Source: Mytilus galloprovincialis
Lineage: Eukaryota > Mollusca > Bivalvia > Mytilida > Mytilidae
Reading direction: 5' to 3'
Length of the DNA stretch: 64,000 nt
Assembly: GCF_965363235.1 (NCBI RefSeq)
Contig: NC_134847.1
Location: 55,088,439 to 55,152,438, forward strand
Position numbers and translations under genes: made by a program. The first letter of the stretch is position 1; each line of letters begins with the position of its first letter. Of the stretch, positions 1 to 64,000 are shown piece after piece. Below the pieces are notes generated by a model, which searched no databases, was not told the DNA's origin, and saw nothing but the letters and a program-made list of their open reading frames with translations.

Positions 1-1833
1 AGATGGAGGAAGACACCCTATCTACCTTAATTGTCCTCAATAATTAGATCTAATAGATCAAACATTATACTTAATGCATATCCGGAGATATTTCTTCAAA
101 AAGTTTGTATGTCCAGAAATAACACCTATACAACTTTGCACATGCTATTCTTATTCAAGGCATAGAATACTTTAGCTATATTTGGCACAACTTTTTAGAA
201 TTTTGGTTCCTAAATGCTTTATTAAATAAATGGCAAGATTAAACGTTTTTCTGTTAATAAAAATAAGTTGTTCTCGCCATTTGTGATTTTTGAGAATGTT
301 TTTGTATGTTGTGGTCTGTTTATTGTTGATATTGATAGCCACATGTTAACAGTATCTAACAGTATTTACCAATATGAAATACCATTTCATTTAATACTTA
401 CGTTTCATGCTTACTTTTTATTCAGGTTAAGTGCAAATTTGATTCAACATTAGATTTGATATAAATGTCAAAAAGACAAATATTTTCAAATTATTGGAAA
501 AAAAGCATTCATTACGGTACCTACCTGCAATGTTAAAGGTTTACTGGTTGAATGAGTCTGTGCATTTCAAACAGGAAGTTTCACGGGTAGTAAACTTTCA
601 AAATAATCCTATTTTCCTCGGGAAATGTAATTTAAGTAGCATTCTATTTTGATATATTGTGATTCTCAAAAATGTGGCTTTAAAAACTTTATGTCATGCA
701 ATTTAAGTAAAAATGATAGGTATATAATCAACAAAAATGTTTATCTTTTGATCAAATCGTCTACAGAAAACATCAGTCTCCACACTCAACTATTTTTTTT
801 AAAATAATTTCATTGGAGGTCAAGTTGAAATTTGATAATCGACCGATTTCCTAAAACAAGTTACAAAATTAAACTGTATTCAATACAATTGTTCTGTTTA
901 GTAGTGCTTAATGAAGTTTTAAGTGTTGTGGTCAAATAATTTTTAATGTCATTTGATAGGTATATGATAGCCGTTTTGTAAGGCATACAAAAACACAAAT
1001 TATAATATGTATATCAATTATCAATATTAAAGTATTGTAATAATATTTAATCCTGAACGACAAACAATGAACGGGCGATACAGATAATTGTCTTCAGGAT
1101 ATCACAGTGGGTTCTTTTTATACACCGTTTATCCACTTAATCTTGATTTAGTTTCCGTTTCTTCGTACCTCTTGTTCTAATGTTCGAGAATTAATCATAA
1201 CAAGGGGAACACTCACTAAAAATATAATATAATTATCTGCCTATATGTTCATATGGTATTTCAAGTTAAGATAAGTTTACATGGGTTGTAAATCAATAAT
1301 TTGCCCTGTCAAAATCTTCGGAAAAGTACGGCGATTGAAATATTGCCTGCAAGAAAGACGAACTTTAATTCGGATTTGCCATATCGACTGAGTTTTGGTA
1401 ACCACCCAGTAAACGTAAAAGCAAGAAACCGCCAGGACAGAAAAATGTTCATTAAATTTAGAGAGACAAAACTGATACACCTAATCCTTTAGAAACTGGT
1501 AAAACAAAGTGTGATAAAAGTAGAAATGCATGGGAATTATAAAAAAAAAATTAAAAAAAAATCACATCGCTCTTTCTTCTCACTTACATTTCAATCACAA
1601 AATGTTAAATTGTCGTTTATATGTTCATGATGTATAAACTCATAATAAACCTTAACAGAGGATTTAGTTAAATATAAGTCATGTATTGGTTAAATACTTG
1701 CATTACCATTATGGTCTCCAAAACCCGGTTCTCGTTGCATGTCTTTACCGAAATCGAAATTAAAATAAGGGAACCATATTCAAAGCGCTTGCGATTTTGA
1801 TGGCGGGATATCTTTTTTCATGTATATGTACGA
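1..1833. other. No gene seen
   Basis: AT-rich sequence with only short chance frames (for example overlapping opposite-strand frames near 1300-1490). No motif, RNA gene or repeat recognised. Confidence 0.6.
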
Positions 1834-1996
1834 AAAGAGGGACGAAAGATACCAAAGAGACAGTCAAACTCATAAATCTAAAACAAACTGACAACGCCAT
1901 GGCTAAAAATGAAAAAGACAAACAGAAAAACAATAGTACACATGACACAACATAGAAAACTGAAGAATAAACAACACGAACCCCACCAAAAACTAT
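1834..1996 (-). mobile_element. RT element family, 3' tail fragment
   Basis: Read on the minus strand, this is the 3' tail shared by the other copies. It contains TTTTTAGCCATGGCGTTGTC and ends in the common 3' terminus TCTTTCGTCCCTCTTTT. Only about 160 bases of tail are left, with no coding sequence, consistent with 5' truncation on insertion. Confidence 0.8.
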
Positions 1997-2612
1997 GAAG
2001 TAATGAGGATTAAGAAGTAAGTAAAAATATCCATCCTTTCGAATAAGGTAAAAGGCATTTTGCAGAGGAATGCAAACTAGAAGAGTAAAAACATCGTTCT
2101 CACCAATCAGGAAGTCGAAAAATTAACTTCTAAAAAGCATTTACGATTTGTACAGAAGAAAAATATATAGGAGCCTATTGAAATTTACTGGGGTGTCAAA
2201 TGATACACTTTAAATACAAATCATGTGTTTTAACCCTGCTATGACACAATAGTGATATTAAAGATAACCTCGTTGTTAAATTATGACCCCTGCTACACTC
2301 TATACATTGTATTTAAACGAGATACCTGTAATACATGTAATATGAGACTTCACTACCAAATGTAATAGCAAGTTCAATGTTTAAAGTAAATAGTGAATTT
2401 ACACTCAAATGAGATTACTTTTTATATAACATCTACATTAGAACTGTTTTTAAAATCTCATTCAGTTATGCTCTATCGAATATCTTCACACAGCTGTTAT
2501 TGTTAATAGAAAAATATCCTATAATTAACCCATTTTGGCATACATATTTTAGATTATTCAATTTTGAAGAAATAAAACAAATGATTTAACAACGACAAAT
2601 TAATTAACAACA

Positions 2613-2895
2613 AGAATGTGGCCATAGTTTTCGAGTGCCCCACTCGCATAATCATTTTCCATTTTTAATGGACGGTGAAAATGGGGTAAAACTCTAATTT
2701 GGCATTAACATTATAAATATCATAAAAAGTTATCATAGGGAACATGTGTACTAAGTTTCAAGTTAATTGGACTTCAACTTCATCAAAAACAACCTTGATC
2801 CAAAACTTTAACCCGAAGCAGGACAAAAGGACGAACGAACGGACAAATGGACGTACAGACCAGAAAACATAATGCCCATAAATGGGGCATACAAT
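2613..2895 (+). repeat. Dispersed repeat family A
   Basis: Matches 27500-27980: AGTGCCCCACTCGCA, TTTGGCATTAA, GGAACATGTGTACTAAGTTTC, TGGACTTCAACTTCATCAAA, then an ACGAACGGAC-rich end and AAATGGGGCATA. Non-coding. Confidence 0.85.
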
Positions 2896-5800
2896 ATATA
2901 CACGAACATATCAATAAATGTGGTAATTCATGTCAATTTGTTTGTGAAGGATTATATATTCGGCAACTCTATATATGAAGTTAGCAATATTTATGAAGCG
3001 GTGCAGATACCAATGCAAATGAGAAAAACACAAACTCGTTAATCATAGCTAGACAGACAAAAACAAATGGAAAAAATAATAAGACCAGCATAAAAAATAT
3101 TAAACGAAAAACAGAACAAAATAAATAATAATTGGAACCAAGCAAAACGGGGCAGGATTTTGCAATCGAAGGTTTCATATATCGGACTGTGCCAGAAAAA
3201 GATTTTCAAAATATGTAAAGGAAGTTTGTTAATGCTGCTATTTTTGAATCTTCAATTCTGTACAGCACTAGTATGAAGTCTTATCTTTCATTGGCTTCAA
3301 ATTTTTCACTTTCAATTATTTTTCTTCAGAAAACTAAAATCCAGGAATTTAAAAACCCACGAGTATGTAACTTTGTCTCCAACCAGGAAAATCTAAAACC
3401 ACGAATAAAAGTACTTTTTCAGTTTGTGTAAATTCGGTAGTGCAGATTGAAGTAAGAGTACACATTGCTCAAATATTAAAGAGATCTGTAGAAATCAATA
3501 AGCTCGGACAAATAAACTTATATGAAAGGTAGATTATACCAATGAGACGACTGTAAACAACCAAACAACATACATGTTCATGCCGCCGCTCGAAAAATTT
3601 CAAACTACATTATCTTTAAAACGACATATCTCAAATCTGCTGAGTGAAAAATGATCTGCAGTTGAGGTACAACACTGTTAAAAAACATATGGGAATATTC
3701 AAAATTGCATCAAGGTCACAATGCATAATCAAAATATATGACCCAATACAAAATTGGTGATTAATCGGATATGACAACAAGTCATTCAGGTTGGTGTTGC
3801 AATGATTATGGGACACATCTGTGATCATGTATTTGAATCAGCGGTCAGACAACTACAACATCTATGAACTTCAAAGAGATTACTGAAGAAATTGTACTTT
3901 AAAAATTATTGAAGCAATAACTTCGTTTTGAACAAACATTGGAGATTATTATTTATCATTTGAAAGGGTCATAATAACAAAAACTTTCACCAAATTATGT
4001 TCGAAATATCAATCACAGCATAATCGTTGATTTAAAAAACTAGGATAATATAATGATTTCTGCTGCACGAATTCAAACCAATACATATATGTGTATTCAA
4101 ACAATCGAAATATAAACTGTCGTCTATATTAATTACTTGGTATTATTGAATTCATTTTGGCAACAAATGCAACTATATCAAGTAATTGATATCGACGACA
4201 GCATGTAGCTAAGGTTTCAGCAAATTGTGGATAAACAAAATCTCGAATTTCTTGGATAATCAGTAAAAAGCTTTAACGGATCCAATGTCACTGTACAATA
4301 TGCACACAATTAGAAAATGAATGTCTCTTCAGTAAAGATCGTGGCCAAAATATCAAAATCAAAGAAATCAAAAACCCCAAAAGGACAAAGAAGAGTTCAT
4401 GATACGTTGAAATTTTTGCATCAAACAACTACTTTAATGTTTTCATATTTTAAGTATCGCCTTATTGCGGAATTAATATCATTCTTACATTGCTTCTGTG
4501 GAGGTACAAATGTTGAAATGATACTTAAGCATTTTCCATAGATTACTTAAACACCCAATATATATGCATGCTCTGCCTTTACTGGGATAGAGACATACAC
4601 TTTATATTCCCTGGTAAACCCAACATTTACAGAAAAGACAACCATAACATTTTTCTAAATCAATATGACAATCTTAATACTTTTCCCGATCTAGTCTAAC
4701 TGTTAAAAGTCATTTTCGAACAAGTTTCAGACTGAAAAAAGTAAAATAAAAAAATACTGAACTTCGAGGAAAATTCAAAACGGAAGGTCCCTATTCAAAT
4801 GGCAAATCAAATGATAAAACAAATAAAACGATTGGAAAACTACGGTCATATTCCTGACTTGAAGGAAAGGCGAATTTGTTGATAAAACAATATGTGTGAG
4901 CATTTTATTCAATATTTTATTATTTGTGATAATACGCAAACACTTTCAATTCTGCCAGTTGTATTACACCTGAACCAACAATAGGCAGTTTCACATACCG
5001 TCCAACCGTTTTGCTTTACATTCTAAGACGATATGTTCCCCTGTTTTTGCAGGACCTTTATATATTGGGTGCATAAAGCCATGTTGTTAAGGGAAGGTCC
5101 TACAATAACGTTCGTAGCATAATGATACTGACCTAAAAATACTTTCATATTAATATAAGTTTTGAAATTTGAATATTGAACTTAATGATAGATAATTATG
5201 GTACGAGTGATATGTCACTTACAGCAACATAACAAAAATTACACATTCTGTATATCTGATAAAAGAATCAATTTATAACATTGAATTCTGTCTCAAATCT
5301 TTTTAGTATTCTTAAGTATTTAGAATAGCAAAATTGGATTTTTTCCATGCTATTTCTTGTGTTTTTATGACCGAAGATGAAAACTGATTTTGGAAATTGT
5401 CGACGTAAGGTGTTCATGATCGAAACGTTTACTTACCACACTAAAGTATCTCATTTATTTAGTATAATAGTGTTTAACTTCCATTGAATATGTGTAAATG
5501 AAGAATAAGCATCATTAGATATTGCACAGATTCATTCGTAACAATGCTAAATATGTTAAAGACGTCGTTGATGTTGTAATCTCTAAACTTATTGTTGAAA
5601 GTATCCTTAATGTGTAATACAATTGTTTACCAAACACGTTTTTCATGAAAGCACAAAATATTTGTGTTCAAAATTTAACGTCCAAAATATTTCCTAGTTT
5701 TATTTTGTTACTATTACAACTTACCACAACACTGCGTCCGGCTATACACTTCAATCTGTACAACACTGAACAGCTTTCCTAGATTTACCCATTAAGACGA

Positions 5801-6392
5801 ATTTTTTTCGTTATCGGTGTGAGAAAAAGTACCAGTATTACCATCAAGTGCCAAACTGGCAGAAAACTGTTGATATATCGAACTTTGCTTTGCTGTTTTT
5901 CCCTTTGATACTTCATATAGACATATGAATTCAAAAAATACCTAAATTCATTCGTTTTTTTTACAAAAAATAAATTCCTATGTTTCTTTAGATGAGACAT
6001 TAAGCATTATATGATTTTACCATATCATGTTCGTTGCTGTCACTATATTGGTTATATAATGCACGATAATACAGATGTGAATTTTTATTTCTATTACATT
6101 TTCACTTTCAATTGTACTGATAATAAATTTGTCAAAGGTTGCAATGTAATTGATATGAAGGAATATAAGAAGCAACATTAGTGATCATATGTTTAAATTG
6201 TATATTAATATACAAATCTAGAGAAAAAATATGAAGAATTGACAAGGGGATCGTAAACAGATCAAGACTAATGTAAGTTGATTTAATCGGTAAATTCACG
6301 AAACTGTACATACTATTTAAATTTATATAAAGAAGAAAGTAGTGACATTCCAGAGCTTGGATTTCTTATCATAATTTCATTAATGGAGTGTT
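2896..6392. other. No gene seen apart from a family F copy
   Basis: The frames of 65-74 residues here lack any family signature. Family F is listed at 4735-4875. Nothing else is supported. Confidence 0.55.
4735..4875 (+). repeat. Dispersed repeat family F
   Basis: AAAATACTGAACTTCGAGGA, ACGGAAGGTCCCTATTCAAA and TCATATTCCTGACTTGAAGG. Related copies at 44.0 (reversed) and 62.7 kb. Confidence 0.75.
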
Positions 6393-6722
6393 GCAGTTCA
6401 CAAGGAAGCTATTTAACTTAGAGTTTAGAGTGGTGAAATTCAAATATTTTACGGACGCTATAACGATTTTCTTTACTATAATTTAGGCCTTCTCTTCGTC
6501 AAGTTTGACCTACCGAATTAAACTTATCACTGGGCTAATAAGTACTGATGTCACGTGTGGAGATGGATTTGCGTACTCTCCCAGAGCACATGATATAACA
6601 CGGATTGTGATGAGGTTCAGGTTGCTCAGTCGTTAGATTTTTATATTGCCTGCTATATACATTTGTTTGTCGTTTAGTCCCTTTTTGCCATTGCATTGTC
6701 AGTTTGTTTTCGACTAATAAAA
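6393..6722 (+). mobile_element. RT element family, old diverged copy (ORF end plus tail)
   Basis: Shows faint but ordered matches to the copy at 19.3-19.9 kb: TCACAAGGAAGCTATT, TTTTACGGACGC, GACCTACCGAATTA, then CATTGTCAGTTTGTTTTCGA. The coding part is broken by substitutions and small indels. It lacks the last part of the tail. It is probably the oldest copy of the family here. Confidence 0.7.
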
Positions 6723-7074
6723 AATTGAATATTCCTTTTTTATTTTTCACCATGCTTTATTTTTACCATAACAAAACTTTATTATTCAATATGCAATTAT
6801 GTGTTTGAAACACAGTGGTCAATTACTTTTGAAGCATTAAAAGTCACATGAATTCTTATCAAATACTCAGTTATATATACTGACAGTCGTAGTTGTAAAC
6901 TGGGTTGTTTTTTCTTTGCCTTGTTTGTAAGTCAACAAATATTCTGTATGATATAATGTTTTAGTGTTTTGTAAATTGCATTGTTACAAATTATGCCGTT
7001 ATAATTTAATTGTTCAATATTTTTAATGTCATGCCCTTTTATAGCCGACTTTATTGTACAGATTTTTTTCATTG

Positions 7075-7175
7075 TTAAAGGCCGTACGGTTGCCTATAAT
7101 TGCTCACATCCACTTCATTTAAACAGTGATAGATAGCTGTTTCATTGGCAATAATACCACATCTCCTTATTGACG
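7075..7175 (-). repeat. Dispersed repeat family D, reversed fragment
   Basis: Plus strand shows AAAGGCCGTACGGTTGCCTA, then CATTGGCAATAATACCACAT, the reverse of the family D head. Confidence 0.7.
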
Positions 7176-7473
7176 AGGATGATTAACCTGTCCAAGATGG
7201 AGCCGCTTGGCGTCGGTAGGAAAATTATCTCTTATATAACAACAACACCATGTATACATTATTTACATTAAAAATATTCATTAACTAAAAAGTTCTATCA
7301 ATCTTTTAGGGAAACTCCGAAAGGTAAAAGGCGATTACTTATACACAATTCACGATTACAGAACGATTTGAGAAAACACTATGGATGTCCGTAACTTGAA
7401 AACAACTTTTTGTATTATACAACTAGTGATGTCCGTCACTCTCTTTAAAAATAACACCCCTATATGATATAAG

Positions 7474-7505
7474 GTTTGTATGTTTGTATGTTTGTATGTT
7501 TGTAT
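7474..7505 (+). repeat. 8-bp microsatellite (GTTTGTAT)x4
   Basis: Four perfect consecutive copies of GTTTGTAT, followed by TA-rich sequence. Confidence 0.95.
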
Positions 7506-7818
7506 ATGTATATATAGATAACTCTGACGTATATACGTCGTAATTAAGAAAGATTATAATCATCTAAGTTGAGTCAATGAAATGTTTGGTTTTTTAAAGA
7601 CGACGGAAACTTCATATGGACAAGTAAAACCTTGAATCTGACAAATCTGTTCAGATTTAAATTTCGACGATGAATCTCTTTTCATTGACAAATTTGTGAT
7701 GAAGAATGCGTAAAAAAAACCAATTGTAACAATTTGAAAATGATTATTCATTGTAATGATTTCAAATAACCCACTCAAAATCTGTAGAGTACATGCAGAG
7801 AACAAAATATGGTTTGCA

Positions 7819-7911
7819 TGTTCTTACAACTAATTAGCGTGTTCTTACAACTAATTGGCGTGTTCTTACAACTCATTGGCGTGTTCTTACAACTCATTGG
7901 TGTGTTCTTAT
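7819..7911 (+). repeat. 21-bp tandem repeat, four copies plus a partial
   Basis: The unit TGTTCTTACAACTAATTGGCG repeats at 7819, 7840, 7861 and 7882, with single-base variants, then a partial unit. The period is a multiple of three, so the minus strand reads as a 7-residue repeat (NTPMSCK), but the surrounding frame is not a recognisable gene. No spacers, so this is not a CRISPR array. Confidence 0.95.
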
Positions 7912-7954
7912 CATAAATATCCATGCAACATTTACCGTTGAACATTTCATATTT

Positions 7955-8295
7955 ATAAAAAGAAGAGGATGTATGATTGCCAATGAGACACCTCTTCACA
8001 AAAGACTAAAAAAAATAATAAAGGTCATCGTAAGGCCTTCAGCAGTGCATAAAGCTCATACCCCAAAGTCAGCTATAAAGTGCCTCGAAATTACTTATGC
8101 AATTATGTAAACCAATTAAAACGGTAAAACTAACGGCTTAATTTGTGAACAAACAATGAACGGAAACAAATATGTAACACAGCAACAAACGACAACCACT
8201 AAATTACAGGCTCCTGACTAGGGACAGGCACTTACATACAGACTGTGGCGGGGTTATACGTGTTAGCGAGTTCCCAACCCTGTGGTGTAATAGTA
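7955..8295 (+). repeat. Dispersed repeat family D, longest copy
   Basis: Head TATGATTGCCAATGAGACA, then GGTCATCGTAAGGCCTTCAG, AACGACAACCACTAAATTAC and AGGCTCCTGACTAGGGACAG. The last block also occurs, reversed, in family E. Non-coding. Confidence 0.85.
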
Positions 8296-8966
8296 CAACA
8301 CAAGAACGAACTATAAAAGTTAGTTGAAAAAGGCTTAACTCATAAAAAGAATACAAATAGAAATACATTTAACAAAAACACAGAATGTACAAATTTGTTA
8401 TTTTGTATAAATGAGCCAGTTAAATTATCAAACTAAACCGTAAATCTCGAAACCAGTAAGATTGATGAAATAGCATGCGTAACTTAATCAGTATCATACA
8501 AAGCCCCATATATTTGATTTTGATTACGTTAAATGCAATAACTAATATATAATATTATACACAAAAGTAAAAGCACAAAAATATTGAACTCTATAGAAAA
8601 TTTAAAACAAAAAGACCCTAGTCCCTAACATAATACGATTAGCTCGCTGTTTCAATTTGTATGTCACTTCAGCTTGACACTTACAAATGAATATTAAGCC
8701 ATCATGGTCTGAATGTATTTTTGACTTTTTATTTCTAGTTTTATGAAATAAAGCAGTCGATGACAGAAGGCGAAAATATTTTTTTCTTGAAGAAAAAAAC
8801 AATTTTGAGCCTATATATTTTGTTTTTATTAATTTCCCATCCAGTTCTGAATAAATAACAAAGTAAAATGATAATCTTGTCATTTCGGCTCTTTTAAGAG
8901 ATGTATATGGAAAAGTAATTACAAGAACGTAGACCATTTTTCGCTGTTGCATAACTGAAAAAGTGT
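8296..8966. other. No recognised gene; 116-codon frame on the minus strand
   Basis: The minus strand 8952-8602 is open for 116 codons next to the foldback arm. The peptide is basic with hydrophobic patches and matches nothing I know. It could be chance or a repeat-borne frame. Confidence 0.4.
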
Positions 8967-9885
8967 TTAAGTACAGCTCTTTATAAGAACCAGGCAGAAT
9001 GCCATATATATGTGATATATGGGGGGTTCCAGATTTTATCTATAATTGGACTAATAGAAGCAATAAATGAATAAAGCTCGAAAAATAATTTTGAGTGTGA
9101 AAATATGAGTGGTTGCCATGGTAACGGACACACTATTTTTGGGTTGTTAAGCATTGTTAAATCATTAAAAAATCAGCTAAATCACCTCATTTTAGAGCCT
9201 GATTATGAATAGAATCATGCATTTTTCATTAATGTTCATATGTAACATTTATACAACTTGGTTTTAGCTTCATTTTAGTGAAGATTGCATGTCAACCAAG
9301 TTTGTATATTTTTTGGAAAAATGCATATTTTCAACATTTCTGAAATTGGGATTTTTTCGAAATTATCAAATTTCCTCAGGTGTTTTTAGAAAAAGTGCAA
9401 ATGTGTACAGAATAGTTAGCACTGTAGTAATGAAGTTTGGATACTACTTTACCAAATTAAATAGAAAAATGCGTGGGATTTTTTTTAGTTTTATCACCAT
9501 AGCAACCGATTTTTTCCTTGGAAACAGAATTTTTATTTGCAGAATATTGCAGTTTTAGAGCTTAAATGTCCTGAATTGTTTTATAACCAATAAGAAAATA
9601 CATAAAAGCCAACTCAAACTTTAAATTACTATCGTCAAGTGTTGTTGACTTCAATTGTTACCACGGAAACACATAGTATCCATAGCAACATCCACTTAAA
9701 AACTGCAAAAATAGAAATTTATGTAAAAAAATACATAAATAGAGGGTGTTTATTTTCAAATTGGACTATGGCTTCATTCTTTGCTTCACTCACAGTCTTG
9801 TCTGGGTTTTTTTTCCTTCAGATTGTTCAATAAATGTAATATATAATGTAACATTGGGGTTGGAGGGGGGGGGGGGGTAGGGGTA
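8967..9885 (+). repeat. Long inverted repeat, left arm
   Basis: Pairs with the right arm at 13175-14070. The outer end TACAGCTCTTTATAAGAACC mirrors GGTTCTTACAAAGAGCTGTA near 14050. Matches continue inward through the CATAGCAACC block and the GAGGGTGTTTATTTTCAA block to the G run at 9860-9876, which faces a C-rich spot in the other arm. Differences are scattered. No transposase is seen. Confidence 0.85.
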
Positions 9886-10618
9886 TGTTGATTTTTTAAA
9901 ATGTTGCATACAAGTAGATACTTAAAAAAGATAATTGCATTTGGTCGGACTTTGTTCCGAGTTCATCATCTGATTATCAATTTTTGGAAGTTAGCAGATG
10001 ATGAACTTCATGGGTTTACAATAACTGGGCCAACCTGGCTTATGGCAAGGCAAGATAGATATGGCCCTAACAATTGCAAGAAAATTCTTAATTTCTTATG
10101 GCACACACCCGTCTAAGATGTTATTCCAGCATAAATCACATATTGACCTGTAACATAATATTAACAAACCAATAATAGAATCATTTGGTCAAAGCATTTC
10201 TAAACTGAAACTTAAGTGTGATGGACGGACGGATAGACGGACAGGCAAATTGAACACATTTTAAGTTGGTGGTGACTTAAAAAAAATAATAATAGTCAAT
10301 TGTTGATCGCTGATATCAGAAGTCCAGTATAATGGAATCCTCTTTAAATATACATGTAGCTATTAACATATCATTAATAACTCCTTTGTTGTAATACTAT
10401 CCCGCAATTAAAATTCAGGATCTCCGAGATAGACAAATAGAATACATCTGCTAAGTTTGAATTGTGCTAATCCCGGTAAAATAATAATGCTATTACCGGC
10501 AAGATTATCATATCAAAATTATCAAGCAAAATAATTGTATCAATTATGAATTATTCCTTACTATGCGTCTTTCTACATACATCTCATAAGTTCAAGATTC
10601 CGATAACATTATATCTTG

Positions 10619-10621
<3 letters not shown>

Positions 10622-10674
<53 letters not shown>
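10622..10674 (+). repeat. GT microsatellite
   Basis: About 53 bases of GT repeats with one TATA interruption. It lies inside the foldback structure, directly before the 159-bp tandem repeats. Confidence 0.97.
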
Positions 10675-10675
10675 C

Positions 10676-11405
10676 AAAAGGAAGGTTGGGATTGATTTTT
10701 GGAGTGTTGGTCACAACAGTTTAGGAATTAGGGGCCAAAAAAGGCCCAAATAAGCATTTTCTTGGTTTTCGCACTATAACTTTAGTTTAAGTAAATAGAA
10801 ATCTATAAAATTTTCACACAAGGTTTGTGACCACCAAAGGAAGGTTGTGACTGATTTAGGGAGTTTGGATTGATGTAAAGCAATTGCAAGTCTAGTAATA
10901 CTAGCATCATGTGATCAATATTTTGTAATATAATTACAATAAAATACTTATAGTATGTATACGGAGTCTCCCAAATAAGATTTTTTGCTATCGTAATTCG
11001 GATTGATGTTGGAATACGTGGATGTTAGGTGTCACTTTTATACTAGGTTCCAACAGTTTAGGAATTAGGGGCCAAACAAGGGCCCAAATAAGCATTATTC
11101 TTGGTTTTCGCATAATAATATTAGTATAAGTGAAAAGAAATCAATAAAACTTAAACAAGGTTTATGACCACAAAAGGAAGGTTGGGATTGTTTTTGGGAG
11201 TTGAGGTCCCAACAGTTTAGGAATAAGTAGCCAAAGAGGCCCAAATACGAATTTTTCTTGGTTTTCGCACCCTAACTTCAGTATAAGTAAATAGAAATCT
11301 ATGAAATTTAAACACAAGGTTTATGACCATAAAAGGAAGGTTGGGATTGATTTTGGGAGTTTTGATCCAAACGGGTTAGGAATAAGGGGCCCAACAGGTC
11401 CAAAA
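10676..11405 (+). repeat. 159-bp tandem repeat array, about four partial units
   Basis: Unit starts are marked by AAAAGGAAGGTTGGGATTG at 10676, 11172 and 11331, with a diverged start at about 10836; spacing between the last two is 159 bases. Each unit continues with AACAGTTTAGGAATTAGGGG, TTCTTGGTTTTCGCA and AAGGTTTATGACCA. About 160 bases of unrelated sequence (10876-11035) interrupt the array. The type is familiar to me from bivalve genomes (memory only). Confidence 0.9.
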
Positions 11406-11790
11406 TTAAACTTTGTTTGATTTCATCAAAAATTGAATAATTGGGGTTCTTTGATATGCCGAATTTAACCATGTATTTTGATTTTGGATATTGGACCATA
11501 ATAGGTAATGTCCAATTTAAAATTTAACTGAAGCTTTTAAGTTTTAGTTCTGAGACCACATTCATTATGTGTCAGAAACCTTTGTTGTGTCAACTATTCA
11601 ATCACAATCCAAATTCAGAGCTGTATCAAGCTTGAAGGTTGTGTCCATACTTGCCCCAATGTTCAGGGTTCGAACTCTGCGGTCGTATAAAGCTGATCCC
11701 TGCGGAGCATCTTGTTTTAGGTTCAAATTTCAAAAAAAATATTTTGCTATTCTCAACGTTTTGTTAACCTTTACATGAATTACGCCCCTA
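11406..11790 (+). repeat. Probable continuation of the same dispersed repeat
   Basis: Follows the tandem array with no clear boundary. Contains AGGGTTCGAACTCTGCGGTC and CTGATCCCTGCGGAGCATC, GC-richer than the surroundings. The TTCGAA part looks like a tRNA T-loop, but no tRNA fold surrounds it. Open frames here are short. Confidence 0.5.
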
Positions 11791-12377
11791 TTTTCTGTAT
11801 CTGTCTCTGTAAGCTTTATAAAAGACTGCACTAATCCCGAGATTTAGAATGAAACCACTAAGCTGAGAATATTTGCATAAATACAAGATTAATAACAGTA
11901 ATAATTGGAAGACAAATTCCACACATGGTCAATTTAATTAAATGCAACACTAGAAACAGCGCAGTACATACCAATGCTATTTTTCTTTGTAATTATCAAT
12001 GTTTTCTAGTCCCAACAAGTTGTAATCATTCATGAATACAAGACTTTAGAGTCCCATGTGTAAAAAAAGAATAAATTTCCGATGTCCCACGCGTTGTGCA
12101 CACACTTGATCGATTCAAGGTACAACGGCAAAAACTAAAATAAACACTTTTATGGCCGTGCCGCAATTTGGGAGGGGGAGGGGGCGTTGTAGTAGGTTTA
12201 ATCCATGTCCGTCAGTACATTAGTCGTCACAAAGTTGGTTTCTATTTTGCAAGTTATAGTTTGCCTCAATCCAATCTCATGAAACATGTATACACAATGC
12301 TTATTACCACAAAACAGAGATCAAGTTTGAATGTTGTTGGTTAACTATAAAGAAATTTCTAAAAGTGACCATTTGAT

Positions 12378-12425
12378 CTTAAGATGTGGTATAATTGTTA
12401 ATAAGACAACTCTCTACAAGATACC
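12378..12425 (+). repeat. Family D head fragment
   Basis: GATGTGGTATAATTGTTAAT and AAGACAACTCTCTACAAGAT. A short fragment at the start of the 12.4 kb tandem repeat. Confidence 0.55.
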
Positions 12426-12870
12426 AATGATCATAAGATAGTATCCAGAAGTAAATTTTGTAAAAATAAAATTCTATTTTTTTCCGTATTTTACTTATAA
12501 ATGGACTTATTTTTTTTCTGCGGGGAAACATTACATTTACTCTGTGGTTAAAGTTTTTAGAATTTTATTAACTTTCTTAAACTATCCTGGGCATGCTGGG
12601 TTTGTACCAAACTTGGACAGAATCTTATTGATGATCATAAGATAGTATCAAGAAGTAAATTTTGTAAAAAGATAAATCCATTTTTTCCGTATTTTACTTT
12701 TAAACGGACTTAGATTTTCTTCCAGTTAACATGACATACAGTCTGCAGAAAAAGTTTTTAAAACATTTATTAGATTCATAAACGATCCTGGATTTTTACC
12801 AAACTTGAACAGAAGCTTCTTACAATCAAAAAATAGTATCAAGAGGAATATTTTTACCGATTTTTTTCCT
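12390..12870 (+). repeat. Diverged tandem repeat, about 2.5 units of roughly 215 bases
   Basis: The landmark GATCATAAGATAGTATC occurs at about 12428 and 12633, and a weaker AATAGTATCAAGAGG at about 12830. Each is followed by TTTTCCGTATTTTACTT-like and TACCAAACTTGGACAGAA-like blocks. Lies within the foldback structure. Confidence 0.75.
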
Positions 12871-13174
12871 CATTTCTGTTGAGCCTGCAATTTACAGCAA
12901 AAATAGGCAAGACACTGGGTTCCGCAGAACCCTTACAAATTTATTCTTAAGGCATTCAAATGAATAAAACTGGAGGTTTCCAAAAATCTGACAAAAATCC
13001 CAAAACATGACAACTACAATGTACCTTAACTTAGCTCTGAAGCTAAAATCGTTATATCGATGTTATATAAGAAATTTCTGAGAGAAAAAAAATGATTCTA
13101 TTTATAATCAGGCTCGCCGACCAAACGATATCTTTTCAAAAATCTTCATGTATGATATCTTTAAAAAAATGAAC

Positions 13175-14070
13175 CTACCCCCCTTTTTTACCTTCTAACC
13201 CCAATATTACATTATATATTACATTTATTGAAAATCTGAAGGAAAAAAACCAGACAAGACTGTAAGTGAAGCAAAGCATGCAGTCATGTTCCAACTTGAA
13301 AATAAACACCCTCTATTTATGTATTTTTTACATAAATTTCTATTTATGCAGTTTCAGAGTGGATGTTGCTATGGTTAATATGTGTTTTTGTGGTAGCAAT
13401 TGAAGTCAACAACACTTGATGATAGTAATTGAAAGTTTTTATGTATTTTTTATCGGTAATGAAAAAATCCAAGACATTTAAGCTCTTAAACTGCAATATT
13501 CTGCAAATAAAACTCCGTTTCCAAGGAAAAAAATCGGTTGCTATGGTGATAAAACTGAAGAAAATCCCACGCATTTTTCTATTCAATTTGGTAAAGTAGT
13601 ATCCAAACTTCATAACTACAGTGCTAACTGCTCTGTACACATTTGCACTTTTTTGAAAAACACCAGAGAAAATTTGTTAATTTCGAAAAAATCCCAATTT
13701 CAAAAATGTTGAAAATATGCATTAAAAATATTCAAAAAAATTACAAATTTGGTTGACATGCAATCTTCCCTAAAATGAAGCTTGAACCAAGTTCTATCAA
13801 TGTTAGATTTGAACATTAATGAAAAATGCATGATTCTATTCATAAGCAGGCTCTGAATTGTGGTGATTTAGCTGTTTTTTGAAAGATTTTACCAAGCTTA
13901 ACGACCAAAAAATAGAGTGTCCGTTACCATGACAACCACTCATATTTTCCCACTTAAATTTTTTTTTTGAGCAATATTCATTAACTGCTTCTACTAGGCC
14001 AATTATAGATAAAATCTGAAACCATCATGTATCGCACTCTGCCTGGTTCTTACAAAGAGCTGTACTTAAA
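13175..14070 (-). repeat. Long inverted repeat, right arm
   Basis: Reverse-complement partner of 8967-9885. It keeps a longer open frame than the left arm (minus strand 13640-13344), which encodes a hydrophobic, basic peptide (KFGYYFTKLNRKMRGIFF) with no known domain. The left arm encodes the same stretch but has stops further on. The arms enclose about 3.3 kb. Confidence 0.85.
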
Positions 14071-14434
14071 TGTTTCGTTTTCAATTTCAAAATGATTTTT
14101 GATATATGAACATAATCTTGGTGTGATTAAGTTTTTAAAATGCCTGACTACCTTTTAAAAGCAAGATTAGTTTCATTTAAACATTTAAAATGGCATGAAA
14201 ATCAACATTTCCTTTATAAAATGGATAAAACAAAATCAGCAGTGTTTATCAAAAAACATAAAAAATACTGATGGTAAAACGTAATAATTCAGAACATTAT
14301 TTTTAAGGAAACCAGTACGTACAATCTAAGAAAAATAAACAAAGACAGGCAATCCATACCAAAAGGATATCCAGCCTCATAAGTCCAAAATAAATTGCCA
14401 ACGCCACAGCAAAATAAATAAATAAAAGGACAAA

Positions 14435-14545
14435 TAGTTATTAAAGGTACCAGGATAATAATTTGATACGCCAGACGCGCGTTTTGTCTAAATAAGACTT
14501 ATCGGTGACTCCTAGTATTTATGATCTTTTTAAAGGATGGAAATC
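14435..14545 (+). repeat. Dispersed repeat family C
   Basis: AATTTGATACGCCAGACGCG, then TAAGACTTATCGGTGACTC. Same blocks at 26.9 (reversed), 29.8 and 41.7 kb. Confidence 0.8.
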
Positions 14546-14559
14546 ACCAATGGTCAGGT

Positions 14560-15045
14560 TGCACGAGTGAATTTGTAAACATATAAATGTACATTGTAAT
14601 TTTGTTTATTTTATTTTTTGTTTCATATTCTGACATTGGACTCGGACTTTTCTTCATTTGAGTTTTACTGTGCGTATTGTTGGGCGTTTGTGTTTTTCTA
14701 CATTGGCTAGAGGTATAGTGGGAGGGTTGAGATCTCAAAAAAACATGTTTTCCCCGCTGCAAATTTGCGCCTGTCCCTAGTCAGGAGCCTCTGACCTGTG
14801 TTAGTCTTGTATAATTTTTCATTTTAGTTCTTTGTGTATTACTCGGAGTTAAGTATGACGTCCATTATCACTGAACAAGTATACATATTTGTTTAGAGGC
14901 CAGCTGAAAGACGCCTCCGGATAAGGGAGGTTCTCTCGCTGCATTGAAGAACCATTGTTGGCCTTCGGCTGTTGTCTGCTGTATGGTCGGGTTGTTGTCT
15001 ATTTGACACATTCAATTTCCCCTTTTCCATTCTCAGTTTAATTTA
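14560..15045 (+). repeat. Dispersed repeat family E
   Basis: Shares a long collinear match with 23640-24100: GGACTCGGACTTTTCTT, GAGGGTTGAGATCTCA, CAGGAGCCTCTG, GGAGTTAAGTATG, AGGCCAGCTGAAAGACG, TCGGGTTGTTGTC. Non-coding; probably a mobile-element remnant. Confidence 0.85.
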
Positions 15046-16295
15046 TAAAAAAAGGTCTGTAATATACTTGCCTTTCTTCTTATGATTACACAAATTATGC
15101 ACCACTCAAAAGACTATGGGTAAAACATCACAATGTAAAGTGCGACATGTGAAACAGATCCGGTTTTTAATGATTTCAGAGATTTATTTTTTGACATCAT
15201 GCGACTTCTGTACTGATCGTCTCCATTTTAATATTATTGTTCAGTAGTTAACATCATAATACGGCATCAAGGGTCTCTGAAGTCAATTAAGATGTTTTGG
15301 AATTTTCCCTTTCAATTAAACATTGATATTCTATCATATCTTTATGAACGAATCACACACATTTTGATTTCAGATTTTCAATCAGATTATCCAAAAGCTT
15401 ATAATTTATTCAAGAACATAAAGTATAAACAAAATGATAAACAATAAATTAGAAATCTCCATCTTTAAGCATTTTTTGAAAAACAAAGATTTTGATTGAT
15501 TGTACCTTATTACATTATTTTTCCAGCAAATCTTTAGGCTCTATCTTCAATTTTGTTTTATTTATTTTCAACTATTATACCATACTCATGTACATATAAA
15601 CATACCATTACTTTATTTATTGTCTATACTCTGTTGAAGTGTCGTCACCATTTTCTCAAATTGTTTATCCATCTTTCTCTAAAATTGTTTTATACCATTT
15701 GTAACGTACTTACAAAGATAATTTTTGCCATATTTATCTGACACTACAATTTGATAAGCTGAAGACAAACAAAATAGAAGACAAAATATATACATAAGTG
15801 TTCTACTATACGTCCAATGATATGGTCTACGCAATATGATAATGAAAACAAGAATATTTGGAAACATATTTTACACTTCTATCGATTTTTGTTGTAAAGT
15901 TATATCTTGCATTATATTTCAAACATGCAAACGGAGTAGTAACCTTTTTCTGTTTGATATACATTTCCATTTCTAGAACGTAGCATTTCTTCGTTTTTTG
16001 AAAAAAAAAGTAATCAATAAGCAAAAGAATCCGTTTTGTGCATCTTATTTTTTATTAATATTATCATTTTTCAAACACAAACAGACGTACCCTTATCATA
16101 TATTTAGTTTGTAACCGCTGGAAATGATGACGAGTTTTAGCAAGTTACTAAAATAATGCAGACACTATCAAGTGATAAATGTATTCTGTCTACTCGTCGT
16201 TATAACCCAACCACTGTCACAAAGATATATAAACCTAACACGGACACGTATTTTTCCATTCGATTGATGTGTTTAAGCATTTTTTTATTTGAATA
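15046..16295. other. No gene seen
   Basis: AT-rich. Frames up to 65 residues have no signature. No repeat recognised. Confidence 0.55.
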
Positions 16296-17250
16296 AAGAG
16301 GGACGAAGATACCAAAGGGACAGTCAAACGCATAAATCTAAAAAAAACTAACAACGACATGGCTAAAAATGAAAAAAGACAAACAATAGTACACATAACA
16401 CAACATAGAAAACTAAAGAATAAACAACACGGTGCTCCGGATGGGTCAGCAGATCCTGCTCCACATGTGGCACCCGTCGAGTTGCTTATGTGATAACAAA
16501 TCTGGTAAATAGTCTAATTCGGTAGGTCACATTCATGAAAGGGAATGGCATTGTAGTTACGACGTAAGGAACATATCCGATATCATTTGTGAAATGGTTA
16601 TTCCATAACGGTCAACCAACTCATGATGGCGTCCGTAAAATTTACGGAGGGATGATTTCAACTTTACAATTTTGAACTCTTAGTTTAAAAGCTTCCTCGA
16701 TTAAGCCTCTATCAAGAAAATCATGATAGGAAATGCAAGCACGGGAATATCGTATCAATTGGGAGATATATACCCCGTATGCAGGTGCTGCTAGAATGTT
16801 GCTATTTATCCCTCCCTGAGACAAGATACTTGTATTTACGTTGGCCATTCTTTTTTATGAAGCAAAGCAATACCAACTCTTTCAATTTGTCTTTTAGTTT
16901 GGAATGTTGAATACTTGTGTAAAGACTAGAAAAGTCAAAAGTTTTAAAACTGTTACAAGATGAAAGAGAGTTAGATATGTACTCTAAAAGATCTTTGGAA
17001 TTTTTAAGTATCCACATATGATTCACACCACCTCTAGAATAGGCAGTTTCACAATAACTTTGAAGCTCGTCTTTGATTGCTGATAAAATAGATGTTTTAT
17101 TCAGAAAGCGGTTTCGTCGAGCACTTGGAAGACCCAGCAATATACCGTTGTTTGTAAGGACACTTATAAAGTTTAGGTATCCACTACAGTAATGGAAGAT
17201 CCAGTTCTTCATCTTTGGTTGAAATTTCGATAAGGGACTTTCCAATTTGA
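16296..17250 (-). mobile_element. RT element copy with internal deletion of the RT catalytic core
   Basis: On the minus strand, 17245 to about 16805 encodes the N-terminal and motif A region of a reverse transcriptase (FKTFDFSSLYTSIQHS, with the catalytic Asp in FDFSS) up to KYLVSGRDK. At about 16803 it jumps directly to the post-RT region (AAPAYGVYISQLIRYS) and then runs through the 3' tail to 16296. Compared with the copy at 45.5-46.6 kb, about 490 bases holding RT motif B and the YIDD box are missing. The frame is also shifted after the junction. It is closest to Penelope-like RTs but the class is uncertain. No GIY-YIG domain is seen. Dead copy. Confidence 0.85.
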
Positions 17251-17397
17251 ATTATCCTTCCGGTTCGGAATTTTTGTGTGTTTACTTTTTATAATAGTCT
17301 AGTTGATCTAGTGAACAAGGCCGCTTGGCACCTATGTGTTCCCCGATTCTTGCAGTATAAATGTTTTGATAGGTTAAAATATAAAGACATTATAAAA

Positions 17398-17520
17398 AAG
17401 ATGTGGTATGATTGCCAATGAGACAACTATTTACAAAAACCCAAAAGTGACACAGACATTAACAACTATAGGTCACCGTACGGTTTACTTACAAACAAAA
17501 ACCAGAAACAAATGCATTAT
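17398..17520 (+). repeat. Dispersed repeat family D
   Basis: AGATGTGGTATGATTGCCAA, TGAGACAACTATTTACA and AGGTCACCGTACGGTTTACT. 5' half only. Confidence 0.8.
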
Positions 17521-18339
17521 TTATTCTTTAATAAACCCTTCCGGCCGATATTGATGAAGTTATAGATAGTGCAAATATTAAGGGTTTTCCGGCAGTAGAA
17601 CACAGCTCGGCTGTCAGGATTGCAAAAAGAAAGACCTCCTTGCGTTTTTTTTCTATTTGTAATGATATTTTTATCGCTGAAGGACACTGAGTGATTATTT
17701 TTTCAACATTTTTTATTGAACCGAATGAAATATTCAGAATGGTTTTCTTTTGAATAAAATTACATTTATTTTTTAAAACGATAATCATGACAAATTTATA
17801 CCTCCTACCCGACCTAATTGTGAGTTATGTGGGTGTAATTAAATAGAATACAAGAGTATTTTATTAGTTAATCATTTGATAGAGTAAAAGGTATACATAA
17901 ATGTAAAAAAAAGTTCAGAACTGACACATAGGGAGCACGAAATCGTCATTCTTGTACATGTAACACGAAAACGAACACCAATACATGTAGGTCACAGCAT
18001 GATTTTCTATTCAGTGCAAATCAATAAGATTTTCAAAGCTTAATCACGAATACGTAAAATCTGGCTTTTTTTTATTTTTTTTATTAAGTGTTATGGAAGT
18101 TTTACATACAAATTCATCATTTCTGTATTGTAGCGATAAATAAGCAAAACTTCACAAAATTTGTTTCTAAAATTAAAATGCGGGCAATGACGATATGTTT
18201 TTTTTTTACATCAATCATAGATTACACTTTGAAAAATGAATTCCCAAATCGGCAACAAAAAACTATCAGACGATTAAAATTTTTAAGTAAATAATAGTTT
18301 GTATTTTTATCAAGAAAAAAAATGACCTCACATAGGTAA
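17521..18339. other. No gene seen
   Basis: Minus-strand frame 17788-17528 (86 codons) has no recognisable domain and lies upstream of the deleted RT copy. It does not continue the RT frame. Confidence 0.5.
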
Positions 18340-18607
18340 TTAGTTATGACTATTTACCGGCTTTGTTATCACATAAGCAACACGACGGGTGCCGCATGTG
18401 GAGCAGGATCTGCCTACCCTTCCGGAGTACCTGAGATCACCACTAGTTTTTTGGTGGGGTTCGTGTTGTTTATTCTTTAGTTTTCTATGTTGTGTCGTGT
18501 GTGCTGTTGTTTGTTTGTCTTTTTCATTTTTAGCCATGGCGTTGTCAGTTTGTTTTAGATTTATGAGTTTTACTGTCCCTTTGGTATCTTTCGTCCCTCT
18601 TTTATGC
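18340..18607 (+). mobile_element. RT element family, 3' tail fragment
   Basis: Starts inside the 3' untranslated part (ACTATTTACCGG, then GTGGAGCAGGATCTGC) and runs to the common 3' terminus CCCTCTTTT. Contains the stretch GGTGGGGTTCGTGTTGTTTA. Not coding; the 5' end is truncated. Confidence 0.85.
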
Positions 18608-18992
18608 CTTGGAGCATGTTTAATTGAAGCATGGTATCGTCCGGGTTAATTCTTCGAAAGAATGATCTATCGTTCTGAAAGCAAATAACTCCATAGAGTT
18701 ATGTTAGAAATGATAGCAGGACCTTTACGAACAATGTTATATCGAAGTAAAAATCGAAATGTATATGTTTTCCCGTAAATATTGAGCAACATTTATTTAG
18801 GTACCACAAATTGTCAAATTTAGTTTATAAAAATAAAAAAATTAAACAAATAAAATCAATGCATACAATCTATGCAAATTGAATCAAATTAAAATTGTTT
18901 TCATCATTGTGAAGTTTTATCAGGTCTGTCTTGAAATTGAAAGTGGAGATTGAAATAGAGATTACTTTTATCTCAAGAAAGGTTTTACTATA

Positions 18993-19145
18993 AAAGAGGG
19001 ACGAAAGATATCAGAGGGACAGTCAAACTCATAAATGCAAAATAAACTGACAATGCCATAGCTAAAAATGAAAACAAAACCAAACAGATAAAAACAATAG
19101 TACACATGACACAACATAGAAAACTAAAGAATAAGCAACACGAAA
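18993..19145 (-). mobile_element. RT element family, 3' tail fragment, inverted
   Basis: Opposite in orientation to its two neighbours at 18.3 and 19.3 kb. The terminus AAAAGAGGGACGAAAGATA is intact. A short insertion and several substitutions lie in the A-rich stretch. About 150 bases of tail. Confidence 0.8.
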
Positions 19146-19330
19146 AGTGGATCTAAATATGTATATAAAATTAATCGTTGACTATTTATTCAGTCATTTT
19201 ATATTTTTCCCTTTTTTGGTAGTCTGCATCGAGTGTGTTCACCCGATCCGATTTTCTTACTGCATATTCCATCATGCATTTGCAATTTTATTTTAAGAAA
19301 TAAAGATCTTCCACTATCAAAATTATCAGA

Positions 19331-19927
19331 GATGATTTCAGCTTTCCAATTGAGAACTTTCCATTTCTAAGTAGCAACATTGCAGCAGCACCTGCATACG
19401 GGGTATATATCTCCCAATTGATACGATATTCCAATGCTTGCATTTCCTATCATGATTTTCTTGATAGAGGGTTACTGCTCACAAGGAAGCTATTAAACCA
19501 AGAGTTCCAAATGGTTAAGTTGAAATCATCCCTTCGTAAATTTTACGGACGCCATCACGAGTTGGTTGACCGTTATGGAATAACCGTTTCACAAATGATA
19601 TCGGATATGTTCCTTACGTCGTAACTACAATGCCCTTCCCTTTCATGAATGTGACCTACCGAATTAGACTATTTACCGGATTTGTAATTACATAAGCAAC
19701 ACGACGGCTGCCACATGTGGAGCAGGATCTGCTGACCCTTCCGGAGCACCTGAGATCACCCCTACTTTTTGGTGGGGTTCGTGTTGTTTATTCTTTAGTT
19801 TTCTATGTTGTGTCATGTGTACTATTGTTTTTCTGTTTGTCTTTTTCATTTTTAGCCATGGCGTTGTCAGTTTGTTTTAGATTTATGAGTTTGACTGTCC
19901 CTTTGGTATCTTTCGTCCCTCTTTTAT
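19331..19927 (+). mobile_element. RT element copy: post-RT ORF end plus 3' tail
   Basis: A 5'-truncated copy. It begins near the region coding NFPFLSSN, carries the post-RT segment in frame (AAPAYGVYIS, then FLDRGLLLTRKLLNQE and DRYGITVSQMISDMFLTS, stop at about 19622-19624), and continues through the full 3' tail to 19927. One base difference early in the segment disturbs the frame before 19418. The decayed Penelope-like element begins right at its end. Confidence 0.87.
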
Positions 19928-19931
19928 CAAA

Positions 19932-21564
19932 ACAGAACATCAGATTTCAAATTTAGAAACATTCATTGATCAAGGAATTATTCCGAAAGGATTAGTTTTA
20001 AAAATCTCCCCAATTACAACAGGAGAAAAGTCAAACAGATTTTTTCATAGATGGAATAGCATTCTACACAACAGTTCGTTTAGTCTGATGGATCTTTCAC
20101 GCCAAGAAGCAATTCATCAAGTAAATTATTTATATAAACTACGTGATAATTTGCACTGCCGATCTCGTGAACAATTGTCTGATCCTGAAGTTGACGAAAT
20201 TCAAGTACGTCTTGGTGATATCAACCGTATTGCATAACACAAGCTCCACGTCAAACAGATTAACAAATTCAAACGTGATGGTGTGCAAATTAATCACCCT
20301 ATAATCAGACCCTCTAAAAAAATCAAATAAAAAGTCTCGAAATCGTAGATTTCAATGAAAAATTCGAGTTCCGACCAATCCCAACAACACGGTTGTCAAC
20401 TTATCCACAGTCTCTTTATCTGAGGACGAAACTAAAGTCTTGTCTAAGGGTTCGAATTTTTGCCCTACTCCAAGTAACATAGAAAACATGAAACTGGGAG
20501 ATGATCTTGACAACTTTGCCAGAACCCTCAGAATCAAAGAATATTTTGGTAACAAGGATAAAGAGGTGGAAAATGAGGAAGACTCAGGCACGTTTGACTC
20601 GGAGAAAGAAATCAGAATCCCTTATTTTAAAAAGAAGAATTCATGGATTTCAAAACCTAGTAAATCTGCTACACTGGCAGATGTTATCGAAAAAATAAAA
20701 TCGGATGTTGTTCATCTAGCTAGCAAAAAGTAATCGTCATTTTATAACACATCTCCTGACTAGAAAAAATCCATACAATCGCTGAGAAACCGGGATGATA
20801 TTGTGATAAAACCAGCAGACAAGGGCAGTGCCGTTGTGATAATGGACAAAGCTAACTACATTGCGGAAGCAGTGCGTCAGTTCTTCGATGAGAGATATTA
20901 TAAGAAGCTAGACTATGACCCTACTTCCGAGTTTAGCTCCAAAATTATCACTGCGTTACAAACCATGTACGATGACGGTCACATAGATGCAGGTACAATT
21001 GGTTATTTAAAACCAGAGAATGCCAAGCCTGGTCGATTGTATCTTCTTCCCAAAATACACAAGGTTAACAACCCTGGTAGACCCATTGTATCTGCAAACG
21101 GCCATCCGACTGAGAATATCTCGGAATTCGTCGATTTTCATTTAAGATCTCATGTAGAAAATCTTCCTTCCCACATTCAAGACACTACAGATTATCTTCG
21201 TAAAATGGAATCCATGCACCCTCTTCCTCCGGAAACTCTCCTTGTCACTTTAGATGTCACCTCATTGTATACCAACATACCTCATGATGACGGCATACAA
21301 TCTTGTAGGGAAATATGGGACTCTCGCAACATTTTAGAACCACCTACTGAATGTTTAGTCCAGCTGCTGACTCTGGTCCTGAAATGCAACAATTTCACCT
21401 TTAATGGTGATCATTACCTTCAAATTAACGGGACAGCGATGGGAACGAAAATGGCACCGTCTTACGCCAATATTTTCCTTGGCAAATTAGAAAAACAAAT
21501 TATTGCAGCATCTTTATCCAAGCCTCTCTCTTGGTTCCATTTCATTGATTTACAACTAACTTAA
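19932..21564 (+). mobile_element. Decayed Penelope-like retroelement, truncated in RT motif C
   Basis: A different element from the RT family around it. 19932-20237 is open and encodes an N-terminal region (LETFIDQGIIPKGLVLKISP, later HRWNSILHNS). After a stop and a frame change, the frame from 20440 runs to stops at 20731 and 20761 and then through the RT. RT features are the fingers [14 protein letters not shown], the LPKIHK motif, motif [15 protein letters not shown] and motif [19 protein letters not shown]. The sequence stops at WFHFID, exactly where the family has F-I-D-D (motif C). The GIY-YIG endonuclease half is therefore lost. This is an inactive remnant, called Penelope-like from its RT motifs. 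Confidence 0.88.
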
Positions 21565-22689
21565 ATTTTTATCAAAAAGTAGTCTAAAACAAGAACTTCA
21601 AAACTCCTTAATCATTGAAACTAGAACAGAGAAGAAGCTTTAAAACCACCACAACTTCCTGAAACAACAGAGCCATAGTCTCCGAGACACCTTGCTCCTG
21701 GGACACATAGTCTCCGATACACCAGGGTTTTGTATCACAGTAAACTGACAACCACAAGCCATCTATTCGAGGGACTGCAACCATTGCCGTGAGGAATTAC
21801 AGTTTCAGAGCAACCCGGTAGCTTGCAATTATCATAAAAACTTCCAAACTGTTTGCTTCAAACTACCAGCTTTCAACTTGAACTGATTGGTTAATAAACT
21901 TCTAATTAAGACATTCAATATTTGCTGATATTCTATTTTCAATACAATACAATCAACTACCAAAAAATAAATGAACGAACTCGCGCAGTGTATCATGGAT
22001 GTTCCCAAAGTTCGGACCTCGTAGGCAGCCGATAAAGGTATGATTTTCAATGTTGTTTTTTGTTAATGTATTGTTCAAACAGGCAATGATAATGACTTGT
22101 ATTAAAATTCAACAATGAAATGCTAATATTGTCGTATGCTTCAACTGTACACAAAACAAAATGTAAGTTCATCAAAAACATTTGACTATAACTTCTGTAT
22201 TGACACCACAAATCTTTTCTGAGTGCAGTCACACCTGTGTTTGTGGAAATATTTAAAGACAGAGCTTGCCCTAGATATATAGAATTCAAATATATTAACT
22301 TTTTAGAAATTTTAAAAAAGGTGGCTAGATTTTGTTTGTTTCCACCTTCCCGCAGAAGGAGTTGAAGCGTAAGGCTCTCGACAATTTCTAAATAAAAACC
22401 TCAGAGTTTAACAGTTCACCAGCAGTATTATCGACTAATTGCTAGAAACTGTGCACTTAGTAAATGGGTTTCGTACAAACTACTTTTCTGGAATCATCTT
22501 CATAAAAAATGAACGAAACCAACAGTTTGAAAGCAGGGATGTAAAAGAACATAAACACTTAAAGAACAATATGACACACATTGACCTAAGAGGAATAAAA
22601 GACAAACCCACTTAATGTCAACTTTGCATGAAAATGTTTGAGCCAAAGTTTCCGAATAATTTTTAAATTTATCTACGGAGAGTTTGAAA
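21565..22689. other. No gene seen after the Penelope-like remnant
   Basis: No continuation of the RT or a GIY-YIG domain was found in any frame I read. Frames of 72-80 residues on the minus strand lack signatures. Confidence 0.6.
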
Positions 22690-22900
22690 ATTTATCGCAA
22701 ATAAAGGCAACAGAAGTATGCAGCTGTTCCAAAGTCATAAATCGATCGAGAAAAAACGAATCCGGGTTAGCAACACAAACCGAGGGAAACCCATCAACTA
22801 ACTATAAGAGGAAAACAACGAAACAACAGAAACACTGAAGTGCAACACCAACATACATAGAAACAAACAGTTTAATAACAGCTGCGACTTATAAAGATGA
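22690..22900 (+). repeat. Dispersed repeat family B
   Basis: Begins AATAAAGGCAACAGAAGTAT, then GTCATAAATCGATCGAGAAA, AACCGAGGGAAAC and an A-rich end. The same order of blocks occurs at 29.5, 31.0 (reversed) and 57.0 kb. SINE-like in size, but no tRNA head is recognised. Confidence 0.8.
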
Positions 22901-24868
22901 TGTTCCATCATAAGTTTTCAGTCTACCATTTTAATTTGTCGTTATCTTTTGGAAACAGTTTTTTGTCTTATAGTTATGATTTGCCTCTTCTTTTATAACA
23001 TACTTCTTCAAAAGCTGACTGTCAAGTATGCATAAAAACAAGGACTATAAAAATATAGCAACTGATTAGTAATTTCTAAGGAGAGTTACACGATCGCGCG
23101 ATATAAGTGATTTTATGTGGAAATATATTTAGAATTTCTTCTGTAAGCTCTTTTCTCTCTTTGATAGCCTTTATACTAAATTATTTTAAGACGGATACAA
23201 CTTAGCAACAATTCGAAATTAAACTACTTCAACATACTATGTGTGAATGGCAGAATGCGGTCTTTTTCTCAGAACAAGTATATTTATTTTTTTATGGAAA
23301 TATTCTTTATAAAGCACAAACATATCAGTATTCACCTCAAAAGCTAAAAAAAGTTTATTTAAGAAGGAATATAGTTACGATATTGTTGTCAGGTAATTAA
23401 AGATTGCATATTTTGGCGTTAATATTGATTCACTTATAGGGTCTTTGCATCGGAACTAAACACATTTATTTAAAAACCAGTTGTTGGCATGACGCGGGTT
23501 ATCTTCTTCTCATATATGTCATGATGGTATGATACTAAACCCCTAACGGGAAGGATTGTGCCTAATATTCATATGATGAAGACATAATCTTTCAATCAGT
23601 TTAATTGAAGTTTGGAGCTGAATGGCAGTTAACTGCTAGTAGTCTGTTGTTATTTATGTAATATTGTCATTTTGTGTATTTTCTTTGGTTACATCCTGTG
23701 ACATCAGACTCGGACTTCTCTTGAACTGAATTTTAATGTGCGTATTGTTATGCGTTTACCTTTCTACAATGGCAAGATGTATAGGGGAGGGTTGAGATCT
23801 CATAAACATGTTTAACCCTGCCGCATTTTTGCGCCTGTCCCAAGTCAGGAGCCTCTGGCCTTTGAACGTCTTGTATCATTCTTAATTTTAGTTTCTTGTG
23901 TACATTTGGAGTTAAGTATGGCGTTCATTATCAATAAAATAGTATATATATTTGTTTAGGGGCCAGCTGAAGGACGTCTCCGGGTGCGGAAATTTCTCGC
24001 TGCATTGAAGACCTGTTGGTGACCTTCTGCTGTTGTCTTTTCTACGGTCGGGTTGTTGTCTCTTCGACACATTCCCCATTTCCATTCTCAATTTTATTAT
24101 ATACATATATACCAACAGAGAACAGGGAGAAATGTTAATTTTTTTTTATTAAAATAAAAAAATTGCTAGTGTTAAAATATATAAAGTAACAAGGAACAAA
24201 TGTATACAAAGATATATAATAAACTGAACACAATTGAGTATACGATAATGCCGTTAAGAAATTGTATAATGTCATCAGGAATATTAGTTGTATAAAAGTT
24301 AGTAAATTATAACATAATGGTATAAAAAGGCGATGTTTCCTTTGCAAAAAATATATATGTATATACAATGTTATCAAATCAATTATAAAATGCATAAATC
24401 GATTGTCCAACAGATAAAACAAGACTTAAATTTGTAACTTAAATCTAGCAAATGAGAAATTTAAATGTACCAAAGAGAGCATGGAAAAAATAATAAGGAA
24501 ATACACTCTGAGGTAGTTATTCGGCTTTCTCAAAGATTTAAGATAGAAATGCTCAACAGAACAGATAAACATATTTTTCAGACTGTAGTAAATCCTCCAT
24601 ATCTAAACTCAATATAAAACTAAAATACAATGCTATGTTATCGAGTTTTAATCTGATGCTTTGGTGGAGTAATTGGGTGCAATTCATCTGTTAAAAAATC
24701 TGATCTTATTTTAATGATCAAGACAAGGGGTATACATCAGAGATTAGAAAACAATATATAAGGATATTTTAGTGCAAACAGGGAAAAATCAAAAATAAAA
24801 TATCAATGGTAATACACTGTGTGTGACATATGAAAAACATGCATCATGAAATAACATTAATATGCATA
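22901..24868. other. No gene seen; holds a family E copy and the probable 3' flank of the aGPCR gene
   Basis: Apart from the repeat at 23640-24100, AT-rich sequence with chance frames. The region next to 24.87 kb is probably just past the 3' end of the aGPCR transcript. Confidence 0.5.
23640..24100 (+). repeat. Dispersed repeat family E, second copy
   Basis: Same blocks and order as 14.56-15.05 kb, same orientation, with scattered differences and small indels. An A/T-rich end follows CATTTCCATTCTCA. Confidence 0.85.
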
Positions 24869-24874
24869 TTTATT
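24869..24874 (-). terminator. Candidate polyadenylation signal of the aGPCR gene
   Basis: AATAAA on the minus strand about 100 nt after the stop codon, in AT-rich sequence. Position and motif fit a short 3' untranslated region. AATAAA is common by chance in DNA this AT-rich, so the call is tentative. Confidence 0.4.
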
Positions 24875-24971
24875 TAGCCTATTTATCAATAAAAACATAT
24901 GTCGGGTATATAAGATATATTGATATGAACATGTGAAAAGATCATTTAATAACTTCCCGCCACTATTTAAC

Positions 24972-25271
24972 TTAACAGTCAGCTGACCACCTTATTTTGT
25001 TGCCTCTTTGATCCTGATATTCATCTGGTATCCTTTGTTGCTCATTTTTAATTGTAGAAGAAGGATTTTCCACGGCAGGTCGCCTGGTCTGATCATTCGA
25101 CATAACGGGATTATCAAAATAATACACACTGATGTTTTCAGGGCGGCTGTTGTATTGGCTTCTTCGTTTGTCCTTTTTATGAGATTTTTTTCCGTTTTGG
25201 TTCTGGCTCCCTGATGCAACGGTGTGGGATCGTCTTACGACAACATCTTTGTTATCATTAGCTTGCTGTGG
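24972..25271 (-). CDS. aGPCR exon 29: terminal coding exon and stop
   Basis: Residues 1411-1509 and a TAA stop; 300 nt open in one frame, starting in phase 0 after TTTCTTTCTAAG. The tail is basic and polar (KKSHKKDKRRSQYNSR, later RRPAVENPSS) and ends WSADC. No domain and no standard PDZ-ligand ending is seen. Adhesion GPCR tails are commonly long and disordered like this. The exact match of phase and length supports it as the real last exon. Confidence 0.82.
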   Translation of the reverse strand, partial: PQQANDNKDVVVRRSHTVASGSQNQNGKKSHKKDKRRSQYNSRPENISVYYFDNPVMSNDQTRRPAVENPSSTIKNEQQRIPDEYQDQRGNKIRWSADC

Positions 25272-28200
25272 CTTAGAAAGAAAGGATATTTTTGATATGA
25301 TTAGCTTTTATCAAAATTAATACTAATAAAACTGGTGTTTAATACATGTATGCCAATTATGTATATAAAAACCCCGATTAATTGGGTTCTTTAGTTTCTA
25401 TGTTGTTTTGTGTACTGTTGGTTGTCCGTTGTCCGTTTTCGTTTTAAGCCATGGCAAAGTCATGTTTTTTTATTTATGAATATGGGTATCTTTAACCTCT
25501 CTTTAAGAGGCAATGATGATATCACATGTGAATGTTCCTCTACTACTTTAGCCTTTCACAGGCTTGCGTGACATGTTGAATGGCGTGAAATTATCAGATG
25601 TATGTTTCCAATTTACATCCAGAATTTATAATTAAATCAATTTGCCATTTCATTGTAATATTTGATATACTCATACTTATTTTTAAAATAATCTACCTTT
25701 TTGTTATCTCCGTCTGATTTCGATTTGTTCTGAACACTGTTTTGTTTTCCATTATCAGCTTTGACAGGTCCGTGTACATCTGTTGTAGATTTTGAATCAT
25801 TTTCTGGTGTAATGCTCTTATCCCCTTTTAGGCTATTTTGATTGGTATTTCTACTATTCTCAAAACTTGTGATCAGACTATCATTAAGTTTTTTTGCTTT
25901 CAAAATGCTAGTTGAATCTGTAAAAATAGTAACCGAATCCTATTTAAAAAATGCATACTCTTATACATGTTATATGTCTTTACAAATATACGTTTAATGG
26001 CATTATTCGGATAGATTTAAGCCAAGACTTTAACCAATAAACAAATGCATCGGCTTTGCAGACACACTTTTGTCCGATAGTTTTACACAATTTGGAGAGT
26101 TGACCACTGAATATGTGTGTCACAATTGTGGAAGGATAGTTTATATCTATCGTTATGCCTTGTTTTTGCTAAAGCTACCTTGGTTCATTTTTGCAGAGGT
26201 TCGTGATGCTCAGATTTTTGTTTCATAAGAATATGTTGATTTTGTCATATTTTTTCATAAATTTTATTGCACCTATTTGTAAGGTGTGAGTTTATTTTTT
26301 CACTTAACCCTGAGCCAACCTTAAAAACGATATTACGGTCTTAAAATCAAATCCGACGGTGTACTATATATATAGCTTTCATATAATGTCATTAATTTAA
26401 GTTTGACATACTTTTGTTATGAAATATTTTCAATGTGTTTTCCGGTCATTTATTTTTTTTGTAAATTTTGTCTTATGGCATTATCTTTTTCTTTAGAGCA
26501 TGAAGATTGCTGTTCTTTCGAGGTTTGAGTTTTAAATGCCCATTAATATATTTTTTATTTCTCAAATAGTTTTTGAAAGACAAAATAGAACATTGCTTTC
26601 TTACCACAACCCTTACCAGATGACTTTCTTTGCGAATCACTGGTTGACGTAGCAAAACTTTCCCTGGTAGTTTTCTGAAGACAAAAAGAACAGTATTCGA
26701 TCATTACATACATCCAATCAAAAATATTTCTGTTATCTATAGTTAAACTGACTGGTATATTTATTCAATATATTATTATTGTAAAACATCTTATTTCTAT
26801 CTCAGGGAAACAATCTAATTAGAAAAAGTAGAACCCAACGAATTTTCACTGAGTTTGGTTATTCAAGGTTATCATTTTGACCTGAGCGTCACTGATGAGT
26901 CTTATATAGACGAAACGCTTTCTGGCGTATTAAATTATAACAACTGGAAATGATTGCAACTAATTGTACATTATTAGTTTGTCTGTTATAAAGTTTGAAA
27001 TAAAAGCAAATGCTATAACGTTTGTATTTTCAGTTGAAATCAAACACATTTAATGACGACTAATATCAAGTTAAAGTTTGCCATATGGTCATGGCATTGT
27101 TAAATGTTTGGAAACTATAAATATGAACTACAATAAGATGGCCAAGACGGACAGATGCACTGGATAATACGTCACTCTATACTCCGCATCATGCCTGGTA
27201 ATAACAAAATCTCAATAACATAAATAACCAAATGACCTCTATGTAAACAAATACATGTTTTCTTAAGTTAAATCCGGGTGACAAATTAAAACCGAGGGAA
27301 TCTAAATACTAACTTTTGAGTTTTATTTTGAGTAAATTGTAGATATCTACTTACTTGTGAGCTTTGTTTTGAGTAAATTGATGCTTTATCAGCTCTCTTT
27401 ACTCGCATCGTTTGTATTCCTTCTCGAATCTGTTGGTTAAAAACTGTATGGAATAGGAAAATGAAAAATCCCTAAAATCATAAGATAAAAATATCTTAAA
27501 ACAAGAATGTGTCTATAGTACACGGATGCCCCACTCGCACTATTATTTTACATGTTCAGTGGACAGTTAAATTGGGGTCAATACTTTAATTTGGCATTAA
27601 AATAAGAAAGATCATATCATATGGGAACATGTGTACTAAGTTTCAGGTTGATTGGACTTCCACTTCATCAAAAACTACCTTGACCAGAAACCTAAACCTG
27701 AGATTCGCACTATCTTTTTCTTTGTTCAGTGGACCGTGAAATTGGGGTCAAAACTTTAATTTGGCATTAAAATTAGAAAAATCATATCATGGGAAACATG
27801 TGTACTAAGTTTCAAATTGATTGGACTTCAACTTTATCAAAAACTACCATGATCAAAAACTTAAACCTGAAGCGGGGCGAACGGAAGCACGGACGAACGG
27901 ACGAACGAACGGACAAACGAACGGAGGCAAAGACCAGAAATCATAATGCCCCTTTAATATCGTAGGTGGGGCATAAAAAAATGCTTCAAATCCCAGAGTA
28001 ATTATTACAACATTTGTTTCGAATCTCATCAGTCCTTGACCTTTATTTTTTAAAATCGTTCCTGATGAAAGAAAATCTAAAAAATAATTTCAAAAGCTTA
28101 AAATGGAGTATCCAGTAAGACCCTTTTTTTGGCCCCAGATATATCAACTTAAACAAAATTGTTATAAGTTGGAAATTAGAATGCTTCTGCTACATAAATA

Positions 28201-31200
28201 TTGGCTGTTTTTGACAATACAATGTACATATAGCGGGTACTAGCATCATTAAGTCATGCTATATTACTGAAATCTTCAAACTGTTTGCATTTTTGTTAAA
28301 ATTTAGTTTCCGTCTTAAATGAAAGTGGCCGCATTTGTGTTCAATCTTAATATTGAAATGTAAGTTGTATTTGATGATAATACATAACATATATAAAGGT
28401 TGAGGATGAGCACGGATGCGGCCACTTTCATTTTAGACAAAAAACATCTGAAAAGTGACATTTTTTTTGGGCAGATTTGATTAATTTTTCATATTTGGGG
28501 TAAAATCGGAGCGTTTTTTATGAGTGAATCAGTTAAAATCTTTCACATGAACTAATTGAATCAATTGAAATGGACACTGAAGGGTTTAAAAAGTGACCAA
28601 AATCTCTCGTCAGATGAACCCGAAATTTGAGGCCAAAATCGACCCTTACCGGACATACCCCTTTACAATTGGTATTTTCATTTTTCATTTACAAGGCATA
28701 AATATTCACTGAAGTGAACATGCTATTGAAAAAAAATCACTGAAAAAATTAGGAAAATGGAGGACATGTGCTCCCGATTCACACATTTCAATACACTCTT
28801 GTGAGTCGTATGAAGACGTAAGGCAAAATTGTAGTACAAAATTATACGCATTGTTATTCTAATGATTTTTAAAGATAATCTGAAATACATCCTTTTGGAT
28901 TTGTTATATATCAAACTGCAGACCAAATAAATTTACCTGTAAAGAGTTAAACACTGCAAACAAATACTGGAATAAAACGGTCTCCTCGTTAACCGAGAAC
29001 ACTCCTAGGACCCATGTGACACCAAACAATGGTAAAATAACACACAAACTCCTTATTCCAGCTCTGCAATAACAATTACATGTTATCAATAGTTTCTTTA
29101 TAGTTATGATAAGAATGTCTTAAGAGCGGAAACGGCAACTAAATAATGCTTTGATCATACAGTTTTATTCTATATTATTTAAATATCAGTATTTAATGAA
29201 CTCATTTCAATTGAACAAATTTTCGTAACAAATTGTTTAAATGCAAGCAGTAATCTATTGCAATAGATTTTCATTATACCTTTAATCTTTATTCACATAT
29301 ATATATAATTTTTTGTATTTTACTACCATGTATTGCAAATTGTTTATCCATTCGGTCATTACAATTTATTGTAAATGCGTTTGTGCCAATAAGATATTGT
29401 CTATTTTCTTTTGTCTATTGAATGTGATCTTTTTTATATAACTTTATCAGATCCTATATGTAAGCAAATAAAGGCAAAAGTAGTATACCGCAGTTCAAAA
29501 GTCATAAATCGATTGAGAGACAACAAATCTGGGTTACAAACTAAAACCGAGTGAAAAAACACCCACTATCAGAGAAAAACAACACAGACGTATAACAAAA
29601 AACATACATACAAATGAACTATAAGTTAACAACAGCCACATTCCTGACATGGTACAGGAAATTAAAAAAAATAATGGTGAGTTGAATCTGGTTTATGGCT
29701 AGCCAAACCGCCGCACTGTATGTCAATGTTAGATATACCGCTCAGACGACAACATTACAATAGTTATCAAAAGTACCAGGCTTATAATTTAGTACGCCAG
29801 ACGCGCGTTTCGTCTAGATAAGACTCATCAGTGACGCTCATATCAAAATATTTATACAGCCAAAAAAGTACAAAATTGAAGAGCATTGGGGATCCACAAT
29901 TCCAAAAAGTTGTGCCAAATACGGCTAAGGTAATCTATGCCTTGGATAAGAAAATTCTAAGTTTTTCGAAAAATTCAAAGTTTTGTAAACAGGACATTTA
30001 TAATACAAGACTGGAATACAGTACAAATAAATGCATGAACAATAAAAGGTAATACCTAAAGATAATTTAGGACAGTACACAAAAACAGCTTAATAGAATA
30101 GATTGAACATTATGTGTCTTAATTAACACAAATAAATCAACACCACAAAATATATTTAGTAACATACTTTGCTCGTTCTTTTGTTGTCTTGTCCATCATG
30201 GCATGAGTGGCAAACATTGTTCTCAACACCAAAATGAGAATAATAAGGTTTACCTAAAAAAATGACAGAGGTTATGTTTTTATTGGTTTTTTATTAGAGA
30301 CATGCTTAACATTATAATCATTTGTCAAAAATATTACCTTAGATCTCAAAGTGTTTATCGAGACAATTTGTTTTATAATAGTGTTTGATGAATTAAGAAA
30401 GTTTGAATAACAGCTTTTTTTAAACGTTTTATGTTAACACTGTGGTGTTTCTTTTTAATTCATTGAACTTCATTTTTATTGGCCAATGACTTATTATACC
30501 ATGACATCAAGGCATCGGTCTTTTGTTAATGACTGTATGTTGCTCTCTATATTTGGTTTGCTGTATTTGTTGTAGGGTTAATGTCTAATCGACGTATATC
30601 CAAAATTCATTTTTGTTAGGGAAATCGAGTTTTTCATTATAAAATAGCGTATTGTAAGATTAAAATCTGTTATTTTTCGTACCAAAATAACCGTTAATGC
30701 AGGCCCCACAAATGCCCATATCAAGTTGGACTCAACAGAAAGCCAGCAACTGAAAAGAAAATGAAAACATGATTTTCATTTTAAAAGAGGCCATGCGGTT
30801 ACTTGAATATTTGTACTAACACTTTGCTAAAAAAAAATTCATTTGAAATACGTTTTTATAAAAGTATATGAAACGCAAAATAAATAGGAATTAGCAATAC
30901 AACACTCAATGGTGGTGTCTATAATAATCCTTTACAGTAATGCATATGGTAAAAAGGTTTCTATGTATAACATGTGTTTTTGGAACAATCTTAATTAACG
31001 TTTCGGTGTTGTGTCGTAGTTCTCTTATATTTGATACGTTTCCCTCAGTTTTAGTTTGTAACCCGGATTTGTTTTTTTCTCTATCGATTTATGAATTTTG
31101 AACAGCGGTATACTACTGTTGCCTTTATTTAATTAGGTATGCTTCAGATAAAAGATTTGGTAAGACAAATATATATAGAAAAAAATTAAAAACAGATTAA

Positions 31201-34200
31201 GTTTTTCTCAAGTATGTACATACCAGTTTCAGATAGGTAAAAATAATCAAAAGAAATAATTTTCAACATTATTTGAGGGAATATAGTAATTATTATAATT
31301 TGCCATTGTTATTTGAATTCTTTTGGATGACATTTGTTGTATTTGTTGAATCGTATTGTAAGATTGCTGGTTCTCTCTGGTCACTACGGCTTCAATCATG
31401 AATAAAGTCTTACCATGCTGAAAGTTGCGGTAAACAAAAATCAGCCAATCAATCAATCAATCAATTTGTTAATAAAATAGAAATAATTTCAAAATTTAAA
31501 TAAAGAATATGATAAATACTATTGAGAATTTCCGTATCCGTCTAGTTTGGTTGCACCCATAGATATTCCGACTATAACAGCTGGAGAAACTACAAAAACA
31601 AAATTGAAATGAGCAAATACAGATTTACGAAATGTATTAAATGGATAATAATTCATTCCATCCTATGATTGATTCAACAATATCAGAAATAATTTGTGAT
31701 CTATTTATGCCACAATGGCAATGCAAGAATAAAATGGTTAAGCTGGATTGATAAGTAAAATTTGAAAATTCTACAGATACTTTACAAGATGACCACATAC
31801 ATTGTTTTCATTTTCGAAGCCTAGTCATCTTTCTTATATCATATTTCAGGGAATATCTATTAACCACGAACAATACGAAAGATGTCATGTGAGGAGCGAG
31901 AACTCCAGGCCAATTTAGACCAACTATATTGTTGTTTCGGCCTATTTGTCTGTAGTTTTCTGTGTAGAATTTAAGACTGTTGTTTGTTTTTCTGAAATTT
32001 ATTTTACATTTTGTGCAAGGGTGATGTTAGTTTCATTGATTGTACCATCATAGAGCAGAACTTCAGTTTAAAAATAAAAAAAAATAAATAAAAAAAAATA
32101 GTTTATTCGTCAACGTTTTTCCTTTGATGAATATTTTCGATTGTTTTAGGGAGGTTCGTGTTTGTGTTTGCGCTCGGTAAAAAATCGTTACTTTTTTTAT
32201 AAAACATAGTGTATATCTTAATTTAAACGTTAAAACTGCAATACTGTACCCCAGCATGTTGGTATCAGCCATTTTGTTCTTGAAGATGTTGCGAAAACAA
32301 AAAGGACGGAAATTGCAATTTCAATTCCTTCCGCTAACATAAAGGCGAAGTCTACCAAGAAGATATAATGTAACAGTACCGCCATAGCTGTGCAGACTTT
32401 CTACAATTTGTCAAGGTATTACAAATTAACATAAACATTTGCTAGGTTTGGTAAAGCACAATTTATTTTCTATTTATGAACTTTAATAGAATTAAATTCA
32501 AACGATATTAAATACAAAATTGAATGGATCTGGCATATGATATGCATTTTATGTGTATTTCGTCACAAGTTCTTACCTGAAACCAAAGGCCTGTCATAAA
32601 TTATAAGGATAATGGTTTACTTTAATTCACATTCATATGGACGTACATAAACCCCTCTCTATTCAACCTAAGACAGTTGTTCTTTATATAGTTGTTTTAC
32701 AAGAACAGAAGACAGCACATTTTGTTTGAAATAAAATTCTTGTTATTCACAAATAAGTTACATACCTTATTGCCAGTCTGTGTTACTCCTGATAAAAACA
32801 AGATGTAGGACAGTGTCAAGGCAACACAAAAATTAACCAGTAAGATTGCTTTATCCCTTTTTATTTTTCTTCCGCGCATATCACATGTTAGTTGTCTACA
32901 AAAATAAGACAATGAAACACAAATCATTCGTACAAGTATAAAGGATTCTTTGTTTCGGATACACTTAAGCACTATTAATAGAGATGGATGTCAATGTTTT
33001 CATATTCATACTGTTTGTATGTAAATACAAAATTCGTTCACTAAACTATTTTGTTTGAGATATGATGAGTATAAAAAAAGAGATTGCATTTTATTCTCCA
33101 GAAAGTACTAATATTTTGAAAACGTTCTTATAGTAATTCGCATTAGATTATCTTAATTATGTCTTATTCATTCACATGGTAAGACAGATCAATTAATAAA
33201 ATGTAAACTTCAACTCAGCAGAACGCTATTCTAATGTAATTTATTTATATAGTAGATGCCTTTGTTTTATTTTAATTACCTCCATAACATTCCATGGATC
33301 ATAACTGTTACAACAAGAAATAAGATTGAAATACCACACCCAACAGCAGATATTTTACTTAACACCAAGCTGTGTGATGAAGGCTGCAAATAGAATAAAA
33401 TAACATGTACTTTTGATTTTTAACATTAAACATTTTCGTTCGCGGAATATACATTTGAATAATGAATTGGACAGCAACCCAATGGCACAAACATTTACAA
33501 TGTTCTGTAAATTTCTATTCAATTATATTCTTCAGTTATTCTACAACCTTTTTATAAATACTCACTGCTCTTCCTGGACTCATAAGAAGCGCAAAATTAG
33601 TAGTGTGGTCATATTGGCATACTGTTATTCCTTCAGAAGTCTTCACTAATTTTGAACCAACAAAAGACCAAGCACCGTTAGGAGTGTTTCTGTAATAAGA
33701 TAACACTATTTTTTTCACATATATCATTCTCAATCATTATTTCATAAAATGGAAAAGCCATGCACGACAGTTATATTATATACCTTTTGATGAATTTTGT
33801 ATATTTACACTTAGTAAAAGTATTCCGTCTTACATTTGCTATTTCCCCCCATGTTTTATTAAAAGAGTACACAGGGCTTATTAACATACTACTAGACGAA
33901 ATAAAGGTACTATGGATTCATCAGTATTTGTTGGATACTAATTTTCGTGGGTTTGATTGGTACAGGGGAACCACAAATTTAAATGTTCAACGAATTACAA
34001 ATCTTCTAAACGAATGTATGCAGACTATTCCAAAACCACCAATTTAAAAATTACGAATATGCAATAAAATTGAAAATGGAAATGGGGAAAGTGTCAAAGA
34101 AACAACAACCTGACCATAGAAAAGACAACAGCAGAAGATCACCACATGTCTTCAATGTAGCGAGAAATTCTCGCAAGTTTTCCTCCATCCTCGAAAATTG

Positions 34201-37200
34201 GTACCCATGACCATTAAGGAATTCATAGTATATAGAAAATAGTGTAAATAGTTTTTCTCACATGAATACATGTTTTACGATGCTTAACCAAATCGTGTGA
34301 TATTAAAGGATTGGCAAATTAGCGAGAGCAGTTTTAAATGGCTTGGTGCTAGAAATTAAAGGTTTTAAACCATAACAGTTAAGTCCTTCTGCTTCACCGG
34401 AATGACAAGACGAAGGAACATTGCTGTTTCATCAAAGCCACTTCATTGTTTGATTATAGCATACTATTATTATGCTTCCTTTACTATAACTAGTTGTTTT
34501 ACTTTTCTTTTCTTGTGTGTAGTTTTATTCTTAAAGAGATGCATTTTTTTTTACAAATTTGAAGGATTAATCTGTTGCAAAATATACACACGTATCTTTA
34601 CGGTACAATTCTCTCACGGTGCATCAAATAACATTTGATAATCCTTTTTATTCCGTAACAATTTAATGTAACATGAACTTACATAGCATCAAAATCCCAA
34701 AATGCACAGACAGGATTTGAGTAATTGACCTGTAATGTAAATGTAAATAGACAATTTAATCATGAAAGATATTTTATGTATCAGTTTTGAGTGTCTTTGG
34801 TGGTAATTTTTCCCGTTTACTTTATTTCCTTATTATGAATCATTAAAAAGAACACCAAAAGGATAATTACAAGTTTGACTTATCTTTATACTCACTTGAA
34901 ATGTTTAGATGTAAAACAGGTGCATATGAACTTTCTTATAAAAATATAATCCTTTATCATGTACACATGTCCAGTACTGCTACTTATTTTTTCCCCCCTA
35001 CTCCGATTTCCTGCCTGCTTTTAAAATGAAGCGATGAAAAAGGGTTAACCAACTTGACGCTGGAAAGTTCTTATCAATTATACCAGATCCAAAAACCTGT
35101 ATTCATGAGTAAGAACTACATATTGGAACGTATGCAATCTAAAATAACCCGCATTTAATGCACTTTGCTCTATAGTTTCACGTTTAACACACATGCTTCA
35201 TAAGTATTTGTAGATTGCTCAACAAGATCACGATCGGTAAACTTCGATAACAAGTAGTCAAAGTTTTTAATCAACTGAGCAAAATGAAATATTTTTTTTT
35301 GTCGTGCACAAATGACTATTGATTTTCGTTTTCCAAAGTATGCATGCATTGGTAAATAATTTCCTCAACATTATAATCCACTGAAACTCGTTTTAAGGTC
35401 AAGGATCAGTAAATAAAGTAGTCCATAGATTTTTTTAAAATTTAGAACTCTATTAGATATTGAAAATATACATCAGAAAATGTAAAAAAAAGTATATGTC
35501 ACCGACTTCGTTTTCAAGAAAAATCCATTTTAAAATGGTCCCAGAGGGTACTAAATTACATTGAATATATAGGGTAAATCTATATTTTCCTCTTACAATT
35601 TTCGGTTTCTGGTATAAATCACGAGAACCGCTCCATAGAATTTTTTTTTAAATCAATACTTTTTTCTTCTTTGTCTTACGAATTAGATGATATTAAAAAA
35701 AATATGGTCACCGACTTCGTTTTCCCTGTAGAAGCGACGCAAACACGAGATTTTGGCAAAAAAAAACCATAAAAATTCGTGACGTCGTAATTTTTATTAC
35801 ATAACGTCAAGTTATCATGCTTATAATTTCCAACGTTCTTCGTGTTGATTATGCACGATGATTATGTGTTTCGTATTGATAGATTCTTTTTATCATAAGA
35901 GTCTGGATAATTATCATAAATTTTTATTTAGTATTACCAATATTCTTTATTCTTTATATTTTAGCACCCCATTATACACTTTTTCTTTTTTGCATTTTAT
36001 TCTGCAATTTTGCCCATTATTCTGTATTCCGTAAACCCCTCTTTTATGGAACATGTTAAAAAGAAATTATACGTTGTAAAAAATGTGGTATATGTATGTT
36101 CATTATTAATATACAATTAACTAATTCAGACAAAAATACGTTGTAAGTACATGAACGCAAAAATGGTAAAAACTTAAAAATAGAAATCATCAGGGTTACT
36201 GTCAACAAGTTGACGCAATAAAAGATGTAATAGAAGCTATATTTTTATGCCCCCTTCAACTACCCCTGTACGTCTGTCCGTCCGTCATTCCGTCTGACCG
36301 CCCGTCCTTCCGTCCGTCCGCCCCCTTTATAGTTTATAGTTATTCCGCAAAACATCTACAGTTTGAATCATGGAACGTACTTTGCTGTCTGTTTGCATGT
36401 GGTCAAGGTTTTGATCTTTTTTATATTTGCTCTAATGAGAGACAGTTGAACTTTGTCATTTTTGGGTAACGAATTCATAAATCTCTTAGACAGTCTTGTA
36501 AGTCATCTGTTTACACTTTTTATCCGTTCCGATAATGATTTGGCCACTTTTGAAAAAAAAACGGATTTTTTAGCAGCGGAACATTACACTAGTAATTTTG
36601 GGGCCCTTTATAGCTTGTTGTTCGGTGTGAGCCAAGGCTCCGTGTTGAAGGCCGTACTTTAACCTATAATGGTTTACTTTTTAAATTGTTATTTGTATGG
36701 AGAGTTGTCTCATTGGCACTCACACCACATCTTCCTATATCTATCTAAGAGCTTGTGTTTTGGTACTATATCAGTACAGAACGTGTTCTGTCCATATACT
36801 GCTGCTTAATATCGCATATATAAACAAACATTATATCAATGATTCTACAAATTCTTGAAAATGTGTCGTGTGGTTATTAATACATCTTCAAGTTAACAAG
36901 TAAAACACGCAGACAAACTGTCATCTTTTTTATTATCTTTTTTGTTCTGTATCAAATTTATTGTATACAAGTCTACAAAAACGTTTTAAAAAGTTATTAA
37001 ATGGTTATTGTTCCATCAGTGTACATATGTATGCTCGAAGTATATATAGAATCAGTACATGATACGCAACATGCGACAAATAAAGGGGGATAGTAATGAC
37101 AGGAAACTAAATTAAACTAAGGCTTTGATTGATGTAAACTATAATAAAACTGGAAAGGGGAACAGGAAAATAAGAATATATTGCATCACTTACAACAACC

Positions 37201-40200
37201 TTTAAACTGACCAGTGTTTTTTTATGCATTACTGACCAGTAACACCGAGATAATCCAACGATTTTTAAGGGTCCATATGAAGTGTGTACCTAAATGTTCT
37301 TTATCTTTTAACAATTATTTTATTTTCCGTTGTTATTCTTTATAATTTTGCAAACTTTTTTGTTCAATTTTTGACATTTATTCTGCAACTCTCTTTGAGA
37401 TCTAATTATATGTGACCATAAATTAACGTGCTTCTCTCTCTGAATTTCGCTTTCTCTCAAGACATTGTACGGTCTTTGTAGTACAGTGTATTTTCCAGAA
37501 AATACATCGTGTAAAAACAAATATACGGAGGTTGAGATATGACCTAAAAACAGATGTACATATTTATGTTTAATATGCCTACAAAAATACCCCCCCCCCC
37601 CCCAAACCGAAAAAAAAAGAGAAAAAAACAATCGCCCACAGGCTGAGACATGACTGGTAATATTGTGTTTTGTTATTTAGTCAATTTACACAAATGAGGG
37701 GGGACCTTAAACGGGACCTTAAACGGGACTCCGGGATCAGGTGTTTTCAAGCACGGGATTTCGGGATTTATCCTTTCTGGATCCGGCTATTCTTTTTTCG
37801 AATTTCGGGATGGCGGGATTGAATTTTCTATAAATTCGGAACCTCGGGATTTCATGTTTTAAAGTCCGAGATTTCGGGATCATGAAACCCTCATTGAAGT
37901 ACTGACTACTTACGGGATTTACATTGAACTTGAATTGGTACTGAAAGTCTGTGACACTGTGCATATTTTTCAGTCGGTATATATAGTAGTACTATGATAT
38001 AGAGGTGATCGATATAATCTCGATCTCAACCTTCAAGTTTTATGAGTGAAATAGAATTGACAACATTTCTATAGTATATTTGAGATGCTACTTTCAGCTA
38101 GGGTACATTTTTTTATTCGGTTAATATTTACCCATATATATATATATATGAAACAATTCCTTTGAGAAGACAACCATACGAATCAATACTATTAGGATAC
38201 TAAGCCATGTATAAATCTTCAAACCATATACTATTTATACATGTATCTATTTAAAGATTTGTGTTCTATTTCTAACATCGAAATTGCGGACGTGAAAGAA
38301 AACACCATTACAAAAAAAAAAAAAAAAACAACTTTAGAATACAAAATGTAGCTATGGATTAATGATCGTGAAACATCATTTTTGTTTATTTTTAATTTGT
38401 TAAAGTCCAAAAACTGTGTATGAATATTAAACTATATATTGTTCCAGCCGTGAACAAGGTTAATTAATTTAAGTGTATTATAATTTAGTGCCATCTATGA
38501 CTGACTGACAGCAGCGGCGAATTTATGACCAGTATTAGTTTATGTGGTTCATTTCCTTTTCTCTAATTTGAAAATATTTTGACTTGTTCCGACTGGTGTG
38601 ATAATTTTCAAAATATGGGAGATATAGTCTTACCGTACAACACTAAGTTTTTGAATCTTTAGTATTAATGTCCCAAACTTGCTCATTTTCTGCTAGACGA
38701 TGTCTTTTCCCAGTGAATATAGGTTTGTTGAAAGGACAGTTTTTACATACAACATATAGAATACTTCCGAGACCACACTGTTTTTTCTCATCACAATTAT
38801 GTAGAAATAGTAGTGAGCAACAGTTTTCACACTTGTTTTAACATGTTTAGCTGGTCGGCAGATATACAAACTCTACCACCCTACGTCCTGATTTTCATTT
38901 TGAAGATCGTCTTCAGGACGTTTTCATATTCATTTTCAATTTTTAATTTTAGAAAAACAAATTCATTCTCATAGAAGTTACATTCTTTCCGTCAAAACCG
39001 TTGACGTTGTCCCATCGAAAAGTCGCCGGTGCAATTTTTACATTGCAAAATCTGGTCAAAGGGACGTAATTCGTACAAAACGTCGCAATATTTCGCGGAA
39101 TTCGCTAGACGGCGTTCATTTACTGTTACTTGATCTTAAATGACATTTGGCTAAATTGGAATCATACAAGTTCTCCATTTAGTCAATTTCGAGATAAGCA
39201 TTTAATTCATCTTGAATGAACATGTGGAATATCAATGTTATGAAAATTACATTGATTAAAGTACACTGGATAGTTTGTTAAATGGTACACCGCGAATGGT
39301 TGTTTGTTTTGTTTGGAAGTCGTTATACCGTATACATAACTGACATGAGTATTTTTTATTCGTGCTTATTATTGACATGCCTGTAATTTGAGTATCATGT
39401 TCAGCTCAAATTTGCCGGTTTAAAATCACAACACCCTCTTAAACTCTCAAACAGGGTGAACATAAGTAAAATGTACTTTAATGTAAACATACCTGTACAT
39501 GTTCAAATTTTATAATCAGTGGACGTTTTAAACTGGTTGGTGTAGGTTCTATAGAAAAATCTATTACTACCGAGTTTATATCATAACTTCCATTAGTTGC
39601 TACGACCGAACTGAAACAAATGAACAAACGAATATATGTATTCAGCATAAGAGTAATTAGTATATAAACAAAGTACATTCAAATAACACAATTATAGTTT
39701 AAATGACAAAACAAAAGCACAAAAAGAGTGATTTTAAGCGATACCATTCAAATGAATTCCCCAGAACATGTTCACCTTTAGCTGGAATATACAATTTTAT
39801 TATACCATATTTATCTTAATTGTATGCTGATTAAAAAAGAAATGTTTCTTTCTGAAATCACCATATTATATGAAAGATATATTTGCCGTTAGATGTTTTT
39901 GTGGTTTCTTCAGAATATGTTTGCCCTTGAATTCAAGTCTAATGTTCGATTTTGATGACCTCATTACCATATTTGTTTCACAGTAAATGGTTTGATGTCT
40001 TATTATAAGATTTCTAGCGATAAGCATTGAAAAACGTACCCATCAGACAAATAATATTCATGAAATAAATCCGAAATATTTCTGTAATACGTTGTACTAT
40101 ATCCGACTGGTTGCTTCCCTGTAACAATTAAAAAATAAATTATGTATGGAATAGTTATCATTTCATTTCACAAAATTAACCTTTGTGGTAAAAATCTCAA

Positions 40201-43200
40201 AACGGTCAAATATATAACCAAAACTGACCACTGTTTCTGACACTTTAAAGTCATTACATCATTGTAAAATCTGTATACAGACGTCACTTGTATTTTGTGT
40301 GAATTTGGATTGATTAGGACGTTTGTATTTTATTTCTTTAACAATTAATTAAGTAATACAATTTTTATGTAATTATACACACGATCAGATATAACTAAAC
40401 TGTATCCTTTTTCATTCTATCAAAGATGTGTGTAATTTTGAAAAAAAACACCAAAAATATATCTCAGGAACAGCCAACCCGAATTGCAAAATAAATTATA
40501 CCAACTGTAAAAGACTGTGATAACACCATGACTAAAGACAAAAACGACAAACAGACACTCTACATTACAGAAAACAAATTTGAAAGGAAATTAAGAACCT
40601 AAAATTCTGGTATAACATCCGAATGGAACCAGGTGCCCTGATGGATTAAGTAGTATTTTGCTCCACAAAAAACATCCCTCGTGTAACTAATAACAGATGA
40701 GTGGAAGTCACAATTATGTATGTCCCAAACATTGTATCTTTGGTATATTAAAATTGTTTTTATTTTACTTTCTTTAGGTTTTCCAAATAAGTCAGCAATG
40801 TTATATCTCAAAGTAGGATAAAACAAGAACTAGAACAGGAGTAATGAATAGCGTTTAGTAGAGGAAAATTACCTTGAAAGTTATCTTTGCTTAATGTTAC
40901 TTGATTTGTCGATTCTGTTATCCAATCAGGCAACACTTGAGTTTTCTTGGGGAATGTAATATCCTCAGACAAAACCTTCCCGACTTGAACAACTGAAATG
41001 CAACATACAGTTAGAACGTTTATTCTGCTTTCTATTGAATCACTTACATTTGGAGAGATAATGTATAAGAGAACACGTGACTTAAGAATATTTTTACATG
41101 AGACGTTTGATGCATCTTCGTGAATTTTAATTATGTTTGTGTGCCGTTACGTTCTCGTTGTTTGTTTATTTAGGTTTAAAATAGATTTCATCAAATTAAT
41201 TTTCTTTATGTTTCATTTTTGATTTGATTATTATTACACTGTACAAATCTTTTGATGCAAAAGCAAGTCAATAGGAGACCTTATTGACTGTTCTCCTTTC
41301 TTAAAAGAAAGAATAAATGGTGAGAACGATATTTCTTTGAGAGATATTTTGATTTCGAAAGTATTTAGGATTTGACAAATGCGTATTCCTTGTATTTCTA
41401 ATACTAACCTAACTGGTCTTTCTGTACAGTCCTTTGAAATACACTGTCATTTACATTTGTATATGCTTTTGTGTACACTGTGACTGCTTTTGCAATGGCT
41501 GTTACACCCGTGAAATTCTATTCCAAATATACCCAAATATACAAATTATTCATTCTTTAAATTGAAATTATTTGAAAATATAAACGTCCCGAATAATAAC
41601 TATGAGTGGCCGTTCAGTGAATGTTCACTCCCATAATTCAATTATTTTATAATTAGTTAACAAAGGTATCAAGCATATAATTTGATACGCCAGACGCACG
41701 TGTCTTCTATATAAGACTCATCAGTGACGCTCAGATCAAAATAGTAAAAAAACATAACAAGTATAAAGTTGAAGAGCATTGAGGACCCAAATTAAAAAAT
41801 GTTGTACCAAATAAAGCTAAGATAATCTGTGTCTAGGATTAGAAAATCCTTAGTATAATAAAAATAGCAAGATGTGGAACTAGTTCACATTTTAAACTTC
41901 AATTATAGAATGTACACATATTAACCTATCTTGATTGCGTTTATGGGATTTCTATAGATATAATAGCATTACAGGAGACGTTTACACTGTCGATACACGA
42001 GTGTCGTTCTCGTTTGGAGTTTTTGATTCCATCAGGTTCTGTTTTAACCTTGATTTGAATGATAACATTGAATTGTGAGATTGAAGTATTGGTTAATTAC
42101 TATTTACTCTGATTTACTTTCATAGACATCATATTCTCTGATTTGATTGGATCTCGATGTTTATAATGAAGACAAATTTTATTGCAGACAAAGAAGATAG
42201 AATTTAGCTTGAATTAAAATCCTTTGCCAATGAAGATAAATAATTGAGCTGAGTTTGAGCAACAAAATAAAACAATTAGGGTATTATTGGTATATGTCTT
42301 ATGTTAATGTTTTTACTTTATCATTTATACTAACCAATCGTTTCAACTGCCTCCAGCTTGGTATATTCTTCTCGACCAAAAGGTTATCACACGATGACAC
42401 AAAAATCTTGAAAAAAGTAGTCATATATATTAATCTATCAGAGGATAGTGATTTCACTCAGTGAATGTTGAGATAGCAAAAATGGATTATGAAATAAAGT
42501 TTGACATGGGATTAAATACCCATTATGTGTTTCATTTGCTGAAAGTTTTTGTAATTTTTTAGGACATTCCACATACGATTTTTGAGTGTTTTTGAGTGTT
42601 TTGTTTTATTGTCTTTAGTTTTTTTTAAACAATGTTTACATACCTCCAGTTGGTCAATAGAAATACTGTCTGATTTATCTTTCGCATGAACAGCAATATT
42701 ATCGAGTATTGAAGAAGATATATCCAATTCCCCTGATGTTAAGTCTTTTGGTACATCTGGTTCGGTTAACTTGTTTAAATCAACAAGAATGTTGTTCACA
42801 TCTTTCACTTCGATACCATTTTTCAGAAGGTCCGTCTACAAATGAAACAGTGCAATCAGGTAAATTTAAAGGAATAATTAATCGTTTTTCTTCATTTAAT
42901 GAGATCAGGCAGGTTTATGAATGTATACACATTTTTAAAATAAAGCTCAAACTTTTTTTAGTAAGGTATCATCATATTTCTCCAAGAAACAGCTTCTAGA
43001 TATCAGATTTTAGTACAATTGATAGTCTATAAACACTTCCCTATAATTTAATTTATGAAGTGGCTCCATACTTTCAAGCACAGCGTTCTTCAAACTATTT
43101 CTGTGACTTTACAAAACATTTGGTCTTCAGCAGTAGAATTCGGTTTAATTTTTAATGTATTTTTCATTTATCATAAAACTCTAACATGTCTACGTTTAGC

Positions 43201-46200
43201 AAGAATAGAATAAATTCTTATGTATTACCTATTCTAACTTATATATTAACTTTTAAATAGTTATACTTTTAAACATGAAAATTAACCGAATATTTCATAT
43301 TCTTATTCAGGAGACACCTGATTTTTATTCTAGCAAAAGTTTAACAGTTAAAATTTTATTTTACTACTGACCATTGCAACTTGGAATATAGTGAAAATAT
43401 AGGTTTCTGAGTTATTAAAAAATAATTGTACAGTCTAGTTCTTAAGAGAAAAGTTTGAATTCGCTTTTGCATGAAATAGATCAGAGGCCTAAAAATAAAA
43501 AAAGGCCATTGTATTGGAAATGTAAATCTTGAGAATAGATGACAAAAAGATTCACAGAATGGTGCTTAAACATGGCACAAACTGGTCAACCATGTTTGAT
43601 TTCGATAACAACATATATATAAATCTTAGTGAGAACTGTTGAATATCTATTTTATCGTGTTATGAAGATTGATGTAGCATCTGTATTTGAAACATATTAA
43701 GTGTGATTTTCTTTCTTTCGAATTTGTATCGATGACCTCACAGCCTTACTCCATTCCGAAAGAGTATCCACGTCTTCTTTTTCGCGTTTTGTCCATTGTC
43801 TGGCATGAACATGTACTGTCACATGTGAATTCGCCGACAACGAAGTTGAAAACAAATACTCATACAAACAAACATGAATGTATACAGAAACTTGTTTGAA
43901 AGCTATCACACTGATCAAGGTAAGGTTATTTACTGTCATACACGTGATAAATTTAGCTAGCTATAAAAACAGGTTCAATCCTCCATTTTATACTTAAGCA
44001 AATGCCTGTACCAAGTCAGGAATATGACAGTTGCTATTGATTCGTTTGATGTGTTTGAGCTTTTGATTTTGCCATTTGATTAGAAACTTTCCTTTTTGAA
44101 TTTTCTTCGTAGTTCAGTATTTTTGTGATTTTACTTTTTATCACCCACAATACAGATAAATGCTATATATAAAGTATACCTCTACGTTCAAATTTAAGAG
44201 ACGCTCTGATATACATGTACTATAATTTGGTTCTTCCCACTCTCCATTACTGTTACACAATCGAGATACTGTACCTACAAAAAAAAAATAACACGTTGTC
44301 TTAGATTAGATATAAGATATCATATGTGTCAAGGTGCACTTTACGAATCTGGGACAATTAAAGATGATACGATATTTTATACACTTCGGCAATCTGTTGA
44401 TAGTATTATACTTAAAAAAAAAGGTAAATGCATTGATATCAATTATTTCAAATTCATCAGATGATATTCGAATATACAGTAATCTTATGTTTTATTTTAT
44501 TTATGTCATATTCATCAATAGTTCGTCTCATTGGTTCTTTATGAATATACAGGCATTCAAATTAAAGTTGTGAGATTATTGTAGTTTTTGAAAATTTGTA
44601 GAGCTCACAAAACACTGAAAATGAAACAAAACATCTATATTCAAATAATATCATAGTTACCTGCACGATCACCAGGGCATGAAATAATAGCTAATGTATT
44701 TTCAACAGTATATACCCAGAAGCTTTCGAATTGGTCCACGTTGACTGGACAATATTGATAGACAACTAAAAGATAAATACACAAACATTGGATAAATTAA
44801 AGAAAGCTCACATAGAAAAACAAAATAAAAGACGGCATTATCAATACAACACACTTTATATAACATTGTTGTGAGTATAAGCCAAAGAATGCTGATTACA
44901 ACTATAAAATCGACACGAATTAATTATTTCTGTTAATATTATTTATTTGTATACTTTGGAAGGAATAGTCACATGAAGGTATGCCTAAATTAAATTGCCG
45001 ATTGTTCCATTTTAAATAAGTTAATTATTTAACTTTGAAATTTATCATTTGCTTATATTGAAATATTTATAGCACCGATATATTTTCACCTCCTTTTTTG
45101 CAGTTTCTGTTTAGGTATAGAGATATCCATAAACATCCATTTGTTTGAAATATTCTGTAAAAAATACAACACTTACCGTTGGGTTTAATTACACTGATGT
45201 GAGAGACGAGGCGATTTCCTTCTCCATAATTGTTAATTCCAGAACATTCATACTGAACAGTGTCTTGGATTCCACTTACAACCAACTTCGAGTGTGTATT
45301 GTCTATACGTATGATTATCTCACCTAGTATAGAGAAGAGGCGTTTTATTATTCCTTCTTGATAAACTATCCAAGGTATTAAGGTGATTTTCAATGCAAGT
45401 CTTCCTAACTATCACTTTCTGCTAGTGCAAGTGTTCTGTCAGGATAATACCGTTGCAAATGAAATGAATATTGTGATGAAATGGACGGAAAGATACCAAA
45501 GGGACAGTCAAACTCATAAATCTAAAACAAACTGACAACGCCATGGCTAAAAATGAAAAGGACAAACAAACAACAGCACACACGACACAACATAGAAAAC
45601 TAAAGAATAAACAACACGAACCCAACCAAAAAACTAGGGGTGATATCAGGTGCTATCAGGTGCTCCGGAAGGGTAAGCAGATCCTGCTCCACATGTGGCA
45701 CCCGTCGTGTTGCCTATCTGATAACAAATCCGGTAAATAGTCTAATTCGATAGGTCACATTCATGAAAGGGAAGGGGATTGTAGTTACGACGTAAGGAAC
45801 ATATCCGATATCATTTGTGAAACGGTTATTCCATAACGGTCAACCAACTCGTGATGGCGTCCGTAAAATTTACGAAGGGATAATTTCAAATTCACCATTT
45901 GGAACTCTTGGTTTAATAGCTTCCTTGTGAGCAGCAACCCTCTATCAAGAAAATCAAGATAGGAAATGCAAGCATGGGAATATCGTATCAATTGGGAGAT
46001 ATATACCCCGTATGCAGGTGCTGCTGGAATGTTGCTACTTAGAAATGGAAAGTTCACAATTGGAAAGCTGAAATCATCTCTTTTGTCGTAAAGTTTTGTT
46101 TTCAACCGACCCTCATTGTCAATTTCTAGATGTAAGTCAAGATATGAGGCCGACTTAACTGTATGTGTAGTATCCTTTATCTCTAGCTCGATTGGATAGA

Positions 46201-49200
46201 TGCGTTCCACATAGTCACCAAATTTTGAATTATTTAGTGTAAGAACATCATCTATGTAGCGAAAAGTAGAGTTAAAGGATATTGCTAACTTCTTATCTTT
46301 CTTCCTAAGAAGTTCCTGCATGAAGTCAGCCTCATAATAATAAAGAAACAAGTCGGCAAGTAAAGGGGCACAGTTTGTTCCCATTGGAATGCCGACAGTC
46401 TGTTGAAAAACACGTCCTCCGAACGTAACAAATATGTTGTCAATCAAGAAATCAAGCATCTTGATAATATCAGTAGTAGAGAATTTTTTGCTCGAATCAG
46501 AGTGATCCTTTACAAAGTAGGATTTATCCCTCCCTAAGACAAGGTACTTGTATCTACGTTGGCCATTCTTTTTTACGAAGCAAAAAAAAAAAAAAAGAAA
46601 TTATTATCATTGATATCCAATTCACTTCAGATACAAGTATATATATTCTACAGCACTAACAATAACAACCAATCGGCTGAACTAGAAGATTATTCCGACC
46701 AAATATTGGAACAATCCCGTTAAATGTTCTTGTTCTTTATATGAACATAAAGCACTAAATGAACGTTAAAATTCAGGATTTTTATTTACGAGTAATTTCA
46801 AGTTAGGTAGAAGCAGGAGGAGGTATAGCGAAATTTACTGAGAAATGTTCGAATATCAGAAAATAGATTAATATTAGTTTAAGACGTTGTTGCAAAAACA
46901 TTACATTTCATGAATTTATCAGGACAATTCTGATTTAACTAGAAATAGTTCTTTTTTTCTAATTTACTTTAATGAGAATTGCAAATGATTTGCAAACATT
47001 TTTATTTCGATTTATAAATAAGGCACAGTATATTAATAACTTATCATAAAATTTACCTTAAAAAAGCAATGAAACAATGATGGTGACTGAACATGACTTT
47101 ATTTGTGGTAATTACTTACCTTTGTTTGGGTTAAACGTGTCTCCATTTTTGTACCATAGGATAGATGTAAGGACAGAATAAGACTGAACTACATTGCAGT
47201 ATATGTTGACAGTATCGCCTTGGGTTACGGTTGATGTACGTGGTGAAATACTAACGATCGGTTTGCCAATGATATTTAAACTGATTTTCTTGTCAGAGCT
47301 GATATAGCCATCACTCACTTCACAGGTTAGGTTTCCTGTTAAAGAAATTTTTTTAGGTGTATCAAAAGCAGTATTGAGTTTTACTTACAAAACAAATTGA
47401 TCAAACCTCCCATCCATATTTTCTCTTTCCAAATTCCTAAACCATGACGCTGAGATCAATGTAGTTTTGAAATAGAACAGCTGACCTTTTACAATTTCAA
47501 TTGTCCTGTATACAACATTGAAGCTATAGTTCGTTACATTCTCTCAATCTTTTTATTATGTAGGACAATGTAAATGCATAATTTATCTGTTACGAACGTA
47601 CCTGGACGTGTTTTATTTTCAGAAGTCGCTTAGAAACGTTGGTAAAACATAATCAATTTTCAGGCATTTAGAAGTTTCATACTGAAATAAAGTATTTTCT
47701 TTTTAAATCTGTAACTCGGCAGTCTGTTGGACACAATTGTATTCCCATGTTTACAATTAGCTAAACATAAGTATGTGTTGTTGTTTACAGTATTGCTTTG
47801 GGGTTTTAGTCACATTTTAAATTCTTTTGTCATTATTGTTGTTCATATGTTGAAGTCCATTTGCCGAGCCTTTGTTTAAATATTTAAGTGTATTGAACTT
47901 CCTGAACAGTAAGTCTGTCTTTCGTGTTTTGATGATCATCTTACTAACGCATGTGCAAACAATAAAACAATCAAACATGCGCGATAGATCACTAGAGATC
48001 ACAAGTTGTTTTTAAAAGTTCATGAAGGATATATACCTGAATCACTTGTTTGTAGACTTAAAACAATCAAACGGAAGTGCATTCTTCTATTGGTTGGATT
48101 ACTTGATACTGTTTCTGTTTTCCATCTTGATGTATTTGTTGGATTTATAACCGAATTATTCAGCTTCCAGGTAGCAAAAATAGTACCTTCTGCGTATAAA
48201 ACATACGCTTCACACATGACCGTTACACTTCTTCCATTAATCATTTCACCTTCAATAGTCAGCTCAGTGATAGTGATGTTTGCATCTTTAAAAGAATTTG
48301 AAAAACTTTGAATTGATGATCTCTTATTCAAAATCTTCATCACATAGGTGAAAATTAAAAAAACTTAATCGATAATCATACCAACAATAAATTAATCAAT
48401 AATTCAATCATGACACATTAATTTATTTTTATTTTGGTATCTTTAGTAAACCATTGTGTTAAAATTTGTCGAAATATAGGTAACAGTAGTGTACACCTTA
48501 TAATTTTGCTGGGTACGAAGCCATTTTGTTGCTTAAAATATATCAAGGATGCTCATATCTGGAAATTTGAAAGTCAAGAGCAGAGTTAATAATTGACTGT
48601 AATTAGAAAAGCCAAATCCAACTAAGGTGAACTTTGCAAAGGAATTGGAAACTGAATTTCTTAGAAAAAGGAGTATCTATACTCATTAACGTGTGGATAA
48701 TCCAAGAAAGGAATGATGTGATTATACCAGTGCCCATGCACTGACTCCTGAGCTGAAGGTACACTGTGGGACTACTATTAACGTTTTAGACCAATAGAAA
48801 AGAAAAATCACACTTCCAAAGTTTAATGCGTCCGACTTCATTTTCTTCTGAAACATTCATCAGGTATACTCAAACACAACAATTAAAACTAAAGATGTAG
48901 AAATACTCGTATAAAGGAGCTTTTTGACTAAAATGGAGCAAATGTGAGCTTTTTGACCAAAATGGAGCAAATGTGAGGTAAATACAAAAAGTCAAATCCA
49001 CATGAAGTAAATTCTGCCTTTCGGAGATTAAACCTTACATTTTGACATCTTCTAAATTCATTAGTCGGCAAAATTAAGAAAGGATATTAATTGATGATAA
49101 TGTTATTGTTTAGTGTTTAGTGTGAGAAAACTTACTTCCTGTTACATTTAAGGCAGTTGGTAGACTGCTTCCAATACCAATAGTATTACTTGCATAGCAC

Positions 49201-52200
49201 GTGTAATGTCCTTCATCATTATTGTCAACATCGGAGATTGTTAGAGATTGATTTATAATTGATGACCCATGAAATCTGTCACCAATTACAACTCTTGTAG
49301 TCGTATCATTTATGTCTTTAACCCAGAAGACATCTCGAAGTGCAATGTTTGATATTGCTGTGCATTCCAGTGTTATTTCGTCTTGTAGATTTACAGTATA
49401 TAAGGATTTCGATATGTGAACAGCAGGAATCTCTGTAAAATTAATGATAATGGTATATTATATGTTGCACAAACATTAAATTTCTTAATGTTTTTGAGAT
49501 ACAATGTGTTTAAAAAGTTTACTTTCAAATGTAAACAATAACCAGTACCAACTTTACTAATTTATATCGATAAGGAAAGGTTGATAAGGTAGACTATTCA
49601 TTCACAACAACTTTAAATCTGAAACCATTAGTTGATAATAATATTTTAAGCCCATCAAACTTATAAACACTGTACACAAAAACGTTTATTTTTTTTTTAG
49701 TTTGGTGGTTTATTTTTTACGGTTGTGATAAGAACATATAAATATTGAAAAAATCTATAATCTCAGAAACGATGTCTCAATTTTGCACTATTGTTGACAG
49801 TTCTGTTTAAAAAAGACTGAAGTACCTTATTCCTACTAAGTTTCTATAAAATTATTCAAAAATCAATTAAATAATAACAGATACTGGGAACCATGTCATG
49901 TCCCTTAATTCCTTATATTTTTCAAACATGAACCCAAAGAAGAGATAGCTATTTCTAATCAATTTTGATGAGCATTTACCTTCAATATTAAAACGAAGCA
50001 AATAAAATAATATGGTCCTGGTTGTCTCATGAAATTTCACTCTCTTATACCACTACATTTTGTATTGATTTGTTTCATTGCGACTGTATACTTTCTTCCC
50101 TAATACCCATACCTGGAATGACGAGTGACGCAGATTTAGCACTGACTGTTGTTCCAATTAAGCTCCTAGCTCTGCAGCTGTATTGTCCTGCATCAGATGA
50201 CTCAAGATGCATTATTGTTAGTGATGGATTAGTGATATTTGAACCTCGATATTTGAGTGGAGGAGTTGTTGAAAGAATGACAGGGTCAATCCCTTTTCCT
50301 TCTTTATTGGTGAATATCCACTGCACTTCCTGTATTTGACTATTCGGGGATTGTATTATACAGGTTATGGATATTTCTTGTCCTGCTAATTGGGTGTAAG
50401 ATGCTTGTGGCACATCAACCACCGGTTTTGCTTCTGTGGATGATTAACAATTATTTAATCTAAATAAAACGGTTACAGAAATAAAATATACAAATGTATT
50501 TACAAGCTTAGATAGCATTTGTTAACACAGATGCAAAAATATCGAACCATAATTTTCCATTATCATTTCTAACAAATATATTTTGAAATTACTATTTCTA
50601 ATACCTAAAACTGAGATACATTATATATCATTCGAAAGGTTTTTTGATTTGCTTGGTCGAAAGAAAAACACTCTACGCTGCAATGTCCATTACATCAAGG
50701 TTTAAGGTCAAGATTAAGCATCACTAAATATTGCAAGAAGTTAACTAAATATCATTTAAGGGTTCTTGTACGATGCATATTATCTAAATATCATATAAAA
50801 CAGATAGAACACGTCTAAATAGCAGTTGTCGTCTTTATACAAATACATTGTTATAGTGTAGCCCTTAAGGAAGTCTTGTTATAACAATTATTTCGAACTG
50901 CTATTCCTCTCTCAACCAAATAAATCACAATATCTTTTTATTTATTTGGTGCGTCATAAAACGATTATCCGGAGCTACTTTCATCATGTACAAAAAATCA
51001 ACACTCGAACTTAAAAAAACATATCCACAGATAATTAAAAAAAACCATTAAATAAAGGATGAAAGCAAAAGTTATAACTACAACTTTTCAATCATCTGTT
51101 ATTTGAATTCTTATATGGCATCTTATTTGGGTGAGACACAAAGATCATTACAGTTTCTAATAAAGTGTGTCAACAGTAGAATACCATTTCTCATGTCAAT
51201 CGATAAGAAAGAAAAACATCAGGAAAAAATTGATAACTGAGAGATTCACATAACTTCAAAAGAAGCGATATCGGGACTCCTGCTATACATGCAACACTCG
51301 CCATGATATTTACACTTAGTCAAATGTTACTATCGGTCAATTTGAAAATCAGTCTAAAGAACATAAAAAACGTAACAAAAATGTATCTTTTAAGCTGAGA
51401 CACCAGCATAACGTATCAATCAGCCATTTTTTTATTGTGATTTTTTATGGTAATGTTGTATCGATTTTAACCCGTCTTCCTTGAAACTGTGCTTAAGCTG
51501 GGTTTTTTTTCGGAGGAGAACAATCCTGTAAGAAAATCGATTAATGTGAATATGTTATCTAGAACGTACCGTATTAACTGAGATGTGTGTACGCCATACA
51601 TTTGAGACAGACCTTTAACCTTCTGTCTATAATGTTGTTTATCTGAAGTACACTAGCATGTATGTGCTCTACATGTAAGCAGTAATTGACATATGGGTAA
51701 AACTATATGTATTACAGTTTTAATATCGTTTTCTGTTATTTATGGATATAAGCATTTATCAAATGGACATTGCAATTGCTGCAAGCATACTAATCGTTCT
51801 TCTCTTTATAAGAAGGTTAATTGAAATTCTATTTGAAATTAATTGATTGTAAATTTGTTATTGTACAGTTTTCTTATCTCATTTATTATGTCTAGCATAG
51901 TATAGATAAACGAGCTTTTAAATCAATAATGCATTTAAAAATTAAACAACATAATATCAAATAAAAAAATTCATGCTGGCAAATACATTTTTTTTTTATA
52001 TATCAAAGTTTCAAACCTTAATTCTCACCAAAAGCACGGATGAATTATATCTATCTTGTTTGGTAGAGATGGATTCATTTAATGAAAGGCGCAAGGTTTG
52101 TTTTTATCACAAATGGTACAAAATAGTGTAAGTTATCGATTTTAGGTACTGAAGTTCTTTTAAACCTTAGATCTTTTCTTACATTTGAATTCCTGCTTAT

Positions 52201-55200
52201 ATGAAACGTGGATTTAAATAAAATTGACAGATGTATACAACAATATTAGTTTAAACATATTTGTTACTAGTGATTGGGAAGTAATGTATTGCAACTTATT
52301 AACAATCCCTTTAGTCTTTGTGGTAGCGAGTGTTGCCATGGAGCGGTATTAGCCTACTCTTTTTTCGAAATCTACAAGGGTGTCGTTTTCATGTTAGAGA
52401 TATGACTCGCTCTCAACACGGGTCAGTAATTTATCGTCCCCTTCCGGCGGTTCTATCATCGTTTCTCAAGACCATACTCGAAATGGTGTCGAGGGAGAGC
52501 CGAAAACTCAGTCCCTGAAAATTTCTCTCATGAACGAAGATCGAACCAGGAAACTTTGTGTAAGTAGTCCGATACGATAACTATTACACCAAGGCCCTCC
52601 TTATATACAAAAATATCTTAAAATGTCTAGGTCTTTATGCATGAAAGCCATAATGTTTTAGAAATAGAATGCACCATTCATTACTGATATTGTTGTTGTA
52701 TACATCTGTCAATTTTATTTAAATCAACGCATCATTAGATTAAAGGAATTTTTGTTTAGATATCTTAAATAAATTGTTCTCTACGAGAAAAACTTGCAAA
52801 ATCAAAAAACTAAATTATAAAAGGGATGGTGGAGATTTCAGCTGATTTTTGGTTCCTGGTAAAGTACTAAGTACATTTAAAAGACCTGTGGTTGAAAAAC
52901 ACCAAGTCAATACACAGTTTAAAAACAAATGAGATTGATTTGCAAGGAAAAAGAGTGTTCTCACGGTCTCACCAACAAATTAGAAGTATTTTTAGAATAT
53001 GTTCTTTAAAAAAGATAAAGGAAATAGTAAAAAATAAAGGCTCAATAGAATAAGTCCCAAAGCAATACCCTTTGCAATGGTCATTTCTGAACTGGATTTA
53101 TTCATTGAAATAAACCAGCTGTTACTAACTAAAGACAATAGTTAAAATTACTGTCCATACTTACCAACAGGTAGTAGAGCTATGGTATCAGAATTTATGG
53201 TAACAATTTCATTGCTTGCCAAGCACATATATAAACCTAAGTCATTTTGTTCCACTGATGTAATTGTCAGAGATGGGTTATTAATGTTGCCTCCAGAATA
53301 CCTTGAATTATTTTCAACACTCATAGGATTATTATTAAAATGCCAATCTATCGAAGAAGGAGTACCCGAGGTAATTATACACTGCAGAGTGACTGTACTT
53401 GACAGTTTTGGTGAATATTTAGTAATTGGTGTACGTAAATCTAACACTGATGGACCTGAAATAAATAACGGAGTGACATTAATAATCTCACTTAATTCAA
53501 ACATTGGTGGGTGTGATTTTGGTGCGTGTTCCCATTTTTAACATTGTTTCAATTGAAATTGAAAGTAAATATTTTATATAGCTGTCCTATGATTTGGATT
53601 TGAAAAAAAGAACAACATCAAAATCCCATAGTTGAAAATTTTTCTCTTTTTTTTCGTGAACATTTGAGTGTTCAGGAACTGCTGATGCTTTTGGATTGTT
53701 ACTTTGTGTCATTTGTATTTGTGTATAAATCTTTTTATTCATGCTTCGTACAAATCTGCTCAGTTCAGCCATTTCCAATTAACTCAACAGTTTTATTTAT
53801 AGTGCTGTTTCTCCATTTTCCATTGTCCCTGTTTAATTTTCACAAACAAATTTGAATCACTAAATTACTACGCACATTTTGCAGTGACTCTCTATTTCAA
53901 AATTAGACTTCGGTGTGCTTATACGAATCCTTAGTTTAGCTCAATTTTCGATGTATGCTCTCATGTCTTTTGATGACACTGTATAATAAGAACGTTCAAC
54001 GAATAACTCTTTTGAAAGAGAGTTTGTTAATCTGGGCCCAGTTTCACGAAGCTGTCTTAGGACTAAGACAGGTATTAGGATGGTCTTACGACATATCTTA
54101 GTCCTAAGTGGGTTTCACAAATTGGAACTAAATTAGGACATCTCTTAAAGTTGGTCATAAAGTTAGGACTATGAGGTGTCTTATGATGGTCTTAGGATAG
54201 TTATACGTTTATCTATATAAACTACACTCATTTTTTTATATTAATTTTGAAAAAAATATTTTATTATCATCTAATTATCTATTCTCCTGTTCCTGCTTAT
54301 TACGTTATCTTTCTAGATGGACGGATTATCATGATTTGTCAACAATGAAAATTCGATGTATTGATATCAAGATTGCCCGATTTTATCCCTTAACCTTTTA
54401 TAACCAATAAAGTCGAAATTGAATTCAACTCACTTGTACCAAAAAAATGTCATCATTTTATATTCTTTTTTCTTAATTTTGCATTAAAAATTTCATATTT
54501 ATATTGATGTATTGATTAAAGATAATTTACATATAAATCACTTTTATTTTTTATATTTATTTTGCAAATTATATCATTTTAATAATTAATACGTTTTGAA
54601 TAATTTATGGTAAGACATACTACATTTACATGATTTTTTCCCGTAAATCTTATTAATATTTGAAAATTTAAAGAACTTGCGACAGGTTTAGGATGTCTTA
54701 GCTAAGATCATCCTAAGATAACTTCGAGACGAAGTCTGCCATATGTCCGAGGATAGTCATAAGAGGATCATAAGACATGCCCTAAGATATATCTTATGAC
54801 ATGTCTTATGATAGCTTCGTGAAACCGGCCCCTGTTTTTTTTTTGGTTATAATTTTCACTAATTTCGTACATCCATCTTTTACATGACAATAAACATCTA
54901 CCACTCCGAGCAATCTGTCAAATGTTTGGTTTTACCACAATTTTTGGTTAGTCACGCCTCCTTTCATTTCCACCACAGGATTGGCAATCATTATTTCGGG
55001 TGTTTGTTTTTTTATATATATATCCAAATGATCAGAATTCGGCATCGGGCCGAAAGTACAAATCAATTTCCTCTATACATTCAAGTATATGTTTAGCAAT
55101 TCGAGAAAAGTCTAAAAATTTTATCTATTCTAAAAAAGATACTCGATGTTTTGCCATTGCAATAACTTATTTGTCCCCATTCGCAAGGGAGACATACGAA

Positions 55201-58200
55201 CCATTTTCTCCCTGACAACATTACAATATAAATATGTGTCTGCAATATAATTCATAGACAGGTTGTGTGTTTTCTACGGTCTTCAAATTCACCCGTTTAA
55301 TATCAAACTTTCACTGCCAACCTCCGTAAATACACGTCAAAATGGAAATTTCTTGATAAATGAAGTCGTCAGATTCACTCAGCCTAACGAATCTTGTCAC
55401 GTCTCGACCTTTTTCGCCAGGCTCCATTTGAAGGCAAGCATTTTCAACGTCTGTCGATGCTGCAAATTAGTCTAATCTAAATCTTGTTTGTCTCATTGTT
55501 CTCAGCAGTTACATTCATTTACAATACTCATTGAAGTGGTTGGTGCGTAAATGAAATGACTCGGATAAACTAGGTCAAGTAGATCATCGTTTTACATAAG
55601 ATAACAATGTATTTACCGATTATCAGGTTGTCTGCATATTGCTATAGTAGAATATTGGCTGCGAGTCATAATATGAAGCTATTGCCGAGTGAGCGAAGCG
55701 AACTAGATCAAAAGGCTTCATAATGTGTCAGATAACCTGATAATCGATTTATCGGATTTTATGAAGTGTTTTCTTTGTTTCGCCAGCAAACTGGAAGATG
55801 CCTTGATAAGTGCAGGTTAAACTTAATAACGTCTGGTCAAACATTGTGACGTTGCTGATATATAGTCGGGTCAAAGTTATTATGACCGGGTCAACCTATT
55901 TGACGTCCCAATGCCGTGATATACAATTTTATAAATAGCTGAGCAGAGTAATATAGACAGTGGGACGACCGATAAGTCCTTATAAGCTGTTATGTTGTTG
56001 TCATATACCTCGCTATACTAATATCTGTTTTTAAACACATTCATAGCGTATGTTATATGTATATGTATGTTTATATATTATAAATTACATTTTAAAGGTC
56101 TTAACTCCTTTTACTTTGCTTTAGATATTTCTATGAGGATAGGCTGTCACCTCTTCATGCTGATTTTTTCCATACGCGAACTCAATGTTCATATCATGAT
56201 TTGTCAGTTTGTTTGCGACTGCGTATGAACATCCCTATGATACATTTCGCCTTTCTTTTTGTCATGATTTCAATTTAGACAGAATATGACGAAGGACCAA
56301 TACTGAACTGGAAATACATACTTATTTCATATTAAACATCAGACGTCGATCTGAAGTTAATATATATCTGGTATATATTTACTTGTTGTCGCAGGTTTTA
56401 CGGTTCGTCTACGCCAAGGTCAATAGGGTTTGGTTAATAGTTGTATCATTGGCATTTACGGCACACTTCTTATTTTTAATACTGTTCGTATATATGATAA
56501 GCGTTTAGTCGTTTATGTCATAGATAAATAATGCAATACAATATGCGAAGAAAATAACTTAACAAGCAGAACATTTTCCATTTGTATGTCAAAAATATGT
56601 ATTTTGATTGATATGTCCTGATAATGGAGTTAATGTTAATTTATTCACATTTATCTTATTGTAGTTATAGTACATGTTATATGGTTGGCTCCTTTGTTGT
56701 TAGTTTAAAACATAGCTTTGCTTACCTTTAGTTGTCAACATAATGTGAGGAGTTTTAACAGTAGTATCTCTAATTGTTGCGTGACAGGTATAATATCCTA
56801 AATCATTTTTTTCTACAGAAATAATGGTAAGAGATGGAGTATTAATAGTTCCACCAAAAAACCTTGGATTCCCTGCTATATCAATAGGATTTTCGTTTTT
56901 AAACCATGTCACCACTGCTTCACCGGTTACCACACATTCCAGTGTTACATTAGAATACAAGGTTGATGAATAAAAGGTAACAGGAGCACTAACTGATAAA
57001 AGACCTGAAAAAATAAAGTAAACATTTACTAAGAGTAAATCAGAAAACAAATAAAGGCAACAGTAGTAAACCGCTGTTCGAACTCATAAATCGATTGCGA
57101 AAGAACAAATCCGGGTAACAAACGAAAACTGAGGGAAACGCACCAAATATAAGAATAGAACAACGACACAACAGAAACACAACATGTAAATGTAACACAC
57201 ACAGAAACGGACTAAAATATAACAATGGTAATTTTCCTGAGGAAAAATCACATTATATATAAAGATAAGGTGATGGTGTATGATTGCCAATGAGACAAAA
57301 TGAATAAGATTTCAACAACAAGGTCACCGTACAGCCTTCAACTAAGAACAAAACCCATGCCGCATAATGATAAAAGGCTCCGAAATGGCAAATGTAAAAT
57401 AATTCATACGAGTAATCTAACGGCCTTATCTATGTACAAAATAAATAAATAAAAAAACAAAACAAATATGACACACAGTATTACAGGCTCCTGACTTGGG
57501 ACAGGTACATACATAATGTGGGACAGGCTTATATCTGAGAGTACTAGCAGTTACTGGCATTTCAAAGCCAAAAATAGCCAATTAGAAAAATTATACATCT
57601 AGGACTTAAAAAAGTTTACATATAGGACTTTAAGCTATTATTTCAAGCCCCTTCATACTACAGTTCTCATATACGAAAGTTGTAAAAAAGCATTCCAATA
57701 TTTTTTTCAAGAATTTAACAAAATTCCCTTATGTGGCGATTCTTTTGTTATTTATTATAGACAGCGAAAACTGCATTCTAAAAAAATCCTCCAAATTTTT
57801 TAAATTCCTCAAACGCTCAATATATGCCCTTTATAAATCTTATTAGTCGTGTATAGTGGTTAGGTCAAGACATATTGATTCGTCCATTTTATTTTAATCA
57901 ATGCATATTGTTCTAGTAACAGCTTTCTTTGAAACCTTTACAAATGTCCAAAATACCATGATCTGCAAAATGACTCATTTTCATAATTCGTTCTCTAAAT
58001 GACGTTGTCATTGTCATTATAAGAAAAGAAATAATGTGTTCCATCATTCATTCATTTTGGAAGGAACATTACAAGTGCAAAAAGGAATATGCTATTTATA
58101 TGTAGCATACATATGTTTTTATTTTCGAAGTTGAACTTTTAAAATACCAATATTGGCCTTGCTTACAAATCAATGCAAACTCAAAATCAGTTACCTGCGT

Positions 58201-61200
58201 ATAGAGGTGCATGATCGTCATTTAAGTGATATCAACGAATCAAAAACAACTTTACTGCTGTTTTTGTTTAAAAAGTCTACGAAAAGCCAAAAGAACAATT
58301 TTTGTTTTGCTTATTGAATTCAATACTGTTTGCATTGATTTTACTTGACATTATCATTTTTTTTATTTGTTAAAATACGCATATTAATTAATTTTTGACA
58401 GACATTATATAAATATATGTCCGTTGTTTTTTGTAATGTTAATAAATGAAACTGCAAAGCAAATAATAAGGAAAGCCGAAAGATTTTTAATGATGGAAGT
58501 TGCAAATACGTATTGAAATATCAGATTTCCCACATGGCGTATTTAACATCGTGTATTATCTGCTAAACGTTTCTAATTAAAAAAAAATGTGTTTTTGTAA
58601 TTTTTTATTGACTGCATTTAATTTACGAAGAGCTCAACTCCGTATTTTCCACATGGCTGTATAATGAGCACCCGTATGCGGTAAAGTGAAAATCTGTCTA
58701 ATGTGGTTTATTGTAATGATAACATTTCTAAACATTAAAAAGGGAATTTCATTTTGTAGGAGATAACAATTTTAATCACAAACAAATGTGTTGATTTTTA
58801 CTATATTTATGCTATTTTTAATAACATTTCTGGATGAGTTCTAATTCTATTCTATAAAAGAATTATTTGTGTTCATACATTATAATATTATTCAGAAGAC
58901 AGAACTTGAAAAAGGACTTATTCAATTACAAATTGCTTATGCTTGATCATTGATCCTGATATGACGGAAATTGCACAGTACGAATATTTGACAATCTGGC
59001 AACGTATATTGACTTAAAGTAAAAGTTGACAATCATACCACATCTTCTTATGTGTATCTTATTTTATAGTAATGATATGACCACAGAAGTATTGTCTTAT
59101 TTTATGTTTTAATTTGATAAAAGTAAGAAAAACAGGGCATGATTCGTCAGGACATAACTAATGATAAAAGACAAAGTAATATCAACTGGAGGTCAACATT
59201 TGATTTTCAAAAATAAGAAAAGTTCAACCGCAAAGCAAGATATAAAAGCCAAGTGATAACAAAATATAAAACATTTAATTTTTAGAAAAATCAAAGGCCT
59301 CATTTACACAAAAAGCAATAAACAAACAAAGGGCACCAAACGATAACCACTAATTTTTCTGGCTCATACAGAATGTGCCGGGTTTTTAAAAAAGTTGTGC
59401 AGCCCAAAACTCCTAACCTTGGACAGTAGTATAACAGCACATCAAAATCAGACGAAAACGGATGGACTCATCCGATTGATACAAAGCACGAAATACAAAT
59501 AATAAAAAGATTAAGGGCATACGATACAGTGATGATCCCGTATTTACATTTTGATAAAAATTTCCATATAGACTATGTTTTACCTGATTAAATCAAATAT
59601 GTAATACAAAAATATACCTTTATTTGCTACTTTTTGAGTAAAATGAGGTCGAAATTTTGTACATTTGCTCAAAATTCGAATTTGAGGCCGTATTTTCCCT
59701 TTCGAAAAAAAGACACAACTTTTTGTTTTTTAAGGTAAACACAAATTGTTTTTTTGTTAAATAATTTTAAATTTCTGTGTTTTATAAGTATTCTAAAAAT
59801 TTATACATTTTTTATTCAGAATTAACTCTTATTTATCAAATGTTCATGTATTTAGAAAAAAAAAAAACTTTTTTTGCTGTATATTTATCAAATTTAAAAA
59901 AATTGAACAATTTACGTTTTCATGAAAACTGGCACACATAATCTTCTTTCATAATCAAACCAAATGGCATTAAAAAAAGGGGGTCCATGAACTCGTTTTC
60001 AAGTTAAATCAATTTGAATGATTAAAATTATTCGAAATTTGAATCTTTTCCCAATAAGTCATAGTTGACGTCGCGAAAATAACAATTTACGTTAGCAACG
60101 TCATTACCTCCCCTGTAACTGTATCGTATGCCCTTAAAGTACCACCATTAGATGTCATGTTAAAAGGCATGTTAACATGCGTCTAACCTATGTTATGGGA
60201 TAATTACAAAAAGAAAGTTTTCTTTTCATTTATTAAATTTGACTCACTATCTTAATATGCCTAGATCTAGGTTACAGTTGTTTGCGGATATCAAAATGGC
60301 AAAAAATTCATTAAGAAAACAAATCAAGGCAACGAACAAAAACTGATATGATCGCAATATCCCCAATATAAATGTCGACAGTGTTAGTGTCTTATATGCA
60401 TGTATAAATCCCCAATGTGATTCCTTACTTATTTAACACAAAAGGTAAATAACAGACTAAACAACTATTCTGTTATCTGAACATCAATGGCTGCGAAAAA
60501 TGTCAGATTCAGACATTTATTTAAGTTATTTAATTCATGTTGTTGATTGTAAAATTTATGTAGAATTAGTGTCTATTTTAGTCTTACTTTTTCATTATTC
60601 ATTTTAGTAGGCCGTTAATACCTTCTACGTCATTTGTTCTCTGGCATAGAAATGCCATTTAAGCAACTATACCACGTCTTCTTATCTTTATATGCCCTTG
60701 CTGGTGGTATTAGAACAGTTTAAACACAAACAAGCTTAACGTATCAAATGTGAAGCGTTGGTAGCCTATATTTTATAACTAAGAGACAAGCCATGTGTAC
60801 TGGTTAACATATTTTAATGATAATAAATAATCAACACGAAAACATATTGCAATACGACGCTCCCATAATGTCTGATATGTCTATCAACACGACACGTGCG
60901 TGAACTCAAAATGTTAGAAAATGGTATGAAATGAAATTTAGTTCGAATATGTTTTTTTCACAAAATTTCCGACAGAAGTTAACAATCCATCACTAGACAC
61001 GTTTACGTTGTAAACTTCATGCTGCGTATATATTTTATGACTGTGACTAGTTTTGCATTGAACTGGACTGTTAAGTCTATTCTTAAGAAATATTCAAGGA
61101 ATCTTTTGATGGACAAACACCCAAATCGTTTATTTAAATTACGTACGAAAAGTATGCTATATTCACTTTGTTCAAATAATACATAAAAGCATGACATGAA

Positions 61201-63754
61201 TCACAAAAATACTAAAAAAATCAATAACCAATATTCTTAGACCCCGTTTACACTGACAAAAAAGATCGATCTTTACTAAGATTGATCTTGGTCCTGTGTA
61301 AATATGTAAGATCGATCTCCAATCGGATTTAAAAAGCCTACCTCTAGAGTTTGTTTAAAAAAAATCGATCTTATTTGAATCGATATTTTTTCTGGTGTAA
61401 ACGCTTAGATCAAACACGATCAATCTTTTTTCGGGTGAATGTTATGCTTAGATACAAAAAAAATAAAGTTCATACCGGTTCTTTTTATGTTGTAGTGTAA
61501 ACGCACTGGATTAAATAAGATCGATCGCGATCGATCTTGCGTAAGCAATGTAAACGCAAACTGGTCTTTTTAAGATCGATTCAAATATATCGATTCAATT
61601 ATTTGGTAGTATAAACGGGGTCTATTACTCTGCAAAAATACAAAGACAGACATCGAAAACGATGGTTCACCTAGATTGACCAGGTCAAATGTACAAAATG
61701 AGAAAATCCAGTGTTATGTGTGCATCTCTTGCAAATTTAGACCATATGTTAATAAATAAATGACGCAGTAAAAAATGCCCATCTAATCAATGTCATAAAT
61801 CAGAAATAAAGACAACATGTAATATGTAAAGCAATAGTTGTCTTTGCTCACTACTAAAGAATGTAGCTTATGTGGACGGAGTAGTTGGTTAAACACTCTC
61901 GCTTAGGAGAAGACAAAGACTCACGCCTTATAGATTTATATCAACATTGTCTCAGCATGCATGTATTCATCACAATCGGCAGTATAACCGAGGAGTCAGC
62001 TGATAGTCATGTTATCACAAGTCAAATTTTGGATTAAACTTACCTTCCCTTTCGCATATATAGTTGACAGCATTGTGCGATTCATGATCGAACCATCCAT
62101 TTGAATTAGTCATTACATAATCTTGAATGTAGCCATTTGCATTCGTGTTGTCATTTGGTTCACCCGGGTTCCATTTTGTATACGTAAACGACGTTCCAGA
62201 CCACCATTTCCATGAACCCTCAACGCCATTATCCGTCCCTCCTAACCAGAAATCTAAAAAGGTTGTATTGAAAGTTTTATACTTAATTAGAGAAAACAAG
62301 TGTGACCATTTCCTGGGAAACTCAGTATGTTGATAGAAATCTTCATTTCATCAATATATACTGGGACCGACATCATCACTTTACATAGCTTAAATATGAG
62401 CCATTTGAACTTAACTTCTCAATCGTATAGACCGAGATATAACGAATTGTATGAAGAAGACATAAAAATATCCGTACATTTTCAAAATCTATCTTAAAAG
62501 AATATCGAAAAGTCATCGGCATATGTAATTACTCCTTGCATATTTTAGAGCAAAATACATTTACTTTTATATCTTGAACGTTTACTGAAGATAAAATCGT
62601 GGATAAACAAACTTTAACATCAACTATTTTAATATTGATGTCGAGCACAATATTCCTAAAATGATAAACAGTACCTGATCAAAAACTAAAATAACAAAAA
62701 TACCGGACTCCGAGAAAAATTCTAAACGGAAAGTCCCTATGCAAATGGCAAAATCAGAAGCTGAAATACATCAAACGAATGGATAACAACTGTCGTATTC
62801 CTGACTTGGAACAGGCATTTTCGTATGTAGAAAATAGTGAACTTAAACCTGGTTTGATAGCTAGCTTAACCTCTCAATTGTATGATAATCGCTTAAAATT
62901 CCGTTATTTTGAAACCCATGTGTGAAAAAATTAAACAGACATAATAGGTAAAAATGTCAAAAATCATTGTCATGATTGTGTTTTAATCCTTATCACCACT
63001 AAAACTAACGAATGTATCAACAAAGAAAAACAAACAAAAAAGGCATATAGACAAAGCACATTAGCAAAAACGAACTAAAGAATTGAAACGAATTTATAGC
63101 AACTGTCATATTCCTGTCTTGGTACAGGCATTTTCCTATAAAAAAAAATGATGGATTAGACCTGGTTTGATAGCTAGCTTAACCTCTCACTTGTATGACA
63201 GTGGAATAAAATTCCACTATATTGACAACGATTTTTAACAAATCAAACAGACATAATAGGTAAAAATGTCAAAATATGGTTACATCAGTCAACATTGTGT
63301 CATAATCTCAATCACTATAAAAATGAATTTTGTCATTACAAAATTGAAGTTCTCATAAAACAAGTCTGTATCACATAGTTTTGTAAGACAAAAATTATTT
63401 TGTTATGACAAAAATTATTTTGTTATGACAAAATTGAATTTTGTGTACACAAAATTGATTTTGATTAAAAAAAGTTCAAGTTTCATTCGGCGCCCCGTAG
63501 AAGCAGCAGTTGTTAATCATGTTCAAAGCTAGTCAATTAATTCCGACAAAAATCTAATAATATGAAAAGAATGAATTTTTAAAACAAATTGAAATGTATC
63601 AAATATCTGCATTCGGCGATATCATATAAATAATTATAAGTAAATTACACCTACATTGTCCAGAGTGCGCCTCTGATATAACTAATCGAATGAAGTTGTC
63701 CTCATCTTCTGTTTCTATCTCTGCAAGTTTTGCGTCGTATTCTCGACAATAACT
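24972..63754 (-). CDS. Adhesion GPCR: CTLD, six Ig domains, HRM, GAIN/GPS, 7TM (5' partial)
   Basis: Gene-level entry; the 29 exons are listed separately. The spliced frame is 1509 codons plus a stop. Residue numbers in the exon entries count from the first visible residue. Order: CTLD (1-103), Ig1-Ig4 (104-499), Ig5-Ig6 (500-703, each split by an intron), HRM (704-766), GAIN (771-1033) ending in the GPS, 7TM (about 1040-1290), cytoplasmic tail (to 1509). All introns are GT-AG and all phases agree. Adhesion GPCRs are surface receptors whose GAIN domain usually self-cleaves at the GPS, leaving an N-terminal fragment bound to the 7TM part; a tethered peptide then activates G-protein signalling. 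The lectin and Ig modules suggest a glycan or protein ligand outside the cell (inference). The start codon, signal peptide and first part of the CTLD lie beyond the window, and I saw no promoter. Confidence 0.93.
25380..25500 (+). mobile_element. Diverged RT-family tail in the last aGPCR intron
   Basis: Weak ordered matches to the RT element tail: TTAGTTTCTATGTTGTTTTG, then AAGCCATGGCAAAGTCATG, and a tail-like end in CCTCTCTTT. Orientation is antisense to the host gene. It is strongly eroded, so the call is tentative. Confidence 0.5.
25697..25917 (-). CDS. aGPCR exon 28: cytoplasmic tail, Asn/Ser/Lys-rich
   Basis: Residues 1337-1410; 221 nt, phase 1 to 0. Low-complexity hydrophilic tail rich in Asn, Ser, Lys and Asp (for example NKSKSDGDNKK), with no recognised domain. 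The GTAGAT donor leaves phase 0, matching exon 29. If that donor is not used, the frame reads on 20 codons to a stop at 25637-25639, giving a shorter alternative C-terminus. Acceptor ATTTTTACAG. Confidence 0.8.
26617..26674 (-). CDS. aGPCR exon 27: cytoplasmic tail, small exon with tandem donors
   Basis: Residues 1318-1337; 58 nt, phase 0 to 1. Reads KTTRESFATSTSDSQRKSS, a Ser/Thr-rich stretch with basic residues, suited to kinase sites (inference). Two donors fit: GTAAGG, giving this end, and GTAAGA 12 nt further on, which would end the exon at 26605 and add four codons in the same phase. Acceptor TTTTGTCTTCAG. Confidence 0.78.
26875..26940 (-). repeat. Dispersed repeat family C, short reversed copy
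   Basis: Plus strand shows GAGCGTCACTGATGAGTCTT, then GACGAAACGCTTTCTGGCGT, the reverse of the family C core. Lies in an aGPCR intron. Confidence 0.75.
27355..27471 (-). CDS. aGPCR exon 26: end of transmembrane helix 7 and helix 8
   Basis: Residues 1279-1317; 117 nt, phase 0-0. Reads GFFIFLFHTVFNQQIREGIQ, the normal G-x-F-I-F-x-F-x-x-x-x-x-N-x-x-V/I end of TM7 and helix 8. A basic stretch (MRVKRADKASIYSKQSSQ) begins the cytoplasmic tail. Acceptor TATGATTTTAG, donor GTAAGT. Confidence 0.93.
27500..27980 (+). repeat. Dispersed repeat family A, internally duplicated copy, in an aGPCR intron
   Basis: Carries the central block (CAGTGGAC, AATTGGGGTCAA, TTTGGCATTAAAAT, ACATGTGTACTAAGTTTCA) twice, at about 27555-27700 and 27727-27865, then an ACGGACGAACGGACGAACGA stretch and GGTGGGGCATAAAA. 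It ends about 30 bases upstream, in gene sense, of the exon 26 acceptor. Confidence 0.85.
28937..29063 (-). CDS. aGPCR exon 25: transmembrane helices 6 and start of 7
   Basis: Residues 1236-1278; phase 2 to 0. Reads AGIRSLCVILPLFGVTWVLG, the TM6 signature of the family, and then FQYLFAVFNSLQ, the start of TM7. Acceptor TTATTGCAG, donor GTAAAT. Confidence 0.94.
29460..29740 (+). repeat. Dispersed repeat family B, aGPCR intron
   Basis: Blocks AAATAAAGGCAAAAGTAGTA, GTCATAAATCGATTGAGAG and AAACTAAAACCGAGTGAAA, then an ACATTCCTGACATGGTACAG end that also occurs in family F. Confidence 0.8.
29755..30050 (+). repeat. Dispersed repeat family C, longer copy
   Basis: Core GCCAGACGCGCGTTTCGTCT and CTCATCAGTGACGCTCA, followed by AAATTGAAGAGCATTGGGGA and a stretch shared with 41.7 kb. 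The long open frame here (29831-30052) is part of the repeat and not a recognised gene. Confidence 0.85.
30168..30253 (-). CDS. aGPCR exon 24: end of transmembrane helix 5 and intracellular loop 3
   Basis: Residues 1208-1235; 86 nt, phase 0 to 2. VNLIILILVLRTMFATHA completes TM5. MMDKTTKERAK forms the basic third intracellular loop, a usual G-protein contact. Acceptor TTTTTTTAG, donor GTATGT. Confidence 0.92.
30683..30749 (-). CDS. aGPCR exon 23: extracellular loop 2 and transmembrane helix 5
   Basis: Residues 1185-1207; 67 nt, phase 2 to 0. Reads CWLSVESNLIWAFVGPALTV. CWLS carries the loop-2 Cys that pairs with TM3, and IWAFVGP is the invariant TM5 motif of adhesion GPCRs. Acceptor CTTTTCAG, donor GTACGA. 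Confidence 0.93.
31000..31135 (-). repeat. Dispersed repeat family B, reversed copy
   Basis: Plus strand shows TTTCCCTCAGTTTTAGTTTG, TCTCTATCGATTTATGA and TACTGTTGCCTTTATTTAAT, the reverse complement of the family B blocks. Lies in an aGPCR intron. Confidence 0.8.
31446..31465 (+). repeat. (AATC)n microsatellite
   Basis: Five AATC units, about 55 bases on the exon 23 side of exon 22. Confidence 0.9.
31520..31589 (-). CDS. aGPCR exon 22: transmembrane helix 4
   Basis: Residues 1162-1184; 70 nt, phase 1 to 2. Reads SPAVIVGISMGATKLDGYGN, then SQ and a split codon. The P-x-x-I-V-G-I-S core is the family TM4 motif, followed by the second extracellular loop (DGYG). The GTATTT donor was chosen because it is the GT before the in-frame stop that keeps phase with exon 23 and gives YGNSQYCWLS across the junction. 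Confidence 0.9.
32250..32400 (-). CDS. aGPCR exon 21: transmembrane helices 3 and start of 4
   Basis: Residues 1112-1161; phase 0 to 1. Reads KVCTAMAVLLHYIFLVDFAF, then MLAEGIEI. It contains the TM3 Cys that pairs with the second extracellular loop and the LLHYxFL and ML-EG motifs of class B receptors. The usual Trp of the F-x-W-M-L motif is Phe (FAFML). It ends with the TM4 start, WLIPTCW. Acceptor CAAATTGTAG, donor GTACAG. Confidence 0.93.
32766..32895 (-). CDS. aGPCR exon 20: intracellular loop 1 and transmembrane helix 2
   Basis: Residues 1068-1111; phase 2 to 0. A basic loop (MRGRKIKRDKA) is followed by the TM2 helix ILLVNFCVALTLSYILFLSG, matching the family I-x-x-N-L-C-x-x-L motif. Acceptor ATTTTTGTAG, donor GTATGT. 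Confidence 0.93.
33280..33383 (-). CDS. aGPCR exon 19: transmembrane helix 1
   Basis: Residues 1034-1067; phase 0 to 2. After the linker PSSHSLVLSKIS comes a hydrophobic helix, AVGCGISILFLVVTVMI, ending HGMLW. This is a normal adhesion-GPCR TM1 (L-S-x-I-x-x-x-G-C-x-I-S). Acceptor CTATTTGCAG, donor GTAATT. Confidence 0.93.
33566..33689 (-). CDS. aGPCR exon 18: GPS cleavage site and tethered agonist
   Basis: Residues 992-1033; phase 2 to 0. Reads NTPNGAWSFVGSKL, then GITVCQYDHTTNFALLMSP. The canonical end of a GPS is C-x-C-x-H-L-T/S with cleavage before T/S. Here it is C-Q-Y-D-H-T-T, so the P1 residue is Thr rather than Leu, the second Cys of the CxC pair is Tyr, and the usual Cys after G (Gly-Cys) is absent. 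TNFALLMSP matches a normal tethered-agonist peptide. Cleavage is plausible but not assured. Donor GTGAGT. Confidence 0.93.
34070..34200 (-). repeat. Dispersed repeat family E, reversed 3' fragment
   Basis: Plus strand AAAATGGAAATGGGGAAAG, then ACAACAACCTGACCATAGAA and AGCGAGAAATTCTCGC, the reverse of the family E end. Lies in an aGPCR intron. Confidence 0.75.
34683..34729 (-). CDS. aGPCR exon 17: GPS motif, first part (47-nt exon)
   Basis: Residues 977-991; phase 0 to 2. This very short exon encodes VNYSNPVCAFWDFDA. The CAFWDF block is the diagnostic start of the GPS motif, with its first Cys and the invariant Trp. Acceptor TTTACATTACAG, donor GTAAGT. It is too short for ORF-based detection and was found from the motif and phase. 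Confidence 0.93.
36236..36440 (-). repeat. CCGT-rich repeat, probably related to family A
   Basis: Plus strand reads TTTTATGCCCCC, then a run of CCGTCCGTCC-type units (36270-36325). This mirrors the GGGGCATAA end and ACGGACGG stretch of family A in reverse. Lies in the intron before exon 17. Confidence 0.6.
36640..36745 (-). repeat. Dispersed repeat family D, reversed
   Basis: Plus strand shows GAAGGCCGTACTTTAACC, then GAGTTGTCTCATTGGCAC and CACCACATCTTCCTAT. Lies in an aGPCR intron. Confidence 0.8.
37588..37605 (+). repeat. Poly-C run
   Basis: About 16 C in a row followed by AAACC. A second long homopolymer, a G run, sits at 9860-9876 in the foldback arm. Confidence 0.9.
37690..37885 (-). 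repeat. CGGGAT-rich repeat in aGPCR intron
   Basis: Many copies of CGGGATT/CGGGATC and TTAAACGGGAC at irregular spacing, for example TTAAACGGGACC then TTAAACGGGACT. The minus-strand frame (37964-37737) is open across most of it but gives a low-complexity peptide unlike any family I know. Confidence 0.6.
38137..38150 (+). repeat. (AT)n microsatellite
   Basis: Short AT dinucleotide run in the intron between exons 16 and 17. Confidence 0.85.
39493..39610 (-). CDS. aGPCR exon 16: GAIN subdomain B strands
   Basis: Residues 937-976; phase 2 to 0. Reads SVVATNGSYDINSVVIDFSI, then LKRPLIIKFEHVQ. The first part is the classic S-V-V-A-x-x strand and the last part is the strand leading to the GPS (P-L-I-I-K-F-x-H). 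Acceptor GTTTCAG, donor GTATGT. A 4.8 kb intron follows, the longest within the GAIN-7TM part. Confidence 0.92.
40040..40118 (-). CDS. aGPCR exon 15: GAIN subdomain B
   Basis: Residues 911-936; 79 nt, phase 1 to 2. Reads KQPVGYSTTYYRNISDLF, ending LSDG. The YYRNISDL segment matches the common YKNL-type motif of GAIN subdomain B. Acceptor ATTGTTACAG, donor GTACGT. There is one potential N-glycosylation site (NIS). Confidence 0.88.
40450..40830. repeat. Possible old insert in aGPCR intron, weak resemblance to RT-family tail
   Basis: AACACCATGACTAAAGACAA resembles the GCCATGGCTAAAAATGAAAA stretch of the RT tail read in reverse, and ATCCGAATGGAACCAGGTG follows. Too diverged for a firm call. Confidence 0.3.
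40873..40992 (-). CDS. aGPCR exon 14: GAIN, subdomain A to B transition
   Basis: Residues 871-910; 120 nt, phase 1-1. Reads VQVGKVLSEDITFPKK, then LPDWITESTNQVTLSKDNFQ. This resembles the strand entry of GAIN subdomain B, where short strands such as QVTLSK precede the Y-x-N region. Acceptor TTGCATTTCAG, donor GTAATT. Confidence 0.85.
41409..41517 (-). CDS. aGPCR exon 13: GAIN subdomain A, continued
   Basis: Residues 835-871; phase 0 to 1. Encodes NFTGVTAIAKAVTVYTKAY and NDSVFQRTVQKDQL. It was chosen because it is the only phase-compatible open segment in this intron interval, with acceptor GGAATAG and donor GTTAGT. A nearer AG (GTGTAACAG) would break the phase. It carries a possible N-glycosylation site (NFT). 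Helical character fits GAIN, but sequence conservation is weak here. Confidence 0.72.
41655..41870 (+). repeat. Dispersed repeat family C, aGPCR intron
   Basis: ATTTGATACGCCAGACGCAC, CTCATCAGTGACGCTCAGAT and GTTGAAGAGCATTGAGGA, in the same order as at 29.8 kb. Confidence 0.85.
42644..42835 (-). CDS. aGPCR exon 12: GAIN subdomain A, first helices
   Basis: Residues 771-834; 192 nt, phase 0-0. A charged helical segment (TDLLKNGIEVKDVNNIL, later LDISSSILDNIAVHAKD) typical of the helical subdomain A of GAIN. It sits in the right position, between HRM and the beta-rich subdomain B. Acceptor TTTCATTTGTAG, donor GTATGT. The open frame past the donor is intronic. Confidence 0.85.
43990..44150 (-). 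repeat. Dispersed repeat family F, reversed, aGPCR intron
   Basis: Plus strand shows AAGTCAGGAATATGACAGTT, CTTTGATTAG-like and CGTAGTTCAGTATTTTTGTG blocks, the reverse of family F. Ends just before the exon 11 donor. Confidence 0.7.
44180..44274 (-). CDS. aGPCR exon 11: hormone-receptor motif (HRM), second half
   Basis: Residues 739-770; phase 1 to 0. The sequence TVSRLCNSNGEWEEPNYSTC completes the HRM with the R-L-C, G-x-W and final Cys signature. A leucine-rich stretch then leads into the GAIN domain. The acceptor has a long T run ending TTTGTAG; donor GTATAC. From here on, introns are no longer uniformly phase 1, so the change of gene structure coincides with the end of the modular ectodomain. 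Confidence 0.92.
44661..44765 (-). CDS. aGPCR exon 10: hormone-receptor motif (HRM), first half
   Basis: Residues 704-738; phase 1-1. The sequence YCPVNVDQFESFWVYT followed by IISCPGDRAG fits the HRM pattern C-x(n)-W-x(2)-T-x(n)-CP-x(n)-G, found before the GAIN domain in many adhesion GPCRs and in secretin receptors. Acceptor TATCTTTTAG, donor GTAACT. The exon has no start codon in frame. Confidence 0.9.
45177..45323 (-). CDS. aGPCR exon 9: end of Ig domain 6
   Basis: Residues 655-703; 147 nt, phase 1-1. Completes Ig6 with the E- and F-strands (Cys in VQYECSGINNYGEG) and a G-strand (LVSHISVIKPN). Donor GTAAGT. The intron upstream, between this exon and exon 8, contains the large RT element copy at 45.5-46.6 kb. 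Confidence 0.9.
45483..46595 (-). mobile_element. RT element copy with intact RT core, in aGPCR intron 8
   Basis: The most complete RT core of the family. The minus-strand frame is open from about 46585 to a stop at 45785-45787. It contains RT motif B (GIPMGTNCAPLLADLFLYYY), the catalytic box FRYIDDVL, the following SASYLDLHLEID strand region, and the post-RT segment ending QMISDMFLTS. The 3' tail follows. The 5' end is truncated (no motif A) at a T run (46582-46595 as A on the plus strand). Same orientation as the host gene, between exons 8 and 9. No GIY-YIG domain is visible. Penelope-like affinity is probable, not proved. Confidence 0.88.
47120..47335 (-). CDS. aGPCR exon 8: end of Ig domain 5 and start of Ig domain 6
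   Basis: Residues 583-654; phase 1-1. The first codons (NLTCEVSDG) supply the missing F-strand Cys of Ig5. After a short linker (IIGKPIVSISP), Ig6 begins with Cys in VNIYCNV and Trp in ILWYKNGD. It ends at NPNK before a GTAAGT donor. The exon therefore bridges two domains, which supports the exon chain strongly. The acceptor TTTAACAG lies upstream of the first in-frame ATG. Confidence 0.9.
48037..48285 (-). CDS. aGPCR exon 7: Ig domain 5, first part
   Basis: Residues 500-582; phase 1-1. Carries the B-strand Cys (VTVMCEA), the C-strand Trp (FATWKLNN) and the E-strand, and stops at LQTSDSG just before the F-strand Cys. Unlike Ig1-Ig4, this domain is interrupted by an intron. Reading on past the GTATAT donor gives a short false extension that is not coding. 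Confidence 0.9.
48590..49020 (+). repeat. Probable dispersed repeat with a 29-bp tandem duplication
   Basis: GAGCTTTTTGACTAAAATGG followed by AGCAAATGT occurs twice in tandem (48919-48976). The flanks (CTGACTCCTGAGCTGAAGG, AAGCCAAATCCAACT) look repeat-derived. No other copy is seen in this window. Lies in the intron between exons 6 and 7. Confidence 0.5.
49136..49432 (-). CDS. aGPCR exon 6: Ig domain 4
   Basis: Residues 401-499; 297 nt, phase 1-1. It has no internal ATG in frame near its start, so a simple ATG-to-stop ORF scan would miss it. The sequence shows IPAVHIS, Cys in ITLECTA, Trp in VFWVKD, and NQSLTISDVDNNDEG leading to HYTCYASNTIG. Potential N-glycosylation sites include NDT and NQS. 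Acceptor AATTTTACAG, donor GTAAGT. Confidence 0.92.
50113..50433 (-). CDS. aGPCR exon 5: Ig domain 3
   Basis: Residues 294-400; 321 nt, phase 1-1. Ig fold residues are Cys in ISITCII, Trp in VQWIFTN, and Cys in DAGQYSCRA. The exon opens with AKPVVDVP, a common linker before an Ig A-strand. The stretch ITNPSLTIMHLESSDAG again resembles Ig1 and Ig2. Acceptor CATCCACAG, donor GTATGG. Confidence 0.93.
50434..53164 (-). other. Intron 4 between Ig2 and Ig3
   Basis: 2.7 kb, AT-rich. Contains the SINE at 52.3-52.6 kb; nothing else recognised. Confidence 0.7.
52310..52600 (-). mobile_element. tRNA-derived SINE in aGPCR intron
   Basis: Read on the minus strand from 52600, it begins GGAGGGCCTTGGTGTAATAG (A-box-like) and has GGTTCGATC (B-box-like) about 50 bases on, as in a tRNA-derived pol III promoter. 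A body with GACTGAGTTTTCGGCTCTCC and TCGAAAAAAGAGTAGGCTAA follows and ends GCAACACTCGCTACC. I remember this body as a bivalve/mollusc SINE type (memory only). Between exons 4 and 5; same strand as the host gene. Confidence 0.82.
53165..53455 (-). CDS. aGPCR exon 4: Ig domain 2
   Basis: Residues 197-293; 291 nt, phase 1-1. Ig fold residues are Cys in VTLQCII, Trp in IDWHFNN, and Cys in DLGLYMCLAS. There are Asn-rich potential glycosylation sites (NNS). The sequence INNPSLTITSVEQNDLG nearly repeats Ig1. Acceptor TTATTTCAG, donor GTAAGT. Confidence 0.93.
54032..54834. mobile_element. MITE of about 800 bp with terminal inverted repeats
   Basis: The left end GGGCCCAGTTTCACGAAGCT pairs with the right end AGCTTCGTGAAACCGGCCCC. 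Several TCTTAGGA/TCCTAAGA-type motifs sit near both ends, and the centre is AT-rich with no ORF. Lies in the intron between exons 3 and 4. The target-site duplication is not clear. Non-autonomous DNA element by structure. Confidence 0.85.
55615..55748. repeat. Palindrome of about 130 bp, nested hairpin
   Basis: CGATTATCAGGTTGTCTG (55617-55634) pairs with CAGATAACCTGATAATCG (55729-55746), 17 of 18 positions. Inside, CATAATATGAAGC pairs loosely with GCTTCATAATGTG. The loop contains GAGTGAGCGAAGCGAA. Could be a small foldback element. Confidence 0.8.
56726..57004 (-). CDS. aGPCR exon 3: Ig domain 1
   Basis: Residues 104-196. A complete I-set-like Ig domain in one symmetric phase 1-1 exon of 279 nt. 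Key residues are the B-strand Cys in VTLECVV, the C-strand Trp in VTWFKN, and the F-strand Cys in DLGYYTCHA. It is closest to Ig2 in the stretch before the second Cys (INTPSLTIISVEKNDLG), which points to exon duplication. Acceptor TTTTTCAG, donor GTAAGC. Confidence 0.93.
57045..57235 (+). repeat. Dispersed repeat family B, next to Ig1 exon
   Basis: CAAATAAAGGCAACAGTAGT, ACTCATAAATCGATTGCGA, AAAACTGAGGGAAACG and an A-rich tail. Begins about 40 bases upstream, in gene sense, of the exon 3 acceptor. Confidence 0.85.
57262..57515 (+). repeat. Dispersed repeat family D, aGPCR intron
   Basis: GGTGTATGATTGCCAATGAG, AGGTCACCGTACAGCCTTCA and TTACAGGCTCCTGACTTGGG. Follows a family B copy directly. Confidence 0.85.
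61238..61624. mobile_element. MITE of 387 bp with TAGACCCCGTTTA termini
   Basis: TAGACCCCGTTTACACT at the left and TAAACGGGGTCTA at the right are inverted copies. The interior repeats AAGATCGATCTT-type palindromes and GTGTAAACGC variants. No ORF. The outer TA could be the target duplication. Lies in the intron between the CTLD and Ig1. Confidence 0.87.
61862..61935 (+). repeat. tRNA-like fragment, possible truncated SINE head
   Basis: GGACGGAGTAGTTGGTTAAA and CACTCTCGCTTAGGAGAAG look like the D-arm and anticodon-arm half of a tRNA, with an A-box-like AGTAGTTGG. No B-box or acceptor closure is seen, so it is not called a tRNA gene. Confidence 0.35.
62044..62253 (-). CDS. aGPCR exon 2: C-terminal half of C-type lectin domain
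   Basis: Residues 34-103; phase 1 to 1. Joining to exon 1 makes the expected FWLGG strand. The calcium/sugar loop reads KWNPGEPND, an EPN (mannose-type) signature. The WND motif appears as WFD. The domain closes on NYICERE with the last conserved Cys. The inner Cys pair is missing: the first position is Tyr (IQDYVMT) and the second falls in HESHN. The fold call is firm; sugar binding is uncertain because of these changes. Confidence 0.92.
62690..63315 (+). repeat. Family F repeat with a tandem second unit of about 310 bases, aGPCR intron 1
   Basis: The block ACAGGCATTTTC, CCTGGTTTGATAGCTAGCTT, AACCTCTCA, CAGACATAATAGGTAAAAAT occurs at 62810-62965 and again at 63125-63280. Sits between the two CTLD exons. 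Confidence 0.85.
63330..63475 (+). repeat. Short tandem repeat rich in TTTTGTTATGACAAAA
   Basis: Repeated 20-bp units of AAAATTATTTTGTTATGACA type (63395-63435) flanked by variants such as GAATTTTGTGTACACAAAAT. The units are partly palindromic. Confidence 0.8.
63655..63754 (-). CDS. aGPCR exon 1: N-terminal half of C-type lectin domain
   Basis: Residues 1-33. Starts in phase 0 after a TATAG acceptor and ends in phase 1 at a GTAGGT donor. The peptide SYCREYDAKLAEIETEDE is the typical alpha-1/alpha-2 helix region of a CTLD, with the first conserved Cys (usually paired with the last Cys of the fold) followed by the A-K-L-A-E-I motif. The earlier CTLD strand and the signal peptide must be in an exon further right. 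The remaining 246 bases to the window edge show no clear candidate. Confidence 0.9.
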
Positions 63755-64000
63755 CTATATGAATAAACCAATAAAAACCAATATGCATTTTGCAGACTGA
63801 TAATTTGAATATTTTTTTTTATGAAATCTCAACGTTTCAAAAACTTACTAACTTTGGTGTATTTCTACAACAATAGGATAAATAACTTATTACTAATGTC
63901 AGCTCTAGTTTTCGTTAGTGTTCGTGTTTCCTAATCTTTGTATTTTTGTGTGTATCTTTTTATTATTATTTATGATTTAGTCGTTTTATCATAGAGATTT

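What the first reader, a model, noticed from the sequence alone, without database searches (positions are those of the whole stretch)
24972..63754. Adhesion GPCR with an unfamiliar ectodomain: C-type lectin, six Ig domains, HRM, GAIN/GPS
The 29-exon chain has matching phases throughout and totals 4530 nt, so the domains belong to one gene. Ig plus HRM ectodomains occur in vertebrate ADGRA receptors (with LRRs), and Ig plus GAIN in ADGRF5. I know of no named adhesion GPCR family that places a CTLD before an Ig array and an HRM. A lectin at the tip of a long Ig stalk on a signalling receptor suggests recognition of glycans from microbes or neighbouring cells. Novelty is judged from memory only.
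Basis: partly seen in the sequence, partly recalled or inferred. Interest (0 to 1): 0.85.

Follow-up and report, generated by a model that had tools for sequence, protein, structure and literature searches.

The report
Mussel lectin-Ig adhesion GPCR gene
A Mediterranean mussel gene encodes a cell-surface signalling receptor with a long stalk of thirteen immunoglobulin domains and a lectin-like domain in the middle of it, and its stalk half and signalling half appear to have different evolutionary histories.

Summary
On the minus strand, 30 in-frame exons (63754 to 24972; 4,614 nt) encode part of a C-type lectin domain (CTLD), six Ig, HRM, GAIN/GPS, 7TM and a tail. The window cuts the gene: nine upstream exons complete a 39-exon, 2,303-aa open frame: signal peptide, seven more Ig, one CTLD, six Ig, HRM, GAIN, 7TM. 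The lectin sits mid-stalk, not at the tip.
A tandem paralogue (gene B, NCBI "hemicentin-1-like") identifies the genome as Mytilus galloprovincialis. CTLD-bearing adhesion GPCRs are published for amphioxus and placozoans and deposited for other animals; among listed hits, CTLD with Ig and HRM occurred only in Mytilus.
Two further results. The receptor falls in a Mytilus-only clade in which 25 of 25 rows lack the second GPS cysteine pair. Genes A and B have dS 0.76 across the outer half but 0.11-0.25 across the inner half, and introns align collinearly only in the inner half, which suggests gene conversion or recombination between Ig2 and Ig3. Expression, ligand, cleavage and immune role are untested.

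The parts
63655..63754 (-). exon (gene exon 10 of 39): middle of CTLD (SYCREYDAKLAEIE...)
   Evidence: similar to both CTLDs of P0002
62044..62253 (-). exon: C-terminal part of CTLD with EPN and WFD
   Evidence: Pfam Lectin_C
56726..57004 (-). exon: Ig domain 1 of the window (8th of the gene)
   Evidence: Pfam; phase 1-1
53165..53455 (-). exon: Ig 2; 5' side of the A/B history breakpoint
50113..50433 (-). exon: Ig 3; 3' side of the A/B history breakpoint
49136..49432 (-). exon: Ig 4
48037..48285 (-). exon: Ig 5, first part
47120..47335 (-). exon: Ig 5 end and Ig 6 start
45177..45323 (-). exon: Ig 6 end
44661..44765 (-). exon: HRM first part
   Evidence: Pfam HRM
44180..44274 (-). exon: HRM second part
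42644..42835 (-). exon: GAIN subdomain A
   Evidence: Pfam GAIN
42335..42406 (-). exon: GAIN subdomain A
41409..41517 (-). exon: GAIN subdomain A (NFTGVTAIAK...)
40873..40992 (-). exon: GAIN subdomain B
40040..40118 (-). exon: GAIN subdomain B (YYRNIS)
39493..39610 (-). exon: GAIN subdomain B
34683..34729 (-). exon: GPS first part (CAFWDF, cysteine C1)
   Evidence: Pfam GPS
33566..33689 (-). exon: GPS second part, His-Thr-Thr motif and tethered agonist TNFALLM; C2 is Ser and C4 is Tyr
33280..33383 (-). exon: TM1
   Evidence: Pfam 7tm_2
32766..32895 (-). exon: TM2
32250..32400 (-). exon: TM3 (conserved VC)
31520..31589 (-). exon: TM4 and start of ECL2 (weak donor site)
30683..30749 (-). exon: ECL2 CWL and TM5
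30168..30253 (-). exon: end of TM5 towards TM6
28937..29063 (-). exon: TM6-TM7
27355..27471 (-). exon: TM7 end and start of tail
26605..26674 (-). exon: cytoplasmic tail
25697..25917 (-). exon: cytoplasmic tail
24972..25271 (-). last exon: tail end and stop (acceptor 25271 or 25265)

Best explanation
It is the 3' part of one intact adhesion GPCR gene (gene A) of Mytilus galloprovincialis, about 67.7 kb long: signal peptide, 7 Ig, 1 CTLD, 6 Ig, HRM, GAIN with GPS, 7TM, tail (shown as an open, phase-matched exon chain). It belongs to a Mytilus-only clade whose members share the GAIN-7TM core but differ in the outer ectodomain (shown on deposited models). The Ig exons of the stalk and the three-exon CTLD unit are bounded by phase-1 introns, so they can be duplicated or swapped without a frameshift (phases shown; exon shuffling inferred). 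Most likely mechanism (inferred): the stalk and its lectin-like domain bind a ligand on microbes, matrix or cells; pull or displacement at the GAIN domain exposes the tethered agonist TNFALLM, which activates the 7TM bundle and a G protein. The outer halves of genes A and B diverged long ago, while the inner, signalling halves were homogenised or re-duplicated later (dS pattern shown; process inferred).
For: 39 exons, 6,912 nt, no internal stop, all phases matching; Pfam on residues 1-2,093 of 2,303 and on the window's pieces. Gene B's deposited model P0002 joins signal peptide, Ig, CTLDs, Ig, HRM, GAIN and TM1 in one protein; P0001 joins the end of Ig1 to the C-tail; P0006 is a paralogue with CTLD, Ig, SEA, HRM (21.9 bits, under the cut-off of 26.2), GAIN and 7TM in one model. 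Fold: the clade member P0009 gives a model with mean pLDDT 77.5 and pTM 0.58, most blocks from Ig to 7TM above 75 and the tail under 50; its best PDB match is BAI3 HormR-GAIN 4dlo (TMt 0.80). Activation residues named in PMC9489211 (passages) are present: Met at position 7 of the tethered agonist, ECL2 CWL, TM3 Cys. Tree and GPS cysteines. dS and intron alignment. Informative sites win=californianus: win=gene B are 25:2 in Ig2 and 25:54 in Ig3-TM1, Fisher p 1.8e-8, boundary chosen after looking. Lead for an immune role: a transcript annotated 'Adhesion G protein-coupled receptor B1' is listed at fold change 1,192.8 in M. galloprovincialis gill after a Vibrio splendidus bath (PMC7772429, passage).
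Against: No transcript or protein of gene A was seen; every gene model used here, mine included, is a prediction. No intact protein of gene A was among the hits listed (one search listed 120 of 720). The up-regulated 'ADGRB1' transcript was not shown to be this gene or clade. The CTLD lacks the WND asparagine and the inner disulfide, so sugar binding is not assured. G protein-coupled receptors are among the families under-represented in mussel dispensable genes (PMC7653742, passage), against a simple 'variable immune gene' view. dN/dS in the outer half is 0.33, so there is no sign of positive selection averaged over it. In Ig3, Ig4 and HRM gene A is almost as close to M. californianus as to gene B (80 against 81%, 87 against 89%, 90 against 90%), so the late homogenisation shows clearly only in Ig5, Ig6, GAIN and 7TM.
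Confidence: 0.62

Rival explanations
1. Two genes read as one: an outer secreted or membrane Ig-CTLD protein ends before the Ig3 or GAIN exons, and the adhesion GPCR proper starts inside the Ig array.
For: A 15.4-kb intron lies between 79192 and 63754; the M. californianus model P0001 starts at the end of Ig1; the A/B divergence changes sharply between Ig2 and Ig3; NCBI names gene B 'hemicentin-1-like'.
Against: All 39 exons keep phase with no stop; gene B's deposited model spans signal peptide to TM1; P0006 independently joins CTLD and 7TM; P0001's first residues come from the end of the Ig1 exon, so its model looks cut rather than started.
Confidence: 0.1
2. Ordinary cell-adhesion or developmental adhesion GPCR: the stalk binds an endogenous protein (homophilic or matrix) and the CTLD is a structural module without sugar binding.
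For: WFD instead of WND and no inner disulfide; 14 of the 15 stalk units from the first Ig to the HRM are not lectins; dN/dS 0.33 in the outer half indicates constraint.
Against: EPN is kept in A and in one CTLD of B; B has QPD in the other (meaning of the motifs recalled); the outer ectodomain differs strongly between clade members.
Confidence: 0.3
3. The dS step reflects a younger partial duplication: gene A or B received its 3' half by a single segmental duplication fused to an old 5' half, rather than by gene conversion.
For: Collinear introns only from about 24.9 to 49.6 kb and mainly exons outside.
Against: Both genes have the same exon order on both sides of the break, which conversion explains with fewer steps.
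Confidence: 0.4

Closest known systems
Mytilus galloprovincialis gene B, NCBI 'hemicentin-1-like' (P0002)
   Same: Same chromosome, same strand, about 29 kb away, same exon order; GAIN+GPS 94% identical
   Different: Two CTLDs instead of one; outer Ig exons 48-74% identical; its TM1 exon has an in-frame stop in the assembly, so the annotated product ends in TM1 although TM2-to-tail exons are still in the DNA at 86-100% identity
Mytilus californianus 'adhesion GPCR L3-like' (P0001)
   Same: End of Ig1 to C-tail; 7TM 93% and Ig2 91% identical
   Different: Deposited model lacks everything before the end of Ig1
M. galloprovincialis LOC143047887 (P0006)
   Same: CTLD, Ig, HRM (weak), GAIN, GPS and 7TM in one model; same clade
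   Different: CTLD at the N-terminus, cadherin-like (under cut-off) and SEA domains, about four Ig; 7TM 57% identical
CTLD-bearing adhesion GPCRs of molluscs, hemichordates and echinoderms (P0103, P0105, P0109, P0111, P0112, P0142, P0144, P0147), amphioxus (PMC2246102) and placozoans (PMC6321704)
   Same: CTLD on a GPS-7TM receptor
   Different: 0 of the 8 scanned has an Ig or HRM match at E 0.001; 8 of 8 fall outside the window's mollusc group in the 7TM tree. Amphioxus and placozoan sequences were not compared
ADGRB (BAI) family
   Same: HormR-GAIN fold: 4dlo is the best PDB match by sequence and, for a clade member, by fold; several mussel relatives carry the name ADGRB1-like
   Different: No thrombospondin repeats found in this gene; the three vertebrate ADGRB3 rows kept form a separate branch in the 7TM tree, base unresolved

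Membership tests
Adhesion GPCR class | Secretin/adhesion-type 7TM domain | tested here: met
   7tm_2 2.4e-49; best PDB sequence matches ADGRD1, then ADGRL3
Adhesion GPCR class | GAIN domain with GPS | tested here: met
   GAIN 34.1 and GPS 35.9 bits in the full product, both over cut-off; fold of a clade member
Adhesion GPCR class | Cleavage residues His at -2 and Ser/Thr at +1 (PMC3776922, passages; that paper says the consensus is often lost) | tested here: met
   H-T-T in the window gene; 24 of 25 clade rows have HTT, one HTK
Adhesion GPCR class | Actual self-cleavage and signalling | not testable with these tools
   needs expression
Common GPS pattern (usual, not taken as defining the class) | Four GPS cysteines | tested here: not met
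   C2 and C4 are Ser and Tyr; both lost in 25 of 25 clade rows, all four kept in 61 of 65 other rows
ADGRA (Ig + LRR + HRM; recalled) | Leucine-rich repeats | tested here: not met
   no LRR match in residues 1-2,093
ADGRA (Ig + LRR + HRM; recalled) | 7TM groups with ADGRA | not tested
   no ADGRA row in the tree
ADGRF5 (SEA + Ig + GAIN; recalled) | SEA domain | tested here: not met
   no SEA match
ADGRB (BAI) | Thrombospondin type 1 repeats (recalled; seen as PF00090 in the ADGRB3 rows) | tested here: not met
ADGRB (BAI) | 7TM groups with ADGRB | tested here: inconclusive
   separate branch, base of tree open, quick tree, long branches
Hemicentin (NCBI name of gene B) | Ig array with VWA and EGF/fibulin domains and no 7TM (recalled) | tested here: not met
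   no VWA or EGF match, 7tm_2 present
Placozoan-type CTLD GPCR | Ectodomain consisting of CTLDs (PMC6321704) | tested here: not met
   13 Ig units, one CTLD
Sugar-binding C-type lectin | EPN/QPD motif (recalled) | tested here: met
   EPN in the 62044-62253 exon
Sugar-binding C-type lectin | WND motif (recalled) | tested here: not met
   WFD
Sugar-binding C-type lectin | Inner disulfide C2-C3 (recalled) | tested here: not met
   no Cys between SYC and YIC in the product

The most novel reading that the evidence does not exclude
Mussels have a lineage-specific 'variable ectodomain, constant signaller' receptor family: tandem and dispersed adhesion GPCRs whose outer Ig/lectin modules diverge and are rearranged through phase-1 exons, while their GAIN-7TM halves are kept alike by gene conversion and carry a GPS with a single disulfide that could lower the force or ligand threshold for release of the tethered agonist. 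It would serve recognition of microbes or of non-self cells.
Probability: 0.22. Interest if true: 0.8.

Novelty: new variant of a known kind. Interest (0 to 1): 0.56.

Why it matters
CTLD-bearing adhesion GPCRs have been reported from amphioxus and placozoans. Here one has a 13-Ig stalk and sits in a Mytilus clade with a shared change in the GPS, the part that holds the tethered agonist. If the A/B pattern is gene conversion, it gives a natural experiment on how a receptor keeps its signalling half while its recognition half diverges. The GPS change (25 of 25 rows) is directly testable: PMC3776922 (passages) reports that the equivalent of a human GPR56 GPS cysteine mutation, disrupting the predicted disulfide pattern, abolished LAT-1 surface expression, yet this clade dispenses with another cysteine pair altogether. 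It also shows that gene naming ('hemicentin-1-like', 'L3-like', 'B1-like') hides one family.

Tried and rejected
Draft exons from the first two gene-finder passes (31 exons, 38), among them 55322-55459, 47602-47628, 43742-43799, 41973-42048, 36264-36355 and 35716-35725, were rejected: no counterpart in P0001 or P0002, or the correct exon was found beside them.

The idea that the Ig2 discordance was a wrong exon choice in an annotated model was rejected: gene B's DNA carries that Ig2 exon in place, and synonymous sites show the same step.

The idea that P0002's missing 7TM is only an annotation gap was rejected: the TM1 exon of gene B has an in-frame stop in the assembly; an assembly error is not excluded.

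Literature: eight paper searches. No listed title or abstract was on CTLD-Ig adhesion GPCRs of bivalves or on this GPS change; several lists were capped (20 of 101, 20 of 46, 8 of 52). That is the extent of my 'not in print'. Papers were seen as passages or one named section; none was read whole. Passages seen but not used: PMC12716839, PMC4302439, PMC7430831, PMC7308585.

Rfam gave 0 matches at gathering thresholds. Of 178 ORFs, 10 were scanned: two weak reverse-transcriptase matches, otherwise sub-cut-off noise or nothing.

Full report
WHAT WAS CHECKED. The finding claims an exon chain from 63754 to 24972 that encodes CTLD, six Ig, HRM, GAIN/GPS and 7TM. I rebuilt it with a splice-aware gene finder, curated it by phase and by comparison with deposited proteins and obtained 30 exons on the minus strand, 4,614 nt, one stop at the end. 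One splice donor (31520) is weak, but the junction gives DGYGNSQYCWLS, which P0001 has too. The acceptor of the last exon is uncertain by 6 nt.

IDENTITY OF THE GENOME. The database search returned Mytilus proteins: P0001 (M. californianus, 'adhesion G protein-coupled receptor L3-like'), P0002 (M. galloprovincialis, 'hemicentin-1-like') and paralogues. The window's own genome, reached once, has 1,384,861,812 bases in 331 contigs, and the window lies at C10:55088439-55152438. C10 is 91,363,364 bases long, the same length as the contig that carries P0002 and P0006. P0002 maps segment by segment to C10:55027991-55084835, minus strand: 15 of 32 segments at 100% and the others at 74.6-99.0%, where the hits run past exon ends. 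The genome is therefore, by inference, M. galloprovincialis.

THE WHOLE GENE. P0002 starts with a signal peptide and seven Ig domains before its CTLDs, so I fetched the DNA to the right of the window. In extended window coordinates it holds, on the same strand, a signal-peptide exon (92643-92718), seven Ig exons (91811-92125, 90353-90670, 89763-90041, 88161-88445, 87431-87748, 84412-84717, 82298-82600) and the first CTLD exon (79192-79289). All have GT-AG flanks and the phases match into the window's first exon. The complete frame is 39 exons, 6,912 nt, 2,303 aa, no internal stop. Pfam on residues 1-2,093 gives Ig_3 in 11 separate stretches, one Lectin_C, HRM, GAIN, GPS and 7tm_2; the count of thirteen Ig units rests on exons and on alignment to P0002. 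From the signal peptide to the second HRM exon the introns are phase 1 except one phase-0 intron inside the CTLD, between 79192 and 63754.

WHERE THE LECTIN IS. It is the eighth domain of the stalk, between seven and six Ig units. The CTLD has EPN but WFD where WND is usual, and no cysteine between the outer pair (meaning of these motifs recalled). Gene B has two CTLDs, one with EPN and one with QPD.

RELATIVES. Of 720 proteins with E up to 1e-10 to the GPS-7TM region, the best 120 were listed. Nine of those 120 carry a precomputed Lectin_C, and one of the nine (P0006) also has Ig. I scanned the other eight together and P0006 on its own (its HRM, 21.9 bits, and cadherin, 23.7, are under Pfam's cut-offs). 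For a 7TM tree, 123 of 163 held proteins matched the query; three were dropped by a length rule (P0049, P0145, and P0002, whose model has no TM2-7), leaving 120 and the window. I then removed 27 rows that are or look like vertebrate ADGRB3 and four near-duplicates, leaving 90. The quick tree places the window in a 25-row clade (SH-aLRT 98) of Mytilus proteins only, with one Tegillarca protein as next neighbour; the program warns that stars of quick trees with long rows deserve less trust. The CTLD label needs at least five changes on this tree, or four if possibly truncated Mytilus rows are ignored; gains and losses are not told apart. Different members of the clade carry Ig, LRR, SEA, cadherin or CTLD in the outer part. 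For M. galloprovincialis at least six loci are implied: genes A and B, P0006, P0008, P0011 and P0044, on contigs of three lengths, if those belong to one assembly. A whole-genome count was not obtained.

GPS CHANGE. In the alignment of the 90 rows, 25 of 25 clade rows have lost the second and fourth GPS cysteines (21 have Ser and Tyr with the rest usual; single rows show Ala for Ser, Phe for Tyr, a lost first Cys, or HTK). Of 65 other rows, 61 keep all four; the four exceptions are two rows with other losses, one gapped row and one row with Val and Thr. A GPS cysteine mutation equivalent to a human GPR56 disease mutation abolished LAT-1 surface expression (PMC3776922, passages). By position the clade keeps that cysteine (C1; numbering recalled) and its presumed partner C3 (pairing recalled), and drops the other pair; one clade row (P0053) shows Pro at C1. 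The cleavage residues and tethered agonist are kept in the window gene. Whether the change alters stability, cleavage or threshold is unknown.

TWO HISTORIES IN ONE GENE. Gene A against gene B, Nei-Gojobori on the best tblastn match of each exon (for the CTLD exons these come from either CTLD of B): dS 0.76 (200 bootstraps, 0.66-0.88) over 992 codons from the first Ig to Ig2; 0.25 in Ig3-Ig4; 0.14 in Ig5-Ig6; 0.17 in HRM-GPS; 0.11 in 7TM; 0.11 in the tail group. dN/dS is 0.33, 0.31, 0.22, 0.19, 0.14 and 0.48. Single exons range 0.46-1.28 outside the break (the signal-peptide exon, 0.60, was not in the group) and 0-0.32 inside it. BLASTN finds collinear intron DNA only between about 24.9 and 49.6 kb; further out the collinear matches are exons, the rest scattered repeats. 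Against M. californianus, Ig2 of gene A is 91% identical while gene B's Ig2 is 67% to both; Ig5 and Ig6 of A are closer to B (92 and 96%) than to M. californianus (83 and 89%); Ig3, Ig4 and HRM are near ties (sites). So the outer halves separated before the species did, as far as Ig2 shows, and the inner halves later, with the break between 53165 and 50433. Gene conversion or a partial duplication can both do this. That inner halves are homogenised across the clade is not shown; it rests on one pair.

OTHER RESULTS. In P0002 a run of about four Ig domains of the first array aligns with the second array at 42% over about 430 residues (7.6e-95), evidence of block duplication inside the stalk. 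The structural model of P0009, a clade member without CTLD, has mean pLDDT 77.5 and pTM 0.58 with the tail disordered; its best PDB match is BAI3 HormR-GAIN. The window gene's own spliced product was not folded. No other match to P0002 was found up to about 30 kb upstream of gene A or in about 15 kb downstream of gene B.

MECHANISM, WITH STATUS. Shown: anatomy, phases, clade, GPS residues, dS step. Inferred from the adhesion GPCR class: GAIN cleavage, tethered agonism, G-protein coupling. Inferred with least support: that the CTLD or Ig stalk recognises microbial or cell-surface glycans. The one expression lead is a transcript named ADGRB1 listed at fold change 1,192.8 in mussel gill after Vibrio (PMC7772429, passage), which may or may not be a member of this clade. 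Against a highly variable immune gene stand the constraint in the outer half (dN/dS 0.33) and the under-representation of GPCRs among dispensable mussel genes (PMC7653742, passage).

NOVELTY. CTLD plus adhesion GPCR is known (PMC2246102, passages; PMC6321704, section 8). CTLD plus Ig array plus HRM-GAIN-7TM was found here only in Mytilus models, among the hits listed. I call it a new variant of a known kind.

Noticed in passing
C10:55020776-55084835 (-), loci L015-L021: Tandem paralogue gene B: two CTLDs; an in-frame stop in its TM1 exon while TM2-to-tail exons remain 86-100% identical to gene A. Single-pass product, young pseudogene, allele or assembly error cannot be told apart.
   Followed up: partly
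window 45788-46600 (-): Reverse-transcriptase-like open frame in the intron between Ig6 exons (RVT_1 4.5e-4, 20.4 bits, under the cut-off); Penelope-like by recalled motif.
   Followed up: partly
window 20764-21561 (+): Second reverse-transcriptase-like open frame (RVT_1 1.9e-6, 28.2 bits, just under the cut-off) downstream of the gene.
   Followed up: partly
GPS region, window 33566-33689 and 24 other Mytilus proteins: Clade-wide loss of the second GPS cysteine pair, with His-Thr before the cleavage Thr (25 of 25 rows lack both cysteines). His-Thr-Thr also occurs in 9 of 65 other rows.
   Followed up: yes
whole genome G000: 143 7tm_2 matches, many spanning nearly the whole profile in one open frame and clustered (for example C9:19.68-19.83 Mb); a large secretin/adhesion repertoire (only 150 of 387 candidates were scored).
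   Followed up: no
P0004 (M. coruscus): Deposited model lacks part of the GAIN domain and the TM6 region and contains a stretch with no counterpart in P0001, probably a mis-joined prediction.
   Followed up: no
window 11045-11404: Tandem repeat, period 159, 2.3 copies.
   Followed up: no
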